Source: Janibacter cremeus (GTDB taxonomy: Bacteria > Actinomycetota > Actinomycetes > Actinomycetales > Dermatophilaceae). From it: a stretch of 64,000 bases of DNA. The notes below the pieces were generated by a model that was not told where the DNA came from, ran no database searches, and saw only the letters and a list, made by a program, of their open reading frames with translations. Of this stretch, positions 1-64,000 are shown in pieces. Position 1 is the first letter of the stretch. Each line of letters opens with the position of its first letter. The stretch spans positions 1,674,001 through 1,738,000 of the forward strand of contig NZ_CP115184.1 of NCBI RefSeq assembly GCF_029395675.1, written 5' to 3'. A program made the translations under genes and the position numbers.

Positions 1-132
1 GAGCTCGCCCATGTTGTTCGTCCCGTGTGCCCACCCTCCACGGTCCCAGCGGTCCTCGTCGATGTACCAGCCCCAGCCGGCAGGGCCGGGGTTGCCGAGA
101 GCGGATCCGTCGGCGGCAGCGGTGAGGGTCAT
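1..132 (-). CDS. rnhA: Ribonuclease HI, N-terminal part (runs off left edge)
   Basis: Only the first 44 codons are in the window. The reading begins MTLTAAADGSALGNPGPAGW and ends at MGEL. This is the RNase HI amino end: the first beta strand carries the DGSA motif, whose Asp8 is the first metal-binding carboxylate, and Glu43 in NNMGEL is the second. RNase HI degrades the RNA strand of RNA-DNA hybrids in the cytoplasm. The ATG at 132 has a GGAG Shine-Dalgarno seven bases upstream. The gene is divergent from the DUF885 gene across about 130 bases. The catalytic core beyond Glu43 cannot be checked here. Confidence 0.88.
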   Translation of the reverse strand, partial: MTLTAAADGSALGNPGPAGWGWYIDEDRWDRGGWAHGTNNMGEL

Positions 133-252
133 GCGGTCACTCCGTGGGGTGAAGGGGGAACGGCTGCGGTCTTCCTATCAGACGGAGGCAACGTGGCCGT
201 GCAGCTGACGAATCATGACGTCAAAAGGGCTGCGATCGGCCATCGCGATCGA

Positions 253-258
253 TACCGT
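253..258 (+). promoter_or_regulatory. -10 element for a leaderless DUF885 mRNA
   Basis: TACCGT lies seven bases before the in-frame GTG at 266. The same geometry (TANNNT, 6-8 bases, start codon) recurs at several other genes in this window, so transcription probably begins at or next to the GTG. No convincing -35 is visible. Confidence 0.45.
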
Positions 259-265
259 CCGAGGT

Positions 266-1942
266 GTGAGCACCGACACACCCCGTCCCACCACCGACAT
301 CGATCGCATCGCCGAGGCACACCTCGACGCCGAGGTCGCGCTCTCCCCGATCGAGGCGACCTACCTCGGCGTCCCGGGGCACGACGCCGACCTGGACGAC
401 CTCTCCCCCGACGGGTTCGCCGCCGCATCACGATTGCGTCTCGAGACGCTGGCAGCGTTGGAGGGAGCCACCCCCGTCGACGACGTCGACCGGGTGACCC
501 TGGAGGCGATGCGTGAGCGGCTCGGGCTCGCCGAGGAGATGCACGAGGCCGGTCTGGACCTGAGCGAGGTCAACGTGCTCGCCTCACCGATGCAGTCCGT
601 GCGCGACGTCTTCGACGTGATGCCCACCGCGACCCCCGAGGACTGGGCGACGATCGCCACCCGCATGGGCAAGGTCCCGACCGCCCTCGAGCAGTGGACC
701 GAGTCGCTCACCGCAGCGGCCGGCAGGGGGCGGATCGCCCCCCTTCGCCAGTACGAGCGGTGCATCGAGCAGTGCGCCGACCTGACCGCCCCGGACGGCT
801 ACTTCGCCTCCTTCCTCGCGGGCGCGGGGCTGGACGGGCAGCCGCTCCCGGAGTCCCTCGCCGCCGACCTGCGCCGCTCGGTCGACGCGGCCGCCGGCGC
901 CTACCGCGACCTGGCCGAGCGGCTGAAACCGTTGCGGGACAGGGCCCCCGAGGCTGACGCCTGCGGCCGCGAGGACTACGAGCTGCACTCGCGCGCCTTC
1001 CTCGGCGCCCGTGTCGATCTCGAGGAGACCTACGCCTGGGGCCAGGAGGAGCTCGCCCGGATCACGGGTGAGATGGCCGCGGTCGCCGAGCGGATCTCCC
1101 CCGGCGCGACCATCCGGGAGGCCATCGCGATCCTCGACGCCGACCCCCGGTACCAGATCCACGGCACCGACGCGCTGCAGGCGTGGATGCAGGAGAAGGC
1201 GGACGAGGCCATCGAGCTGCTCTCCCCGCACATGGACATCCCCGAGCCGGTCCGCACCATCGAGTGCATGATCGCGCCCACCGAGACGGGCGGCATCTAC
1301 TACACCGGACCGAGCGACGACTTCTCCCGCCCGGGCCGGATGTGGTGGTCGGTGCCGAAGGGGGTCACCCAGTTCGGCACGTGGCGCGAGCTGACGACCG
1401 TCTACCACGAGGGCGTGCCGGGCCACCACCTCCAGGTCGGCCAGACCATCCACCGCCGGCAGCTGCTCAACCGCTGGCGTCGCCTGGCCTCGTGGACGTC
1501 GGGCCACGGCGAGGGCTGGGCGCTGTACGCGGAGTGGCTCATGGCCGAGCTGGGCCACATGGACGACCCCGGCAACCGGATGGGCCTGCTCGACGGTCAG
1601 TCGCTCCGGGCGGCGCGGGTGGTCCTGGACATCGGGGTGCACTGCGGGTTCGAGGCGCCCGCCGAGGTCGGGGGCGGCGCCTGGACCTACGAGAAGGCGT
1701 GGACCTTCCTCAGCGCCCACGCCAACATGGAGGAGAGCTTCCTGCGCTTCGAGCTGGATCGATACCTCGGGTGGCCCGGGCAGGCCCCGAGCTACAAGAT
1801 CGGTGAGCGGCTCTGGCTGCAGCTGCGTGACGAGACCGCCCGCCGCGAGGGCGATGCCTTCGACCTGAGGGCCTTCCACCGCCGGGCCCTCGACGTCGGC
1901 GGTGTCGGCCTGGACACGCTACGCACCGCGGTCTTGGGCTGA
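266..1942 (+). CDS. DUF885 family protein, putative metallopeptidase
   Basis: A 558-residue cytoplasmic protein without signal peptide or membrane segment. The DUF885 signature HEGVPGHHLQ is at about residues 381-390, followed about 30 residues later by GHGEGWALYAEWL, which supplies a second conserved Glu. These resemble the zinc-binding sites of gluzincin peptidases, so peptidase activity is the usual inference for the family, but no substrate is known. I chose GTG 266 because an ATG at 215 has no ribosome-binding site while GTG 266 follows a -10 hexamer by seven bases. The extra 17 residues from ATG 215 do not look conserved. Length suits the family. Confidence 0.82.
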   Translation: MSTDTPRPTTDIDRIAEAHLDAEVALSPIEATYLGVPGHDADLDDLSPDGFAAASRLRLETLAALEGATPVDDVDRVTLEAMRERLGLAEEMHEAGLDLSEVNVLASPMQSVRDVFDVMPTATPEDWATIATRMGKVPTALEQWTESLTAAAGRGRIAPLRQYERCIEQCADLTAPDGYFASFLAGAGLDGQPLPESLAADLRRSVDAAAGAYRDLAERLKPLRDRAPEADACGREDYELHSRAFLGARVDLEETYAWGQEELARITGEMAAVAERISPGATIREAIAILDADPRYQIHGTDALQAWMQEKADEAIELLSPHMDIPEPVRTIECMIAPTETGGIYYTGPSDDFSRPGRMWWSVPKGVTQFGTWRELTTVYHEGVPGHHLQVGQTIHRRQLLNRWRRLASWTSGHGEGWALYAEWLMAELGHMDDPGNRMGLLDGQSLRAARVVLDIGVHCGFEAPAEVGGGAWTYEKAWTFLSAHANMEESFLRFELDRYLGWPGQAPSYKIGERLWLQLRDETARREGDAFDLRAFHRRALDVGGVGLDTLRTAVLG

Positions 1943-2065
1943 GCGGGGTCACACCGGGAGCACCCCGACTGACAAAGGACGCGTCCCTTGGCCCTCGTTC
2001 CTCGGGCCTTGAGTCAGGCCGCGCCCTTCGCCAACCGGGGTGCCGGCGCCGGTCAGCCACTCACC

Positions 2066-3337
2066 TCAGAGGCGCCAGCAGCTGTTGGCCGTGTCGCCGC
2101 CGGCGAAGCGCTTCTCGAAGAAGTACATCGACTTCTCCACGTGCGGCACCATCCCGCCGACGTGCGTCGGGGTCAGTCCGCCGTTGAGCGTCACCCTCGT
2201 GCGCTGGTCGCACCAGTCGCTGCCGAGCTGCTTGCCGACCTCGAAGGGGATGACCTCGTCACCCCAGGCGTGGTTGATCACCACGGGCGCGTTCGGCCTC
2301 AGCGTGCCGATCCGCTGCTCGGTGACCGCCGCCGCGAAGGTGTCGCCAGCCAGCAGGTCGGTCAGCCTCTCCCCGCTCTCGGTGTACTGGCCGGTGTCCT
2401 TGAAGGCGTGGTCGAAGAGGTCGTACACGCAGTCGCCCTCGACGGCCGCGGCCACCTCCTCACCAGTCTCGTTGAGGTAGGGCGCGGGGTCGATGTGCTC
2501 GGCCTGGGCCACGCCGAGGAGCGCGAACAGCGCGAACGCGTTGTACGGACCGGAGTCGATGTTGGCCCCGACCGTGGCCAGGTCGGCCGGCGGGGCACCG
2601 ATGGCCGACCCCCTGATGTCCAGCTCCGGTGCGTAGGACGAGGCGAGCTCGGCGGCCGCGGCCGCCGCGCCGCCACCCTGCGAGTAACCCATCAGGCCGA
2701 CGGGGTTGTCCGCGTCCACGTCGTCGCCCTGCAGCGACTGCGCGGCCCGGGCCATGTCGAGCGAGGCGTGGCCCTGGGCGGCGCGGGCCATGTAGGTGTG
2801 CGTGCCGGGCGTGCCCATCCCCTGGTAGTCGGTCATCGCCACGGCGTACCCGCGGCCGACCGTGCGGGCGATGCCGAGCCCCTCGTACTCGACGAGCTCC
2901 TCCATCTGGCGGGAGGGTGCACAGCGGTCGGCGATGCCCTGCGTCCCCGCCGTGTAGGAGATCAGCGGTCGGTCGGAGGCACCGACGTAGTCGGTCCGGG
3001 GGACGAAGACGGTGCCCGTCACGGCGATCGGGACGCCGTCGGCGTCGGTCGAGGAGTACATCACGCGGGTCGCGGTGACCACGCTCGAGGAGAGGCCCAG
3101 GGGGTCGAGCAGGAAGGGGGCCGGCTCCGTGCGGATGACGGTCCCCGGCGTGCTCGGGATCTGGGCCGGCGGCTCGTAGAACTCGGGACGCTCCGGCTCC
3201 GGCGTGTCGGTCAGGGTGCTGGCCCCGGCGGTGCCGGGGACGTCGTGGGGGGATGCGCCGGCGGTGCCGGCGAGCGGGAGGGCGATGGCGACCGCGAGCG
3301 CGGCTGCGGCGGCCGAGCGCCTCGGGAGGATGCTCAT
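2066..3337 (-). CDS. Secreted lipase, secretory LIP family
   Basis: A 423-residue alpha/beta-hydrolase. Residues 1-28 form a signal peptide (MSILPRRS, then an Ala-rich hydrophobic core ending AGAS). The nucleophile elbow GYSQGG places Ser219. An Asp in NHAWGDEVIPFE and a His in PTHVGGMVPHV near the C-terminus complete a plausible triad. The long N-terminal cap and motif order match secretory triacylglycerol/ester lipases of actinobacteria. Exported cysteines (for example near residue 139 and in DWCDQRT) may form disulfides. The start at 3337 follows an AGGAC sequence by four bases. It is convergent with the DUF885 gene and divergent from maf. Substrate specificity cannot be read from sequence. 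Confidence 0.85.
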   Translation of the reverse strand: MSILPRRSAAAAALAVAIALPLAGTAGASPHDVPGTAGASTLTDTPEPERPEFYEPPAQIPSTPGTVIRTEPAPFLLDPLGLSSSVVTATRVMYSSTDADGVPIAVTGTVFVPRTDYVGASDRPLISYTAGTQGIADRCAPSRQMEELVEYEGLGIARTVGRGYAVAMTDYQGMGTPGTHTYMARAAQGHASLDMARAAQSLQGDDVDADNPVGLMGYSQGGGAAAAAAELASSYAPELDIRGSAIGAPPADLATVGANIDSGPYNAFALFALLGVAQAEHIDPAPYLNETGEEVAAAVEGDCVYDLFDHAFKDTGQYTESGERLTDLLAGDTFAAAVTEQRIGTLRPNAPVVINHAWGDEVIPFEVGKQLGSDWCDQRTRVTLNGGLTPTHVGGMVPHVEKSMYFFEKRFAGGDTANSCWRL

Positions 3338-3475
3338 GTGGGTCCTGTCTGTGCGTGGCGAGAGAGATCCCCCGACCGGGCAGGGGTGTCCCGGAGGCAG
3401 ACGACCTCGTCATCCGTGGATGGCCACAAGTTACCGGCAGGTCATCCCGGCGGCAACAGATAGGAGACTGTGTCC

Positions 3476-4096
3476 ATGACCTCGCTCGTCCTCGCCTCCG
3501 CCTCCCCCGCCCGCCTCGGTCTGCTGCGCGCCAGCGGCATCGACCCCGACGTGGTCGTCAGCGATGTCGACGAGGACGCCGTCGAGACGGAGGTTCGGCG
3601 GCGCGATCCCGACCTCTCCCCCGCCGGGCTCGCCCAGGTCCTCGCCGAGGCGAAGGGGGCCACCGTCCGGGATCGGCTGGCCGGCGACCGCCGGCTCGTG
3701 CTCGCCTGCGACTCGGTGCTCGAGATCGACGGAGCCGTCCACGGCAAGCCCGGCACGGTCGAGGTCGCCCGCCGTCGGTGGCGGGACGTGCGCGGCAGGA
3801 CCGGCGTGCTGCACACCGGGCACTGGCTCGTCGACCCGGTCAGCGGCCGGAACACCGGCGCGACGGCGAGCGCGACCGTGCACTTCGCCGACATCACCGA
3901 CGAGGAGCTCGAGGGCTACCTCGCCACCGGCGAGCCGCTGCACGTCGCGGGCGGCTTCACGCTCGACGGGGTCGGCGCCCCCTTCGTCGAGTCGATCGAG
4001 GGGCACCCGAGCACGGTGGTCGGGCTCTGCCTGCCGCTGCTGCGCAGGCTGCTGGGCGACCTCGACATCCCGTGGTGGGACGTCGCCTCCGCCTGA
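3476..4096 (+). CDS. Maf-like nucleoside triphosphate pyrophosphatase
   Basis: A 206-residue cytoplasmic protein of the Maf family, which hydrolyses nucleotides (dTTP/UTP or modified nucleotides, depending on subfamily) to the monophosphate. The SASPARLGLLRASG motif at the N-terminus is the substrate-binding signature, and ACDSVLEIDG plus GKP later match the conserved Asp and Lys regions. A GTG at 3470 is also in frame, but ATG 3476 has AGGAG nine bases upstream, the better spacing. The subfamily is not resolved. A strong hairpin follows within six bases of the stop. Confidence 0.88.
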   Translation: MTSLVLASASPARLGLLRASGIDPDVVVSDVDEDAVETEVRRRDPDLSPAGLAQVLAEAKGATVRDRLAGDRRLVLACDSVLEIDGAVHGKPGTVEVARRRWRDVRGRTGVLHTGHWLVDPVSGRNTGATASATVHFADITDEELEGYLATGEPLHVAGGFTLDGVGAPFVESIEGHPSTVVGLCLPLLRRLLGDLDIPWWDVASA

Positions 4097-4101
4097 CACG
4101 G

Positions 4102-4144
4102 ACGAAGGGTGGAGGTGACCGATGCGGTCACCACCACCCTTCGT
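4102..4144. terminator. Bidirectional terminator between maf and the S8 protease
   Basis: An inverted repeat with outer arms ACGAAGGGTGG and CCACCCTTCGT, continued by GGTGACC and GGTCACC around a short loop. It sits between two convergent stop codons. The outer arms are a shortened form of the window's abundant CGAAGGGGG motif. Confidence 0.75.
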
Positions 4145-4157
4145 CGTGGGCAGTCCG

Positions 4158-5240
4158 TCAGGAGACGGGAGTCGCCGTCGCGGCCTGCGCGTCGACGATG
4201 CCCTTGCCGTACATGAGGCTGGACCCGCCGCGGGTGCCGAGCACGGGGTGGCGCGCGGTGGTGAGGATCGCGTCCTCGACACCGACCATGGGCCGGCCCT
4301 GGCCGTAGAGCAGGGCCGCGACGCCGGCGACGTGCGGGGTCGCCATCGAGGTACCCGCGTACGCGTCGTAGTCCGCGCCGCCGCACTCCGCGGTCCCGGT
4401 ACCGCGCGGGACGGTGGAGATGATGTCGTCCTCGCAGGGGCCACCGAGCGGGCTGCCGGCGCCACCCGGGGCGGCCACGGCCTTCCCGCTGAGCTTGATC
4501 GGCGTCTCGGAGTAGTAGGCCTTCATCTCGTCGCGGTCCGTCGCCCCCACGCAGATCGAGTCGCTGTTGAAGGCGGGGTCGTTGCACAGCAGCGTGGAGG
4601 AGTTGCCGGCCGCCGCGACGGTCAGGGCGCCCTTGTCCCGGGCGTACTGGATGGCGTCGATGGTGGTCGTGTCCAGCCCCAGCGCCCCGATGAGCTGCAG
4701 ACCCGGCAGGCTGCCGAGGCTGAGGTTGATGACGTCCGCGCCGTTGTCGGCCGCCCAGCGGATGCCCTCGGCGATGTCGGCATTGGTGCCCGAGCCGTCC
4801 TCGAGCACCTTGATCGGCATGATGTTGGCGTCCGGGGCGACGCCCGCGACGCCGATCCCGTTGTCGGCGACGGCCGCGACCGTGCCGGCGACGTGGGTGC
4901 CGTGGGAGTCGACGTCCTGGCCGACCCCGTCGACGCCCTTCCACCCGCCGTCCCCGCAGGAGCCCTCGTGGCCCTCCTCGCAGACGAAGGTCGCGCCCGG
5001 CACGAGCTGGCCGGCCAGGTCGGGGTGACCGAGGTCGACGCCGGTGTCGACGACCGCGACGGTCGCGCCCTCACCGGTCGTGGCCCCCCACGACTCCTCG
5101 GCGTTGATCTGGTCCAGGCCCCACAGGTCGGGGCGAAGGGGGTCGCTGGTCGCCGCTCCGGCGCCTCCGGCGGTCGCCACGAGGCCGACCGCACAGGCGG
5201 CTGCCGCCAGGGGGGCAGTCCATCGAATGCTGCGCTGCAT
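4158..5240 (-). CDS. Secreted subtilisin-like serine protease (S8)
   Basis: A 360-residue exported endopeptidase. Residues 1-30 are a signal peptide (MQRSIRWTAPLAAAACAVGL, then VATAGGAGAA). Catalytic residues are visible: Asp65 in VAVVDTGVDLGHPDL, His113 in DSHGTHVAGT, Ser298 in AGTSMATPHVAG, with the oxyanion Asn in AAAGNSS. There is almost no propeptide between the signal sequence and the domain, and no C-terminal anchor. Cysteine pairs around residues 87-95 suggest disulfides. ATG 5240 has a GGAGG box eight bases upstream, so upstream in-frame codons are not used. It is expressed away from the acyl-CoA genes behind it only by a short gap. Confidence 0.9.
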   Translation of the reverse strand: MQRSIRWTAPLAAAACAVGLVATAGGAGAATSDPLRPDLWGLDQINAEESWGATTGEGATVAVVDTGVDLGHPDLAGQLVPGATFVCEEGHEGSCGDGGWKGVDGVGQDVDSHGTHVAGTVAAVADNGIGVAGVAPDANIMPIKVLEDGSGTNADIAEGIRWAADNGADVINLSLGSLPGLQLIGALGLDTTTIDAIQYARDKGALTVAAAGNSSTLLCNDPAFNSDSICVGATDRDEMKAYYSETPIKLSGKAVAAPGGAGSPLGGPCEDDIISTVPRGTGTAECGGADYDAYAGTSMATPHVAGVAALLYGQGRPMVGVEDAILTTARHPVLGTRGGSSLMYGKGIVDAQAATATPVS

Positions 5241-5345
5241 CAGGAAATCCTCCGTCGGGGAACATGGCGGAGAGGACCTCCGCCGATGACTACCCGAAGG
5301 TAACAATGCGGCGCGGATCATGCAGTGCGAGAGGCGCGAGCCTCG

Positions 5346-6911
5346 TCACACCGGCGGGATGTCCCGGCGGCGGGTGGAGAAGGTGCGCTCGCGGCCGCGC
5401 GCGTGCCGCAACCGGGTGAGCAGCTCGTCGCGCAGACCGTCCGGCTCGATCACCTGGTCGAGGACGAGGTCGGCCGCCAGGCGCTCGAGGTCGACGTCCT
5501 CCTCGTACTCGGCGCGGGCCCGGGCGATGAACTCGTCGCGGGCGGCCTCCCCGTGCTCGGCCTCGACCTGGGCAATCTTGTTGGCGTAGACGGCGTTGAC
5601 GGCGGCCTCCGGACCCATGACCGCGATGCGCGCGGTCGGCAGGGCGATGGTCGCGTCGGGCGCGAAACCGGGTCCGCCCATGGCGTAGAGGCCGGCGCCG
5701 TAGGCCTTGCGGATGACGACGCAGAACTGCGGCACCGTCGCCGAGGAGACGGCCGAGACCATCTTCGCGCCGTGGCGGATGATGCCCCCGCGCTCGACCT
5801 CGGAGCCGATCATGAAGCCGGGGACGTCGGCCAGGTAGATCAACGGGATCGAGTAGGCGTCGCACAGCCAGATGAAGCGCGAGGCCTTGTCGGCGCTGTC
5901 GGTGAAGAGCACGCCGCCCTTGGCCATCGAGTTGTTGGCGACGATGCCGACGGTCTCCCCCGCCATGCGGCCGAGGCCGACGACGAGCTCCGGGGCGAAG
6001 AGCGACTTGACCTCGAAGAAGGAGTCGTCGTCGACGAGACCGTCGATGACGTCGTGGACGTCGAAGGGCTGCGACTCGCGCTCCGGGATGGTCTCCTGCG
6101 TCAGCTGCCTCGCCGGGGCCTCCGGCGCGTACGACGGGAGCTCGCTGTGCCAGTTGAGCGGCAGGTAGCTCAGCCAGATCCGGGCCGTCTCGATGGCCTC
6201 GGCGTCGTCGGCGACGAGGACGTCACCGACACCGCTGACGGTGCAGTGCATGCGGGCGCCGCCCATGTCCTCCAGCGAGACCTTCTCCCCCACGACCATC
6301 TCGGCCATGCGGGGGCTGCCGAGGTACATCGACGCATTGCCCTCGACCATGATCACCAGGTCGGTGAAGGAGGGGATGTATGCGCCACCGGCCGCGCTCG
6401 GGCCGAAGAGGCAGCACACCTGCGGCACCTTGCCGGAGAGGGCCACCTGGTTGTGGAAGATGTGCCCGGCGCCGCGCCGGCCGGGGAACATCTCGACCTG
6501 GTCGGTGATGCGGGCACCGGCGGAGTCGACGAGCCAGAAGACGGGCAGCTCCTCGCGCAGCGCCATCTCGGTCGCGCGCACGATCTTCTCGACGGTGCGC
6601 GCACCCCACGAGCCGGCCTTGACGGTCGGGTCGTTGGCGATGACGATCACCGGCCGCTCGTCGACGAGACCGCGTCCGGTGACGACGCCGTCGGCGGGCA
6701 GGCCCGCGGCGAGGGCGTTCGCGTAGCGGCCGTCCTCGACGAAGGACCCCTCGTCGACGAGCAGCGCGATGCGGTCGCGGACGTAGAGCTTGTTCTGCGA
6801 CTCGAGCTTGGCCGCGGCCTTCGCCGAGGGACGCTCCGAGGCCTCGTGGGCCTCGGCGATGCGACGGCGGACGTCCTCGACCTTGGGGTCGAGCGGGTAC
6901 GGGGTGGACAT
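5346..6911 (-). CDS. Acyl-CoA carboxylase, carboxyltransferase (beta) subunit
   Basis: A 521-residue biotin-dependent carboxyltransferase with both crotonase-fold halves (roughly residues 30-260 and 270-510). Conserved features include the oxyanion-hole region FGPSAAGGAYIPS in the N-domain and GAGLYAMGG in the C-domain. It transfers CO2 from biotin on a BCCP subunit to an acyl-CoA. It starts 14 bases after the acyl-CoA dehydrogenase stop and is surely co-transcribed with it. No biotin carboxylase gene is adjacent; the nearest is at 18583. A substrate (propionyl-, methylcrotonyl- or another acyl-CoA) cannot be chosen safely, although the pairing with a dehydrogenase and a MerR regulator suggests branched-chain or fatty acid catabolism. 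Confidence 0.88.
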   Translation of the reverse strand: MSTPYPLDPKVEDVRRRIAEAHEASERPSAKAAAKLESQNKLYVRDRIALLVDEGSFVEDGRYANALAAGLPADGVVTGRGLVDERPVIVIANDPTVKAGSWGARTVEKIVRATEMALREELPVFWLVDSAGARITDQVEMFPGRRGAGHIFHNQVALSGKVPQVCCLFGPSAAGGAYIPSFTDLVIMVEGNASMYLGSPRMAEMVVGEKVSLEDMGGARMHCTVSGVGDVLVADDAEAIETARIWLSYLPLNWHSELPSYAPEAPARQLTQETIPERESQPFDVHDVIDGLVDDDSFFEVKSLFAPELVVGLGRMAGETVGIVANNSMAKGGVLFTDSADKASRFIWLCDAYSIPLIYLADVPGFMIGSEVERGGIIRHGAKMVSAVSSATVPQFCVVIRKAYGAGLYAMGGPGFAPDATIALPTARIAVMGPEAAVNAVYANKIAQVEAEHGEAARDEFIARARAEYEEDVDLERLAADLVLDQVIEPDGLRDELLTRLRHARGRERTFSTRRRDIPPV

Positions 6912-6925
6912 GTCGCTCCCTTCGC

Positions 6926-8122
6926 TCAGGCCGGGAGGCCGAGGTGGCGGGCGATGACCATGCGCTGGACCTCGGAGGTGCCCTCACCGATCTCCAGGAT
7001 CTTGGCATCGCGGTAGAAGCGCGCCACGGGGTACTCCTCCATGAAGCCGTTGCCGCCGAAGATCTGGGTGGCGATGCGGGTGGCGCCGACGGCGGCCTCG
7101 GAGCTGTAGAGCTTCGCGATGGCGGCGGCCTTGGCGACCTCCTTGGTCGAGCGCAGGCCGCGGTCGGCCTGGTCCTTCAGCCACGCGGCCTTGTAGGTGA
7201 GCACGCGCGAGGTCTCGGCCATGACGGCCAGGTCGGACACCTGGAAGGAGACGCCCTGGTTGGCACCGATCGGACGGCCGAAGGAGGTGCGGGTGCCCGC
7301 GTACTCCGTGGACAGCTCGAGCATCCGCTGCGTCAGGCCCGTCGCGAGGGCGGCGATGGCGATCCGGCCGTCGTCGAGCGTCTTGAGGAACTGGCGGAAG
7401 CCCTTGCCCTCCTCGCCGACGAGGTTGCCCACGGGCACGCGGCAGTCCGAGAAGCTCAGGCCGTGCGTGTCGGAGATGTGCCAGCCGAGCTTGTCGTAGG
7501 GCTCCTCGACGGTGAAGCCGGGGGTGCCGCTCGGCACGATGATCGCCGAGATCTGCGCGCGGCCGTCCTCGCTCGTCCCGGTCCGGGCGGTCACGGTGAC
7601 GAGGGAGGTGATGTCGGTGCCGGAGTTGGTGATGAAGGACTTGGCGCCGTTGATGACCCACTCGTCCCCGTCCCGCTTGGCAGTCGTGCGCGTGCCACCC
7701 GCGTCGGATCCGGCGTCCGGCTCGGTCAGGCCGAAGCCGGCGAGCGCGCGACCGGCGACGAGGTCGGGCACCCACTGGTCCCGCTGGTCGTCGTCGCCGA
7801 AGGAGAGAATCGGGTTGATGCCCAGGCCCACGCCCGCGGACAGCGTGATGCCGATGGACTGGTCGACGCGCCCCAGCTCCTCGATGGCCACGCACAGGGC
7901 CGTGAAGTCGGACTGGACGACGCCGTCGACCGTCTCGGCGGACCCGCCCCAGCGCTCGGGGACGACGAGGCCGAAGAAGCCCATCTCGCCCATCTTCCGC
8001 ACCACCTCCAGCGGGAGGTGGTGGTCCTTGTCCCACTGCGCGACGTGCGGCTCGACCTCGCCCTCGGCGAAGTCGCGCACGGCGGCGCGGAAGTCCTCGT
8101 GGTCCTGCGAGAGCTCGAACAT
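6926..8122 (-). CDS. Acyl-CoA dehydrogenase
   Basis: A 398-residue FAD-dependent dehydrogenase introducing the alpha-beta double bond in an acyl-CoA and passing electrons to ETF. FAD-binding signatures are visible (GFGLTEPDAGSDAGGTRTTA; WVINGAKSFITNSG) and the C-terminal EIGEGTSEVQR carries the Glu (about residue 380) used as catalytic base in medium/short-chain enzymes. Isovaleryl-CoA dehydrogenases place the base elsewhere and lack this Glu, so that substrate is less likely. ATG 8122 is favoured over GTG 8128 because an AGGGAAGGG box is correctly spaced only for the ATG. It is first gene of a two-gene operon divergent from merR. Confidence 0.9.
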   Translation of the reverse strand: MFELSQDHEDFRAAVRDFAEGEVEPHVAQWDKDHHLPLEVVRKMGEMGFFGLVVPERWGGSAETVDGVVQSDFTALCVAIEELGRVDQSIGITLSAGVGLGINPILSFGDDDQRDQWVPDLVAGRALAGFGLTEPDAGSDAGGTRTTAKRDGDEWVINGAKSFITNSGTDITSLVTVTARTGTSEDGRAQISAIIVPSGTPGFTVEEPYDKLGWHISDTHGLSFSDCRVPVGNLVGEEGKGFRQFLKTLDDGRIAIAALATGLTQRMLELSTEYAGTRTSFGRPIGANQGVSFQVSDLAVMAETSRVLTYKAAWLKDQADRGLRSTKEVAKAAAIAKLYSSEAAVGATRIATQIFGGNGFMEEYPVARFYRDAKILEIGEGTSEVQRMVIARHLGLPA

Positions 8123-8167
8123 GCTCACCCTTCCCTGCGCCGCGGCGACGTCGCCGGTGCGCCAGTG

Positions 8168-8197
8168 CTTGACGTTGACGTCAACGTAAAGCATGCT
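8168..8197 (+). promoter_or_regulatory. merR promoter with palindromic operator in the spacer
   Basis: ACGTTGACGTCAACGT at 8172-8187 is a perfect 16-base palindrome, extendable to 8168-8191 with one mismatched pair. It lies between TTGACG (8169-8174) and CATGCT (8192-8197), separated by 17 bases, with ATG 8205 seven bases further on. Placing the dyad between -35 and -10 is the classic MerR arrangement. The site also lies in the 82-base gap controlling the divergent acyl-CoA operon. Confidence 0.7.
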
Positions 8198-8204
8198 ACG
8201 GCGC

Positions 8205-8654
8205 ATGACAAGTCCGACGAAGGGGGCGCGACGCCCGGGGCCGAGCGGGTCCCCGGACGGGACCGACGCCGTCGACCCTGCCGAGCGGACGTGGACCATC
8301 CGGGAGATCGCCGACGAGTTCGGCATCACCACCCGCACGGTGCGCCACTACGAGGACATCGGCCTGCTCTCCCCCGAGCGGGTCGGCACGACGCGCATCT
8401 TCCACCGCCGCGAGCGCACCCGGCTGTCGTTGATCATGCGCGGGCGGCGGCTCGGCTTCCCGCTCGACGAGATCGCCACCATCGTCAACCTCTACGACGT
8501 CCCGCGCGGCAAGCGCAGCCAGCTGGAGTACGTGCTGGGGCAGATCGACGAGCGCCGGGAGGACCTCGAGCAGCGACGCCGTGACATCGAGGACGCACTG
8601 ACCGAGCTGAGCACCTTCGAGCAGCGCTGTCAGGACGAGCTCGACGCCCTCTGA
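8205..8654 (+). CDS. MerR family transcriptional regulator
   Basis: A 149-residue DNA-binding regulator. The winged HTH (TWTIREIADEFGITTRTVRHYEDIG region, about residues 30-75) is canonical MerR, followed by a long dimerisation helix and a Glu/Arg-rich coiled C-terminus. There is no Cys cluster for metal sensing, so an organic or acyl-CoA ligand is more likely, as in regulators of acyl-CoA catabolism. ATG 8205 is chosen over 8193 because a -10-like hexamer ends seven bases upstream, giving a leaderless message. It probably represses or activates the divergent dehydrogenase/carboxyltransferase operon and itself through the palindrome upstream. Confidence 0.85.
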   Translation: MTSPTKGARRPGPSGSPDGTDAVDPAERTWTIREIADEFGITTRTVRHYEDIGLLSPERVGTTRIFHRRERTRLSLIMRGRRLGFPLDEIATIVNLYDVPRGKRSQLEYVLGQIDERREDLEQRRRDIEDALTELSTFEQRCQDELDAL

Positions 8655-8767
8655 GCGAGCATCGTCCTCTGCACCCGGCGCCCCTGCGCGACGACGGGTA
8701 CGGGAGCCAGGCCGACCCGCGCAGGAGCGAGGGCCGCAGTCCTGACCTAGGATCATCGCGACACCGG

Positions 8768-8809
8768 TTGACATTCGCTAAAGCAAATATCTACGTTTGC
8801 TTTAGCAAA
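8768..8809 (+). promoter_or_regulatory. Promoter with two tandem dyad operators upstream of the VWA gene
   Basis: A consensus -35 TTGACA (8768-8773) pairs with TACGTT (8792-8797) at 18 bases. Overlaid are two copies of a 14-base dyad: TTCGCTAAAGCAAA (8774-8787, one mismatch) and TTTGCTTTAGCAAA (8796-8809), with centres 22 bases apart, two helical turns. The block is far more A+T-rich than its surroundings. It looks like a two-dimer repressor site covering the core promoter. Confidence 0.7.
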
Positions 8810-8838
8810 CACCGCACCGTCCTCAGGGGAAAGACACG

Positions 8839-10817
8839 ATGCACACCTCCACCGCTCCCGTCCGAGCGCTCCTGGGCGCTGGCCTGGCCGGCGTCGTCGC
8901 GTTCACCGGCGCCGTGGCCACAGCGGCCACGGCCGACACGCAGACCGGGACCACCGCCACGAGCGCCACCGAGGAGCCGGGTGAGCTGCTGCTGATGCTC
9001 GACGCGTCCGGGTCGATGAAGGAGTCCGACCCTGCCGGCGGGACCAAGATGCAGGCAGCGAAGACGGCCCTGACCGGCGTGGTGGAGTCGCTGCCGAGCG
9101 ACACCAACGTCGGCCTGCGCGTCTACGGCGCCACCGAGGAGGGCGGCAAGCCCACCAAGGCCGCCTGCAACGACACCCAGCTCGCCGTCCCGATCGGCCC
9201 CCTGGACAAGCCCGCCCTCACGCGGGCCATCAAAGGCTTCGAGGCCAAGGGCGAGACGCCCATCGCCCACTCCCTGACCAAGGCCATGGACGACCTGGGC
9301 GACACCGGCAAGCGCAACATCGTCCTCGTCTCCGACGGCGAAGAGTCCTGCGTGCCCGACCCCTGCCCCGTCGTGAAAGACCTCGTCCAGGACGGCGTCG
9401 ACCTGCGTATCGACACCGTCGGCTTCGGCGTCGAGGACACCGCCCGTGAGCAGCTGCAGTGCATCGCCGAGACCGGCGGCGGCACCTACTACGACGCCGC
9501 CGACGCCGACGAGCTCGCCAACAGCCTGAACAAGATCTCCACCCGCGCCGTGCGCGACTTCGGCTTCACCGGTCAGCCCGTCACCGGCACCGACCTCGCC
9601 GAGAACGAACAGGCACCCGCTGACCTGCCCACCCTCACCCCCGGCCTCTGGACCGACGAGCTGACCGCCAGCGAGGACTCCTGGCGCGCGTACACCATCG
9701 AACGCACCCAGAAGCAGTCCACCCTCCATGTCTCCGTCACCACCAAACCGAAGACGTACTACAACCGCGAGGAGGACGACGCCGACCTCGAGAACCTCTA
9801 CCTGACGATCCTCGCCCCCGACGGCACGGAGTGTGCTGACGAGTTCGGAATCGTCGGAGACTTCCACGGGTTCAAGCGGATCGTCACCGTCACCGGGCAC
9901 GTGCTCGGCCAGTCACCCGAGGAGGAACCCGCCAGCGAGTCCTGCCGGGCGATGGGCACCTTCACCGCCTTGGTCCACCGAGAGGGAGCGCAGCAGACCA
10001 CACCGACGGAGATCCAGGTCATCGAGGAACCCAGGGTCACCAACCTGCCCGAGCTGCCGGACGCCGCCGGCGACCTGCCGGAGGCGAAGGACCTGACGGC
10101 GGGTGAGGCGCAACCGATCGCCGGTGGTCTGTCCTTCTCCGACGCCCCCGCGATCACCGAAGGCACCTGGGTCGACACCCTCGTCCCCGGGGAGACCCTC
10201 GTCTACCGGGTCAAGGTCGACTACGGCCAGACCGCCCGATTCACCACCCACGGCCCCACCGGCGGCTTCCGATTCCCCGCGGACATCGGCCGCACCAACT
10301 ACCTGCTCATCGATGGGGAGGCCTTCTCCCCGGACCGGCAGAAAGTGGACGAGAGTGTGCGCGCTCCGGGTCAGTTCAATCCTGCGTACTCGTCCCCCGG
10401 GTCGGTGCGCACCGCGAACGTCCGGTACAAGAACCGCTACGCGAACACCTCGACCGTCGACGCCACCCCCGCGGCCAGCATGAGCGGGTGGTACTACTAC
10501 GCGCTCGGGGTCAGCACCAAGGAGGTCGGCGAGGACCTGGCGGGTCAGCCGATCAAGGTCGCCTTCACCGTCGACCTCGAGGGCAAGCCCACCAACCTCG
10601 TCGAGTACGCCAGCGAGGACGAGACGAGCGCCGAAGCCACGGACAAGAAGCAGGCGGACGACTCCGGCGACACCGGTAGCAAGGAGGCCGGTGCGGCCGC
10701 CGCAGCCACGAGCGACGAAGGGGGCTCCCCCCTTCCGTGGGTCGGTGGCGGTCTGCTCGCCGCGATCGTCCTCGGCGCCGGCGCGTGGTTCGGCCTGCGC
10801 CGCAAGGGTGCCGGGGC

Positions 10818-10845
<28 letters not shown>
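8839..10845 (+). CDS. Secreted, membrane-anchored VWA-domain protein
   Basis: A 668-residue protein with signal peptide (residues 1-32), an N-terminal von Willebrand A domain whose MIDAS begins LMLDASGSMKES (Asp55, Ser57, Ser59), a long extracytoplasmic beta-rich region, an acidic Ala/Ser linker at about 600-630 and one C-terminal transmembrane helix (LPWVGGGLLAAIVLGAGAWFG) with a short positive tail. It would display a metal-dependent protein-binding domain outside the cell. A good AGGGGA box sits eight bases before the ATG. Its 3' end overlaps the convergent kinase gene by 28 bases. The strong operator-bearing promoter implies tight regulation. No specific function is known; VWA proteins mediate protein-protein contacts. 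Confidence 0.85.
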
Positions 10846-12090
<1,245 letters not shown>

Positions 12091-12098
<8 letters not shown>

Positions 12099-12579
12099 GC
12101 GCGCCCTCGGCGGCCTTGCGCAGCAGGGAGGACAGTCGCGGGTGGTGCGCCGCGAGCAGGTCGGCGGCACCGCGCAGGTCGGCGGGATCGGCTGCCTCCC
12201 GCAGCCCGGCGAGCGCGGCCACCTCGGTGTCGCTCGTCGTCCGGGTGGTCGCATACGTGCCCTGCACATCGTGCACCGCCTCGATCCGGGCGGCGAGCTC
12301 CTGGGCAGTCAGCCCCGGCGCCTCGTCCACCAGCTCCAGCAGGGCGTACAGACGCTGGACGACGGCGGGGTTGCCGATCTTCGTCCGGCGGCCGGAGAGC
12401 AGCTGCGAGAGCATCGGTGCCGAGAGCCCCAGCGTCTGGGCCAGTCGGCCCTGCGTCAGGCCCAACGCACCCATGACCCGGTCCGCGAGGTCGCGCAGCG
12501 GCTCGCCGTACAGCTCGCGCTGCTGGGCCAGGTTCGCAGTGATGTCACCGGACACGGACGCTCCCTTCGTCCTCGGCAT
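12091..12579 (-). CDS. XRE-like helix-turn-helix regulator coupled to the kinase
   Basis: A 162-residue protein with one lambda-repressor-type HTH at about residues 38-68 (LGLTQGRLAQTLGLSAPMLS), then a helical C-terminal region rich in Ala and Leu without a recognisable ligand domain. ATG 12579 has CGGAG about six bases upstream; GTG 12552 is a poorer alternative. Its stop codon lies inside the start of the kinase gene, so both are made together. It is divergent from the MoxR gene with only 14 bases between start codons, so its own operator could control both directions. Confidence 0.8.
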
Positions 12580-12581
12580 CC

Positions 12582-12587
12582 TAGACT
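12582..12587 (+). promoter_or_regulatory. -10 element for leaderless moxR mRNA
   Basis: TAGACT is followed by six bases and then ATG 12594. It lies wholly within the 14-base gap to the divergent HTH gene, leaving no room for a leader. No clear -35. Confidence 0.55.
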
Positions 12588-12593
12588 CCGCCC

Positions 12594-13502
12594 ATGACCC
12601 ACACCCCGCGCTTCGCCTCCGTCGACGACGTCCGGGAGCGCCTGGCCGCCCACGGCTACCTCGCCTCGGACGCGATCGCGACGACGGTCTTCCTCGCCGA
12701 CCAGCTGGGCAAGCCGTTGCTCGTCGAGGGTCCTGCGGGCGTCGGCAAGACCGCCCTGTCCGCCGCGGTCGCCGCCGCGACGCAGGGCCAGCTCGTGCGC
12801 CTGCAGTGCTACGAGGGCGTCGACGAGGCCCGAGCGCTGTACGAGTGGAACCACGCCAAGCAGCTGCTGCGGATCACGGCCGCCGGCGCGCACCACGACG
12901 CGAAGGGGGCGGACGAGGCCGACTGGTCATCGGTCAAGGAGGACATCTTCACCGACGAGTTCCTCCTCTCCCGGCCCCTGCTCACCGCCATCCGCAACGA
13001 GCACCCGACCGTGCTGCTCATCGACGAGCTGGACAAGGCCGACGTCGAGATCGAGGGGCTGCTGCTCGAGGTGCTCTCCGACTTCCAGGTGACCGTCCCC
13101 GAGCTCGGGACGATCAGGGCGCGGCAGACCCCCTTCGTCGTCCTCACCTCGAACGCCACGCGGGAGCTGTCCGAGGCCCTGCGCCGCCGCTGCCTCTACC
13201 TGCACATCGACTACCCCGAGGCCGGGCTCGAGCGGCAGATCGTCGCCCTGACCGTGCCGGACCTCGACGCGACGCTCGGCGACTCGATCGTCCGGCTGGT
13301 CGGTGCCCTGCGCGAGATGCGGCTGCGCAAGTCCCCCTCCGTCGCCGAGACCATCGACTGGGCACGCACCCTGCTCAGCCTCGGGGCCTCCGGCGACCTC
13401 GACCCGGAGCTCGTGCGCTCGACCCTGGGCGTCGTGCTCAAGCACCGGGAGGACATCGAGCTCGCCGCGCAGAAGCTGGATCTGGACCGTGCCGTCGTCT
13501 GA
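12594..13502 (+). CDS. MoxR-family AAA+ ATPase
   Basis: A 302-residue ATPase with Walker A GPAGVGKT (46-53), Walker B LLIDELDKAD (about 139-148), sensor-1 LTSNATRELSEALRRRC and a C-terminal lid domain. MoxR ATPases act as chaperones that remodel or insert cofactors into partner proteins, usually with a VWA-domain protein encoded next door, as here: the VWA gene start lies 14 bases inside this gene's 3' end. The client is unknown; no dehydrogenase or CO-dehydrogenase gene is nearby. Confidence 0.88.
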   Translation: MTHTPRFASVDDVRERLAAHGYLASDAIATTVFLADQLGKPLLVEGPAGVGKTALSAAVAAATQGQLVRLQCYEGVDEARALYEWNHAKQLLRITAAGAHHDAKGADEADWSSVKEDIFTDEFLLSRPLLTAIRNEHPTVLLIDELDKADVEIEGLLLEVLSDFQVTVPELGTIRARQTPFVVLTSNATRELSEALRRRCLYLHIDYPEAGLERQIVALTVPDLDATLGDSIVRLVGALREMRLRKSPSVAETIDWARTLLSLGASGDLDPELVRSTLGVVLKHREDIELAAQKLDLDRAVV

Positions 13503-14970
13503 TCCCCTCAGCACCCGGCTGGTCGACCTCGGCCGGGCGCTGCGCCACCACGGGGTCAGGGTGGGCACCTCCGAGATCACCGACGCGGCGGCCGCGGCGC
13601 GGGTGCTCGGCGTGGACGACCGCGAGCGCCTGCGTGCCGGGACGGCGGCGGCGATGATGCGCCGCTCGGCCGACCGGGTGCTCTTCGACCAGCTCTTCGA
13701 CATCCACTTCCCCGCAGCCGTCGGGCAGCGCACCGGCGAGGACGATGCCCCCGACCCCACCGACACCGCCGGTGCGCGCGAGCGGGCCGTGGCGATCCGC
13801 GACGAGCTCGTGGACGCCCTCGCGCACGCCGACGACGCGGCGCTCGACCGGCTCGCCGCGCGTGCCCTGGCCGAGCTCGGTCGCCTGTCCAACGAGGCGA
13901 GCACCGGCGGGTGGTCGGCGCACCAGGCGATCGAGCGCCTCGCGCCGCAGACGGCGGTCGCGGCGGCGCTGCAGCGGGCCCGCGACGCGGGCGACGTCAC
14001 CGGCGGCTCCGGGGACGGGTCCGGCGGCGGGGCCGGGTCGGGCTCCGGCGGGGCATCGGGCGCGGGCGGCTCGGGCGAAGGGAGTCCCGCCCGCTTCAGC
14101 GACCGGTTCGACCGGGACGAGATCCGCACCCGCGTCGGGCACTTCCGCCGTCGGATCGAGACCGAGGCCGCGCGGCGCAACGCCGAGGTCCGCGGGCGGG
14201 ACCGGATCTCCCGCTACGGAGTCCGGGACCCGTTGGAGCGCAAGGACTTCCTGCTCACCGGCACCACGGAGGCGGCAGAGCTGCAGGCGGCCATCGGGCC
14301 GCTCTCGCGCAAGCTCGCGGCCAAGCTCGCCGCCCGGCAGCGCCGCCACTCCCGCGGGGCGATCGACATCCGTCGCACCCTGCGCGCAGCGATGTCGACC
14401 GGCGGTGTCCCCATCCGCCCCGCGCACCGTCGCCGCCACCGCAGCCGCGCGGACATCGTCCTGCTGTGCGACATGTCCGGCTCGGTCGCGGGGTTCTCCC
14501 GGTTCACGATGATGCTGCTGCAGTCCCTGGCCGGGGTCTTCCGCCGGGTGCGTTTCATCGGCTTCGTCAACACCTGCGACGACATCACCGAGCTCGTCCG
14601 CGACAGCCGCATCGGCGAGGACATCCGCGAGCGCGTCTCCCGGGAGGCGACGATGACCCGGTGGCACGGGTCGAGCGACTACGGCGCCGCCTTCGAGGAC
14701 GCGGTCGCGCACCACATCGACGCCATCGGGCCGCGCTCGACCCTGCTAGTCCTCGGTGACGCCCGCACCAACGGCACCGACCCCAAGGTCGATGCGCTGC
14801 GCGAGCTCGTCACCCGCGCGAAGCACGCGATCTGGCTCAACCCCGAGCCGGTCGGGCAGTGGGACACCGGAGACTCGGTGGCCGGGAGGTACGCCGAGGT
14901 CATCGACATGCACGAGGTGCGCAACATCGACCAGCTGCGGCAGTTCGTCTCCCGGCTCCCGGTGGGCTGA
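13489..14970 (+). CDS. CoxE-like VWA-domain protein, MoxR partner
   Basis: A 493-residue cytoplasmic protein. The N-terminal 200 residues are helical (LVDLGRALRHHGVRVGTSEI start), a Gly/Ser-rich linker occupies about residues 165-195, and the VWA domain lies in the C-terminal third with MIDAS VLLCDMSGSVAGFS near residue 325. This is the usual partner of MoxR ATPases. The start is GTG 13489, overlapping the moxR stop by 14 bases; the first good homology-like segment (STRLVDLGRALRHHG) begins a few residues later. The overlap implies coupled translation and a stable two-protein complex. No secretion signal. Confidence 0.85.
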   Translation: MPSSDPLSTRLVDLGRALRHHGVRVGTSEITDAAAAARVLGVDDRERLRAGTAAAMMRRSADRVLFDQLFDIHFPAAVGQRTGEDDAPDPTDTAGARERAVAIRDELVDALAHADDAALDRLAARALAELGRLSNEASTGGWSAHQAIERLAPQTAVAAALQRARDAGDVTGGSGDGSGGGAGSGSGGASGAGGSGEGSPARFSDRFDRDEIRTRVGHFRRRIETEAARRNAEVRGRDRISRYGVRDPLERKDFLLTGTTEAAELQAAIGPLSRKLAAKLAARQRRHSRGAIDIRRTLRAAMSTGGVPIRPAHRRRHRSRADIVLLCDMSGSVAGFSRFTMMLLQSLAGVFRRVRFIGFVNTCDDITELVRDSRIGEDIRERVSREATMTRWHGSSDYGAAFEDAVAHHIDAIGPRSTLLVLGDARTNGTDPKVDALRELVTRAKHAIWLNPEPVGQWDTGDSVAGRYAEVIDMHEVRNIDQLRQFVSRLPVG

Positions 14971-14989
14971 CGCCCCCTTCGCCCCCCAA

Positions 14990-15079
14990 ACGAAGTACTG
15001 CAGGCAGTAGCACGTATCGCGTGCAGCAGCTCGAACTACGGCACACGATACGAAGGGCTGCCTGCAGTAGTTCGTATGT
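14990..15079. repeat. Two inverted copies of a ~34-base palindromic repeat
   Basis: The left arm (14990-15019) and right arm (15046-15075) are inverted copies matching at 24 of 30 positions, sharing ACTGCAGGCAG inside and CGTATCG at the inner ends. Each copy is itself a rough palindrome of the form CGATACGAA...CTGCCTGCAG...TTCGTA. Further copies lie at 18428-18504, on the other side of the two-component operon. It could fold as a transcript terminator for the VWA gene. Confidence 0.75.
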
Positions 15080-15090
15080 GGCGGGCGGAT

Positions 15091-15108
15091 CTCCAGAGGA
15101 ACTCCAGA
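15091..15108 (+). promoter_or_regulatory. Direct repeats, possible response-regulator box
   Basis: CTCCAGA occurs at 15091-15097 and again at 15102-15108, an 11-base period (one helical turn). OmpR-type response regulators bind such direct repeats, and the response-regulator gene starts 45 bases downstream. Autoregulation is inferred. Confidence 0.4.
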
Positions 15109-15152
15109 TCCCGTACGGGCGATCCCCGGATGCCCGCTGCTTGGATTGGGGC

Positions 15153-15860
15153 ATGACCGGATCCGCAGCCCCACAGCGCCTGCTCGTCGTCGAGGACGAC
15201 CCGACGATCAACGAGGCGCTGACCGACCGCTTCGAGGCGGAGGGTTTCGCGGTGGTGCGCGCGTACGACGGGCCGGAAGCCGTCGCCGCGTACGAGGAGC
15301 ACTCCCCGGACCTGGTCGTCCTCGACCTGATGCTGCCCGGCTTCGACGGGCTCGAGGTCTGCCGGCGCATCCAGTCCGAGCGGCCGGTGCCGGTCCTCAT
15401 GCTCACCGCACGCGACGACGAGAGCGACATCATCGTCGGCCTCGGTGTCGGGGCCGACGACTACCTGACCAAGCCCTTCCGGATGCGCGAGGTCGTCGCA
15501 CGGGTCCGGGCCCTGCTGCGCCGCGTCGACCGCGCCGCCGAGCTGCACCGCGACGGTGCGGACCTCGACCGCACCCTCCGCCACCACGGCCTCGTGCTGG
15601 ACGCCCGCACCCGCCGGTGCACCGTCGACGGCGAGCCGGTGCACCTGACGCCGACCGAGTTCGACGTCCTCGTGCTGCTCGCCCGCGAGCCCGGGGCGGT
15701 GCTGCACCGCGAGCACATCGCCACCGAGCTGTGGGGCTGGGACGACTCCAGCCGCACGCTCGACACGCACGTGAAGTCCCTGCGGACGAAGGTCGGGCAC
15801 ACCCGCATCCGCACGGTGCACGGAGTCGGCTACGCCCTCGACGACGGGCTCGACCGGTGA
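15153..15860 (+). CDS. OmpR-family response regulator
   Basis: A 235-residue two-component regulator. The receiver domain (8-122) has the acidic pair Asp15/Asp16, the phosphoacceptor Asp58 (VVLDLMLPGFDG), Thr86 and Lys107 (YLTKPF). A winged-helix DNA-binding domain (about 140-230) ends with the typical THVKSLRTKVG and VHGVGYAL. It overlaps the kinase start by the four bases GTGA, so the pair is translationally coupled. No clear ribosome-binding site precedes ATG 15153. The direct repeats and palindromic repeats upstream are candidate binding sites. Confidence 0.92.
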   Translation: MTGSAAPQRLLVVEDDPTINEALTDRFEAEGFAVVRAYDGPEAVAAYEEHSPDLVVLDLMLPGFDGLEVCRRIQSERPVPVLMLTARDDESDIIVGLGVGADDYLTKPFRMREVVARVRALLRRVDRAAELHRDGADLDRTLRHHGLVLDARTRRCTVDGEPVHLTPTEFDVLVLLAREPGAVLHREHIATELWGWDDSSRTLDTHVKSLRTKVGHTRIRTVHGVGYALDDGLDR

Positions 15861-18424
15861 GCGGCACCGAGCCCCTCGTCGGGCTGGCCTCCATCCGCGC
15901 CCGGCTGGCGGTCCTCGTCGGCGCGAGCGTCCTCGTCGCCGCGGTCCTCGGCGCGGTCGGCACCGATGCAGGCCTCCCCCTCTGGCTCGCCCTGCCCGCG
16001 ACGATCGCCCTCGCGCTCGTGGTCACCCAGTGGCTCGCGAGGGGGATGACGACCCCCCTTCGCCAGATGACCGAGGCGGCCGAGCGGATGGCCCGCGGCG
16101 ACTACGGCGCCCGGATCACCACGAGGGGCAGCGACGAGGTCGCCGCCCTCGCGCGGGCCTTCACGACGATGGCTCGTGACCTGCAGCAGGCGGAGGAGCA
16201 CCGTCGCCGGCTCGTCGCCACCGTCGCGCACGAACTACGCACCCCGCTGAGCGCCCAGCGGGCCCTCCTGGAGAACCTCGTCGACGGGGTCACCGCCCCG
16301 AGCGACGCGTCGCTCGGCAAGGCACTCGCCCAGTCCGAGCGCCTCAGCTCGCTCGTCGCCGACCTGCTGGACCTGTCCCGTCCTGACGGCGGCGTCCCCC
16401 TCTCCCACACCCGGGTCGTCGTCGCCGACCTCGTCGAGTCCGCCGTCGGCGAGGCGTCCCTCCAGAGCCGCGAGGTCACCCTCGTCACCGACGTGCAGCC
16501 GGCCGACCTGACCGTCACCGGCGACCGCGCCCGCCTCGCCCAGGTCACCGCCAACCTCCTCGACAACGCCGTGCGCCACAGCCCCTCGGGGGGCACCGTC
16601 ACGGTCACCGCCCGCGGCGACGACGACCGGTGGTCACTCACCGTCACCGACGAGGGGCCGGGGCTGTCGCCGCAGCGGGCCGAGCGCCTCTTCCACCGCT
16701 TCGGTCCCGGCGGGGACGAAGGGGGTGGCACCGGCCTCGGTCTGGCCATCGCCGGATGGGTCGCCGACATGCACGGCGGCGCGATCCGGGCCCTCACCCC
16801 GGACGAGCCCGGGGCCCGGCTGCGCATGACGCTGCCCCTCGTGCCCCCCGGACCGAGCGACTCCGGATCGTGGCCCACGGCCACGGCGGCGCAGCCGCTC
16901 CGCCCATCACCCACCTCGACCCGCACGGAGCCGACGATGACCACCCCGACACCACCCACCACCACGGCCGCGGAGGCACCCCCTTCGTCCCTGATCGCCC
17001 GGTGGTGGCCCGAGCGGGTCACCACCGCCCGGCCGGACCTGCTCCTGGCCGCCCTCGGCGTCGGGATCGTCGCGGCGATCCTGCTGCCGGACACCGCGAT
17101 CGGTCTCGGGCTCCTCGTCGTCCTCGCCTGCGGCGGCCTGGCGATCTGGCTCGCGTCACCCCTCCGCACGGCGCCGTGGTCGTGGGTCGCGGCGGCGCTG
17201 TCACTTCCGCTCGCCGCGACGACCGTGCTGCGCGACAACCCGGGCTTCACCTTCATCGCCGTCGCGGTCGCCGGTGTCCTCGCGGCGACCTCGTGCACCG
17301 ACGCCCGCACCCTCCCGGGGATCGTGGCCGCGGTCGCGGCCTGGCCGTTCTCGGCGCTGCGCGGCCTCCCCCTGCTCGACCGGACCATCAAGGCGCTGGC
17401 CCGTCGGGGGAGGACGTGGTCGGTGCTGCGGACCGCCATCGTCAGCCTCGTGCTGCTCCTTGTCTTCGGAGGGTTGCTCGCCTCCGCCGACGCGGTCCTC
17501 GGGTCGTGGGCCTCGGCGCTCGTCCCGGAGCTGAGCGACATGGTCGTCTTCCGGACCTTCACCCTCGTCTTCTTCACCGGCATCACCCTCACCGGGCTGT
17601 ACCTGTCGATCAACCCGCCCCACGTCGACGGCATCCGGGGCGGCTCGGCACGGATCCCGACGTGGGAGTGGGCGGTCCCCCTCGGCGTCGTCATCGCGAT
17701 CTTCGTCGCCTTCATCGCCGCGCAGGCGGCCGCCATGTTCGGCGGGCACGACTACGTCCTGCGCACCACGGGGGTCACGTACGCGGAGTCCGCCAGGGAG
17801 GGCTTCGGCCAGCTGACCGTCGCCACGGCCCTGGTCCTGCTCCTGGTCGCAGGGGTGCGTGCCTGGGGCCGGGCGGACAGCGACCGCGACCGCCACCTCA
17901 TGACGACGATGAACGCCATCCTGTGCGTGCTCACCCTCGTCGTCGTCGCCTCGGCCCTGCGACGCATGGCCCTGTACCAGGAGGCCTTCGGGTACACGGT
18001 CCTGCGCGTGAGCGTCGACCTCTTCGAGATCTGGCTCGGAGTCGTCGTGCTCGCCGTCCTCGTCTCGCTCTTCACCCCGACCCGCCGGTGGCTCGGCCGC
18101 ACCGTGCTCGTCAGTGCGGCCCTGGTGACGATCGTGTGGTCGGTGGGCAACACGAGTGCCTGGGTCGCCGAGCACAACATCGAGCGCTGGGCGGCAACCG
18201 GGTCCCTCGACGAGCGCTACCTGGCGCAGCTCCCGGCCGATGCCGCGCCGGCCATCCACGAGAGCTCGCTGCCGAGGGAGGTCAAGGCGTGCATCCTCCA
18301 TGCCTCCCCCACCACCGACGCCTCCGACGACGGCCTGCCGGGGTGGAACGTCGCCCGGGAGCGCGCCGCGGACATCCGGGCGCAGTACCCGGCCCCGAGC
18401 ACCTGCACCCTCTCGACCGACTGA
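15857..18424 (+). CDS. Sensor histidine kinase fused to a DUF4153/DUF4173-type membrane domain
   Basis: One uninterrupted frame of 855 residues. The first ~335 form a standard kinase: two transmembrane helices (about 12-60), HAMP (61-112), H-box [10 protein letters not shown] with His125, N-box [10 protein letters not shown] (about 232-241) and G-box [12 protein letters not shown] (about 290). A Pro/Thr/Ser-rich linker follows to residue 372, then about 480 residues with some ten to twelve hydrophobic helices of the DUF4153/DUF4173 type. An internal ATG at 16937 (residue 361) has CGGAG seven bases upstream, so the membrane domain may also be made separately. In such loci these are normally two genes; here the stop between them is absent. 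GTG 15857 overlaps the regulator stop. Confidence 0.85.
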
Positions 18425-18427
18425 GTC

Positions 18428-18504
18428 GGCAGCACTTCGTATCGTCTGCCGCATCACGAGAGGCTGCTGACGATACGAAGTGCTGCCTGCAGTGGTTCGT
18501 ATCG
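18428..18504. repeat. Further copies of the palindromic repeat after the kinase operon
   Basis: GGCAGCACTTCGTATCGTC (18428-18446) and its exact complement at 18469-18487 form a perfect 19-base inverted repeat starting four bases after the kinase stop. The right arm continues through CTGCAG to TTCGTATCG (18496-18504), so 18471-18504 is a full copy of the unit seen at 15046-15079. As RNA it makes a strong hairpin and probably ends the operon transcript. Confidence 0.8.
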
Positions 18505-18569
18505 GGGAGGGACCGGCCACGGAGGCAGGTCACGATGCGGGCCGTGCCTCGCCCGGTCCGGGCACGCAG

Positions 18570-18575
18570 TAGTCT
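18570..18575 (+). promoter_or_regulatory. -10 element for leaderless accBC mRNA
   Basis: TAGTCT is followed by seven bases and ATG 18583; no Shine-Dalgarno lies in between, consistent with a leaderless transcript. Confidence 0.5.
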
Positions 18576-18582
18576 GCGCCCC

Positions 18583-20346
18583 ATGGCCATCAGCAAAGTC
18601 CTCATCGCGAATCGCGGCGAGATCGCCGTCCGCATCGCCCGCGCCTGCGCCGATGCCGGCGTCGGCTCCGTCGCCGTCTATGCCGAGCCCGACCGTGACG
18701 CCCTGCACGTCAAGGTCGCCGACGAGGCGTACGCCCTCGGCGGGTCGACGCCCGGCGAGAGCTACCTCGTCCAGGAGAAGATCCTCGAGGTCGCCAAGGA
18801 GGCCGGCGCCGATGCCGTCCACCCCGGCTACGGCTTCCTCGCGGAGAACGCCGACTTCGCCCAGGCCGTCATGGACGCCGGGCTGATCTGGATCGGACCG
18901 AGCCCCCAGGCCATCGACGCCCTCGGCGACAAGGCCAAGGCGAAGCACATCGCCGTCAAGGCCGACGCCCCGCTGGCCCCCGGCACCAAGGACCCCGTCA
19001 AGGACGCCGACGAGGTCGTCGCGCTCGCCGAGGAGTTCGGCCTGCCCATCGCCATCAAGGCGGTCTACGGCGGTGGCGGTCGCGGCCTCAAGGTCGCCCG
19101 CACGATGGAGGAGATCCCCGAGCTCTTCGACTCCGCCGTCCGCGAGGCCGTCTCGGCCTTCGGCCGCGGCGAGTGCCTCGTCGAGAAGTTCCTCGACAAG
19201 CCACGCCACGTCGAGACCCAGTGCCTCGCCGACCAGCACGGCAACGTCGTGGTCGTCTCGACCCGCGACTGCTCGCTGCAGCGCCGCAACCAGAAGCTCG
19301 TGGAGGAGGCCCCGGCCCCCTTCCTCACCGAGGAGCAGAACGCCGAGCTCGTCCGCGCTTCCAAGGCGATCCTCAAGGAGGCCGGCTACGTCGGCGCCGG
19401 TACCTGTGAGTACCTCGTCGCCCAGGACGGCACGATCTCCTTCCTCGAGGTCAACACCCGTCTGCAGGTCGAGCACCCGGTGACCGAGGAGGTCACCGGC
19501 ATCGACCTCGTGCGCGAGATGCTGCGCATCGCCGACGGCGAGGAGCTCGGGTACGACGACCCGGTCGCCCGTGGCCACTCCCTCGAGTTCCGCATCAACG
19601 GTGAGGACGCGGGCCGCAACTTCATGCCCGCCCCCGGCACGGTCACGAGGATGCGGGTGCCCCACGGTCCGGGTGTGCGTTGGGACGCGGGCATCGAGGA
19701 GGGCGACACCATCGCCGGTGCCTTCGACTCGATGATCGCCAAGCTCATCGTCACCGGCGCCAGCCGCGAGCAGGCCCTCGAGCGCTCCCGTCGCGCCCTG
19801 GACGAGCTCGTGGTCGAGGGCATGCCGACCGTCATCCCCTTCCACCAGACCATCGTGTCCGACCCGGCCTTCGCGCCCGAGGACGGCGCGGCCTTCTCCG
19901 TGCACACCCGCTGGATCGAGACCGAGTTCGACAACCAGATCCCGCCCTACGCCGGCGAGGTCGGCGAGGCCGAGGACGAGGGCGAGCGCCAGAAGATCAC
20001 CGTCGAGGTCGGCGGCAAGCGCCTGGAGGTCGTCCTGCCGGGCGACCTCGCCCTCGGTGGTGGCGGTGGCGCCAAGAAGAAGAAGGCCCCGAAGCGCTCC
20101 GGCAGTGGCGGCGGCGCCGTCGCGGCCTCCGGCGACAGCCTCGCCGCCCCGATGCAGGGCACGGTCGTCAAGATCGCCGTCGAGGAGGGCCAGGAGGTCG
20201 CCGAGGGTGACCTCGTCGTCGTCATCGAGGCGATGAAGATGGAGCAGCCGATCAACGCCCACAAGGCCGGCACGATCACCGACCTGAAGGCCGCGGTCGG
20301 CGAGACCGTCAACAACGGCGCGGTCATCGCCGACATCAAGGACTGA
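18583..20346 (+). CDS. Acyl-CoA carboxylase alpha subunit (biotin carboxylase + BCCP)
   Basis: A 587-residue fusion. Residues 1-450 are biotin carboxylase ([20 protein letters not shown]-grasp loop [19 protein letters not shown]), then a flexible Gly/Lys linker at about 493-515, then a biotinyl domain ending with EAMKMEQP, where Lys552 takes biotin. It carboxylates biotin with ATP and bicarbonate and serves one or more carboxyltransferase subunits. It stands alone here; the beta subunit at 5346 is a possible partner. In mycobacteria a single AccA3-type alpha subunit serves several beta subunits, and this protein has that architecture and length. A hairpin 28 bases after the stop ends the unit. 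Confidence 0.92.
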
Positions 20347-20373
20347 TCACCTCGGCGGGCGAGCGCACCAGCG

Positions 20374-20416
20374 ACGCCGCCCCCGGCACGCCTCCCCGGC
20401 GTGCCGGGGGCGGCGT
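20374..20416 (+). terminator. Perfect 19-base hairpin after accBC
   Basis: ACGCCGCCCCCGGCACGCC pairs perfectly with its complement around a five-base loop TCCCC. There is no T tract, usual for actinobacterial terminators. It lies between the accBC stop (20346) and the MFS GTG at 20427, and would fall inside the coding region if that gene starts at a non-standard CTG. Confidence 0.7.
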
Positions 20417-20426
20417 CGTCATCGCC

Positions 20427-22370
20427 GTGCTCGCCCTGTGCGGGACCGTCGTCTCGCTGCAGCAGACCATGGTGCTGCCGCTGCTGCCCGAGCTGCCGGC
20501 CCTCATCGGCACGAGCACCAGCAATGCCTCGTGGATCATCACGGCGACGCTGATCGCGGGCGCCGTGGCCACGCCGGTGATCTCGCGCATGGCCGACATG
20601 TACGGCAAGCGCCGGATGATCCTGCTGACCCTGGCGATCGTGGCGGCCGGAGCGCTCCTCGGCGGCACGTCCACGGCGCTCCCCCTGCTGATCCTCGCGC
20701 GGGTCCTCCAGGGCATCGGCATGGCCCTCGTGCCCGTCGGCATCGCGACGATGCGGGACGAGCTGGAGCCCGAGAAGGTACCGCTCGCGGTCGCGCTGAT
20801 GAGCGCGACGCTCGCCATCGGCGCCGGTGTCGGCCTCCCCCTCGGCGGCTACCTCGCCCAGGCCTTCGACTGGCACGTCGTCCTCTGGCTGCCCGGGGTC
20901 CTCGCCGTCGTCATGCTCGTCCTCGTCCTCATGACGGTCTCCGAGTCGGCGGTCCGCACGGCCGGCGCCTTCGACTTCCGCGGGGCCGTCCTGCTCAGCC
21001 TCGCCCTCGTCCTGCTCCTCGTCGCCGTCTCGAAGGGGGCCGACTGGGGCTGGACCGACGCCCGCACCCTCGCCGCGTTCGGGGCCGGCCTCGTCCTGGT
21101 GGCGATCTTCGTGCCGGTCGAGCTGCGCATCCCCAACCCGCTCGTCGACATCCGCACGGCCGCCCAGCCGGTCGTGATGTCGGCCAACACCATCTCCGTC
21201 TTCATGGGCTTCGGCATGTTCGTCAACATGCTCGTGTCCACCCAGCTGCTCCAGACCCCGGAGGAGACCGGCTACGGGCTCGGCCTCGACGCGCTCCACG
21301 CCGGTCTGTGGATGGCACCGTCGGCCGTGGTGTTCGGGGTACTCGCCCCGGTGTCCGGGTGGGTGACCCGACGCTTCGGTCCCGAGCTGGCGATCGGCAT
21401 CGGCGGCGTCATCATGACCGTCTCCTACCTCGCGCGCATCCCCCTCAGCGGCTCCGTCGCCCTCGTGGTCGTCGGGACCATCGTCGTCACCGTCGGCACG
21501 GCCCTGGCCTACTCCGCGTTGCCCACGCTGATCATGCGGTCCGTCCCCGTCACCGAGACGGCGGCTGCCAACGGCCTGAACACCCTGCTGCGATCGGTCG
21601 GCACCTCGAGCGCCAGCGCGATCACCGCCGCGGTCTTCGCGGCGAGCATCACCTCGACGACGGGCGGCTTCCCGTCCGCCGGCGCGCTGACCCTGATGTT
21701 CGTCCTCGCCGCCGTCGCCTCGGGCATCAGCAGCGTCCTCATCCTGCCCTTCCTGCGGCGTCGTGCGATCGAGGGTGATGACCAGCCGACCGAGCGGCTC
21801 ACCGTCGACCACGTGGTCCACGGCCGGGTCGTCGATGCGGACGGGGACGAGGTCGCGGGCGCGATCGTCACCGTCATGGGCGGTCGCGGCAGCCACGTCG
21901 ACTGGGCACGCACGGACTCCGCGGGCGACTTCAGCGCGGCCACCGCCGGCCCGATGCGCCACCTCTTCGTCGTCTCGGCGGAGGGGTGGTCACCGGTGTC
22001 GGTCTACGCCGACCTCACCGACGACCGGACCTTGCCCCCCTTCGTCCTGGCGGACCGGCTCACCGTCCGGGGGCAGATCACCGACCCGCAGGGCCGACCC
22101 GCCCCGGACGTCTCGGTCGTCATCACCAAACGGACCGGGGGGTCGGTGTCGTGGGTGCGCACGGACGACGACGGCCGCTACACGCTCCCGTTGCCCCGCG
22201 AGGGCGCCTACGACCTCACGGCCGTCGACCGCGCGACGCGGGCCACGCGCAGCCGCATCCTCACCACCGGCGGCCGGTCCGTCGAGGTGGACCTGCAGCT
22301 GCAGGAGCAGCCGCTCATTCCGGTCGCGACGGGTGCAGCCGGCGGGCCGCCTCGGCCAGGGACCCGGTGA
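20427..22370 (+). CDS. MFS (DHA2-like) transporter with two C-terminal carboxypeptidase-regulatory-like domains
   Basis: A 647-residue protein. Residues 1-445 contain the many hydrophobic helices of a drug:H+ antiporter, with the MFS loop motif [12 protein letters not shown] after the second helix. After a short polar stretch come two beta-sandwich repeats (about 467-545 and 552-632), each with the pattern G-x-V-x-D-x-x-G-x-x-V-A/P, TDDDGRY and a closing hydrophobic strand, typical of carboxypeptidase regulatory-like domains. The GTG at 20427 cuts into the first helix and has no good ribosome-binding site; a CTG at 20343 would add 28 residues but spans the hairpin. The 3' end overlaps lpdA by 56 bases. 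Substrate unknown. Confidence 0.8.
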
Positions 22371-23718
22371 GCGAGGGGTAGACGGAGGAGGTCGAGGCGA
22401 CCTGGTCGACCGACAGGCGGTTCTGCACCGCGAGCGCGAGCGGGAAGATCAGCTCCGACGCGCGTGGCGCCACGACCACGCCGCCGAGCACGGTGCCGGT
22501 CCCCCGGTAGGCGAAGAGCTTGACGAAGCCCTCCCGGATACCGAGCATCTTCGCCCGCGGGTTGCGCGAGAGCGGCATCATCACGCTCTCGACGTCGGGG
22601 TTGTCCTCGGCGTCGGCGGCGCTGACACCCACGGTGGCGATCTCCGGGTCGGTGAAGACGTTGCTCGCGACGGCCGACATGCGCAGGGGGGTCACCGCGT
22701 CGCCGAGCGCATGGGCCATGGCCGTGCGGCCCTGCACCGCGGCGACGGAGGCCAGCGCGAAGACACCGGTGCAGTCACCGGCCGCGTAGATCCCCCGGAC
22801 CGACGTGCGCGAGACGCGGTCGGTGACGATGTGCCCGGAGTCGCTCAGCTCGACGCCGACCTCCTCCAGACCCAGGTCGGCCGTCTGCGGGACGGCACCG
22901 ACGGCGATGAGCACGTGGCTGCCCTCGACCCGGCGACCGTCCTCGAGGGTGACGACGACGCCATCGCCCTCGCGGCGGGCACTGGCCATCCGGGAGCGGT
23001 TGAGGACGGTCATGCCGCGCCGGCGGAAGACGTCCTCGATGACCGCGGCCGCGTCCTGGTCCTCCTGGGGCAGCACGAGGTCGCGGGAGGAGACGAGCGT
23101 GACGTCGCTGCCGAGGCCGAGGTAGGCCTGCGCGAGCTCGGCACCGGTGACACCGGAGCCGACGACGATGAGTTTCTCGGGCAGCTCCGGCAGGGCGTAG
23201 ATCTGCTGCCAGGTGAGGATCCGCTCCCCGTCCGGCCGGGCGGAGTCGAGCACCCGCGGGGTCGCACCCGTGCTGACGAGGACGACATCGGCGTCGATCG
23301 CCTCGGAGCCGCCGTCGGTCTCGACGACGACCCGGCCCGGCGCCTCGAGCCGCCCGTGCCCGGTGACGACCCGCACGCCGACCTCGACCAGCCGGGTGAC
23401 GATGTCGTCGGACTGCGCCGCGGCCAGCCCGAGGACGCGCTCGTTGATCGCCGCGAGCTCGGCCACCGGCTCGGTGGCATGGCCGTCCCCGTCGTCCTCG
23501 AGGTGCACCCCCAGCTCGGAGGCGATCTCGAAGCCCCCGAGGTAGTCGGCGGTCGCGATGAGGGTCTTGCTGGGGACGCAGTCGGTGAGCACCGCGGCGC
23601 CACCGATGCCGTCCCGGTCGACGATGGTGACGGTCGCGCCGAGCCGGGCGGCCACCAGGGCCGCCTCGTAGCCGCCGGGGCCACCGCCGAGGATCACAAC
23701 AGAGCTGGTTCGTGTCAC
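22315..23718 (-). CDS. lpdA: LpdA-type NAD(P)H-quinone dehydrogenase / flavoprotein disulfide reductase homologue
   Basis: A 467-residue FAD/NAD protein of the pyridine nucleotide-disulfide reductase family. The FAD motif [14 protein letters not shown] starts at residue 8, a second Rossmann motif [13 protein letters not shown] is mid-protein, and [10 protein letters not shown] binds FAD. The active-site segment reads [13 protein letters not shown] with only Cys47; the usual CxxxxC disulfide is missing its first cysteine. That matches mycobacterial LpdA (Rv3303c), which reduces quinones rather than lipoamide. The start is GTG 23718. It is divergent from the purine nucleoside phosphorylase gene, as part of a gene order also known in mycobacteria. 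Confidence 0.85.
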
Positions 23719-23739
23719 ACGGCCATCCAACCACCCTTG

Positions 23740-23745
23740 TACATT
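23740..23745 (+). promoter_or_regulatory. -10 element for leaderless PNP mRNA
   Basis: TACATT is followed by six bases (GCGGAG) and GTG 23752. The purine-rich GGAG touches the start codon and is too close to act as a ribosome-binding site, which favours a leaderless message. Confidence 0.5.
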
Positions 23746-23751
23746 GCGGAG

Positions 23752-24600
23752 GTGATCGATGCGACCTCTGCCGCCCCAGCCAGCCCGGACGACCCGGACA
23801 GCACGGCCCCCTTCGCCCTCGCCCGGGCGGCCGCGGCGACCATCGCCGAGCGCTCCGGCGTCGACACGCACGACGTGGCGCTCGTCCTCGGTTCCGGGTG
23901 GGGTCAGGCCGCCGACCTCGTCGGGGAGACCCGGGCCGCCTTCGACCAGGCCGACGTGCCCGGCTTCGCCGCGGCCGCGGTCGCCGGACACTCCGGGCAG
24001 GTGCGGTCGGTCGAGATCGCCGCTACCGGGCGTCGCGCGCTCGTCTTCGGCACCCGCACCCACTTCTACGAGGGGCGCGGCGTGCGCGCCGTCGTCCACG
24101 CCGTGCGCACCGCCGCCGCGGCCGGCTGCCGGGCGGTCGTGCTGACCAACGGGTCCGGGGGGTTGCGACCCGAGTGGGCGCCGGGCACCCCGGTCCTCAT
24201 CAGCGACCACCTCAACCTCACCGCGACCTCCCCGATCGAGGGGGCCAACTTCGTCGACCTCACCGACCTCTACAGCTCCCGGCTGCGCGACCTCGCCCGC
24301 GAGGTCGACCCCTCCCTCGGTGAGGGCGTGTACGCGCAGTTCCCGGGGCCGCACTACGAGACCCCGGCCGAGGTGCGCATGGCCGGGGTGCTCGGCGCCG
24401 ACCTCGTCGGCATGAGCACCGCCCTCGAGGCCATCGCCGCGCGCGAGGCCGGGCTCGAGGTCCTGGGTGTCTCCCTCGTGACCAACCAGGCCGCCGGCAT
24501 CAGCGGGTCCCCGCTGGCCCACGACGAGGTGGTCGCCGCCGGGCAGGCGGCCGCCGAGCGGTGCGGGCGTCTGCTCGCCGACATCGTCGGCCGGATCTGA
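23752..24600 (+). CDS. Purine nucleoside phosphorylase
   Basis: A 282-residue PNP of the trimeric class: it splits purine (deoxy)nucleosides with phosphate to base and pentose 1-phosphate. LVLGSGWGQ is the phosphate-binding loop, and later [25 protein letters not shown] and [17 protein letters not shown] are the family's active-site segments, ending with the Asn of SLVTNQAAG. The start GTG 23752 gives [10 protein letters not shown]. It is the first gene of a plus-strand run with the phosphohexomutase, whose start lies eight bases after this stop. Confidence 0.93.
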
Positions 24601-24608
24601 GGGCCGTC

Positions 24609-26297
24609 GTGCTGGAGACCGGGCGCCACGGGACGGCCGTCGCCGACGACCTCGTCGAGGCCGCTCGCGAGTGGGCGGCGGACGACCCCGACCCCGAGAC
24701 CAGGGCCGAGATGGAGTCGCTCGTCCTCGCCGTCGAAGGGGGTGACCCCGCCGCCCGCGCCGACCTCACCGACCGCTTCGGTGGGCTGCTGCAGTTCGGC
24801 ACCGCCGGCCTGCGCGGGGCCCTCGGCGCCGGTCCGCACCGGATGAACCGCGCCGTGGTCATCCGTGCGGCCGCGGGGCTGGTGGCCCACCTCGAGGAGG
24901 TGACCGACACCCCCTTCGTCGTCATCGGACGGGACGCGCGGCACAAGTCCGAGGCCTTCGCCACGGACACGGCTGCCGTCGTCACCGCCGCCGGCGGACG
25001 GGCGGTCCTGCTGCCGGAGCCGCTGCCGACCCCGGTGCTCGCCTTCGCCGTCCGCCACCTCGGCGCGGACGCCGGCGTCATGGTCACGGCCAGCCACAAC
25101 CCACCGCAGGACAACGGCTACAAGGTCTACCTCGGCGACGGCAGCCAGATCGTGCCGCCGGTCGACGGACAGATCGCCGCGCAGATCGAGCGCGTCGCAT
25201 CCGTCGCCTCCGTGCCGCGCGCCGAGTCGGGGTGGGAGCTGCTCGGTGAGGAGATCGTCGAGGCCTACCTCGAGGCGATCAGCGCCGTCGTCGCCCCCGA
25301 CACTCCGCGCGACGTGACCGTCCTGCACACCTCGCTGCACGGCGTCGGGGACAGGACCGTGCAGCGGGCCTTCGCCCGAGCCGGCTTCCCCGAGCCGCAG
25401 CGGGTGACCGGCCAGGCCGACCCGGACCCGGACTTCCCGACCGTCAGCTTCCCCAACCCCGAGGAGGACGGCGCCCTCGACCTCGCCCTGACCCAGGCTG
25501 CCCAGCACTCCCCCGACCTCGTCATCGCCAACGACCCCGACGCCGACCGCTGTGCGGTTGCCGTCCCCTCGGACGGGGGGTGGCGGCTCCTGCGCGGCGA
25601 CGAGCTCGGTGTCCTGCTCGCCTCGCACCTGATCATGCGCGGCGTCCCCGAGGGACGCCGGATGGCCAACTCGATCGTCTCCTCCCGCCTGCTCGCCGCC
25701 ATGTGCGCCCAGTCCGGGGTGGCGCACGAGGAGACGCTCACCGGGTTCAAGTGGATCGCCCGCGTCCCGGGCCTGTACTACGGGTACGAGGAGGCGCTCG
25801 GCTACTGCGTCGCGCCGGACATCGTCCGCGACAAGGACGGGATCTCCGCCGCCCTGCTCATCGCGGAGCTCGCCGCGATCCTCAAGGCCGAGGGGAGGAG
25901 CCTGCTGTCGGTCCTCGACGACCTGCACACCCAGCTGGGGGTGCACGCCACCGATGCCTTCTCGGTCCGGGTCACCGACCTCGCCGACCTGGGCCTGCTC
26001 ATGACCCGCCTGCGGGAGGACCCACCTGCGCAGCTCGCCGGCTCCCCGGTCACCCGGGCGGACGACCTCTCGCTCGGCGACGGTCGACTGCCGCCCACGG
26101 ACGGGTTGCGCTACCTGCTCGCCGACGCGACGCGGGTCATCGTGCGGCCATCCGGCACCGAGCCGAAACTCAAGGTCTACCTCGAGGCGATCGAGCCGGT
26201 CGCGGAGCCTGCCGACCTGGCATCTGCCCGTGAGCGGGCGGCCCAGCGACTGGGGCGGGTGCGCGCGGCGATGGCGGCCCTGACGTCCCTGGCCTGA
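24609..26297 (+). CDS. Phosphopentomutase/phosphohexomutase (PgcA/PmmB type)
   Basis: A 562-residue alpha-D-phosphohexomutase. TASHNP contains the phosphoserine (about Ser162), NDPDADR binds magnesium (about 308-314), GYEEALGYCV reads the sugar, and RPSGTEPKLKVYLE binds phosphate. Families of this type act on glucose-, mannose- or pentose-phosphates. Following PNP immediately and lying beside deoC and deoA, it could convert (deoxy)ribose 1-phosphate to 5-phosphate; no separate DeoB is visible. GTG 24609 has AGGG upstream. Confidence 0.85.
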   Translation: MLETGRHGTAVADDLVEAAREWAADDPDPETRAEMESLVLAVEGGDPAARADLTDRFGGLLQFGTAGLRGALGAGPHRMNRAVVIRAAAGLVAHLEEVTDTPFVVIGRDARHKSEAFATDTAAVVTAAGGRAVLLPEPLPTPVLAFAVRHLGADAGVMVTASHNPPQDNGYKVYLGDGSQIVPPVDGQIAAQIERVASVASVPRAESGWELLGEEIVEAYLEAISAVVAPDTPRDVTVLHTSLHGVGDRTVQRAFARAGFPEPQRVTGQADPDPDFPTVSFPNPEEDGALDLALTQAAQHSPDLVIANDPDADRCAVAVPSDGGWRLLRGDELGVLLASHLIMRGVPEGRRMANSIVSSRLLAAMCAQSGVAHEETLTGFKWIARVPGLYYGYEEALGYCVAPDIVRDKDGISAALLIAELAAILKAEGRSLLSVLDDLHTQLGVHATDAFSVRVTDLADLGLLMTRLREDPPAQLAGSPVTRADDLSLGDGRLPPTDGLRYLLADATRVIVRPSGTEPKLKVYLEAIEPVAEPADLASARERAAQRLGRVRAAMAALTSLA

Positions 26298-26319
26298 CCA
26301 GGACCGCTCCGCACCGCCG

Positions 26320-26325
26320 TAGACT
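26320..26325 (+). promoter_or_regulatory. -10 element for near-leaderless uridine-kinase-like mRNA
   Basis: TAGACT is followed by eight bases and GTG 26334; no Shine-Dalgarno intervenes. Confidence 0.5.
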
Positions 26326-26333
26326 GCTCGACC

Positions 26334-26951
26334 GTGACCGCGCCCGACCAGACCCCAGCACGCGGACGCGTCGTCGTCCTCGCTGGTCCGAGCGGGTCGG
26401 GCAAGTCCCGCCTGGCCGATCGGCTGCACCGCCGGCACGGGTGGCCGGTCGTGCGCCTCGATGACTTCTACCGTGGCCACGACGACCCGGGGCTCCCCCG
26501 CAGCGAGGAGCTGGGGATGGTCGACTGGGACCACCCGGACAGCTGGAACCAGGAGGCCGCCGTCGCCTCGCTGGCACGACTCCTGGAGGTCGGCCGGGAG
26601 TCGATGCCCCTCTACGACATCGCCACCTCCCGGGTGACGGGTGAGCGCACCGTGACCGCCCGGCCGGACGACCTCGTCGTCGCGGAGGGGATCTTCGCCG
26701 CCGAGGCGGTACCGGCGCTCCGCGAGGCCGGTCTGCTGCACTCCGCGTGGTGCATCCGCCACCGTCGGTGGCACACCTTCTTCCTGCGTCTGGCCCGCGA
26801 CCTCGCCGAGCGGCGCAAGCCACCGCTCACGCTGCTCCGACGTGGCCTGGTGCTCGTGCGCGACGAGCCCCGGGTGGTCGCGCGCCACGTCGCCCTCGGT
26901 GCCCGTGAGGCGTCGCCCGCGCAGGCCGAGCAGCTGCTCGACGGGGCCTGA
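26334..26951 (+). CDS. Uridine kinase-like P-loop protein
   Basis: A 205-residue nucleoside/phosphoribulokinase-like ATPase. Walker A is GPSGSGKSRLADRL near residue 20; RLDDFYRGHDD matches the uridine kinase substrate segment, and VDWDHPDSWN resembles the DxDHPxxF element of that family. VVAEGIFAAE is the Walker B-like strand. It may phosphorylate uridine/cytidine or another small molecule; it is shorter and more divergent than Udk. It sits between nucleoside genes, which supports a nucleoside substrate. Confidence 0.75.
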   Translation: MTAPDQTPARGRVVVLAGPSGSGKSRLADRLHRRHGWPVVRLDDFYRGHDDPGLPRSEELGMVDWDHPDSWNQEAAVASLARLLEVGRESMPLYDIATSRVTGERTVTARPDDLVVAEGIFAAEAVPALREAGLLHSAWCIRHRRWHTFFLRLARDLAERRKPPLTLLRRGLVLVRDEPRVVARHVALGAREASPAQAEQLLDGA

Positions 26952-26960
26952 GGCCGCCCG

Positions 26961-27596
26961 ATGTCGCAGACGAGGTACCTCACGATCGCCCGCGACGGGG
27001 AGGCGGAGATCGAGGTGAAGCGCTCACGCTTCCGCTGCACGCTCGTGCGGGTGGAGACCGAGGACGCGGCACGCGCCGTCGTGGAGCGGCTGCGCAAGGA
27101 GCACTGGCAGGCCCGTCACCACTGCTCGGCGTTCGTGATCGGTCCCGGTGGCGGGCTCCACCGTTCGTCCGACGACGGCGAGCCCGCAGGGACCGCCGGC
27201 GCACCGATGCTCGAGGTCCTGCGCGGGCACGACGTCAGCGACGTCGTCGCGGTCGTCACCCGGTGGTTCGGCGGGGTGCTCCTCGGCGCGGGCGGACTCG
27301 TGCGGGCCTACGGGGACGCCGTCCGCGCCGGGCTGGACTCCGTGGGGACGCTGCCGCGGTCGTTGGTGCTCGAGCACGAGCTGGTCGTCTCCCATGCCGA
27401 GGCCGGCCGCATCGAGAACGAGCTGCGCTCGCGCGGGGTCCTCCTCCTCGAGACGACCTACGCCACCGACGTGACCCTCCGGCTCGGCGTCCCTGCAGAG
27501 CAGGCGGTCGGACTCGCCCCCGCGGTGTCGGAGCTCACCGCCGGCACCGGTCACCTGCTCGAGGTGGGTTCACGCTGGGTCGATCAGCGCCCCTGA
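26961..27596 (+). CDS. YigZ/IMPACT family protein
   Basis: A 211-residue protein with an IMPACT-type N-terminal domain: KRSRFRCTLVRVET, HHCSAFVIG, SSDDGEPAGTAGAPML and VVTRWFGGVLLGAGGLVRAYG are signature segments. A small C-terminal domain (DUF1949-like) follows. The molecular function is not established; homologues are widespread. It begins nine bases after the kinase stop with TGAGG upstream and is probably in the same transcript. deoC follows with its own promoter. Confidence 0.85.
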   Translation: MSQTRYLTIARDGEAEIEVKRSRFRCTLVRVETEDAARAVVERLRKEHWQARHHCSAFVIGPGGGLHRSSDDGEPAGTAGAPMLEVLRGHDVSDVVAVVTRWFGGVLLGAGGLVRAYGDAVRAGLDSVGTLPRSLVLEHELVVSHAEAGRIENELRSRGVLLLETTYATDVTLRLGVPAEQAVGLAPAVSELTAGTGHLLEVGSRWVDQRP

Positions 27597-27602
27597 CGAC
27601 CG

Positions 27603-27608
27603 TAGGGT
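27603..27608 (+). promoter_or_regulatory. -10 element for leaderless deoC mRNA
   Basis: TAGGGT, six bases, ATG 27615. It lies within the 18-base gap after yigZ. Confidence 0.5.
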
Positions 27609-27614
27609 TGCTGC

Positions 27615-28388
27615 ATGACGCGTCCCCCCTTCGCCCCCGGCAGCACCCTCACCGTCCAGGACGTCGCCGACCTCATCGACCACGCCCTGCTCAAGCCCGA
27701 GCTGACGCCGGACGAGGTGACTGCCTCGGTCCGGGAGCTGGCCGCCCACCGCATCTGGAGCGTGTGCGTCCGGCCGAGCGACGTGGCCCTGGCCACGGCC
27801 ACGATCGCGGAGGTCGATGACAGCCCCACCCGGGTGTGCACGGTCATCGGCTTCCCCCACGGGACCACCTCCACGGCCGCCAAGGTCGCCGAGTCGCGTC
27901 AAGCCCTCGCCGACGGCGCGACCGAGCTGGACATGGTGCTCAACATCGGCCGGCTGCGCGGGGGGGACCTCACGGCCGTGCGCGACGACATCGCCGCGGT
28001 CGTCGCGGTCGGGCACGAGGCCGGCGCGCTCGTCAAGGTCATCTTCGAGACGGCGTTGCTCGACGAGTCCGCCAAGGTCGACGCCTGCCGGGCCAGCGCG
28101 GATGCGGGCGCGGACTTCACCAAGACCTCGACGGGCTTCGCTGGTGGTGGCGCCACCCTCACCGACGTCGCCCTCATGCGGTCACACACACCGGAGCGCA
28201 TGGAGGTCAAGGCCTCGGGCGGTGTCCGGGACATCCCGACCCTGTTGGCGATGCTGGCCGAGGGAGTCACCCGCATCGGCACCTCGAGCACGGTGAAGCT
28301 GCTCGCGGAGGCAGGCGATCTCGGGTCCTCGGCCATGGTCGTCCCCGAGCCGGGACGGGTGGAGGACGTCGCCGCCGAGGGCTACTGA
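27615..28388 (+). CDS. deoC: Deoxyribose-phosphate aldolase
   Basis: A 257-residue class I aldolase cleaving 2-deoxyribose 5-phosphate to glyceraldehyde 3-phosphate and acetaldehyde. Catalytic residues are visible: Lys170 in DFTKTSTGF forms the Schiff base, Lys199 in VKASGGVR and Asp106 in ELDMVLNIG are the proton-relay residues, and VIGFPHGTT is conserved. It ends the plus-strand nucleoside run and is convergent with add, separated by a hairpin. It completes deoxynucleoside breakdown with DeoA and PNP. Confidence 0.94.
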   Translation: MTRPPFAPGSTLTVQDVADLIDHALLKPELTPDEVTASVRELAAHRIWSVCVRPSDVALATATIAEVDDSPTRVCTVIGFPHGTTSTAAKVAESRQALADGATELDMVLNIGRLRGGDLTAVRDDIAAVVAVGHEAGALVKVIFETALLDESAKVDACRASADAGADFTKTSTGFAGGGATLTDVALMRSHTPERMEVKASGGVRDIPTLLAMLAEGVTRIGTSSTVKLLAEAGDLGSSAMVVPEPGRVEDVAAEGY

Positions 28389-28419
28389 CGCGACATCGCC
28401 ATTGCCCGGGGACCCCGGT

Positions 28420-28462
28420 TGGAGGTGGGCGCGCGGACGATTCGTCGGCGTGCTCACCTCCA
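28420..28462. terminator. Inverted repeat between convergent deoC and add
   Basis: TGGAGGTG (28420-28427) pairs with CACCTCCA (28455-28462), with an inner GACGATTCGTC stem-loop. Located between two convergent stops. Confidence 0.55.
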
Positions 28463-28467
28463 CTCCG

Positions 28468-29619
28468 TCAGCTGGTGGCGGCGCCCGCCGCCGCGTAGGC
28501 GGGCTTGATCGTCCCCTCGATCAGCTCGAGACGCTCGTCGAAGGGGAGGAAGGCCGACTTCATGGCATTCGTCGTGACCCACCGCAGGTCCTCCAGCGTC
28601 CAGCCCGCTTCGGTGACGAGAGCCAGCATCTCCTTCGTCATCGACGTGTCCGACATCAGTCGGTTGTCGGTGTTGAGCGTCACCCGGTAGCGCAGCCTCG
28701 TCAGGAGCGTGATCGGGTGCGCGGCGATGGACGGGGCGGCACCCGTCTGCACGTTGCTGTGCGGGCACATCTCCAGTGGCACCCGCTTGTCCCGGACGAA
28801 GGCGGCCAGTCGCCCGAGCCGCAGCACGGACGGGTCCTCGCAGGCGGCCCGGTTCGCCGCGAGCGGGTCGTCGGTGACCGTGCCGTCCGCGAAGCCGATG
28901 TCGTCGACGATCCGCACCCCGTGCCCGAGCCGGTCGGCTCCGCACCACTGCAGCGCCTCCCAGATGCTCGGCAGACCGAAGGCCTCCCCGGCGTGGATCG
29001 TGAAGTGGGCGTTCTCCCGCCGGAGGTACTCGAAGGCGTCCAGGTGCCGGCTCGGCGGGTGCCCCGCCTCGGCGCCGGCGATGTCGAAGCCGGCGACGCC
29101 GAGGTCCCGGTACCGCACCGCGAGCTCGGCGATCTCCCGGGACTTGGCCGCGTGCCGCATCGCCGTCAGCAGGCTCCGCACGACGATCGGGTGCCCCTCG
29201 GCGGCCGCCTGCTCCTCGCCCTCGCGGAAGCCGGCATCCACCTCCTCGACGACCTGCTCCAGGCTCAGGCCGCCCTCGAGGTGCTGCTCCGGGGCGTAGC
29301 GCGACTCGGCGTAGACGACCCCGTCACGCGCCAAGTCGAGCACCGACTCCCGCGCCACACGGCGCAGGGCCGACGCGGTCTGCATGACGCCCACGGTGTG
29401 GGCGAAGGTCTCGAGGTAGCGCTCCAGGGACCCGGAGTCGGCGGACTCGCGGAACCACCGGGCCAGCCCCTCGGCGGTGCGGTCCGCACCGCTCACCGGC
29501 AACTCGTGCCCCACCTCGTCGGCGATCTCGAGGACGGTGGCGGGCCGGACGCCCCCGTCCAGGTGGTCGTGGAGGACGACCTTGGGAAGAGCCGTGATCG
29601 TCCGCTCGTCGAGGCTCAT
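28468..29619 (-). CDS. add: Adenosine deaminase
   Basis: A 383-residue zinc enzyme deaminating (deoxy)adenosine to (deoxy)inosine. HDHLDGG (residues 17-23) supplies two zinc histidines, HAGEAFG the catalytic Glu, LGHGVRI another conserved His, and NTDNRLMS the final Asp. It is the last gene of a minus-strand nucleoside operon; its ATG shares bases with the stop of the upstream cupin gene (ATGA). The product inosine is a substrate for the PNP encoded nearby. Confidence 0.93.
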
Positions 29620-29975
29620 CCCTCCTCCTCCCGGTGGACGGTGTCGGGGGCGAAGGCGGGAGTGCAGATCGCGACGTACTCGGCGCCGTCGGCGCCGGTG
29701 GAGTACCGCACCCGCTCCCCTGCCCTGGTGACGATGCTCTGCCCGGCCGCGACGGTGGTCGTGCCGCCGTCGTGCTCGACGAGGACCGTCCCGGCGACGA
29801 CGAGCGTGACCTCGTCGAACTCCGGACGCTGGGCCGGCTCGGACCAGTCTGCCGGCGCGGTCATGTGGGCCACCGACATCGCCTCCGTGCCGGTGGCCAC
29901 CCGGCCGACGTGCTCGGCGATGACCTTGCCACCCGGTACGTCGATGATCGAGGGGGTGGTGTTGAGGTCGGGCAC
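29616..29975 (-). CDS. Small cupin-domain protein within the nucleoside operon
   Basis: A 119-residue single-cupin protein. The first cupin motif region covers the middle ([20 protein letters not shown]) and [19 protein letters not shown] the second; the metal-binding His/Glu set is incomplete, so it may bind a ligand without metal. GTG 29975 lies five bases after the deoA stop with GAAGGA suitably upstream, and the stop overlaps the add start. Its job is unknown; position suggests a sensor, isomerase or stabilising role in nucleoside use. Confidence 0.7.
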
Positions 29976-29980
29976 GTCAA

Positions 29981-31291
29981 TCAGTCCTTCGTCGCAGTGA
30001 TCCGGTCGAGCACGACCGACCGTGGCACCGGGACCGCGTCGCTGATCCGCCACGCCCCCTCCACGGCCTCACGGGCCCGGGCGAAACGCTCCGGGGTGTC
30101 GGTGTGCAGGGTCATCAGGGGGTCACCGCGACGGACACGGTCCCCGGGTCGCGCATGGAGCTCGACGCCGGCGGCGGCCTGCACCGGGTCCTCCTTGCGG
30201 GCACGGCCGGCGCCCAGACGCCAGGCCGCGAGTCCGACGGCGAAGGCGTCGACGTGCTCCAGATGGCCATCGGCGTCCGCGGCGATCGTCTCGGTCGCCG
30301 CCGCCGTCGGCAGCGGTGCGTCCGGGTCCCCGCCCTGGGCGGAGATCATCCGGCGCCAGACATCCATCGCACGACCGTCGGACAGCGCGGCCCGCAGCTC
30401 CTCGGCCCCCACCTCGCGACCGGCTGCCCGGGTCATCTCCTCGGCGATCGCGACGGTCAGCTCGACCACGTCCTGCGGTCCCCCTCCGGAGAGCACCTCG
30501 AGGGTCTCCCGGACCTCGAGGCCGTTGCCCGCGGTCAGCCCGAGCGGGACGGACATGTCGGTGATCAGGGCGACGGTGTTCACGCCCGCATCGGTGCCCA
30601 GGTCGACCATGGTGCGGGCCAGCTCGGTGGCGTCCTCCCGCGTCTTCATGAATGCGCCCGATCCGACCTTGACGTCGAGGACGAGCGAGCCGGTGCCCTC
30701 GGCGATCTTCTTGCTCATGATGGAGCTCGCGATGAGCGGGATGGCCTCGACCGTCCCGGTGACGTCCCGGAGGGCGTAGAGCTTCTTGTCGGCCGGGGCC
30801 AGCCCCGGCCCGGCGGCGCAGATGACGGCTCCGACGTCCTCGAGCTGGGCCAGCATCGCCTCGTTGGTGAGGTCCGCCTGCCAGCCGGGGATCGCCTCGA
30901 GCTTGTCGAGAGTGCCACCCGTGTGACCGAGCCCCCGACCGGAGAGCTGGGGCACCGCGACGTCGAAGACGGCGACGAGCGGGGCGAGCGGCAGGGTGAT
31001 CTTGTCCCCCACCCCACCCGTGGAGTGCTTGTCGGCGGTGGGGCGGCTCAGCGAGGTGAAGTCCATCCGCTCGCCACTGTCGATCATCGCCGCGGTCCAG
31101 CGCGCGATCTCCGGCCGCGTCATGCCGTTGAGCAGGATGGCCATGGCGAGCGAGGACATCTGCTCGTCGGCGACCACGCCGCGTGTGTAGGCGTCGACCA
31201 CCCAGTCGATCTGGGAGTCGCTCAGCTCACCCCGATCACGCTTGGTGCGGATGACGTCGACGACGTCGTGCTGCTCCACCGGATCACTCAC
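29981..31291 (-). CDS. deoA: Thymidine phosphorylase
   Basis: A 436-residue pyrimidine nucleoside phosphorylase converting thymidine (or uridine/deoxyuridine) and phosphate to base and pentose 1-phosphate. KHSTGGVGDK is the phosphate-binding signature, and SGRGLGHTGGTLDKLEAIPG the family motif. The start is GTG 31291 (VSDPVEQHDVV), overlapping the cdd stop as GTGA, with AAGGGAG upstream. Deamination of cytidine by Cdd gives its substrate. Confidence 0.93.
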   Translation of the reverse strand: MSDPVEQHDVVDVIRTKRDRGELSDSQIDWVVDAYTRGVVADEQMSSLAMAILLNGMTRPEIARWTAAMIDSGERMDFTSLSRPTADKHSTGGVGDKITLPLAPLVAVFDVAVPQLSGRGLGHTGGTLDKLEAIPGWQADLTNEAMLAQLEDVGAVICAAGPGLAPADKKLYALRDVTGTVEAIPLIASSIMSKKIAEGTGSLVLDVKVGSGAFMKTREDATELARTMVDLGTDAGVNTVALITDMSVPLGLTAGNGLEVRETLEVLSGGGPQDVVELTVAIAEEMTRAAGREVGAEELRAALSDGRAMDVWRRMISAQGGDPDAPLPTAAATETIAADADGHLEHVDAFAVGLAAWRLGAGRARKEDPVQAAAGVELHARPGDRVRRGDPLMTLHTDTPERFARAREAVEGAWRISDAVPVPRSVVLDRITATKD

Positions 31292-31701
31292 GGCGCTCCC
31301 TTCGTCAGATCGTCCGGCCCGAACGCCTGGGGCAGGATCTCGGTGAGGGAGAGGTCTCCCTCCGGGGTGCGGAGGAGGCACTCGGCTCCACCGTGCTCCC
31401 ACAGCAGCTGGCGACACCGCCCGCACGGCATGAGCGTCTCACCCCGCGCGTCGACGCACCAGACGGCGACGAGCCGTCCACCGCCGGTGCGAACCAGGTC
31501 GCTGACCAGTCCGCACTCGGCGCACAGGCCCACCGCGTACGAGGCGTTCTCGACGTTGCACGCGCTGAGCAGCCGGCCGTCCTCGGCCAGGCCGGCGACC
31601 CCGACCGGGAAGCCGGAGTACGGGGCGTACGCACGCCCCATGGCCTCGACGGCCGCGGCGTGCAGCTGCTGCCACCGCTCCTCGGTCGGGGGTGCCACCA
31701 C
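31288..31701 (-). CDS. cdd: Cytidine deaminase
   Basis: A 137-residue zinc-dependent deaminase of cytidine and deoxycytidine. CNVENASY is the substrate-binding motif; Cys60 with catalytic Glu62 (CAECG) and PCGRC (Cys93, Cys96) form the zinc site. The size fits the small tetrameric class. GTG 31701 starts one base after the permease stop; GTG 31698 is an alternative. It overlaps deoA by four bases. Confidence 0.93.
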   Translation of the reverse strand: MVAPPTEERWQQLHAAAVEAMGRAYAPYSGFPVGVAGLAEDGRLLSACNVENASYAVGLCAECGLVSDLVRTGGGRLVAVWCVDARGETLMPCGRCRQLLWEHGGAECLLRTPEGDLSLTEILPQAFGPDDLTKGAP

Positions 31702-31702
31702 G

Positions 31703-32968
31703 TCAGTGTCCTTCGCCTCGTCGGTAGACCCGGCCGTTGGCCGCGGGCATCCGTAGTCGTTGGCTGGCGAAGGCCAGGACGAGCAAGGTCGTCAGGTGCG
31801 GGGCGAAACGGGTGAAGTCTCCGGGGATGGTGTCGGTGAGCACCCACAGGAGCACCACGCCGATCCCCACCAGGACGGCGACACTGCCCTGGACGAGTCG
31901 CTGGCGGCGCGTGATCTGCCAGATGCCGATGGCGAGCAGCAGGACGCCGACGAGGAGCAGCAGGGCGTGGATGGCCTCGCCGCCGCCGCGCAGCTGGAGG
32001 GCGTCGATGTAGCCGAAGAGCCCGGAGCCCATGAGGACGCCACCGGGGCGCCAGTTGCCGAAGATCATCGCCGCGAGACCGATGTAGCCACGGCCCCCGG
32101 TCTGGTCCTCGCGGTAGGCGCTCGAGGCGACCATCGCCAGGAAGCCACCGCCGAGACCGGCGAGGCCACCGGAGGCGGTCACGGCGATGTACTTGTACAG
32201 GTAGACGTTGACCCCGAGGGTCTCCGCGGAGGCCGGGGACTCCCCGCAGCTGCGCACCCGCAGACCGAAGGGGGTGTGCCACAGCACCCACCAGGTGCCC
32301 AGGAAGAGCAGCAGCGCGATGACGGTGAGCACGGAGAGGCCGGAGGTCAGCCCGCGCACCAACGCGGCGACATCGGAGACGAAGAACCATCCGTGCTCCT
32401 CGACGGCGCCCAGCGCCCCCGAGAGTCCGGGGATGCTCATCTCCGGCAGCTCCGGCAGCGGCGGGGACTGCACGTCGCTGCCGCCCTCGAGCTCGCCGAA
32501 GAAGCGGGCCGCGAGGAAGCTGGCCGCCCCGAGCGCCACGATGTTCAACGCGACACCGGAGACGATGTGGTCCACGCCGAAGGTGACCGTGGCCAGCGCG
32601 TGGACGAGACCACCGAGTGCGCCGCAGACCATGGCACCGGCGACACCCATCCAGGGGCCGCCGTGGATGGCGCCGAAGGCCGCGCCCCACGTCCCGAGGA
32701 TCATCATCCCCTCGAGACCGATGTTGATGACGCCCGCCCGCTCGGACCACAGGCCACCGAGACCGGCGAGAGCGAGCGGCATGGCCCAGGCCAGGGCGGC
32801 GCCGATCGTCCCCGCCGAGAAGATATCGTCCTTGCCGGTGATCTCGCGGACGATCGCGATGACCAGGATCGCCGCTGCCAGTGCCAGCGGCCAGGCCCAG
32901 AACGGGACACGTCGTCCGCGCGTGACGGGCGCCGCCCCCGGCTTCGGTGCGCGTACGGCCGTGCTCAT
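31703..32968 (-). CDS. Nucleoside ABC transporter permease 2
   Basis: A 421-residue integral membrane protein of the BPD_transp_2 family (as in ribose/BMP systems). After a basic N-terminus there are about ten helices; LGGLWSERAGVINIGLEGMMI is the family's conserved N-terminal loop. Its ATG overlaps the stop of permease 1 as ATGA. It forms the membrane channel with permease 1 and the ATPase at 34065; the substrate is inferred as nucleosides from the co-encoded cdd, deoA and add. Confidence 0.9.
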   Translation of the reverse strand: MSTAVRAPKPGAAPVTRGRRVPFWAWPLALAAAILVIAIVREITGKDDIFSAGTIGAALAWAMPLALAGLGGLWSERAGVINIGLEGMMILGTWGAAFGAIHGGPWMGVAGAMVCGALGGLVHALATVTFGVDHIVSGVALNIVALGAASFLAARFFGELEGGSDVQSPPLPELPEMSIPGLSGALGAVEEHGWFFVSDVAALVRGLTSGLSVLTVIALLLFLGTWWVLWHTPFGLRVRSCGESPASAETLGVNVYLYKYIAVTASGGLAGLGGGFLAMVASSAYREDQTGGRGYIGLAAMIFGNWRPGGVLMGSGLFGYIDALQLRGGGEAIHALLLLVGVLLLAIGIWQITRRQRLVQGSVAVLVGIGVVLLWVLTDTIPGDFTRFAPHLTTLLVLAFASQRLRMPAANGRVYRRGEGH

Positions 32969-34068
32969 GACGAGACCCCTTCCGCCGTGACGCCTGCATC
33001 GAGCTGGCGGGTGACCTGCTTCTGCTCCAGCCGCTGCTCGAACCGGTGGACGACCTCGTAGGCGATGACGACGGCCAGCAGGATCACGCCCTGGATGATG
33101 TAGACGAGCGCCGGAGAGACCCCGGCCATGAGTTGCAGTCCGTCGGACGCCTTCTCCAGCCAAGCCCAGAGCAGGGCCGCGAAGGCCATGCCCACCGCGT
33201 GGTTGCGTCCGAGCAGCGCGACGCCGATGCCGATGAAGCCGACCCCCTCCTGGAAGTTCATCCCGTAGCTGTGGTCGGCACCGAAGAACGCCGGCATCCC
33301 GATGAGCCCGGCCACGGCACCCGAGCCGATCATCGTGAAGAGCACCATGCGCGGGACCTTCACGCCGCTCGCGACCGCTGCCGTCTCGGACTGGCCGGTG
33401 GCGCGCACGTCGAAGCCGAGGCGGGTGCGGTTGACGACGAACCAGTAGACGATGCCGACGATCACCGCGAGGACCAGCAGGGTGTAGACGAGGTTGGGTG
33501 CGTCCTGGACGAGCGAGAGGCCCTCGAGCTGGCTCGACTCCGGGATGGTCCTCGTGTTGCGGGTGTTGCTGCCCTCGGCACGGTGGCCCCAGGTGCGCAG
33601 GCCCCAGCCGACGAGGCCCGCCGAGATCATGTTGAGCATGATCGTCGAGATCACCTCGGACACGCCGCGCGTGACCTTCAGCCAACCGGCGATCCCGGCC
33701 CAGAGGCCGCCGACGGCCATCGCGACGAGCATCGCCATGATGATGTTCAGCGGGCCCGGGAGGAAGGCCTGTCCGGCGAAGATCGCCGCGGCGAAGGTGG
33801 CGAGGCGGTACTGGCCGTCGACACCGATGTTGAACAGCTTCATCTTGAAGCCGATGGCGACCGCGACGGCTGCGAGGTAGTACGTGATGGCGCTGTTGAA
33901 GGTGTTGACGAGGGTGCGTGGCCTCGGCTCGGACAGCAGTGTCTGCCACACGAGCCCGACGGGGTCACCGACGGCGATGAGCACGACCGAGGTGACGACG
34001 AAGGCCACGACCACCGCGAGCAGCGGTGCCGAGAGGTTGAGCGCCAGACGGCGCGGGGAGAGCTTCAC
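32965..34068 (-). CDS. Nucleoside ABC transporter permease 1
   Basis: A 367-residue membrane protein of the same family, starting with a short basic segment (VKLSPRRLALNLS) then about eight to ten helices. KLFNIGVDGQYRLA corresponds to the coupling region. GTG 34068 overlaps the ATPase stop as GTGA, and its own stop overlaps permease 2, so all three are translated in series. It is paired with the BMP-family binding lipoprotein at 35732. Confidence 0.9.
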   Translation of the reverse strand: MKLSPRRLALNLSAPLLAVVVAFVVTSVVLIAVGDPVGLVWQTLLSEPRPRTLVNTFNSAITYYLAAVAVAIGFKMKLFNIGVDGQYRLATFAAAIFAGQAFLPGPLNIIMAMLVAMAVGGLWAGIAGWLKVTRGVSEVISTIMLNMISAGLVGWGLRTWGHRAEGSNTRNTRTIPESSQLEGLSLVQDAPNLVYTLLVLAVIVGIVYWFVVNRTRLGFDVRATGQSETAAVASGVKVPRMVLFTMIGSGAVAGLIGMPAFFGADHSYGMNFQEGVGFIGIGVALLGRNHAVGMAFAALLWAWLEKASDGLQLMAGVSPALVYIIQGVILLAVVIAYEVVHRFEQRLEQKQVTRQLDAGVTAEGVSS

Positions 34069-35615
34069 GATGCGTCCTTCCCGGCGCCGGTCATGGCGCT
34101 GCCCAGCTGCTGGCTGGTGACGCTGTCCGGGTCGAACTCGTCGGTGAGCCGTCCGCGCAGGATGACCCGGATCGTGTCGGAGAGCCCGATGAGCTCCTCC
34201 AGGTCGGCGCTGATGAGCAGCACGGCGAGCCCCTCCCTTCGCGCCTCGCGGATGAGGTCCCAGATCGCTGCCTGGGCACCGACGTCGACGCCCCGGGTCG
34301 GGTGGCTGGCGACGAGGACCTTGGGTCGGTGGCTCATCTCGCGACCGATGATGAGCTTCTGCTGGTTGCCGCCGGAGAGCGACCCGGCCGTGACGTGGAT
34401 GCTCGGGGTGCGCACGTCGTACTCCGCCACGATGCGCTCGGTGTCCGTGCGGGCGTCCTTGGGCGTGAGGATCCCGCGTGCCGACGAGGGCGCCTCGGTC
34501 TGGTGACCCAGCATCCGGTTCTCCCACAGCGGGGCGTCGAGGAGGAGGCCCTGGCGGTGCCGGTCCTCGGGGATGTACCCGACGCCCGCCTCGCGGATGC
34601 GGCGGACGTCCCAGTCGGCGATGTCTGTGCCCTCGAGGGTGATCCGCCCGGCGGAGGGGTCACGCATGCCCATGAGCACCTCGACCAGCTCCGCCTGCCC
34701 GTTGCCCTCCACCCCGGCGATCCCGAGGACCTCGCCGGCACGGATGCGCAGGCTCACGTCCTCCAGGAGGGTGCGCCCCTCACCGGGCAGGGTGACTCCC
34801 TCGGCCTCGAGGACGACCCGGTCGGTGACCGTCGAGGCCTCGCTCTCGGGTGTCGGCAGCTCGCTGCCGACCATCAGCTCGGCGAGCCGTCGGGCGGTCA
34901 CGTCGCCGGGGAGGACGGTGTCGACGGTGGTGCCGCGACGGACCACGGTGATCCGGTCGGCGACGGACAGCACCTCGTCCAGCTTGTGGGAGATGAAGAG
35001 CACGGTGATGCCCTCGCGCTTCAGCTCACGCAGGTTGCCGAAGAGCTCGTCGACCTCCTGCGGCACGAGCACCGCGGTCGGTTCGTCGAGGATGATGGTG
35101 CGCGCGCCCCGGTAGAGGACCTTGAGGATCTCCACGCGCTGGCGCGCCCCGACCCCGAGGTCCGCGACGAGGGCGGTGGGGTCGATGCCGAGGCCGTACT
35201 CGCGGGAGATGCGTTCGATCTCGGCGCGAGCCGCCGTACCGATCCCGTGCAGCTTCTCCGCCCCCAGGACGACGTTCTCGGTGACGGTGAGGTTGTCCGC
35301 GAGCATGAAGTGCTGGAAGACCATGCCGACGCCGTGCTTGATCGCATCGGCCGGGCTGTGCAGCGAGACCTCCTCGCCGTTGATCCGGATGGTGCCCTCG
35401 TCGGGGCGCTGGACCCCGTAGAGGATCTTCATCAGGGTCGACTTGCCCGCCCCGTTCTCACCGACGATCGCGTGCACCGTCCCCCGCGCCACGGCGAAGG
35501 AGACGTCGTGGTTGGCGACGACGCCGGGGAACCGCTTGGTGATGCCGTCGACCTCGACGGCCGGCTCCCCGCCGGGTACGTCGGACGAAGGGGGGTCCGG
35601 GACGGTCGTGCTCAT
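34065..35615 (-). CDS. Nucleoside ABC transporter ATP-binding protein (two NBDs)
   Basis: A 516-residue tandem ATPase. The first domain has Walker A GENGAGKST (52-60), a signature-like LGVGARQRVEILK and Walker B TIILDEPTAVL. In the second, Walker A is degenerate (GVEGNGQAE lacks GKS/T) while LSGGNQQKLIIGR is a good signature; this asymmetry is normal for RbsA/BMP-type ATPases. ATG 35615 has GGAGG seven bases upstream. A hairpin separates it from the binding-protein gene, allowing more binding protein than membrane components. Confidence 0.92.
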   Translation of the reverse strand: MSTTVPDPPSSDVPGGEPAVEVDGITKRFPGVVANHDVSFAVARGTVHAIVGENGAGKSTLMKILYGVQRPDEGTIRINGEEVSLHSPADAIKHGVGMVFQHFMLADNLTVTENVVLGAEKLHGIGTAARAEIERISREYGLGIDPTALVADLGVGARQRVEILKVLYRGARTIILDEPTAVLVPQEVDELFGNLRELKREGITVLFISHKLDEVLSVADRITVVRRGTTVDTVLPGDVTARRLAELMVGSELPTPESEASTVTDRVVLEAEGVTLPGEGRTLLEDVSLRIRAGEVLGIAGVEGNGQAELVEVLMGMRDPSAGRITLEGTDIADWDVRRIREAGVGYIPEDRHRQGLLLDAPLWENRMLGHQTEAPSSARGILTPKDARTDTERIVAEYDVRTPSIHVTAGSLSGGNQQKLIIGREMSHRPKVLVASHPTRGVDVGAQAAIWDLIREARREGLAVLLISADLEELIGLSDTIRVILRGRLTDEFDPDSVTSQQLGSAMTGAGKDAS

Positions 35616-35677
35616 GGTGCCTCCGTGGTGCGTCCGCGACGTCCTGCCGCAGGCGAAGGGTAGCTGCCGACATGCTG

Positions 35678-35714
35678 CGGGTCCGGTCACGCGCCGTGCA
35701 CGTGACCGGACCCG
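35678..35714 (-). terminator. Hairpin between the BMP lipoprotein and ABC genes
   Basis: CGGGTCCGGTCACG (35678-35691) pairs perfectly with CGTGACCGGACCCG (35701-35714), nine-base loop. Inside a likely operon, it would act as a partial terminator that sets the binding-protein to transporter ratio. Confidence 0.65.
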
Positions 35715-35731
35715 GGGTCAGTCGATCTGCG

Positions 35732-36778
35732 TCACTTGGACGGGACGGTGATCTCCCCGTCGATGATCTGCTGCTTGTACTTCTCCAGCTGGTCGGTGAT
35801 GTCGTCGATCTTGCCACCGGTGGTGGAGTACGAGACGCCGCCGTCCTTGAGGTCGAACTCCACCAGGCCGGAGGTGTTCTCGCCCTCGGTCGCCGCCTTC
35901 AGGTAATCGAAGACCGCTACGTTCACGTTCTTGACCATGGAGGTGATGATGACGTCCTGGACGTCCTCCTCGGCCGTCTTGGCCTGGTCGGAGTCGACGC
36001 CGATGGCCATCTTTTTGTTCTCCTTGGCGGCCTCGAAGAGACCGGCCCCGGAGCCGCCCGCCGCGTGGTAGATCACGTCGGCGCCCTTGTCGTACATGCC
36101 CTCCGCGGCGGTCTTGCCCGCGGCGGGGTCGGCGAAGCCGGAGCCGTCCTCGGCGAGGTAGGTCGTCTGGATGTCGATGTCCTCGTCGACCTCCTTGGCA
36201 CCCGCCTTGAAGCCCGCCTCGAACTTGTTGATCAGCGGCACGTCGGTGCCACCGATGAAGCCGACCTTGCCGCTCTTGGACTTCAGCGCGGCGGCGGCAC
36301 CGACGAGGAAGGACCCCTCGTGCTCGGCGAAGACCAGCTGCGCGATGTTGTCACCCTTGGAGGCGTCGGAGGCGTCGTCGATGATCGCGAAGTTGACGTC
36401 CGGGTTGTCCTTGGCCGCATTGCCGATGGCCTTGGCGTAGATGTAGCCGACACCGATGATGTTGGTGCAGCCGACGTCGACCAGCTGGTTGAGGCGGTCC
36501 TCACGAGCGGCGTCGTTCTCACCCTGGCTCGCCTCGACCTCCTCGGTCTCGATACCCAGCTCGTCCTTGGCCTGGTCCAGGCCCTTGGCGGCGGAGTCGT
36601 TGAACGACTGGTCGCCGCGCCCGCCGACGTCGTAGGCCAGGCAGGCCTTGACGTCCGAACCGGACTCCGATGCCGACGTCTCGTCCTGGGAGCTGCTGCC
36701 ACCGCAGGCAGTCAGGGCCAGGGCGGCCACGGACATGATCGATGCAGCCTTCACGGTGTGACGCAAGGCGCTCTCCAT
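35732..36778 (-). CDS. BMP/Med family substrate-binding lipoprotein
   Basis: A 348-residue exported lipoprotein. The signal peptide ends in a lipobox LTAC with Cys25 as lipidation site, followed by a Ser-rich spacer. The mature part is a type I periplasmic-binding fold; YDVGGRGDQSFNDSAAKG is the family's N-terminal motif (nucleoside-binding PnrA-like). It captures the substrate outside the membrane for the ABC permeases that follow. No clear Shine-Dalgarno precedes ATG 36778; an in-frame ATG at 36736 would truncate the signal peptide and is unlikely. Confidence 0.9.
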   Translation of the reverse strand: MESALRHTVKAASIMSVAALALTACGGSSSQDETSASESGSDVKACLAYDVGGRGDQSFNDSAAKGLDQAKDELGIETEEVEASQGENDAAREDRLNQLVDVGCTNIIGVGYIYAKAIGNAAKDNPDVNFAIIDDASDASKGDNIAQLVFAEHEGSFLVGAAAALKSKSGKVGFIGGTDVPLINKFEAGFKAGAKEVDEDIDIQTTYLAEDGSGFADPAAGKTAAEGMYDKGADVIYHAAGGSGAGLFEAAKENKKMAIGVDSDQAKTAEEDVQDVIITSMVKNVNVAVFDYLKAATEGENTSGLVEFDLKDGGVSYSTTGGKIDDITDQLEKYKQQIIDGEITVPSK

Positions 36779-36808
36779 TCTTCACAGGGGTACTCGGGCA
36801 CGCGTGTG

Positions 36809-36835
36809 CCACCCGGGGATGCTACGTCCGGGTGG
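36809..36835 (-). promoter_or_regulatory. Dyad over a -10-like element upstream of the nucleoside operon
   Basis: CCACCCGG (36809-36816) and CCGGGTGG (36828-36835) form an inverted repeat with an 11-base centre that contains TAGCAT on the minus strand (36819-36824). It lies about 40 bases before the binding-protein start. A repressor site covering the -10 is a reasonable reading, without further proof. Confidence 0.4.
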
Positions 36836-36912
36836 ACCCCGGGCTCGCACCAGGTGGCCGTCGTCCACCCAACTGTTATGAGACCGCGATGCAACCGGGA
36901 GGCCGGGGGTCC

Positions 36913-38112
36913 TCAGTCATCCCGCTCGACGCGGGTCCACTCCCCCGCGGCGGCGAGGGTGAGCAGTGCGGTCCCGTTGCGGACCGCCTGCTCGTCGACG
37001 ACGAGGTCGCCCTGGTGCAGGTCGAAGACCCGTCCCCCCGGAGCACGCGTGCCCAGTCGCGCCAGTGCCCCTTCCGACTCGTGGAGCATCCATGCGAAGT
37101 CCTCACCACCGAGGCTGTGCGGCGTGGGGACCGGGCGCATCCCCGCGGCCATCGTGGCGCGCCCCAGGGCCGCCACGGCCGAGGCGTCGTTGACGACCGG
37201 CGGGACCCCCCGGACGTGCTCCACGGTGGCGTCGACCCCGTAGGGCGCGACGACCCCGTCGATGACCTCGTGCAGCAGCGGACCGATCTCCTCCCACAGA
37301 CCGACGTCGAGCATGCGCACGGTGCCCTGGACGACGCCCGTGGAGGGGATGACGTTGATCGCCTCACCGGAGGTGACCCGCCCCCAGACGACGACCAGTC
37401 CCGCACGGGGGTCGACCCGTCGGCTGAGCACGGCCGGGACATCGGTGATCACCTTGGCCAGTGCGTAGGTGAGGTCCTCGGTGAGGAAGGGACGGGAGGT
37501 GTGTCCTCCCCGGCCCCGGAGGGTGACGGTCAGCTGGTCGGCGGCCGCCGTGAGGGCGCCCTCGCGCAGCCCGATCTCCCCGACGTCCAGCGCGGGGTCG
37601 CAGTGCACCGCGTAGACCGTGTCGACACCTGACATCACCCCGGCCCGCACGTAGGCGAGGGCGCCGCCCGGCATGACCTCCTCCGCCGGCTGGAAGACCA
37701 AGCGCACCGCGACGTGCCGGGCGGCCAGCTCGTCGGCGACCTCCGAGAGCGCCAGACCGGCGCCGAGCAGGGCGGTCGTGTGCACGTCGTGACCGCAGGC
37801 ATGGCAGACGCCGTCACGGGTGGAGCTCCAGTCCAGTCCGGTGCGCTCACGCACCGGGAGGGCGTCGATGTCACCGCGCAGCGCCACCCGCCGACGGGGC
37901 TGCCTGGCGCCCATGTCCACGACCAGCCCGGTCTCCCCGATCGCGCGTGGCTCCAGACCGGCCTGCTCGAGACGCTCGCGCAGCCGCGCCGTGGTGCGCA
38001 CCTCCTGCCAGGAGAGCTCGGGGTTGGCGTGCAGGTCCCGCCGGAAGTCGATCAGCTCGGGCAGGAGCCTGTCGATGGCGCCGAGCAGCGGCGGGGCGAG
38101 GGGTGCAGTCAT
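36913..38112 (-). CDS. M20-family amidohydrolase (AmiA/AmiB-like)
   Basis: A 399-residue metallopeptidase/amidohydrolase. The metal-site motifs are in order: LRGDIDALPVRE, CHACGHDVHTT, FQPAEEVMPGG, AVHCDP and HSLGGEDFAWM near the C-terminus, with a dimerisation insert around residues 190-300. Family members hydrolyse N-acyl amino acids, hippurate or related amides. Similar amidohydrolases lie beside lpdA and deoD in mycobacteria, fitting the region's shared gene order. The substrate is unknown. It has its own near-leaderless promoter in the short gap to the next gene. Confidence 0.88.
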   Translation of the reverse strand: MTAPLAPPLLGAIDRLLPELIDFRRDLHANPELSWQEVRTTARLRERLEQAGLEPRAIGETGLVVDMGARQPRRRVALRGDIDALPVRERTGLDWSSTRDGVCHACGHDVHTTALLGAGLALSEVADELAARHVAVRLVFQPAEEVMPGGALAYVRAGVMSGVDTVYAVHCDPALDVGEIGLREGALTAAADQLTVTLRGRGGHTSRPFLTEDLTYALAKVITDVPAVLSRRVDPRAGLVVVWGRVTSGEAINVIPSTGVVQGTVRMLDVGLWEEIGPLLHEVIDGVVAPYGVDATVEHVRGVPPVVNDASAVAALGRATMAAGMRPVPTPHSLGGEDFAWMLHESEGALARLGTRAPGGRVFDLHQGDLVVDEQAVRNGTALLTLAAAGEWTRVERDD

Positions 38113-38122
38113 GGCGAGTAGG

Positions 38123-38128
38123 ACTCTA
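38123..38128 (-). promoter_or_regulatory. -10 element for the amidohydrolase gene
   Basis: On the minus strand TAGAGT is followed by ten bases and ATG 38112, giving a leader of only a few bases. Confidence 0.45.
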
Positions 38129-38133
38129 CTGCG

Positions 38134-39222
38134 TCAGACCAGATCGGCCCGGCCCTCCTCCTTGAGGGCCTGGACGACCAGCCTGACGTCCTGCGCGCGT
38201 TCCCGGCTCGTGACGAGCAGTGCGTCGGCGGTCTCGACGACGACGACGTCCTCGAGACCCACGACGGCAACCATCCGACCGGACTCGGTGACGACCAGCC
38301 CCCCGGAGTCGATGGCGCGGACGTTGCCGGCGTCCCCGACGACCGTCATGGACTCGTCCTCGTGCGCCAGCAGCCCGGACAGCGCCTTGAAGTCGCCGAC
38401 GTCGTCCCAGTCGAAGGTTCCGGGCACCATCACCACGAGCCCCTCGTCGGCGGCGGGCTCGGCGACCGCGTGGTCGATGGCGATCTTCTCCAGGCCCTCC
38501 CACAGCTCCTCGAGCCGCTCGGGCTCGGCAGCGATCTGCCGCAGCCCGCCGGCGAGCTGCGGGTGCCAGCGATCGAGCAGATCGAGCAGGACCGTTGCCC
38601 GGACGACGAACATGCCGGCGTTCCACCGGAACTCCCCCGTGGCCAGGTAGGAGGCAGCGCGGCGGGCATCGGGCTTCTCGACGAACTGGCGCACCCGGGA
38701 GGCGGTCGGGAATCCCGCCAGCGGCGGGCCCTGCTGGATGTAGCCGAAGCCGGTCGAGGGGCGGGTCGGCTCGATGCCGATGGTGACCATCCGCTCGCCC
38801 CGCGCGGCGACCGCGACCGCTTCCACGACCGCGTCGGCGAAGGCGGGCAGGTCGCAGATCGCGTGGTCGGCGGCGAAGGACCCGATGATCGCCTCCGGGT
38901 CGCGGCGCTCGAGCACCGCGGCCGCGAGACCGATCGCGGCCATGGAGTCACGCGGTGAGGGCTCGGCGAGGACCTGGTCCTCGGACAGCTCCGGCACCTG
39001 CTCACGCACCGCGTCGACGTGGGCCGCGCCGGTGACGACGAGCACGCGGTCACCGACCAGCCCCTGCAGGCGGTCGACGGTCTCCTGGATCAGGGTGCGT
39101 CCGGTGCCCGTGAGGTCGTGCAGGAACTTCGGCGAGCTCGCGCGCGAGACCGGCCACAGTCGGGTGCCGGCTCCCCCCGCCGGGACCACGGCCCAGAACC
39201 GCTCCAGCTCCTCGCTCGTCAT
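38134..39222 (-). CDS. Mannose-1-phosphate guanylyltransferase
   Basis: A 362-residue nucleotidyltransferase making GDP-mannose from mannose 1-phosphate and GTP. The N-terminal VVPAGGAGTRLWPVSR is the nucleotide-binding signature, ADHAI carries a metal-binding Asp, and FVEKPD binds the sugar phosphate; FRWNAGMFV is also typical. There is no C-terminal isomerase domain, so it is the monofunctional form. The divergent mannosyltransferase is a natural consumer of the product, for mannolipids or wall glycans. Confidence 0.88.
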   Translation of the reverse strand: MTSEELERFWAVVPAGGAGTRLWPVSRASSPKFLHDLTGTGRTLIQETVDRLQGLVGDRVLVVTGAAHVDAVREQVPELSEDQVLAEPSPRDSMAAIGLAAAVLERRDPEAIIGSFAADHAICDLPAFADAVVEAVAVAARGERMVTIGIEPTRPSTGFGYIQQGPPLAGFPTASRVRQFVEKPDARRAASYLATGEFRWNAGMFVVRATVLLDLLDRWHPQLAGGLRQIAAEPERLEELWEGLEKIAIDHAVAEPAADEGLVVMVPGTFDWDDVGDFKALSGLLAHEDESMTVVGDAGNVRAIDSGGLVVTESGRMVAVVGLEDVVVVETADALLVTSRERAQDVRLVVQALKEEGRADLV

Positions 39223-39229
39223 GGCCCGC

Positions 39230-39235
39230 ACGCTA
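39230..39235 (-). promoter_or_regulatory. -10 element for leaderless guanylyltransferase mRNA
   Basis: On the minus strand TAGCGT, seven bases, ATG 39222. Confidence 0.5.
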
Positions 39236-39336
39236 CCCGCAGGGGGCGGGGCGCCGCGCGAAGTCGTCACCCGCCGCTCATCCGGTGCCCACACGGGCGT
39301 CACCCCCTGATCTCCCGGGCCCGCCACGGTGGAGTC

Positions 39337-40491
39337 GTGAGAGTGGCCATCACGACCGAGTCCTTCCTGCCGAGCCTCAACGGCGTCACGACGAGCGTCT
39401 GCCGGGTGGCCGAGTCCCTCCGGGACCAAGGGCACACCGTTCGGGTCATCGCTCCCGGACCCGCACCGAGCACCTTCGCCGGGCACGTGGTCACGGCTCT
39501 GCCCGGGGTGCCCGTGCGCGGCTTCCGGGCCGGCCTCCCGACAGCCGGCGTGCGCCGGGCGCTGCGGGACTTCCGCCCCGACGTGGTGCACGTGGCCTCC
39601 CCCTTCCTCGTGGGTGCTCGCGGGCTGCACGACGCCGAGCGGCTCGCCGTGCCGAGCGTGGCGATCTACCAGACGGACATGCCGAACTACGTCCGGCAGC
39701 ACGGTCCCGGTGCCCTCGGCCGCGGCGCCTCGTCGGTGGCCTGGGAGTGGATACGCCGCCTGCACTCCCGGGCCGACCTCACCCTCGCGCCGAGTCGTCC
39801 CGCGCTCGAGGAGCTGCGGGCACACCACGTCCCCCGCGTGGACCTGTGGGGCCGGGGCGTCGACGCCCGACTATTCCGCCCCGAGTGGAGGGAGGACCCG
39901 ACGACGCTGGCCCTCAAGCGCGCGTTGGCACCGAACGGCGAGACCGTCCTGGGCTACGTCGGCCGGCTCGCCCCGGAGAAGGAGCTCCACCGGCTCGTCG
40001 AGGTGGCCACGCTGCCGGGGACACGCCTGGTCCTCGTCGGCGAGGGCCCGAGCCGCAACGAGCTCGGTGCCCGCCTCGCCGAGGCGGTCGCGCGCGCTCC
40101 CGGTCGACCGAACCTCCCACCGGCCTTCCTCGGGCCCCTGACCGGTGACGATCTCGCCCGTGCCTATGCCACCTTCGACGTCTTCGTCCACACCGGGACG
40201 AAGGAGACCTTCGGCCAGACCCTCCAGGAGAGCGCTGCGGTCGGCCTGCCGGTCGTCGCACCGGCGGCCGGCGGCCCCCTCGACCTCGTCGACCACGGCC
40301 GCAGCGGATACCTCTTCGACCCGGACGTCCGCGGTGACCTGGCCCGGTGGGTCGGCGAGCTCGTCGCGTCACCGCGCCTGCGCGAGGCGATGGGCGCGGC
40401 CGGGCCGCAGCAGGTCGCCCATCGCTCGTGGGACTCCCTGACGACCCAGCTCGTCGGTCACTACGAGCGCGCGGTCGCCACCGCCGCCTGA
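39337..40491 (+). CDS. GDP-mannose-dependent mannosyltransferase-like GT4 glycosyltransferase
   Basis: A 384-residue GT-B enzyme. The N-domain begins VRVAITTESFLPSLNGVTTS; the C-domain has LGYVGRLAPEKELHRL (donor binding), LVLVGEGPSR and the EX7E-type motif in TKETFGQTLQESAAVGLPVV. The HTGTKETFGQTLQE region strongly resembles mycobacterial MgtA (Rv0557), an alpha-mannosyltransferase of mannolipid synthesis. GTG 39337 has GGAG only two bases away; GTG 39343 is better spaced and would remove two residues. It is divergent from the GDP-mannose synthesis gene. Confidence 0.85.
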   Translation: MRVAITTESFLPSLNGVTTSVCRVAESLRDQGHTVRVIAPGPAPSTFAGHVVTALPGVPVRGFRAGLPTAGVRRALRDFRPDVVHVASPFLVGARGLHDAERLAVPSVAIYQTDMPNYVRQHGPGALGRGASSVAWEWIRRLHSRADLTLAPSRPALEELRAHHVPRVDLWGRGVDARLFRPEWREDPTTLALKRALAPNGETVLGYVGRLAPEKELHRLVEVATLPGTRLVLVGEGPSRNELGARLAEAVARAPGRPNLPPAFLGPLTGDDLARAYATFDVFVHTGTKETFGQTLQESAAVGLPVVAPAAGGPLDLVDHGRSGYLFDPDVRGDLARWVGELVASPRLREAMGAAGPQQVAHRSWDSLTTQLVGHYERAVATAA

Positions 40492-40554
40492 GGACGAAGG
40501 GGGCGGCCCCGCGCATCTCGCACCGACGGCCGCGACTCTGGGAGACTCCGCCTC

Positions 40555-41046
40555 ATGGAACCCCGGTGGCTCGACGACGCGGAGATGGTGACCTGGCTGC
40601 GCCTCATCGGGCTCGCCGAGGTCCTGCCGGCACGACTGGATGCGCAGTCACGGCGGGATGCCGGGCTCACCCACTTCGAGTACCAGGTGCTCGCGATGCT
40701 CTCCGAGGCGCCCGAACGCACCCTGCGCATGTCGTGGTTGGCCCGGCGCACCAACGCGACGCTGCCGCGACTGTCCCACGTGGTCAAGCGGCTCGAGGAC
40801 CGGGGCCTCGTCGCCAGGGCGCGCAGCGCCACGGACGCCCGGGCCACGGATGCCGTGCTCACCGATGACGGGTGGACCACGATCCGGTCGGCCGCCCCGG
40901 GCCACGTGGCCTTCGTCCGGGAGCGGATCCTCGACCAGCTCACGCCGGAGCAGGTCGATCAGCTCGGCGAGATCGCCGGCTCGCTGCTGAGCAGCCTGGA
41001 CCCCGAGGGCGACATCACGATGAGGGCTGCAGACGCTCGCCCGTGA
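40555..41046 (+). CDS. MarR family transcriptional regulator
   Basis: A 163-residue winged-helix regulator: dimerisation helices at both ends and a DNA-binding core LTHFEYQVLAMLSEAPERTL...ARRTNATLPRLSHVVKRLEDRGLVAR, with the wing VARARSATDARAT. The typical target is an adjacent gene; no obvious palindromic operator was found in the 63 bases upstream. ATG 40555 has GGGAG about ten bases away. Its last 32 bases overlap the convergent 2H phosphoesterase gene. Confidence 0.87.
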   Translation: MEPRWLDDAEMVTWLRLIGLAEVLPARLDAQSRRDAGLTHFEYQVLAMLSEAPERTLRMSWLARRTNATLPRLSHVVKRLEDRGLVARARSATDARATDAVLTDDGWTTIRSAAPGHVAFVRERILDQLTPEQVDQLGEIAGSLLSSLDPEGDITMRAADARP

Positions 41047-41548
41047 GATCGAAGTCGACCATCGGCCGCCAGACGCCGTCCGGGCCGTGGTCGTAGAGGT
41101 GGAAGCGACTGACCTCGAAGCTCGCCTCGAACCCGGCGAAGTCGTCGAAGGCCCGGTCGAGCCCCGACTCGTCGATGTCGTGGGCGATCGTCACGTGCGG
41201 GTGGTAGGGGAACTCCAGGTCCCGTGAGACGGGGCCACGGCGCACCGCCTGCTCCAGCCGCTCGCACATCGGGATGCCCTCGGAGACCTGGACGAAGACC
41301 ACGGGGCTGACCGGTCGGAAGCTCCCGGTACCCCGCAGGTGGATCGTGAAGGGCCCGTGGTGGGCGGCGACCATCTCGAGGTGGTCGACGAACCGGTCCA
41401 TCTCCCGTGGGGCGATCTCCGTCGGCGGCATCAGCGTGATGTGCGGCGGGATCGCGTGGGCCATCGGGTCACCGACCTCCTCGCGCTCCTTCTGCAGCTG
41501 GCCGTCCCACGGCTCCGGGACCGCGATCGACACACCGTGCACCGCCAC
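41015..41548 (-). CDS. 2'-5' RNA ligase family (2H phosphoesterase) protein
   Basis: A 177-residue protein with the two HxT motifs of the 2H superfamily: HITLMPP near residue 35 and HPHVTIAHD near residue 116. Such proteins process 2',3'-cyclic or 2',5'-linked RNA ends or related cyclic phosphates; the real substrate is unknown. GTG 41548 begins two bases after the trpS stop, so it is probably co-transcribed with trpS. Confidence 0.85.
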   Translation of the reverse strand: MAVHGVSIAVPEPWDGQLQKEREEVGDPMAHAIPPHITLMPPTEIAPREMDRFVDHLEMVAAHHGPFTIHLRGTGSFRPVSPVVFVQVSEGIPMCERLEQAVRRGPVSRDLEFPYHPHVTIAHDIDESGLDRAFDDFAGFEASFEVSRFHLYDHGPDGVWRPMVDFDLTGERLQPSS

Positions 41549-41550
41549 GC

Positions 41551-42657
<1,107 letters not shown>

Positions 42658-43626
42658 TCACCGTGGTGAGTGGTCCGTGAAGTAGGCGATCGTGCGCACG
42701 AGTCCGTCCCTCAGTCGCGCCCTCGGCTCCCAGCCGAGCACGTCGCGGGCTCGGCTGATGTCGGGCCGACGACGCGTCGGGTCGTCCTCGGGGAGGGGTC
42801 GGTGGTGGATCTGCGAGCTGCTCCCCGTCAGCTCGAGGACGAGCTCGGCCAGCTCGAGCATCGTGAACTCGACGGGGTTGCCCAGATTCATCGGCCCGGT
42901 CACCTCATGGGGAGAGGCCATCAGGGACATCAGGCCGTCCACGAGGTCGTCGACGTAGCAGAAGGACCTGGTCTGGCTCCCGTCGCCGTAGACGGTCAAG
43001 GGCTGGTCGGCCAGGGCCTGGCAGATGAAGTTGGATACGACACGGCCGTCATCCGGCTGCATCCGTGGGCCGTATGTGTTGAAGATCCGGGCCACCTTGG
43101 TGCCGAGGCCGTGCTGGCGCCGGTAGTCGAAGAAGAGCGTCTCCGCACACCGCTTGCCCTCGTCGTAGCAGGACCGGACTCCGATCGGGTTGACATTGCC
43201 CCAGTAGTCCTCCGTCTGGGGGTGCACCTGCGGGTCGCCGTACACCTCCGAGGTCGACGACAGCAGGATCTTCGCTCCGGTGCGCTTGGCCAGACCGAGC
43301 ATGTTGATGGAGCCGTGCACGCTCGTCTTGGTCGTCTGCACCGGATCGCGCTGGTAGTAGATCGGGCTCGCCGGGCACGCGAGATGGTAGATCTCGTCGA
43401 CCTCGACGTAGAGGGGGAAGGTCACGTCGTGGCGCATCAGCTCGAAGTTGGGACGGTCGAGCAGATGGACGAGGTTGCGTCGGGTACTCGAGTAGAAGTT
43501 GTCCACGACGAGCACCTCGTGCCCCTGCTCAAGCAGGCGCTCGGTGATGTGGGAGCCGATGAAGCCGGCGCCGCCGGTGACCATTACCCGGCGCGGCTGC
43601 ACCCGCCGCTCCGACGCTGTGTCCAC
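42658..43626 (-). CDS. UDP-glucuronate decarboxylase (UDP-xylose synthase) like SDR
   Basis: A 322-residue extended short-chain dehydrogenase. [17 protein letters not shown] binds [13 protein letters not shown] carries the catalytic Ser/Thr, and SCYDEGKR is the YxxxK pair. [11 protein letters not shown] and [20 protein letters not shown] are characteristic of UDP-glucuronate decarboxylases, which make UDP-xylose. GTG 43626 is used; there is no close Shine-Dalgarno. With the sugar transferase it forms a small polysaccharide unit, but no polymerase or flippase is present here. Confidence 0.85.
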
Positions 43627-43660
43627 GCGGACGACCCCTCTCGACTCGGTAGCCCGGCAC

Positions 43661-43686
43661 TCCGGGTTACCTCAGGGTAACCCGGA
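43661..43686. terminator. Short perfect hairpin between the sugar transferase and UXS genes
   Basis: TCCGGGTTACC and GGTAACCCGGA pair perfectly around TCAG. It sits 42 bases after the sugar transferase stop and 35 before the UXS start, so it may be a terminator or a dyad operator. Confidence 0.55.
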
Positions 43687-43728
43687 ATGCCCGCGTCCGG
43701 GCACTCCTCCCCCTCCGGAGGTAGCACG

Positions 43729-45285
43729 TCAGTAGGCACCGTCCTTGCCGAACACCGCGGCAGAGGTTCGCCACAGGATGAGCATGTCGAGGGCCACGGA
43801 CCAGTTCTCCACGTAGTACAGGTCCAGTCGCACCGACTCGTCCCAGGAGAGGTTGCTGCGTCCATTGACCTGCCACAGGCCGGTGAGCCCCGGCTTGACG
43901 AGAAGTCGGCGATGCACGTCGCACTCGTACTTCGAGACCTCGTCGGGCAGCGGGGGGCGTGGACCGACGAGACTCATCTTTCCGCTCAGCACATCGAAGA
44001 GCTGAGGCAGCTCGTCGATCGAGTACCGCCGGATGAAACGTCCGACGGGAGTGATCCGCGGATCGCGCTCCATCTTGAACAGGACCCCTCGGTCCACCTC
44101 CGTCCCCGCGGCCTCCTCGACCCCGCGTCCGGGAGCAACGCCATGCTGACGAGCCTCTTCGAGAACGGCCGACGCGCGCTCCTGCAGCTGTTGTCGCTTC
44201 AGCTCCTCCAGCTCGGCCTCTGCATCGACCCGCATGGAGCGGAGCTTGGTCATCTGGAATGCCTCCCCGTCGAGCCCGACCCGCTGCTGTCGGAAGAAGA
44301 CAGGCCCCCCGTCCTGGATCTTGATGAGCGCGGCCACGATCAACATGAGGGGCGAGAGCGCGATCACCAACCCCAGCGCCACCAACCAGTCCAGTGTGGA
44401 CTTGATGATCAGGGCCGGACCCGAGAACGTCGGGGTCTCCACGTGCAGGAGGGGGAGGCCGGCCACGGGTCGGGCGACCACGCGCGACCCGGCGATCTCG
44501 GTCAGGCCGGGTGACAGGAGGAGCTCGATCCCGCTTCCCTCGAGGGCCCAGCCCAGGCGCCGCAACCCGGATGAGCCGAGACGGTGCACGGCGCTGCAGG
44601 CGACGATGTCAACACCCAGCTCGATGGCCAGTTGTGCGGCCTGGTGCTCGCTACCGACGACCGGGACGCCCCCCACCCGCTCTGCCTCCGTCGTGGAGGT
44701 GCACACCCCGACCACCCCGTACCCTGCTTCCGGCACCCTGGCGAAGGCGTCGATCAGTCCTTGTGCGTGTCCCGCTTCACCGACGACGAGGACATCGTGG
44801 TTGAACTCTCCCGCCCGGCGTTCCGCACCCAGCCATCGCCGCCACACCTGGCGGGCGACGAAGAGCGCGATCAAGCCTGCCGGCAGTGCGAGCAGGACAT
44901 ACCCACGTGCCACCTCCACCTTGAATGCATAGGCGAGCAGAGCCACGCCGGCGAAGACCCGCAGAGTGGCATTCATCAGCAGGCGGTACTCGGTCGCGCC
45001 GCGACCGAGTATCTCGACCTCGTAGGCACCGTGCAGGCACAGGGAGAGCCACCAGACCAGGGCCAGCGCCGCGCTGAACGTGGGATATCCCAGCGAGAAC
45101 TGGTCGGTGCTGGCCGCGATGTCCGAACCGGCTTCGACACCGAAACGCAGGATCAGGGCTCCGAAGACCGCCCACACGATCAGGACGAGGTCGGTCAGGG
45201 CGATCCGGGTGCGTACCTGCCGCAGAGTGGGGTGTTGATCGTCATCTGCCGCCGCTGGGGGCCCCATCGGCGCGACCGGAGCCAT
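43729..45285 (-). CDS. Exopolysaccharide-initiating sugar-phosphate transferase (WbaP/CpsE type)
   Basis: A 518-residue polyprenyl-phosphate hexose-1-phosphate transferase. The N-terminal half has about four transmembrane helices and a CoA-binding-like Rossmann domain (about 145-270); a fifth membrane element (near 285-310) leads into the catalytic domain with KLRSMRVDAE, GRFIRRYSIDELPQLFDVLSG, MSLVGPRPPLPDEV and KPGLTGLWQVNGRS. The loop after RSMRVDAE is expanded by about 40 charged residues (EELKRQQLQERASAVLEEAR), longer than usual. It transfers sugar 1-phosphate to undecaprenyl phosphate, starting a repeat unit. ATG 45285 follows the upstream stop by one base. Confidence 0.88.
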   Translation of the reverse strand: MAPVAPMGPPAAADDDQHPTLRQVRTRIALTDLVLIVWAVFGALILRFGVEAGSDIAASTDQFSLGYPTFSAALALVWWLSLCLHGAYEVEILGRGATEYRLLMNATLRVFAGVALLAYAFKVEVARGYVLLALPAGLIALFVARQVWRRWLGAERRAGEFNHDVLVVGEAGHAQGLIDAFARVPEAGYGVVGVCTSTTEAERVGGVPVVGSEHQAAQLAIELGVDIVACSAVHRLGSSGLRRLGWALEGSGIELLLSPGLTEIAGSRVVARPVAGLPLLHVETPTFSGPALIIKSTLDWLVALGLVIALSPLMLIVAALIKIQDGGPVFFRQQRVGLDGEAFQMTKLRSMRVDAEAELEELKRQQLQERASAVLEEARQHGVAPGRGVEEAAGTEVDRGVLFKMERDPRITPVGRFIRRYSIDELPQLFDVLSGKMSLVGPRPPLPDEVSKYECDVHRRLLVKPGLTGLWQVNGRSNLSWDESVRLDLYYVENWSVALDMLILWRTSAAVFGKDGAY

Positions 45286-45286
45286 G

Positions 45287-45541
45287 TCAAGGCTGCCGGA
45301 CCTCAGGAGCGGCCAGCGCGCCGGCGCCCTCGGCAAGCCGGAGGGCATCCGCCATCCGACCACGCGGAATCACGAGACCCTGGTCCCGCAGACGCCGCAG
45401 TTGCGCCAGCCGTTCCTCCGCATCGAGGACCGGCTGCCGCCTCCCTCTGCGCTCTGTCCTGACCAACGCCAGTCTCCCCCCGGCGTATGCGATCAGCGGC
45501 ACAACGATCCACCCCACAAGAATCACGTCTTCCCCGTACAC
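45287..45541 (-). CDS. Small hypothetical membrane protein upstream of the sugar transferase
   Basis: About 84 residues: one transmembrane segment at the N-terminus (VILVGWIVVPLIAYAGGRLAL), then a basic, Arg-rich helical tail (EERLAQLRRLRDQGLV) in the cytoplasm. GTG 45541 has AGGGGAG five bases upstream; TTG 45565 and GTG 45526 are alternatives. It ends one base before the sugar transferase start, so the two are co-translated. It may assist or regulate polysaccharide initiation. I do not recognise a family. Confidence 0.65.
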   Translation of the reverse strand: MYGEDVILVGWIVVPLIAYAGGRLALVRTERRGRRQPVLDAEERLAQLRRLRDQGLVIPRGRMADALRLAEGAGALAAPEVRQP

Positions 45542-45702
45542 GAGAGCTCCCCTCCCCAGGATCAATCACTCGTTGACTCAGGACCTTACCAACCCTTTAC
45601 TGTTCTTGACTAGAGCCTGACGATATTGGCGGCCACGTCGAGGGGTGCACGGGCGCGTGGGAAGATCGGTGCGACGAACCCCACACCCACGGAGGGACAC
45701 CC

Positions 45703-47922
<2,220 letters not shown>

Positions 47923-47936
47923 GACACCCCGGGAGG

Positions 47937-47982
47937 CGAAGGGGGTCGTGCCGGCTGCTGCTGCAGCCGGCGACCCCCTTCG
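47937..47982 (+). terminator. Terminator of icd built from an inverted pair of CGAAGGGGG
   Basis: CGAAGGGGGTCG (47937-47948) pairs with CGACCCCCTTCG (47971-47982), with an inner stem CCGGCTGC/GCAGCCGG and a four-base loop. The outer arms are exact copies of the window-wide 9-mer. Confidence 0.85.
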
Positions 47983-47993
47983 TCGTGTCCGGC

Positions 47994-48022
47994 CAATCCG
48001 CCGACCCGGTCCGCGACGAATC
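47994..48022 (+). promoter_or_regulatory. SigK-like promoter for the molybdopterin oxidoreductase
   Basis: CAATCC (47994-47999) and CGAATC (48017-48022) are separated by 17 bases; ATG 48029 follows after six. The pair resembles the mycobacterial SigK consensus (CCATCC ... CCGAAT), and a SigK-type sigma factor is encoded downstream. A similar pair occurs at 49551-49578. Confidence 0.55.
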
Positions 48023-48028
48023 CCTGCC

Positions 48029-49549
48029 ATGAACGTCCGAGCTGCCACAGCGGCCGCGTGCGGGATCCTCGCGACCGCCCTCGGGGGCGCCGCCGCGCAC
48101 GTCGTCGCGGCACTGGTCTCGCCGTCGGCCTCCCCGGTCCTCGCCGTCGGGGGCCAGGTCATCGACCTCACCCCCACGCCGGTCAAGGAGTGGGCGGTCG
48201 CGACCTTCGGCACGGCGGACAAGCCGGTCCTCATCGGTTCGGTCGTCGTCGTCACGCTCCTGCTGGCCGCACTGGCAGGACTCCTTCGTCCCCGCTCGCG
48301 TGCCGCGGCCGTCACCGTCCTGCTCGTGCTCACCGCCCTCGCCGGCGCCGCCGGGGTGCTGCGACCGCAGACCGGGTCCTTTGCCTGGTTGCCCGCCCTC
48401 GTGGCGGCCGTCGTCGGGGTGGCCGCCCTGGAGCTGCTCGTCTCCCGCACCGGGCTCCTCGGGCAGGGCCGGTCCGCGCCGGGTGAGCCGACCCGTCGTG
48501 GCCTCCTCGCGCTCGGTGGCGCCGGCCTCGGGGCGGCCGCGCTGGGCGCCGGCGGCCAGGCACTCGTCCACCGTCGGGCACCGGCCACCATCACCCTGCC
48601 CACGGCGGTCGACCCGCTGCCACCACTGGTGAAGGGGGTCGATCTCGGCAGAGCGGGCATCACCCCCTTCGTCACGCCGAACGAGGACTTCTACCGGATC
48701 GACACCGCCCTCCTCGTGCCGAAGGTCGACCCGCGGGACTGGTCGCTCACCATCGACGGCGACGTGCCCTCCCCCCTCACGATCGACCTCGACGAGCTGC
48801 TCGCGATGCCCGCCGTCGAGCGGGACATCACGCTCAACTGCGTCTCCAACCCGGTCGGCGGCCCCTACGTCGGCAATGCCCGCTGGCTGGGTGTCCTCAC
48901 GCGCGAGCTCTTCGCCCGCGCCGGGATCGAGGAGGACCCGGGCAACCCGGACCTGCAGGTGCTGTCCACCTCGACGGACGGGATGACGATCTCCACACCC
49001 CTGAGCGCACTGCTCGACGACCGCGACGCCCTCGTCGCCGTCGGCATGAACGGCGAGCCACTGGCGGCCGAGAGGGGCTTCCCGGCCCGTCTCCTCACCC
49101 CCCGGCTGTACGGCTTCGTCGGCGCCACCAAGTGGCTGACCCGGATGACCGTGACCCGCTACGACGAGCACCCTGCGTACTGGACCGAGCGGGGCTGGGC
49201 CACGGACGGGACCGTCAGGACGCAGTCGCGCATCGACACCCCGACACCGTCGGCCGGCCTCGACCCTGGACGCGTGACGATCGGTGGGGTGGCCTGGGCC
49301 CAGGGTCGCGGGATCACGAAGGTCGAGGTGCGCGTCGACGACGGGCCGTGGCAGCGCGCCACCCTGGGCGCCGAGGCGGACATCGACTGCTGGCGGCAGT
49401 GGTTCCTGCCCTGGGAGGCCGGCGAGGGTCGGCACGAGCTCACCGTCCGCGCGACGGACGGCACCGGCGAGGTGCAGACGACCGACACCGCTGACCCCTT
49501 CCCCTCCGGCGCCACGGGGCTGCACTCGATCGCGGTGACCGTGACCTGA
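48029..49549 (+). CDS. Membrane-bound molybdopterin-dependent oxidoreductase (sulfite oxidase family)
   Basis: A 506-residue protein. The N-terminal ~160 residues contain four transmembrane helices; after them TRRGLLALGGAGLG resembles a twin-arginine-type segment inside the chain. The Moco domain follows (FYRIDTALLVPKVDPRDW onwards), with the molybdenum-ligand Cys in ITLNCVSNPVGG, then the beta-rich dimerisation domain (VTIGGVAWAQGRGITKVEVR). It would reduce or oxidise small oxyanions or sulfoxides outside the membrane. Such genes accompany sigK-rskA and fasciclin genes in actinobacteria. The upstream promoter suggests control by the neighbouring sigma factor. Confidence 0.85.
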   Translation: MNVRAATAAACGILATALGGAAAHVVAALVSPSASPVLAVGGQVIDLTPTPVKEWAVATFGTADKPVLIGSVVVVTLLLAALAGLLRPRSRAAAVTVLLVLTALAGAAGVLRPQTGSFAWLPALVAAVVGVAALELLVSRTGLLGQGRSAPGEPTRRGLLALGGAGLGAAALGAGGQALVHRRAPATITLPTAVDPLPPLVKGVDLGRAGITPFVTPNEDFYRIDTALLVPKVDPRDWSLTIDGDVPSPLTIDLDELLAMPAVERDITLNCVSNPVGGPYVGNARWLGVLTRELFARAGIEEDPGNPDLQVLSTSTDGMTISTPLSALLDDRDALVAVGMNGEPLAAERGFPARLLTPRLYGFVGATKWLTRMTVTRYDEHPAYWTERGWATDGTVRTQSRIDTPTPSAGLDPGRVTIGGVAWAQGRGITKVEVRVDDGPWQRATLGAEADIDCWRQWFLPWEAGEGRHELTVRATDGTGEVQTTDTADPFPSGATGLHSIAVTVT

Positions 49550-49550
49550 C

Positions 49551-49578
49551 CAATCCGACCGGCAGGTGGCCACGAACC
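49551..49578 (+). promoter_or_regulatory. SigK-like promoter before the fasciclin remnant and sigK
   Basis: CAATCC (49551-49556), 16 bases, CGAACC (49573-49578). It matches the element before the oxidoreductase gene and would drive the remnant-sigK-rskA unit, giving autoregulation. Confidence 0.5.
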
Positions 49579-49616
49579 CCAGATGCACTCTCCCCCACGC
49601 CATTCGGAGGCAGACC

Positions 49617-49676
49617 ATGAGCCACTCGACGACCGTCCGCCTCATCGACGGCCTGCTCCTGCCGGCTGCCGAGTGA
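49617..49676 (+). pseudogene. Remnant of a fasciclin-domain gene (19 codons)
   Basis: An ATG with a perfect GGAGG box six bases upstream opens a frame of only 19 codons, MSHSTTVRLIDGLLLPAAE. The last fifteen residues match the closing strand of fasciclin domains (pattern NATVYxIDxVLxPPA, as in MPT70/MPT83). In related loci a whole fasciclin gene stands at this place, between the molybdopterin oxidoreductase and sigK. The simplest reading is an in-frame internal deletion that left the start and the end. It could instead be a real small peptide or leader. Confidence 0.6.
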
Positions 49677-49686
49677 TCGATCACGC

Positions 49687-50328
49687 ATGATGGGCTCCGT
49701 GACGCCATTCCCCGGCAAGGACGAGGGCGGAGGTGCCACCGGCGCCTCCTCCAGCGAGACGACGCTGCCCGCGGCCACGGAGTCCGACCGGCTCGCCGCG
49801 ACCCTTCGCGACGTCGCGAAGGGGGACGACGCCGCCTTCGCCCGTGTCTACGACGCCACGTCCGCGCGAGTCCACGGCCTCGTGCTGCGTGTGCTGCGCA
49901 ACCCGGCGCAGGCGGAGGAGGTCACCCAGGAGGTCTACCTCGAGGTCTGGCGCCGCGCCAGCTCCTTCGACGCGGCCAAGGGCTCGCCGTATGCATGGCT
50001 GATGACCCTGGCCCACCGTCGGGCCGTCGACCGGGTCCGCAGCAGCCAGTCGGCCACCGCGCGGGACGAGACCTGGGAGGCGCGCACCCGCGACATCCAC
50101 TACGACACGACGGCCGAGAGAGCGACCGAGAGGATGGAGGCCCATCGGGTGCGCACGGCGCTCCACGGGCTGACCGACGCCCAGCGCGAGGCGGTGAGCC
50201 TGGCCTACCTCGGGGGATACACCCACCGCGAGGTCGCCGGTCTGCTCGACCTGCCCCTCGGCACCGCCAAGACCCGCATCCGTGACGGGTTGATCCGCCT
50301 ACGAGACCAGTTGGGAGTGACCTCATGA
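49687..50328 (+). CDS. sigK: SigK-type ECF sigma factor
   Basis: A 213-residue ECF sigma factor with region 2 (FARVYDATSARVHGLVLRVL...AEEVTQEVYLEVWRRA) and region 4 (LTDAQREAVSLAYLGGYTHREVAGLLDLPLGTAKTRIRDGL). The anti-sigma gene follows with ATGA overlap, the SigK/RskA arrangement. Its promoters appear to be CAATCC-CGAANC elements upstream. Start choice among ATG 49687, ATG 49690 and GTG 49699 is uncertain. A 12-base palindrome GTGATCGATCAC (49673-49684) lies just before the start. Confidence 0.85.
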   Translation: MMGSVTPFPGKDEGGGATGASSSETTLPAATESDRLAATLRDVAKGDDAAFARVYDATSARVHGLVLRVLRNPAQAEEVTQEVYLEVWRRASSFDAAKGSPYAWLMTLAHRRAVDRVRSSQSATARDETWEARTRDIHYDTTAERATERMEAHRVRTALHGLTDAQREAVSLAYLGGYTHREVAGLLDLPLGTAKTRIRDGLIRLRDQLGVTS

Positions 50329-51062
50329 GTGAGGACCTGCACAGCCTCTCCGGCGCCTACGTGCTCGACGCCCTCACCGAGCAGGAGCGCGTGGACTTCG
50401 AGATGCACCTGCGTCGCTGCCCGACCTGCCGCGACGAGGTCGCCTCGCTGCGCGAGGTGGCGCCCCTGCTCGCCGAGACGGTCGCGAGCGAGCCACCACC
50501 CTCGCTGCGGGAGAGCATCCTCGCCCAGGCGGCCCGGACCCGGCAGGACCCACCGGACGCCGTCCGGCAGGCGGAGGTGCCGCCCGAGCGCGAGCGCGAT
50601 CGCCCTGCGCACGGCCGGGTCATCCCTCTTCGTCGTCGCCGGTGGGTGGCCGGCCTCGCCGCGGCGGCAGCCCTCGTCGTCGGCGGCGGCATCACGTGGC
50701 AGGTCGTCGAGCAGACGACCGCCGGTGTCACCGAGCAGGTCGCCTCGGCGCCGGACGCCCGCAGCTGGAAGGCGGAGACCACGGGCGGCGCCACGATCGT
50801 CGTCACCCGCAGCGAGCAGATGGGTGAGGCCGTGCTGCGCCTCGACGGCCTGGACGACCCCGGCGAGGGCCGCGTCTACCAAGCCTGGCTGCAGAACGAG
50901 GAGGGCAACATGGTCCCGGCCGGCCTGATGCGCGAGACCGACGGCGAGATGGTCCTCGACGGCGACGTCAACCAGGCGAAGGGGGTCGGCGTCACCGTGG
51001 AGCCGGCCGGCGGCTCGGACCAGCCGACGAGCGACCCGATCGCCCTCGTGGAGCTGTCCTGA
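50325..51062 (+). CDS. rskA: RskA-type anti-sigma factor
   Basis: A 245-residue single-pass membrane protein. The cytoplasmic N-domain (1-70) carries the zinc anti-sigma motif HLRRCPTC; a transmembrane helix lies at about 107-127 ([19 protein letters not shown]), and the extracytoplasmic RskA domain follows ([19 protein letters not shown]). It would hold SigK until cut by regulated proteolysis. Its ATG overlaps the sigK stop. A -10 for mdh lies 34 bases after its stop. Confidence 0.88.
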
Positions 51063-51095
51063 CGGACGGGATGACGCCCCGACCCCGCTGCGGAG

Positions 51096-51101
51096 TAGGG
51101 T
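51096..51101 (+). promoter_or_regulatory. -10 element of the mdh promoter
   Basis: TAGGGT, with TGACGC 18 bases upstream as a weak -35. The expected start near 51108 gives a leader of about 43 bases. Confidence 0.45.
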
Positions 51102-51150
51102 CGGAACGTCAATTGCTCCCCAACACCCGCACGAAGGGGTACGAGTACTC

Positions 51151-52146
51151 GTGAGCACCACTCCCGTCAAGGTCGCCGTCACCGGCGCCGCAGGCCAGAT
51201 CGGCTACAGCCTCCTCTTCCGCATCGCCAGCGGATCCCTCTTCGGTCCCGACACCCCCGTCGAGCTCCGACTGCTGGAGATCACCCCGGCCCTGAAGGCA
51301 CTGGAGGGCGTCGTCATGGAGCTCGACGACTGCGCCTTCCCGACCCTCGCCGGCGTCGAGATCGGCGACGACCCGGAGAAGGTCTTCGAGGGCGTCAACC
51401 ACGCCCTGCTCGTCGGCGCCCGCCCCCGCGGCCCCGGCATGGAGCGCGGGGACCTCCTGGAGGCCAACGGTGGCATCTTCGCCCCGCAGGGCGCTGCGCT
51501 GAACAAGGTCGCCGCGGACGACGTCCACGTGACGATCACCGGCAACCCGGCCAACACCAACGCGCTCATCGCGATGAACAACGCTCCGGACATCCCCAAC
51601 GAGCAGTTCTCCGCGCTGACGCGCCTCGACCACAACCGCGCCATCAGCCAGCTCTCGAGCAAGTTGGACGTGCCGGTCACCGAGATCACGAAGATGACGA
51701 TCTGGGGCAACCACTCCGCGACCCAGTACCCGGACCTCTTCCACGCCGAGGTCGGCGGGAAGAACGCCGCCGAGGCGGTCGGTGACCAGGACTGGCTGGA
51801 GAACACCTTCATCCCGACCGTCGCCAAGCGCGGCGCGGCGATCATCGAGGCCCGTGGCGCGTCCTCGGCGGCATCCGCCGCCTCCGCGACAGTCGACCAC
51901 GCCCGCGACTGGTCCCTGGGCACCCCCGCGGGTGACTGGGTGTCGATGTCGGTCTGCTCCGACGGCTCGTACGGCGTGCCGGAGGGCCTGATCTCCTCCT
52001 TCCCCGTCACCGTCGAGGACGGCAAGTGGAAGATCGTCCAGGGCCTGGAGATCGACGAGTTCAGCCGCGGCCGGATCGACGCCTCGGTCGCCGAGCTCGC
52101 CGAGGAGCGCGACGCCGTCACCAAGCTCGGCCTCATCAAGGGCTGA
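51151..52146 (+). CDS. mdh: Malate dehydrogenase
   Basis: A 331-residue NAD-dependent enzyme of the TCA cycle. [21 protein letters not shown] is the NAD-binding motif, [14 protein letters not shown] contains substrate-binding arginines, and [13 protein letters not shown] the catalytic His. GTG 51151 has AAGGGG eleven bases upstream. It ends in a strong bidirectional terminator shared with the convergent repeat-protein gene. Confidence 0.95.
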
Positions 52147-52165
52147 CCACCGGCCACGAGCACGA

Positions 52166-52204
52166 CGCAGGGCCCCGCACCACCATCTGGTGCGGGGCCC
52201 TGCG
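52166..52204. terminator. Bidirectional terminator, perfect 17-base stem
   Basis: CGCAGGGCCCCGCACCA and its exact complement flank the loop CCATC, between the mdh stop and the convergent stop at 52214. Confidence 0.9.
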
Positions 52205-52213
52205 CGTGGCGGC

Positions 52214-53182
52214 TCAGTCTCGACGCGTGGCGGTGCGGACACCGATCGTGACCGCGGCAGCACCGCCTCCCAGCAACGTGGCCACTCCGAGGGCAGTGAG
52301 CAGCGAGCCACCACCCGTGGTGAATCCGTCGGTATGGACGACCACCGGCCTCTGCGCGGTGCCGTGGGCCGGGGGCCCCTGGACCGGGGGCTGCTGGGCC
52401 GGCGGCCCCTGGGGCGGCGGCTCCTGGGCCGCCTTGACCTGGGCCGCCTTGACCTGGGCCGCCTTGACCGGGGGCTTCTCGCCCGGGGGCTTCTCGCCCG
52501 GGGGCTCCTTGACTGGGGGCTCCTTGACCGGGGGCTCCTTGACCGGGGGCTCCTTGACCGGGGGCTCCTTGACCGGGGGCTCCTTGACCGGGGGCTCCTT
52601 GACCGGGGGCTCCTTGACCGGGGGCTCCTTGACCGGGGGCTCCTTGACCGGGGGCTCCTTGACGGGGGGCTCCTTGACCGGGGGCGCCTTGACCGGGGGC
52701 TCCTTGACCGGGGGCTCCTTGACCGGGGGCTCCTTGACCGGGGGCTCCTTGACCGGGGGCTCCTTGACCGGGGGCTCCTTGACCGGGGGCTCCTTGACCG
52801 GGGGCTCCTTGACCGGCGGCTCCTCGACCGGCACTGCGCAGTCGTTGTCGTAGATGGCCTGCCCCTCGGCGTCCCAGTTCTGGCCCGGGAACGCGTGGTC
52901 GCCGTCCCGGTCGGTGTACGTGAACGGCGGGACGATGTCCTCAGCGTGGCCGTTGTCGGATGACGCGTGACTCTTGAAGTCCCAGTTGACGTGCCCTCTG
53001 ACGGCACCGGTGGCCGAAGGAGGGATCCGGTCGTACCCCGTGCCGACACCGTCCTCGTGGCAGAAGGTGACGTGCTCTGCCCCGTCCTCCTTCGCCGCGG
53101 CCGTGCCCGCCAGTGCTCCGGCGACCACGAGGCCGGCGGCCGCCCCCGTCGTCGCCAGAATTCGACAGCTGTGATGTGCCAT
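52214..53182 (-). CDS. Secreted, membrane-anchored protein with PPVKE tandem repeats
   Basis: A 322-residue exported protein. Signal peptide 1-30 ([20 protein letters not shown], cleavage after GTAAA). Residues 31-115 are a globular domain with [18 protein letters not shown] and two distant cysteines, like the VTICHATG...DIIPP domains of actinobacterial surface proteins. Then about 22 PPVKE units and shorter GEKPP and VKAAQ variants form a rigid, charged stalk, followed by a Pro-rich part and a C-terminal hydrophobic helix with basic tail (TATRRD). No LPxTG is seen. ATG 53182 is chosen because the signal peptide starts there. Confidence 0.85.
52503..52832 (-). repeat. 15-base minisatellite encoding PPVKE
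   Basis: The plus-strand unit GGCTCCTTGACCGGG is repeated 21 times in phase from 52503 to 52817, with only isolated single-base changes, plus one diverged unit to 52832. Immediately before are two copies of GGCTTCTCGCCCGGG and three of a GCCTTGACCTGGGCC-like unit. The near identity at synonymous positions points to recent expansion. Confidence 0.92.
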
Positions 53183-53321
53183 GTCGTGTTCCCCGTTCCC
53201 CGTTCCCCGGCTGACGGGCTCGGCCCGACAGCCTTCGAGGCGTCTCCCCACCCCCCGACCGCGCCGTGGCACAGCCGCGCTCCGCCCACTGTCCCGACGA
53301 CGATGAGTCGAAGCAGTCATG

Positions 53322-53351
53322 AACTTACTCAGGGGTTACCAAATTTGGCAA
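53322..53351 (-). promoter_or_regulatory. Promoter of the repeat-protein gene with CCAAATTTGG dyad
   Basis: On the minus strand TTGCCA (53351-53346), 18 bases, TAAGTT (53327-53322). The spacer holds the perfect palindrome CCAAATTTGG (53339-53348) in a local A+T-rich island. The leader would be about 130 bases; the remainder of the gap to 53441 shows nothing else. Confidence 0.5.
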
Positions 53352-53441
53352 TACCCTTACCATTTGTTGGATGTCCACTGACCTTCGAGGGCGTGGTGGT
53401 GTCACCGTGTCAGCGGCAGGGAGCGGGTGGCTGCGGTGGGG

Positions 53442-53777
53442 TCAGCGGGGGGTCATGTCGAGGGTGAAGCCGGAGACGACGACCAGCGTCGCGAGGACGA
53501 CGAGGGTGAGGGCGTCGAGGATCCGGCCGCGGACGATCAGGCCCCCCGCACGCTCCGGGGAGAGCGCGAGCCGCAGGACCGCAGCCAACACGAGCGTGGC
53601 CCCGATTGCCGCGGTCGCCCGCAGCACGTGGTCGGTGAGGACGAAGAGCAGACCCACGACGATCCCCGCGGCGATGACCCACCACGCCGCCAGCGGCGGC
53701 ACGTCCAACGCGGGGCGACGCGGAACGGCGTCGTCCTCGCTGTCGCCGTCGGCCACGTCGTGCTCGTCGGTCGTCAC
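53442..53777 (-). CDS. DUF3017 membrane protein
   Basis: A 111-residue protein with an acidic N-terminus and three hydrophobic helices ([20 protein letters not shown]; an Ala/Leu-rich one; [18 protein letters not shown]). DUF3017 proteins regularly follow folD in actinobacteria; function unknown. GTG 53777 overlaps the folD stop as GTGA. Confidence 0.85.
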
Positions 53778-54631
53778 AGGCTGCGCTCGGCCGCCTCGAC
53801 GACATTGGCCAGGAGCATGGCGCGGGTCATCGGACCCACGCCTCCGGGATTGGGACTGATCCAGCCGGCGACCTCGGCGACGTCGTCGGCCACGTCGCCG
53901 GCGATCCGGCTCCTGCCGTCCTCGCCCTCGACCCGGCTGACCCCCACGTCGAGCACCGCGGCGCCCGGCTTGACCATGTCGGCGGTGATGATCCCGGGCA
54001 CGCCGGCCGCCGCGACGACGATGTCCGCCGAACGCACCTCTGCCGCAAGGTGCCTCGTGCCCGTGTGGCACAGGACGGGCGTGGCGTTCTCGCTGCGCCG
54101 GGTGAGGATCAGGCCGAGCGGTCGACCGACGGTGATCCCGCGCCCGACGACCGCGACCTTGGCGCCCCTGATCGGTACCTCGTGGCGACGGAGCAGCTCG
54201 ATGCAGCCCATCGGTGTGCACGGCAGCGGGCCCGGCTCGCCCAGCACCAGTCGGCCGAGGTTGACCGGGTGCAGGCCGTCGACGTCCTTGCCCGGGTCGA
54301 CGGCCGAGAGGATCGCGTTCTCGTCGAGCCCCGTCGGCTGCTGCACGAGGAACCCGGTGCACTCCGGGTCCTCGTTGAGCTCGCGGACGACGGCGAGGAC
54401 CTCCTCGAGCGTGGAGTCGGCCGGCAGGTCACGGCGGATGCTCGTGATCCCGATCTCGGCGCAGTCCTTGTGCTTGGCGCCGACGTACCAGCGGCTGCCG
54501 GGGTCGTCACCGACGAGGACGGTGCCCAGGCCGGGGGTGATGCCGCGCTCCTTGAGCGCGGCCACCCGGCCCTTGAGCTCCTCCTTGATCGAAGCGAGCG
54601 CCGCCTTGCCGTCGAGGATCTGTGCAGTCAC
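53774..54631 (-). CDS. folD: Methylenetetrahydrofolate dehydrogenase/cyclohydrolase
   Basis: A 285-residue bifunctional folate enzyme interconverting 5,10-methylene-, methenyl- and 10-formyl-THF. The active-site Tyr/Lys are in [21 protein letters not shown] and [11 protein letters not shown] are family signatures, and [13 protein letters not shown] binds NADP. It supplies formyl-THF to PurH and PurN encoded beside it. GTG 54631 has AAGGA seven bases upstream. Confidence 0.95.
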
Positions 54632-54660
54632 GTGGTCATCCTTCCAGTGCGGGGCGCTGA

Positions 54661-56259
54661 TCAGTGGGCGAAGTGCCGGGTACCGGTGAAGTACATCGTG
54701 ATCCCGGCGGCCTCCGCCGCGGCGACGACCTCCTCGTCACGCACCGACCCTCCGGGCGCCACGACCGCGGAGACCCCGGCGTCGAGGAGGACCTGCAGGC
54801 CGTCCGCGAAGGGGAAGAACGCGTCGGAGGCCGCCACGGCCCCCTTCGCCCGCTCCGCGCCCGCGCGACCGACCGCGAGGTGGCAGGAGTCGACCCGGTT
54901 GACCTGGCCCATGCCGATGCCGACCGAGCCCTTGTCCTTGGCCAGCAGGATCGCGTTGGACTTCGTCGCGCGCACTGCGCGCCACGCGAAGGCGAGGTCC
55001 GCGAGGGTCGCCTCGTCCGCGGCCGGGCCCGTGACACGGGTCCAGGCCTCGGGGGCGTCACCGTGCCCCTGGGTCGGCTTCTCGTCGTCCTTCGCCCCGA
55101 CGACCGCATCGATCGCGTCACGGTCCTGGACGAGCAGGCCACCGGAGACGGGACGCATCTCGACGCCACCGGGTGTCGGCGTGGCGACCTTGAGCAGGCG
55201 CCGGTTCTTCTTCTCCCTCAGGATCGTCAACGCGTCGGCGTCGAAGTCCGGCGCGAGGACGACCTCCGAGAAGGTGTCGTTCAGGGCGGTGGCCATGGCC
55301 GCGGTGACCGGGCGGTTGCTCGCGACGATGCCGCCGTAGGCCGAGACCGGGTCACACGCGTGGGCGCGCTCGTACGCGGCCTCGATGGTCTCCCCCACCG
55401 CGATGCCGCACGGGTTGGCGTGCTTGATGATCGCGACGGTCGGCAGGCCGGCGTGGTCGTGCGCGGCACGCAGGGCGGCGTCGGCGTCGACGTAGTTGTT
55501 GTAGGACATCTCCTTGCCGTGCAGCTGCTCGGCCTGCGCGAGCCCCTCGACGCCGTCGGCGACGTACAGGGCCGCACCCTGGTGCGGGTTCTCGCCGTAG
55601 CGCAGCCCGGACTTCTTCGCCCAGGTCCCGCCGAGCCATCCGGGGAAGCGGGTCTCGTCGCTCGGGCTGACGACCGAGCCCAGCCAGGAGGCGACCGCCA
55701 CGTCGTAGGTCGCGGTGTGGATGAAGGCCTCGGTGGCGAGCCGCTCGCGCTGGGCCGGGGTGAAACCGCCGCCGCGCACCGACTCGAGGACCTCGCCGTA
55801 GCTGGTCGGGTCGGTGACGATCGCGACGGACGCGTGGTTCTTCGCGGCTGCACGCACCATCGTCGGGCCGCCGATGTCGATCTTCTCGATGCAGTCCTGC
55901 ACGCCGGCCCCGGAGGCGACGGTGTCGGCGAAGGGGTAGAGGTTGACCACGACGAGGTCGAAGGGGGCGACCTCCAGCTCCTCGAGCTGACGCACGTGGT
56001 CGGGCAGACGGGTGTCGGCGAGGATGCCGGCGTGGACGCGCGGGTGCAGCGTCTTCACCCGCCCGTCGAGGCACTCGGGGAAGCCGGTGAGGTCCTCCAC
56101 CTTGGTCACGGGCAGGCCGAGCTCATCGATCGCGGCGGCCGAACCACCGGTGGAGACGAGCTCGACGCCCGCGTCGGCGAGACCCCGGACGAGGTCCTCC
56201 AGACCGGTCTTGTCGAAGACGGAGACGAGGGCGCGGCGGACGGGACGGCGATCGGACAC
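54661..56259 (-). CDS. purH: Bifunctional AICAR transformylase/IMP cyclohydrolase
   Basis: A 532-residue enzyme of the last two steps to IMP. The N-terminal MGS-like IMP cyclohydrolase domain begins [18 protein letters not shown] and has STGGSAAAI and [14 protein letters not shown]; the C-terminal transformylase domain contains [25 protein letters not shown] and the closing GTRHFAH. GTG 56259 has AGGAG five bases upstream. It has its own promoter some 100 bases upstream and continues into folD. Confidence 0.95.
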
Positions 56260-56364
56260 GGATGCTCCTGGTGGGTCGGCTTCGCGGTGGGCGCACCCAG
56301 GCGGGCGATGCACCCCGACTTCCACTCCCCGGTGGTGATCCACCTTCGCCAGTCGTGTGGGGCC

Positions 56365-56370
56365 ACTCTA
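56365..56370 (-). promoter_or_regulatory. -10 element of the purH promoter
   Basis: TAGAGT on the minus strand; the predicted start gives a leader of about 100 bases before GTG 56259. I see no recognisable riboswitch in that leader. Confidence 0.4.
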
Positions 56371-56395
56371 CGGCGGCGCGGTCGGGGCCAGCCAA

Positions 56396-57001
56396 TCAGC
56401 CGACGAGGCAGCGACGCCCCTCGACCCGCCAGCCACCCGTGGCCATGCGCGTGACGACGTCGACGAGCATGGTGCGCTCGACGACCTTGATCCGCTCGTG
56501 GAGCGTCTCCTCGGTGTCCTCGTCGGTGATCTCGACGACGCGCTGCTCGATGATCGGCCCCGTGTCGACCCCCGCGTCGACAAGGTGAGCGGTCGAGCCG
56601 GTGACGCGCACCCCGTGGGCGAGGGCGTCACGCACACCGTGCGCACCGGGGAAGGAGGGCAGCAGCGCCGGGTGGGTGTTGAGGAAGGTGGCGCACGAGA
56701 GCGTGGCCGGGCCCAGGATCTTCATGAACCCCGCGGTGACGACGAGGTCCGGGGCGTACTCGCGCACCCGCTCGGCCAGGGCGGCGTCCCAGGTGGCCCG
56801 GTCGGGGTGGGCGGAGACGGCTTCGACGAAGGTCGGGAGACCCGCCGACTCGGCCCGCTCGAGGCCGGTGCACCCCGGCCGGTCGGCACCGACGGCGACG
56901 ACCTCCGCGGGGAACGTGCCGGTCGCCTGCGCGTCCAGGAGGGCCTGCAGCAGGGAGCCGGATCCGGAGACGAGGACGAGGAGACGAAGGGGGCCGCGCA
57001 C
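56396..57001 (-). CDS. purN: Phosphoribosylglycinamide formyltransferase
   Basis: A 201-residue GAR transformylase using 10-formyl-THF. LVLVSGSGSLLQALLDA is the N-terminal phosphate-binding segment, GFMKILGP precedes NTHPALLPSFPGAHG (catalytic Asn and His), and VDAGVDTGPIIEQ the catalytic Asp. GTG 57001 lies 22 bases after the DUF6350 stop, within a CGAAGGGGG copy. Confidence 0.93.
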   Translation of the reverse strand: MRGPLRLLVLVSGSGSLLQALLDAQATGTFPAEVVAVGADRPGCTGLERAESAGLPTFVEAVSAHPDRATWDAALAERVREYAPDLVVTAGFMKILGPATLSCATFLNTHPALLPSFPGAHGVRDALAHGVRVTGSTAHLVDAGVDTGPIIEQRVVEITDEDTEETLHERIKVVERTMLVDVVTRMATGGWRVEGRRCLVG

Positions 57002-57023
57002 CCGGGGAGTCTATCCGCGCCGG

Positions 57024-58193
57024 TCAGCGGCGCAGGACCCACCACTCGCGGGCGAAGACCACCAGGGCGCCCAGCCCGAGCTCGAGCGCGAGCGCGGGGC
57101 CGAGCAGCTCGGCGGGTGCGCCGACGTGGGAGAGGTGCTCGGCGCCGAGCGAGCCACCGCCGAGCACATCGAGGGCGACGACCCCGATCGCCGCGACGGC
57201 GACGGAGACGGCGATGACCGCGAGCTTGGTCTGGGTCGCGGCGAGCCGGGGCACCCAGACGAGCGTCTCGCGGCCCAGCCACGCGCCGACGAGCACCGGC
57301 AGCAGGACGAGCAGGCTCATGGCCCACGGCAGGTCCCCCGGCTGCGGCTGCGCCGCGAGCACCGGGACCATCGGCAGCAGCCCGGAGTCGGCCGTGGCCC
57401 ACGTGGTGGTGGCTCCCCCGGCGGCGAAGCCGGGCCCGGCGGCGAAGCTGGCTCCCCAGATGCCCAGGTTGGGCAACGCGCCGACCTGCAGCAGCACGAG
57501 CAGCAGCCCACCGAAGAAGCCCGCCCCGAGGTCGGCGTGGACCTGCAGCACGCGCGCGACGTTGATCCCGGTGGCCACGAGCACGAGCACTGAACCGACC
57601 ACGAGGGTGACCAGCGCCCCCTTCGCCCCCGGGACGAGCCCGCGGTGCACGGCGACGGGGGCACGCTCCCACACGCCGAGCACGCGGTCGGGCAGCCCGT
57701 GCGCCCAGACCAGCGCCACTGCAGGCAGGACCACGAGCGGGAGGAGGAGGGAGAGCGGGTCCGGGCCCACCGGCGCGAGCAGGCCCAGCAGGGCCACGAC
57801 CCCACCGACCCCGGCGTACCCGCCGAGCCAGGACCCCTGCAGGCGCAGGTCGGGCGCCCGCGGGAGGCCCCGGCGCGCGCCGCACCGACCGAGCGCGAGG
57901 AGGGCGAGGGTCCACAGCAGCGGGGTGAACGCCAGGGTGCCTCCCTCGAGGTCGAGCCGGGCACCGCCGAGGACGAGCCACAGCAGCGCCCCGGCCCCGA
58001 TCGACTCCCCCACGCCGGCAGCGGCACGAGGAACGGCGAGCGCCGCCAGCAGGACGAGCACCACGGGTGCACACAGCCCGGCAAGGGCGGTCAACGCCCC
58101 CGTCCCGGCGGCCCGCAGCTCGGGTCGCCGGCGGAGGTCCTGGTCGACGGTCGTCGCGGACCTGATGAGCTCCAGCACGGTCACGCCCCCCAT
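57024..58193 (-). CDS. DUF6350 multi-pass membrane protein
   Basis: A 389-residue integral membrane protein with about ten to twelve hydrophobic helices, Ala/Leu/Gly-rich, no charged catalytic motif. Proteins of this family stand before purN-purH in many actinobacteria; no function is known. ATG 58193 or GTG 58184 may be the start; only the latter has GGGGG close upstream. It is divergent from an ECF sigma gene across about 106 bases. Confidence 0.82.
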   Translation of the reverse strand: MGGVTVLELIRSATTVDQDLRRRPELRAAGTGALTALAGLCAPVVLVLLAALAVPRAAAGVGESIGAGALLWLVLGGARLDLEGGTLAFTPLLWTLALLALGRCGARRGLPRAPDLRLQGSWLGGYAGVGGVVALLGLLAPVGPDPLSLLLPLVVLPAVALVWAHGLPDRVLGVWERAPVAVHRGLVPGAKGALVTLVVGSVLVLVATGINVARVLQVHADLGAGFFGGLLLVLLQVGALPNLGIWGASFAAGPGFAAGGATTTWATADSGLLPMVPVLAAQPQPGDLPWAMSLLVLLPVLVGAWLGRETLVWVPRLAATQTKLAVIAVSVAVAAIGVVALDVLGGGSLGAEHLSHVGAPAELLGPALALELGLGALVVFAREWWVLRR

Positions 58194-58299
58194 CGTCGCC
58201 CACGAACCCGCACGCAGGGCGCAGACAAGCCGTAGCGTCGGAGGTGAATTGTCGGGACAGATGCAACCGCGTCACCGACTCGCGCGTCTGGAGGGGTGA

Positions 58300-58821
58300 A
58301 TGAAGGGAGGGGTGGTGTCGGCGGCGGCCGAGTTCGACGAGTTCTACCGAGCCTCCGCGCAACGAGTCGTGCATGTCGTCTACGCGTCGACGGGTGACCT
58401 CGAGCTGGCCAGGGACGCCACTCAGGAGGCGTTCGCCCGGGCGTGGCAACGCTGGGACCAGGTGAGCGCAGCCGATGAGCCGCTGGCATGGGTGCGCACC
58501 GTCGCGCGGCGCATCGCCATCTCCGCATGGCGCAAGGACACGAACCGGACCAAGGCGATGGAACGACACGGAGAGCAGAGCGGACCCGCTGGCCCGAGCG
58601 AGGACCGCGTGGCTGTGGTGACCGCCCTGCGGACCCTCGGACCGGAGTTGCGCGAGACCGTGGCCCTGCACTATCTGGCCGACATGTCGGTCGACGAGAT
58701 CTCCCGGCAGACCGGCTCCCCACCGGGCACCATCAAGGCCAGGCTGCACCGCGGCCGTGCCCAGCTCGCCCGGACCCTGACCGCACCCGACACCGAAGGA
58801 GGCCCCGATGGCCAGGCATGA
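58300..58821 (+). CDS. ECF RNA polymerase sigma factor
   Basis: A 173-residue ECF sigma factor. Region 2 covers FDEFYRASAQRVVHVVYAST...ARDATQEAFARAWQRW and region 4 LGPELRETVALHYLADMSVDEISRQTGSPPGTIKARLHRGR. GGAGG precedes ATG 58300 by six bases. It overlaps the next gene by 14 bases, implying a functional pair. The ECF group was not determined. Confidence 0.88.
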   Translation: MKGGVVSAAAEFDEFYRASAQRVVHVVYASTGDLELARDATQEAFARAWQRWDQVSAADEPLAWVRTVARRIAISAWRKDTNRTKAMERHGEQSGPAGPSEDRVAVVTALRTLGPELRETVALHYLADMSVDEISRQTGSPPGTIKARLHRGRAQLARTLTAPDTEGGPDGQA

Positions 58822-60307
58822 CGACCCGTCGTGGGGGCCCGAGGACGACGAGCTCGTCCGGGCGGCACTGATGTCGCTCATGGACGACGTGTCGGCGCGA
58901 CCCCTCCCGGAGCCGGAGTCCGTCCGGGCCCGCGCGGAGGGCAGGGGTACGGGCGACGGGTCCTCCGTCACCGACCTGGCCGTGCACCGCAGCCGTCGGC
59001 GCTCCTTCGCCGTCATCGCGGGGGCGGCCGCCGCAGCCGTCGTCGCCACCACCGCCGGCCTCTACGTGGCCAACCAGTCGCCCGACCGTCCGGTCGCGAC
59101 GTCGACCACGCAGCAGGAGACCACGAGCAGCTCCGGCTCCGCCTCGCGCCTGACCATGCTCGGTGCCGGCAGCTGGGCCGCGGTCCTCGACCGCCCCGTC
59201 GAGGCGACGACCACGGACGCTCCCGACGGGACCACCTGCTTCGAGCCCACCGACGACGCCTCGTGGTCCCGGGGTGCCCCCCGGCTCGCCGACGGGGGCG
59301 TCCCCGCCGGCCAGTGGATCGGCGTGCCCCGTCCCGGCTCGGAGCCGCTGGCGCAGGCCGTCGAGACCGCCCTCGAGCGCTGCAGCGACCTCACGACCAC
59401 CGACCGGACACGCGGCACCCTGACCGGCGGCGCGTCCTACCGCGCCTGGTTGATGGAGGAGGCCGACGGCACCCGCACCTGGCGGATCGAGGTCACCGAC
59501 GGTGACGGGCTGTCCTTCCTCCGGGTCCCCGCACGAGGGGACGGCGAACTCGCTCCCGAGGACATCCGGCAGCTGGCCCTGGCCGTCATCGGGGAGGCCG
59601 ACCTCACGCGGGAGACCTCGACGTCGGAGGCGACTGCCACCGCCACCGACACGGCAACCGACACGACGACCACCCCCTCACCGGAGACCACGCTCATCCC
59701 GCCGCTCCCGGAGGACACCGGCACCGGTGACGACCCCAGCACCGGCGAGACCGTCACCGGCACGACCGGCGCACCCTCGTCGAGCGTGCCGTCGTCGAGC
59801 ACACCCGACGGGACCATCGACAGCTCACGCTTCCTCCCCGCCGACCAGTGGGCCTCCCCGGCCCTCACCGGAGGTGCGGCGACGACGGCCGGGCCGCTCC
59901 ACCTCGAGGGGGCGCCGCCGTACATCGAGTCGTGCATCACGAGCGAGCTCGACGCCCCGGTGGCGGCGACGGGCATCCGCTCCGGCCCGGGCGAGGCCAA
60001 CTACTTCGGCCGGCAGTACATCGCCGTCTCCGCCGACGCGGACGCGGTGCGCTCGGAGCTGCTCGCCGGGTACGGCAGCGGCACCTGCCCCGGTCCGGCG
60101 ATCGGCGGCTCGACCACCCAGCTCGCCCCGGGCATCTTCAGGCTGCAGCAGGTCGAGCTGACCACGTACATCGCGGTGGTGCGGATGCAGGGTCAGGGCG
60201 TCTCCGTGCTGCACCTGACCGAGGCGAAGACGGCACCGGAGCCGCTGACCGACTCGGTCGCCGTCTCGGAGCTGACGAGGATCTCGGAGCTGGCCGCCGC
60301 GCGCTGA
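58808..60307 (+). CDS. Single-pass membrane protein coupled to the ECF sigma gene, possible anti-sigma factor
   Basis: A 499-residue protein. A cytoplasmic N-terminal stretch (1-65) leads to one transmembrane helix (about 67-87, FAVIAGAAAAAVVATTAGLYV). Outside are two related-looking globular regions (about 110-250 and 340-495) joined by a Thr/Ser/Pro-rich linker. The short N-domain has no HxxxCxxC zinc motif, so if it is an anti-sigma factor it is of another class. ATG 58808 has AAGGAGG correctly spaced. A hairpin follows the stop. The position is the main evidence for its role. Confidence 0.7.
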   Translation: MARHDDPSWGPEDDELVRAALMSLMDDVSARPLPEPESVRARAEGRGTGDGSSVTDLAVHRSRRRSFAVIAGAAAAAVVATTAGLYVANQSPDRPVATSTTQQETTSSSGSASRLTMLGAGSWAAVLDRPVEATTTDAPDGTTCFEPTDDASWSRGAPRLADGGVPAGQWIGVPRPGSEPLAQAVETALERCSDLTTTDRTRGTLTGGASYRAWLMEEADGTRTWRIEVTDGDGLSFLRVPARGDGELAPEDIRQLALAVIGEADLTRETSTSEATATATDTATDTTTTPSPETTLIPPLPEDTGTGDDPSTGETVTGTTGAPSSSVPSSSTPDGTIDSSRFLPADQWASPALTGGAATTAGPLHLEGAPPYIESCITSELDAPVAATGIRSGPGEANYFGRQYIAVSADADAVRSELLAGYGSGTCPGPAIGGSTTQLAPGIFRLQQVELTTYIAVVRMQGQGVSVLHLTEAKTAPEPLTDSVAVSELTRISELAAAR

Positions 60308-60338
60308 GACCGGGACGGTCCTCCGCACGCCGGCAAGA

Positions 60339-60382
60339 CAGCGCCGACCCGGGAGCAGGGGGGATCGACCGGGTCGGCGCTG
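60339..60382 (+). terminator. Terminator after the sigma/membrane-protein unit
   Basis: CAGCGCCGACCCGG (60339-60352) and its complement (60369-60382) form a 14-base stem with a 16-base loop, between convergent stops at 60307 and 60457. Confidence 0.75.
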
Positions 60383-60456
60383 CTGTCACAGGCTAATCCC
60401 CGCGCCCACGCGGAGACCACCCTCTGAGGCGCGGGTCACGGCGTCGGCGGGGTCCG

Positions 60457-60921
60457 TCAGGAGCGGCGCAGCAGCAGTGCCGTCGCCACGGCCGCCTCGG
60501 CGGCCTCGCGTCCCTTGTCCTCCGTCGAGTCGGGCAGGCCCGCGCGCGCGAGGGCCTGCGCCTCGTCGTCGCAGGTGAGCAGCCCGAAGCCGACGGGGGT
60601 GCCGGTCTCCACCGCCACGCGGGAGAGTCCGTCGGTCGCCGCGGCACACACGTAGTCGAAGTGCGGTGTGCCACCGCGGATCACGACCCCGAGGGCGACG
60701 ACGGCGTCGTGCGTGGCGGCCAGTGCCGACGCGACGACGGGCAGCTCGAAGCTGCCCGGGACGCGCACGAGCTCGGCCGTGATGCCTGCGTCGCCGAGGG
60801 CCGACTGCGCCCCCGCGACGAGACCGTCCATGACGACGGTGTGCCAGCTCGAGGCGACGATGGCGACCTTCAGGTCCCCCGCGTCGGTGATGTCGATGCT
60901 CGGTGCGCCGTGCCCACTCAT
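60457..60921 (-). CDS. ribH: 6,7-dimethyl-8-ribityllumazine synthase
   Basis: A 154-residue lumazine synthase condensing the ribityl-pyrimidine with dihydroxybutanone phosphate. [20 protein letters not shown] is the substrate-binding start, [11 protein letters not shown] and [13 protein letters not shown] are family motifs, and [16 protein letters not shown] the end. ATG 60921 has AGGAG six bases upstream and overlaps the ribBA stop as ATGA. Last gene of the riboflavin operon. Confidence 0.95.
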
Positions 60922-62165
60922 GTCGTGCTCCTGTCCTGGTTGTCGGCCGGCAGCCACGGCAGGTCGTGGCCCATCCGGTCCCTCTTGGTGCGCAGGTAGC
61001 GCAGGTTGTCGTCGGTGATCCCGGCCGGCAGCGAGGTGCGGCCGACGACCTCGATGCCGAGGGCGCCGAGCGCCTGGACCTTGGCCGGGTTGTTGCTCAG
61101 CAGCTGCAGCCGCGTGACGCCGAGCTCGCGCAGGACCTGCGCCGCGTGGGTGTAGTCCCGGGCGTCGACCGGCAGCCCCAGGTCGGAGTTGGCGTCGACG
61201 GTGTCGGCGCCCGCGTCCTGCGCGGCGTACGCGCGCAGCTTGTCGACGAGGCCGATGCCCCGCCCCTCGTGACCGCGCACGTAGACGATGACGCCGGCAC
61301 CCGCCTCGACGATGACGCGCTGGGAGGCCTCGAGCTGGGGGCCGCAGTCGCAACGCAGGGATCCGAAGACGTCCCCGGTGAGGCACTCGCTGTGCACGCG
61401 CACCAGCGGGGTCCCGGTCGTGATGTCGCCGTGGACGAGCGCGATGTGCTCGCTGCCGTCGATCCCCGAGCGGAAGCCGTGCGCGGTGAACTCGCCGTTG
61501 GCCGTGGGCAGCCGGGTCGTCACGACCGGCTCGATGAGGGCCTCGGTGCGACGACGGTGCTCGACGAGGTCGGCGATGCTGACCAGCGGCCAGCCGCGCT
61601 CGTCGGCGAGGCGGCGCAGGGAGGGCAGCCGGGCCATCGACCCGTCCTCCTCGACCACCTCGCAGATGACGCCGGCCGGGGCGCGCCCGCCGAGGCGGCA
61701 CAGGTCGACCGCCGCCTCGGTGTGTCCGCGTCGCACGAGCACGCCACCGTTGCGGGAGCGAAGGGGGAAGACGTGACCCGGTCGGGCGAGGTCGCTGCGC
61801 ACCGTGGTCGGGTCGGCGAGCAGCTGCGCGGTACGGGCCCGGTCGGCGGCGCTGATGCCGGTCGTCACGCCCCGGGCGGCATCGACGGAGACGGAGTAGG
61901 CGGTGCCCTTGGAGTCCTCGTTGATCGCCGTCATCGGGGGCAGCGCGAGCCGGTCGAGCTCCTCGCCGGTCATCGCCACGCAGATCACGCCGCTGCCGAG
62001 GCGCACGGTCAGCCCCATCAGCTCGGGGGTCGCGGCGTCGGCGGCGAAGATGATGTCGCCCTCGTTCTCCCGGTCGGCGTCGTCGACGACGAGCACCGGC
62101 TCGCCCGCCGCGATCGCCTCGATCGCGGTCTCGACGTCGTCGAGCAGGTCGTCACGCCGGTTCAT
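60918..62165 (-). CDS. ribBA: Dihydroxybutanone-phosphate synthase/GTP cyclohydrolase II
   Basis: A 415-residue bifunctional enzyme. The N-terminal RibB domain (1-205) has [19 protein letters not shown] and [24 protein letters not shown]; the C-terminal RibA domain has [21 protein letters not shown] (zinc cysteines) and [16 protein letters not shown]. It makes both riboflavin precursors from ribulose 5-phosphate and GTP. Start overlaps ribE and stop overlaps ribH, each by four bases. Confidence 0.95.
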
Positions 62166-62773
62166 CGGTTCTCTCCCGTGTCGAGTGCGAGCATGCGGTT
62201 CACGTACTTGCCGAGGACGTCGACCTCGACGTTGACCCGGTCGCCGATCCCCTTGCGGCCCAACGTGGTCAGCTCGAGGGTGGTGGGGATCAGGGCGACC
62301 TCGACGTAGTCCTCCCCGACCGCCGAGAGGGTCAGGCTGACGCCGTCGAGGCAGATCGATCCCTTCTCCACGACGAAGGGGGCGAGCTGCGGGTCGAGGG
62401 AGACCCGCACCTCCTCCCAGCGGTCGCCGGGACGGCGCTCGAGGATGGTCGCGGTCCCGTCGACGTGACCCTGGACGAGGTGGCCGTCCAGCCGGGCGCC
62501 GAGGACCATCGCCCGCTCGAGGTTGACGGCGTCACCGACGGCGAGGTCGCCGAGGCCGGTGCGGCGCAGGCTCTCGGCCATGACGTCGAAGGTGACCTCG
62601 CCCCCCTTCGCCTCCGTGTCGGTGACGGTGAGGCAGGCGCCGTTGACGGCGATCGAGGCCCCGTGGGCCGGGTCGCTCGTGGTGACATCGCCGCGGACGG
62701 TGATCCGGCTGGAGTCGGTGCCCTGCTCGATGGCGACCACCTCCCCGAGCTCCTCGATGATCCCGGTGAACAT
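62162..62773 (-). CDS. ribE: Riboflavin synthase, alpha chain
   Basis: A 203-residue protein with two lumazine-binding repeats. It starts with the invariant [17 protein letters not shown] in the first repeat and DGVSLTL in the second are the paired motifs. It dismutates two lumazines into riboflavin. ATG 62773 shares one base with the ribD stop (TGATG). Confidence 0.95.
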
Positions 62774-63936
62774 CAGTGGTCCCTTCTCACGGTGGCGGTG
62801 ATGGCGACGTCGTCGCCGAGGCGGGTGACGTCGGTGGTGGTGAGGCGCAACGCCTCGGTGATGGTCGTGATGTCCGCGTCCTGCAGGACGGGGCTCCCGT
62901 TGCCGAGCAGCACCGGGGCGACGTGCGCGACGACCTCGTCGACGAGGTCGGCCGCGACGAAGGAGCCCGCGAGGTGGGCTCCGCCCTCGAGCAGGACGGA
63001 CCGGATGCCGCGCCCGTGCAGGGCGGCCAGCACCGCGGCGAGGTCGAGGCCGCCCACCCCCGCAGGGTCTCCGAGAGCCCCGGTGCGCGCGGAGCGGGAG
63101 CCGTGCGCGGGGAGCGTGGCTCGGCGCACGGCGAGCACGTCGACGCCGGCGGCGACGAGGTGGTCGGTGTCCGCGCCCTCGGCCACGACGACGAGGGTCG
63201 GCGCCGCGTCGTCGAGGACCCGGGCGCTCAGGGGGATCCCGGCCGTGGAGTCGAGCACCACCCGGAGCGGCTGGACGGCGTCGGTGACCTCCCGGACGGC
63301 CAGGTGCGGGTCGTCCGCACGCAGCGTCCCGCCACCGACGAGGACCGCGTCGCTGCGGGCTCGCAGCCGGTGGACCTCGGCGCGGGCCTCGGGACCGGTG
63401 ATCCACCGGCTCGTGCCGTCCGCGGCGGCAGTGCGCCCGTCGAGGGTGGCGGCGAGCTTCCACGTGACGTGGGGGCGCGCGAGTGCCATCGCGTGCAGCC
63501 AGGCCCGGTTGACGTGCTCGGCCGCCTCACGACCGGTGCCGACCAGCACCTCGACACCGGCGTCGCGCAGCTCCTGCGCTCCGCCACCGGCGGGGCCGGT
63601 GGGGTCGGGCACGGCGATGACGACGCGGGCGACGCCGGCATCGAGCAGCGCCTGCGTGCAGGGGCCGGTGCGGCCGGTGTGTCGGCACGGCTCGAGGGTG
63701 ACGACGGCGGTGCCGCCGCGGGCCCGCTCCCCCGCCTCACGCAGGGCATTGACCTCGGCGTGCGGTCCCCCGGCGAACTCGTGCAGGCCCTCCCCGGCGA
63801 CCCGGCCGTCGGCGTCGAGGACGACGCACCCGACGACGGGGTTGGGGCTGGTGCGGCCGAGGGCACGGGCGGCCAGGTCGACGGCACGCGACATGGCGGC
63901 GTCGACCCCGGCTGCGTGGCCGAGCGGCTGGCTCAT
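62773..63936 (-). CDS. ribD: Riboflavin biosynthesis deaminase/reductase
   Basis: A 387-residue bifunctional enzyme. The N-terminal deaminase has the zinc motif HAEVNAL and EPCRHTGRTGPC; the C-terminal reductase has WKLAATLDGRTAAADG, SDAVLVGGGTLRADDP and LLEGGAHLAGSF. ATG 63936 (MSQPLGHA) has GAGAGGG four bases upstream; ATG 63894 is a shorter alternative. First gene of the operon seen here; only 64 bases of its upstream region are in the window, not enough to judge an FMN riboswitch. Confidence 0.93.
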   Translation of the reverse strand: MSQPLGHAAGVDAAMSRAVDLAARALGRTSPNPVVGCVVLDADGRVAGEGLHEFAGGPHAEVNALREAGERARGGTAVVTLEPCRHTGRTGPCTQALLDAGVARVVIAVPDPTGPAGGGAQELRDAGVEVLVGTGREAAEHVNRAWLHAMALARPHVTWKLAATLDGRTAAADGTSRWITGPEARAEVHRLRARSDAVLVGGGTLRADDPHLAVREVTDAVQPLRVVLDSTAGIPLSARVLDDAAPTLVVVAEGADTDHLVAAGVDVLAVRRATLPAHGSRSARTGALGDPAGVGGLDLAAVLAALHGRGIRSVLLEGGAHLAGSFVAADLVDEVVAHVAPVLLGNGSPVLQDADITTITEALRLTTTDVTRLGDDVAITATVRRDH

Positions 63937-64000
63937 GGGGCCCTCTCGTGCTCTGACGCGAGCCACGAGGGCGAGGGAGACACGTCGTGCGACGTGACGG

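Follow-up and report, generated by a model that had tools for sequence, protein, structure and literature searches.

A lineage-restricted nine-base word in Janibacter and one partner genus as a putative actinobacterial DNA uptake sequence

The window, a 64,000-nucleotide stretch of the Janibacter cremeus genome, contains 37 exact copies of the nine-base word CGAAGGGGG, 21 on the forward (+) and 16 on the reverse (-) strand, together spanning 739..62610; our recount agrees in every figure with the initial annotation. According to gene boundaries set by our own simple gene caller, 33 of the 37 copies lie inside genes and four are intergenic. Forward-strand genes hold copies at 739..747 (-) and 1356..1364 (+) (gene 266-1942), 3651..3659 (+) and 3978..3986 (-) (3476-4096), 8218..8226 (+) (8205-8654), 10716..10724 (+) (8839-10845), 12901..12909 (+) and 13129..13137 (-) (12594-13502), 16054..16062 (-), 16717..16725 (+) and 16979..16987 (-) (15857-18424), 21031..21039 (+) and 22036..22044 (-) (20427-22370), 23807..23815 (-) (22831-24600), 24734..24742 (+) and 24910..24918 (-) (24609-26297), 27625..27633 (-) (27615-28388), 48663..48671 (-) (48029-49549), 49817..49825 (+) (49687-50328) and 50977..50985 (+) (50325-51062). 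Reverse-strand genes hold copies at 5134..5142 (+) (4158-5180), 11789..11797 (+) (10818-12098), 32266..32274 (+) (31703-32968), 35586..35594 (+) (34065-35615), 41634..41642 (-) (41551-42588), 54840..54848 (-) and 55959..55967 (+) (54661-56259), 56985..56993 (+) (56396-57001), 57617..57625 (-) (57024-58193), 61759..61767 (+) (60918-62165), and 62374..62382 (+) and 62602..62610 (-) (62162-62773). Intergenic copies are found at 14973..14981 (-) and 40495..40503 (+).

The isocitrate dehydrogenase gene (45703-47922, +), which itself carries a copy at 46349..46357 (+), is followed 14 bp past its stop codon by an inverted pair of the word (47937..47982, +), in which the copies at 47937..47945 (+) and 47974..47982 (-) form the 5' and 3' arms of a terminator-like hairpin. 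The 71 nt spanning this pair have a predicted folding energy of -54.9 kcal/mol (z -6.5). Across 1.39 Mb in 74 stretches from the genus of the source genome (g1) and a partner genus with the same word (g64), close head-to-head pairs number 31 against 3.4 expected and close pairs in other arrangements 7 against 9.5, these counts including orthologous copies among relatives; in the source genome alone the excess of pairs is weak (4 vs. 1.4 expected). Nineteen of the 22 intergenic close pairs in the g1 and g64 stretches are located 8-26 bp past a stop codon. From fold and position we infer that close copies of CGAAGGGGG may double as transcription terminators.

The over-representation noted in the window was confirmed there and extends genome-wide. 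One hundred dinucleotide shuffles of the window gave a mean of 0.97 copies and a maximum of 5, and an order-3 Markov model predicts 2.17. The complete source genome (3,495,359 bp) contains 1,587 exact copies over both strands (818/769 by strand), while the reversed word, taken as a control, occurs just 34 times; the mean spacing is thus one copy per 2.2 kb, compared to one per 1.7 kb in the somewhat denser window. In 464 kb of source-genome samples, 203 copies were counted against 13.6 and 57.8 expected under order-4 and order-5 models, and under both models CGAAGGGGG ranks first among all 9-mers, far from the near-expected count that would have spoken against a signal. A looser consensus reads G-R-CGAAGGGGG-H. 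In the same samples, flank information amounts to 0.2-0.5 bits and is confined to positions -2, -1, +9 and +16, the last following a three-base rhythm as expected from codons. A few intergenic copies belong to a longer local repeat (stretches L007 and L016).

Relatives share the word within sharp limits. It is enriched in 16/16 genomes of g1 (797-1,860 copies each) and 3/3 genomes of g64 (797-1,939 over both genera), and stays at background level in all of the 167 other family genomes examined (0/167 enriched). Many of these carry a second word, GTATGCCG, at hundreds to thousands of copies per genome; it exceeds our threshold in 110 of the 167, in members of 31 genera, and is present in all frames when compared with codon shuffles. 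The two words have no obvious common core. Seventeen genera are motif-poor. Samples from motif-poor genera (40 kb each of G016, G023, G024, G025, G028, G029 and G058 and 20 kb of G017) revealed no word of comparable strength, although weaker words may exist in them. One genome, G065, is without the word of its own genus, yet the com and tad genes checked in it appear intact.

The search for competence genes proposed in the initial annotation was positive: the source genome (G000) possesses comEA-comEC as well as a tad cluster of the Micrococcus type, arranged A-B-C-small pilin-like-E-E-G. No Pfam family matches the 70-aa small pilin-like protein, and of the two TadE-like proteins one scores below the curated cut-off. 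At the level of orthologs, with at most nine candidates scored per genome, the com-Tad ATPase was matched in 126/129 motif-rich and 33/46 motif-poor genomes, so that 13 of the 16 family genomes lacking a match are motif-poor (p 2e-6, uncorrected for descent). Seven motif-rich genomes were counted as positive on weaker best matches (1e-62 to 1e-95); when these are recounted as negative, the association has p 0.0014, again uncorrected for descent. In the motif-rich G122 (1,939 copies), no com-Tad ATPase was found among the up to nine candidates scored, in another stretch with a Tad match or in one stretch chosen by synteny. At least three T2SSF matches occur in 33/33 motif-rich genomes and two or fewer in 7/29 others, which is a weak sign only. 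A type IV pilus with PilM was rejected as the uptake pilus, PilM being found in 1/57 family genomes and not in G000.

The com genes alone do not predict the motif, because ComEC also occurs in motif-poor genera. ComEA or ComEC is damaged in 4/28 motif-poor or intermediate genomes and in 2/28 motif-rich ones (G007 and G064; p 0.67); motif loss does not follow comEA/comEC damage. In G139, the comEC match runs to residue 381 of 797 and then meets a stop near the contig end, which may reflect damage or an assembly effect. A supposed absence of the HHH domain from ComEA of G065 was dismissed, as the domain was detected. In G000, TadE2 and TadG resemble their counterparts in g64, which has the same word, more than those in the five other genera compared, whereas TadA-C resemble those of g64 and g68 equally; this similarity pattern is only a lead toward a putative sequence-reading receptor.

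Sites of the word are conserved at orthologous positions. In BLAST alignments, 105/165 sites were kept vs. 2,466/7,925 same-frame control windows, and 96/152 vs. 373/1,328 peptide-matched controls, i.e. about twice as often. In 5-kb bins below 68% G+C, CGAAGGGGG is roughly five times less dense (9 copies in 19 such bins vs. 213 in 92 others), low G+C being only a proxy for acquisition and the scarcity in part compositional (excess over Markov 17-fold vs. 5-fold). Site conservation on either strand, within as well as outside genes, and scarcity in low-GC stretches would also fit a protein that binds CGAAGGGGG but takes no part in DNA uptake, whether it belongs to the nucleoid, organises the chromosome or discriminates self from non-self. 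Such a protein alone, however, predicts neither the switch of words between genera nor the pairs past stop codons nor the Tad association, and we regard this explanation as unlikely.

The initial annotation had named a Chi-like or other DNA-binding motif as the main alternative, and a G-rich, over-represented, lineage-restricted word acting at the DNA level could indeed regulate an AdnAB/RecBCD-type helicase-nuclease and hence recombination. Chi of E. coli is strongly biased to the leading strand. In 559 kb of distinct source-genome DNA, with the origin set by the position of dnaA and the terminus assumed opposite, leading and lagging copies of CGAAGGGGG number 117:108 (p 0.59); no skew was detected, in line with what an uptake sequence calls for. 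Since the predicted replichore bias is missing, and since head-to-head pairs past stop codons and association with the Tad locus are not predicted either, a Chi-like role is not favoured and appears rather improbable. The same ratio contradicts an orienting motif for a DNA translocase. The letters do resemble KOPS and SRS words, and the SpoIIIE motif GAGAAGGG looks similar to CGAAGGGGG, but KOPS/SRS motifs have a strong replichore polarity from origin to terminus; a replichore-polar motif was therefore rejected, and we give a KOPS/SRS-like function very little credence.

The copies occur in both orientations, in genes of either strand, in intergenic DNA and in several frames, as described at the outset; the codon frames quoted then were also correct (xxC GAA GGG GGx at 10716 and 16717, xCG AAG GGG at 12901 and 50977). 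Within genes of the source-genome samples, 160 copies were observed, whereas 100 synonymous-codon shuffles averaged 25.7 and reached at most 37, and the word exceeds the shuffle mean in 6/6 classes of frame and orientation (one of them a single copy), by 3.5- to 64-fold depending on frame, rather than in a single codon frame. The favoured frames (AKG, APFV/A) and the local repeat in L007 and L016 could be cited for an origin in codon or protein constraint, or in a family of dispersed repeats, but such a cause is extremely improbable and is rejected on the strength of the synonymous shuffles, the conservation beyond peptide-matched controls and the information-poor flanks. The initial annotation had likewise argued against protein and codon constraint. 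Because it is frame-independent, free of strand and replichore bias, conserved in its sites and restricted in lineage, it is established that CGAAGGGGG is a DNA-level signal.

Taking these findings together, we consider it likely that CGAAGGGGG is a DNA uptake sequence that marks self or kin DNA for transformation via a Tad/Flp-type pilus and ComEA/ComEC. This is the best fit to the signal because of the terminator-type inverted pairs, the similarly styled words found in sister genera, and the com and Tad genes; the uptake-sequence interpretation first proposed has thus gained support, with preferential uptake itself putative. We hypothesize that the cells would be naturally competent, that CGAAGGGGG would be bound outside the cell by ComEA or by a minor pilin of the TadE/TadG type, that fragments bearing the motif would enter preferentially through the Tad/Flp-type competence pilus and ComEA/ComEC, and that recombination of the fragments taken up would maintain and spread the copies by molecular drive. 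For the family as a whole, uptake sequences with genus-level dialects in monoderm bacteria would be the best reading. With less assurance, at somewhat better than even chances, we propose that this is an actinobacterial, monoderm form of self-recognition with an origin apart from that in Neisseria and Haemophilus, that a Tad/Flp pilus reads the word, and that at least two unrelated dialects swap across one family (CGAAGGGGG in 2 genera, GTATGCCG above threshold in members of 31) and are lost in single species.

Among the literature matches listed, and in the portions of text available, the uptake sequences described come from two families of diderm proteobacteria, and none is named for Actinobacteria/Actinomycetota. 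Just one of four motif words was matched among those listed, in an unrelated MLVA study; the only match for natural competence with Intrasporangiaceae was, as listed, unrelated, and Chi with Actinobacteria gave no match. The available text of PMC12153270, on the Com pilus, contains none of the terms asked for. If our interpretation is true, uptake sequences would have an independent origin in high-GC Gram-positives, running through a whole family, and a receptor of a second kind might be found there; the candidate pilus is Tad/Flp rather than type IVa. Words that switch and vanish across 53 genera would also provide a natural experiment, in which uptake bias could be tested directly against selection as the spreading force. 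Such a case could also offer a handle for transforming genera in which engineering is difficult.

The DUS of Neisseriaceae number about 900-6,000 copies per genome and come in lineage dialects, with some genomes of the family having none (PMC3630211), and inverted pairs of them occur in terminators (PMC1852404); in the excerpts of these papers, copy number, lineage variants, genomes without the word and inverted terminator pairs are all like those described here. The Neisseria dialects, however, have the common core CTG (PMC3630211, in part), whereas CGAAGGGGG and GTATGCCG lack an obvious one. The Neisseria reader is the type IV minor pilin ComP, according to the section of PMC6370729 consulted, while our candidate pilus is of the Tad/Flp type. 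Dependence of uptake on the DUS has been demonstrated, whereas that on CGAAGGGGG is putative. The USS of Pasteurellaceae, at about 9 bp and about 1,000 or more copies with an excess of close opposite-strand copies as hairpins (PMC1852404, in part), resembles CGAAGGGGG in word length, copy number and excess of close inverted copies. Its hosts are diderm gammaproteobacteria, however, and its word is unrelated. The USS has AT-rich downstream blocks, which are absent from the flanks of CGAAGGGGG. The term "uptake sequence" does not occur in the text of two papers on Micrococcus luteus (PMC4322843, PMC8467076), which report that transformation of this organism requires a Flp pilus. The tad genes of that pilus are arranged A-B-C-(flp)-E-G (PMC4322843, in part), and comEA-comEC together with a tad cluster of the same order, here recognised from the genes, make the source genome like M. 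luteus.

All 37 copies of the 9-mer in the window were recovered at the positions given by the initial annotation. On the single contig of the source genome (3,495,359 bp), of which the window covers 1,674,001-1,738,000, the word occurs 1,587 times, 818 forward and 769 reverse, compared with 34 occurrences of the reversed 9-mer used as control. The proposed over-representation holds against 4th and 5th order Markov models: a 464-kb sample, comprising the window and 20 evenly spaced stretches of 20 kb, contains 203 copies versus 13.6 and 57.8 expected, respectively, the order-5 value being based on 6-mers inflated by the motif itself, and the 9-mer ranks first among all 9-mers under both orders. 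The one-mismatch forms CGAAGGGAG (41 vs. 11.0 expected), CGAAGGGGA (25 vs. 7.9), CGAAGAGGG (23 vs. 8.8) and GGAAGGGGG (21 vs. 6.3) are moderately enriched, and many of the remaining ones show no enrichment in the same comparison. In the flanks, G is favored at position -2 and R at -1, while G is disfavored at +9. Two intergenic repeats, L007:3029-3068 and L016:7891-7968, contain the 9-mer within a longer unit, CCTAAGCAGTTGCGAAGGGGG or a variant, and may represent a small repeat element. Elsewhere on the contig, three consecutive motif positions at about 19,600-25,600, outside the window, recur at about 110,300-116,300 with an offset of exactly 90,678 bp, a pattern suggestive of a large duplication close to the start of the contig.

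A codon cause of this excess is ruled out, as had been argued from the copies in the window. Genes were called with a purpose-made simple caller based on codon usage, which places 160 of the 203 copies in genes and 43 between them, and the genic copies exceed the expectation after synonymous shuffling within genes in all six frame and strand classes (coding strand: 1, 53 and 23 versus 0.07, 8.75 and 0.64; opposite strand: 7, 56 and 20 versus 0.11, 15.8 and 0.38). The relative excess is greatest where the frame of the 9-mer imposes codons that are infrequent at this G+C, namely CTT in xPLR and CCT in PPS. Because dnaA lies at 2,603,335 of the contig, the origin was placed there and the terminus, by inference, opposite; among the copies in 559 kb of non-overlapping sequence from the source genome, 117 are oriented with the leading strand and 108 against it (p = 0.59), so that no replichore skew was found. 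In coding regions of the own-genome samples, GGTGCGCAC, which includes the palindrome GTGCGCAC, occurs 49 times versus 12.3 in synonymous-codon shuffles and is a possible second DNA-level motif. The window also holds, at 52432-52831 inside a minus-strand gene (52214-53128), 26.7 tandem copies of a 15-bp unit. Translated, these give a PPVKE pentapeptide repeat, and the protein has a hydrophobic stretch and a basic tail at its end.

The 9-mer is shared by relatives, being enriched in all 16 genomes examined from its own genus (g1) and all three from a partner genus (g64). Enrichment is absent from the remaining 167 genomes examined in the family, in 51 genera, with a maximum of 80 copies. Among 394 genomes drawn from the class, it is outstanding only in the source genome and G122; the next highest count, 231, belongs to a 9.2-Mb genome with 139 copies of the control. 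Conservation at orthologous positions, which the initial annotation had named as support, was seen in stretches from 13 relatives (aligned DNA 78-93% identical): the 9-mer is kept intact at 105 of 165 aligned copies, compared with 2,466 of 7,925 nearby same-frame windows. With controls matched for frame and for the residues whose codons the 9-mer fully covers, the figures are 96 of 152 versus 373 of 1,328, the p value of 4e-17 being overstated because each site is counted once per relative. The excess appears in 11 of the 13 relatives; the others are G121 (0/2) and G001 (0/4), the latter with a copy number, 797, that is the lowest in the genus.

In 40-kb samples of sister genera the 9-mer gives way to other top words: GTATGCCGCTG (17 copies, G030), GGTATGCCG (12, G064) and CGTATGCCG (39, G022), with related forms in G019, G026, G163 and G173. 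Across the 167 family genomes outside g1 and g64, GTATGCCG is high in 110 (at least 300 copies and 2.4 times control), low in 46 (fewer than 120) and between in 11, which were excluded from tests. Forward and reverse counts are almost equal in high genomes, and the word is present in all codon frames relative to codon shuffles (204 genic; for example, 105 vs. 14.3 and 49 vs. 2.7). Its control word is also raised in many high genomes, which probably reflects longer forms, CCGTATGCCG among them, that include part of the control.

Competence genes are present in the source genome: comEA, with SLBB and HHH domains, overlaps comEC at 443,146-446,351 of the contig (L041). A ComEA relative in the actinobacterium Microcella alkalica (L149), whose best segment aligns with query residues 90-271 at 51% identity, is a usable outgroup. 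A tad cluster (L109) encodes an ATPase, two T2SSF proteins, a 70-aa pilin-like protein, two TadE-like proteins, one scoring below the Pfam cut-off, and one TadG-like protein; nearby are genes for FtsX, SmpB and, judging in part by Pfam domains, putative release factor 2-like and FtsE-like proteins. The gene order of this cluster, here called com-Tad, equals that of the Micrococcus luteus competence pilus (PMC4322843). The source genome has five Tad-type pilus loci (L109, L110, L111, L112) and 10 T2SSF matches, a number reached among 62 genomes only by G116 (11) and G185 (10). The type IV pilus protein PilM was found in only 1 of 57 genomes.

With presence set at E below 1e-55 among at most nine candidates scored per genome, the com-Tad ATPase has an ortholog-level match in 126 of 129 genomes rich in either word versus 33 of 46 motif-poor ones (Fisher p = 2e-6, ignoring descent). 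Seven motif-rich genomes were scored present on best matches of just 1e-62 to 1e-95; rescored as lacking it, they give p = 0.0014, descent ignored. None of 33 motif-rich genera versus 6 of 17 motif-poor ones wholly lack the ATPase (p = 8e-4, descent ignored), and the 13 motif-poor genomes in which it is missing belong to six genera, each without any motif-rich member. The three motif-rich genomes without a match among the nine or fewer candidates are G127 (73% complete), G205 (68% complete) and G122.

Could damage to com genes explain motif loss? Three species without GTATGCCG belong to genera otherwise rich in it. In G114 (L158, L164) the ATPase and TadB/C are present, the comEC match shifts frame, and the four small Tad proteins of the source genome have no match within 20 kb around ATPase and TadB/C; in G139 comEC stops early, close to a contig end; in G065 the com genes look intact. 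In motif-poor G101, comEC is split into parts about 28 kb apart (L114:5114-6727 and L115:9446-10153), and the interval, read save 5 kb, carries phage terminase, portal, head-protease, tape-measure and endolysin genes; by this gene content, a predicted prophage is seated within the competence gene. The majority of the remaining motif-poor genomes that were checked have an intact comEA-comEC pair, and frame changes or stops in com genes occur in two motif-rich genomes, G007 and G064. Since damage stands at 4/28 motif-poor or intermediate versus 2/28 motif-rich genomes and G065 is seemingly intact, it could at most be the cause of single losses.

We interpret the 9-mer as a signal for DNA uptake. 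It would be recognized by ComEA or by a protein on the surface of the com-Tad pilus, fragments bearing it would enter via ComEC, and recombination would favor alleles that carry it. TadE2 and TadG are candidate readers, as leads only: those of the source genome are 66% and 63% identical to g64, which has the same word, and 56% each to g68, another genus, while TadA-C are about 81, 70 and 70% identical to both alike. Shared ancestry could explain the closeness to g64 as well; in the same comparison g2, a genus without the 9-mer, has the nearest counterpart of the small Flp-like protein.

Across 74 sequence stretches from g1 and g64 (1.39 Mb, 581 copies), head-to-head neighbors within 60 bp number 31 versus 3.4 expected, a count that includes some orthologous copies of one terminator; the other close arrangements number 1, 4 and 2 versus about 3 each. 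Nine pairs lie within called genes and 22 are intergenic, 19 of these 8-26 bp downstream of a stop codon. The source genome by itself has 4 pairs versus 1.4 expected. The window's pair, 14 bp past an isocitrate dehydrogenase gene (PF03971), folds at -54.9 kcal/mol versus -33.1 for shuffles. Close pairs of GTATGCCG are most often tail-to-tail (9/20 vs. 2.2 expected), and therefore the head-to-head terminator pattern is not shared by that word.

In the sources consulted, uptake sequences are described for Neisseriaceae and Pasteurellaceae; none was found for Actinobacteria in the literature searched, which took in a minority of subscription journals and no bioRxiv preprints. The 9-mer is a candidate DUS/USS that would work like the known kind in a new setting. 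In Neisseria and Pasteurellaceae, according to PMC1852404, uptake signals are paired on opposite strands within terminators, and the 9-mer is likewise paired head-to-head in a terminator-like arrangement.
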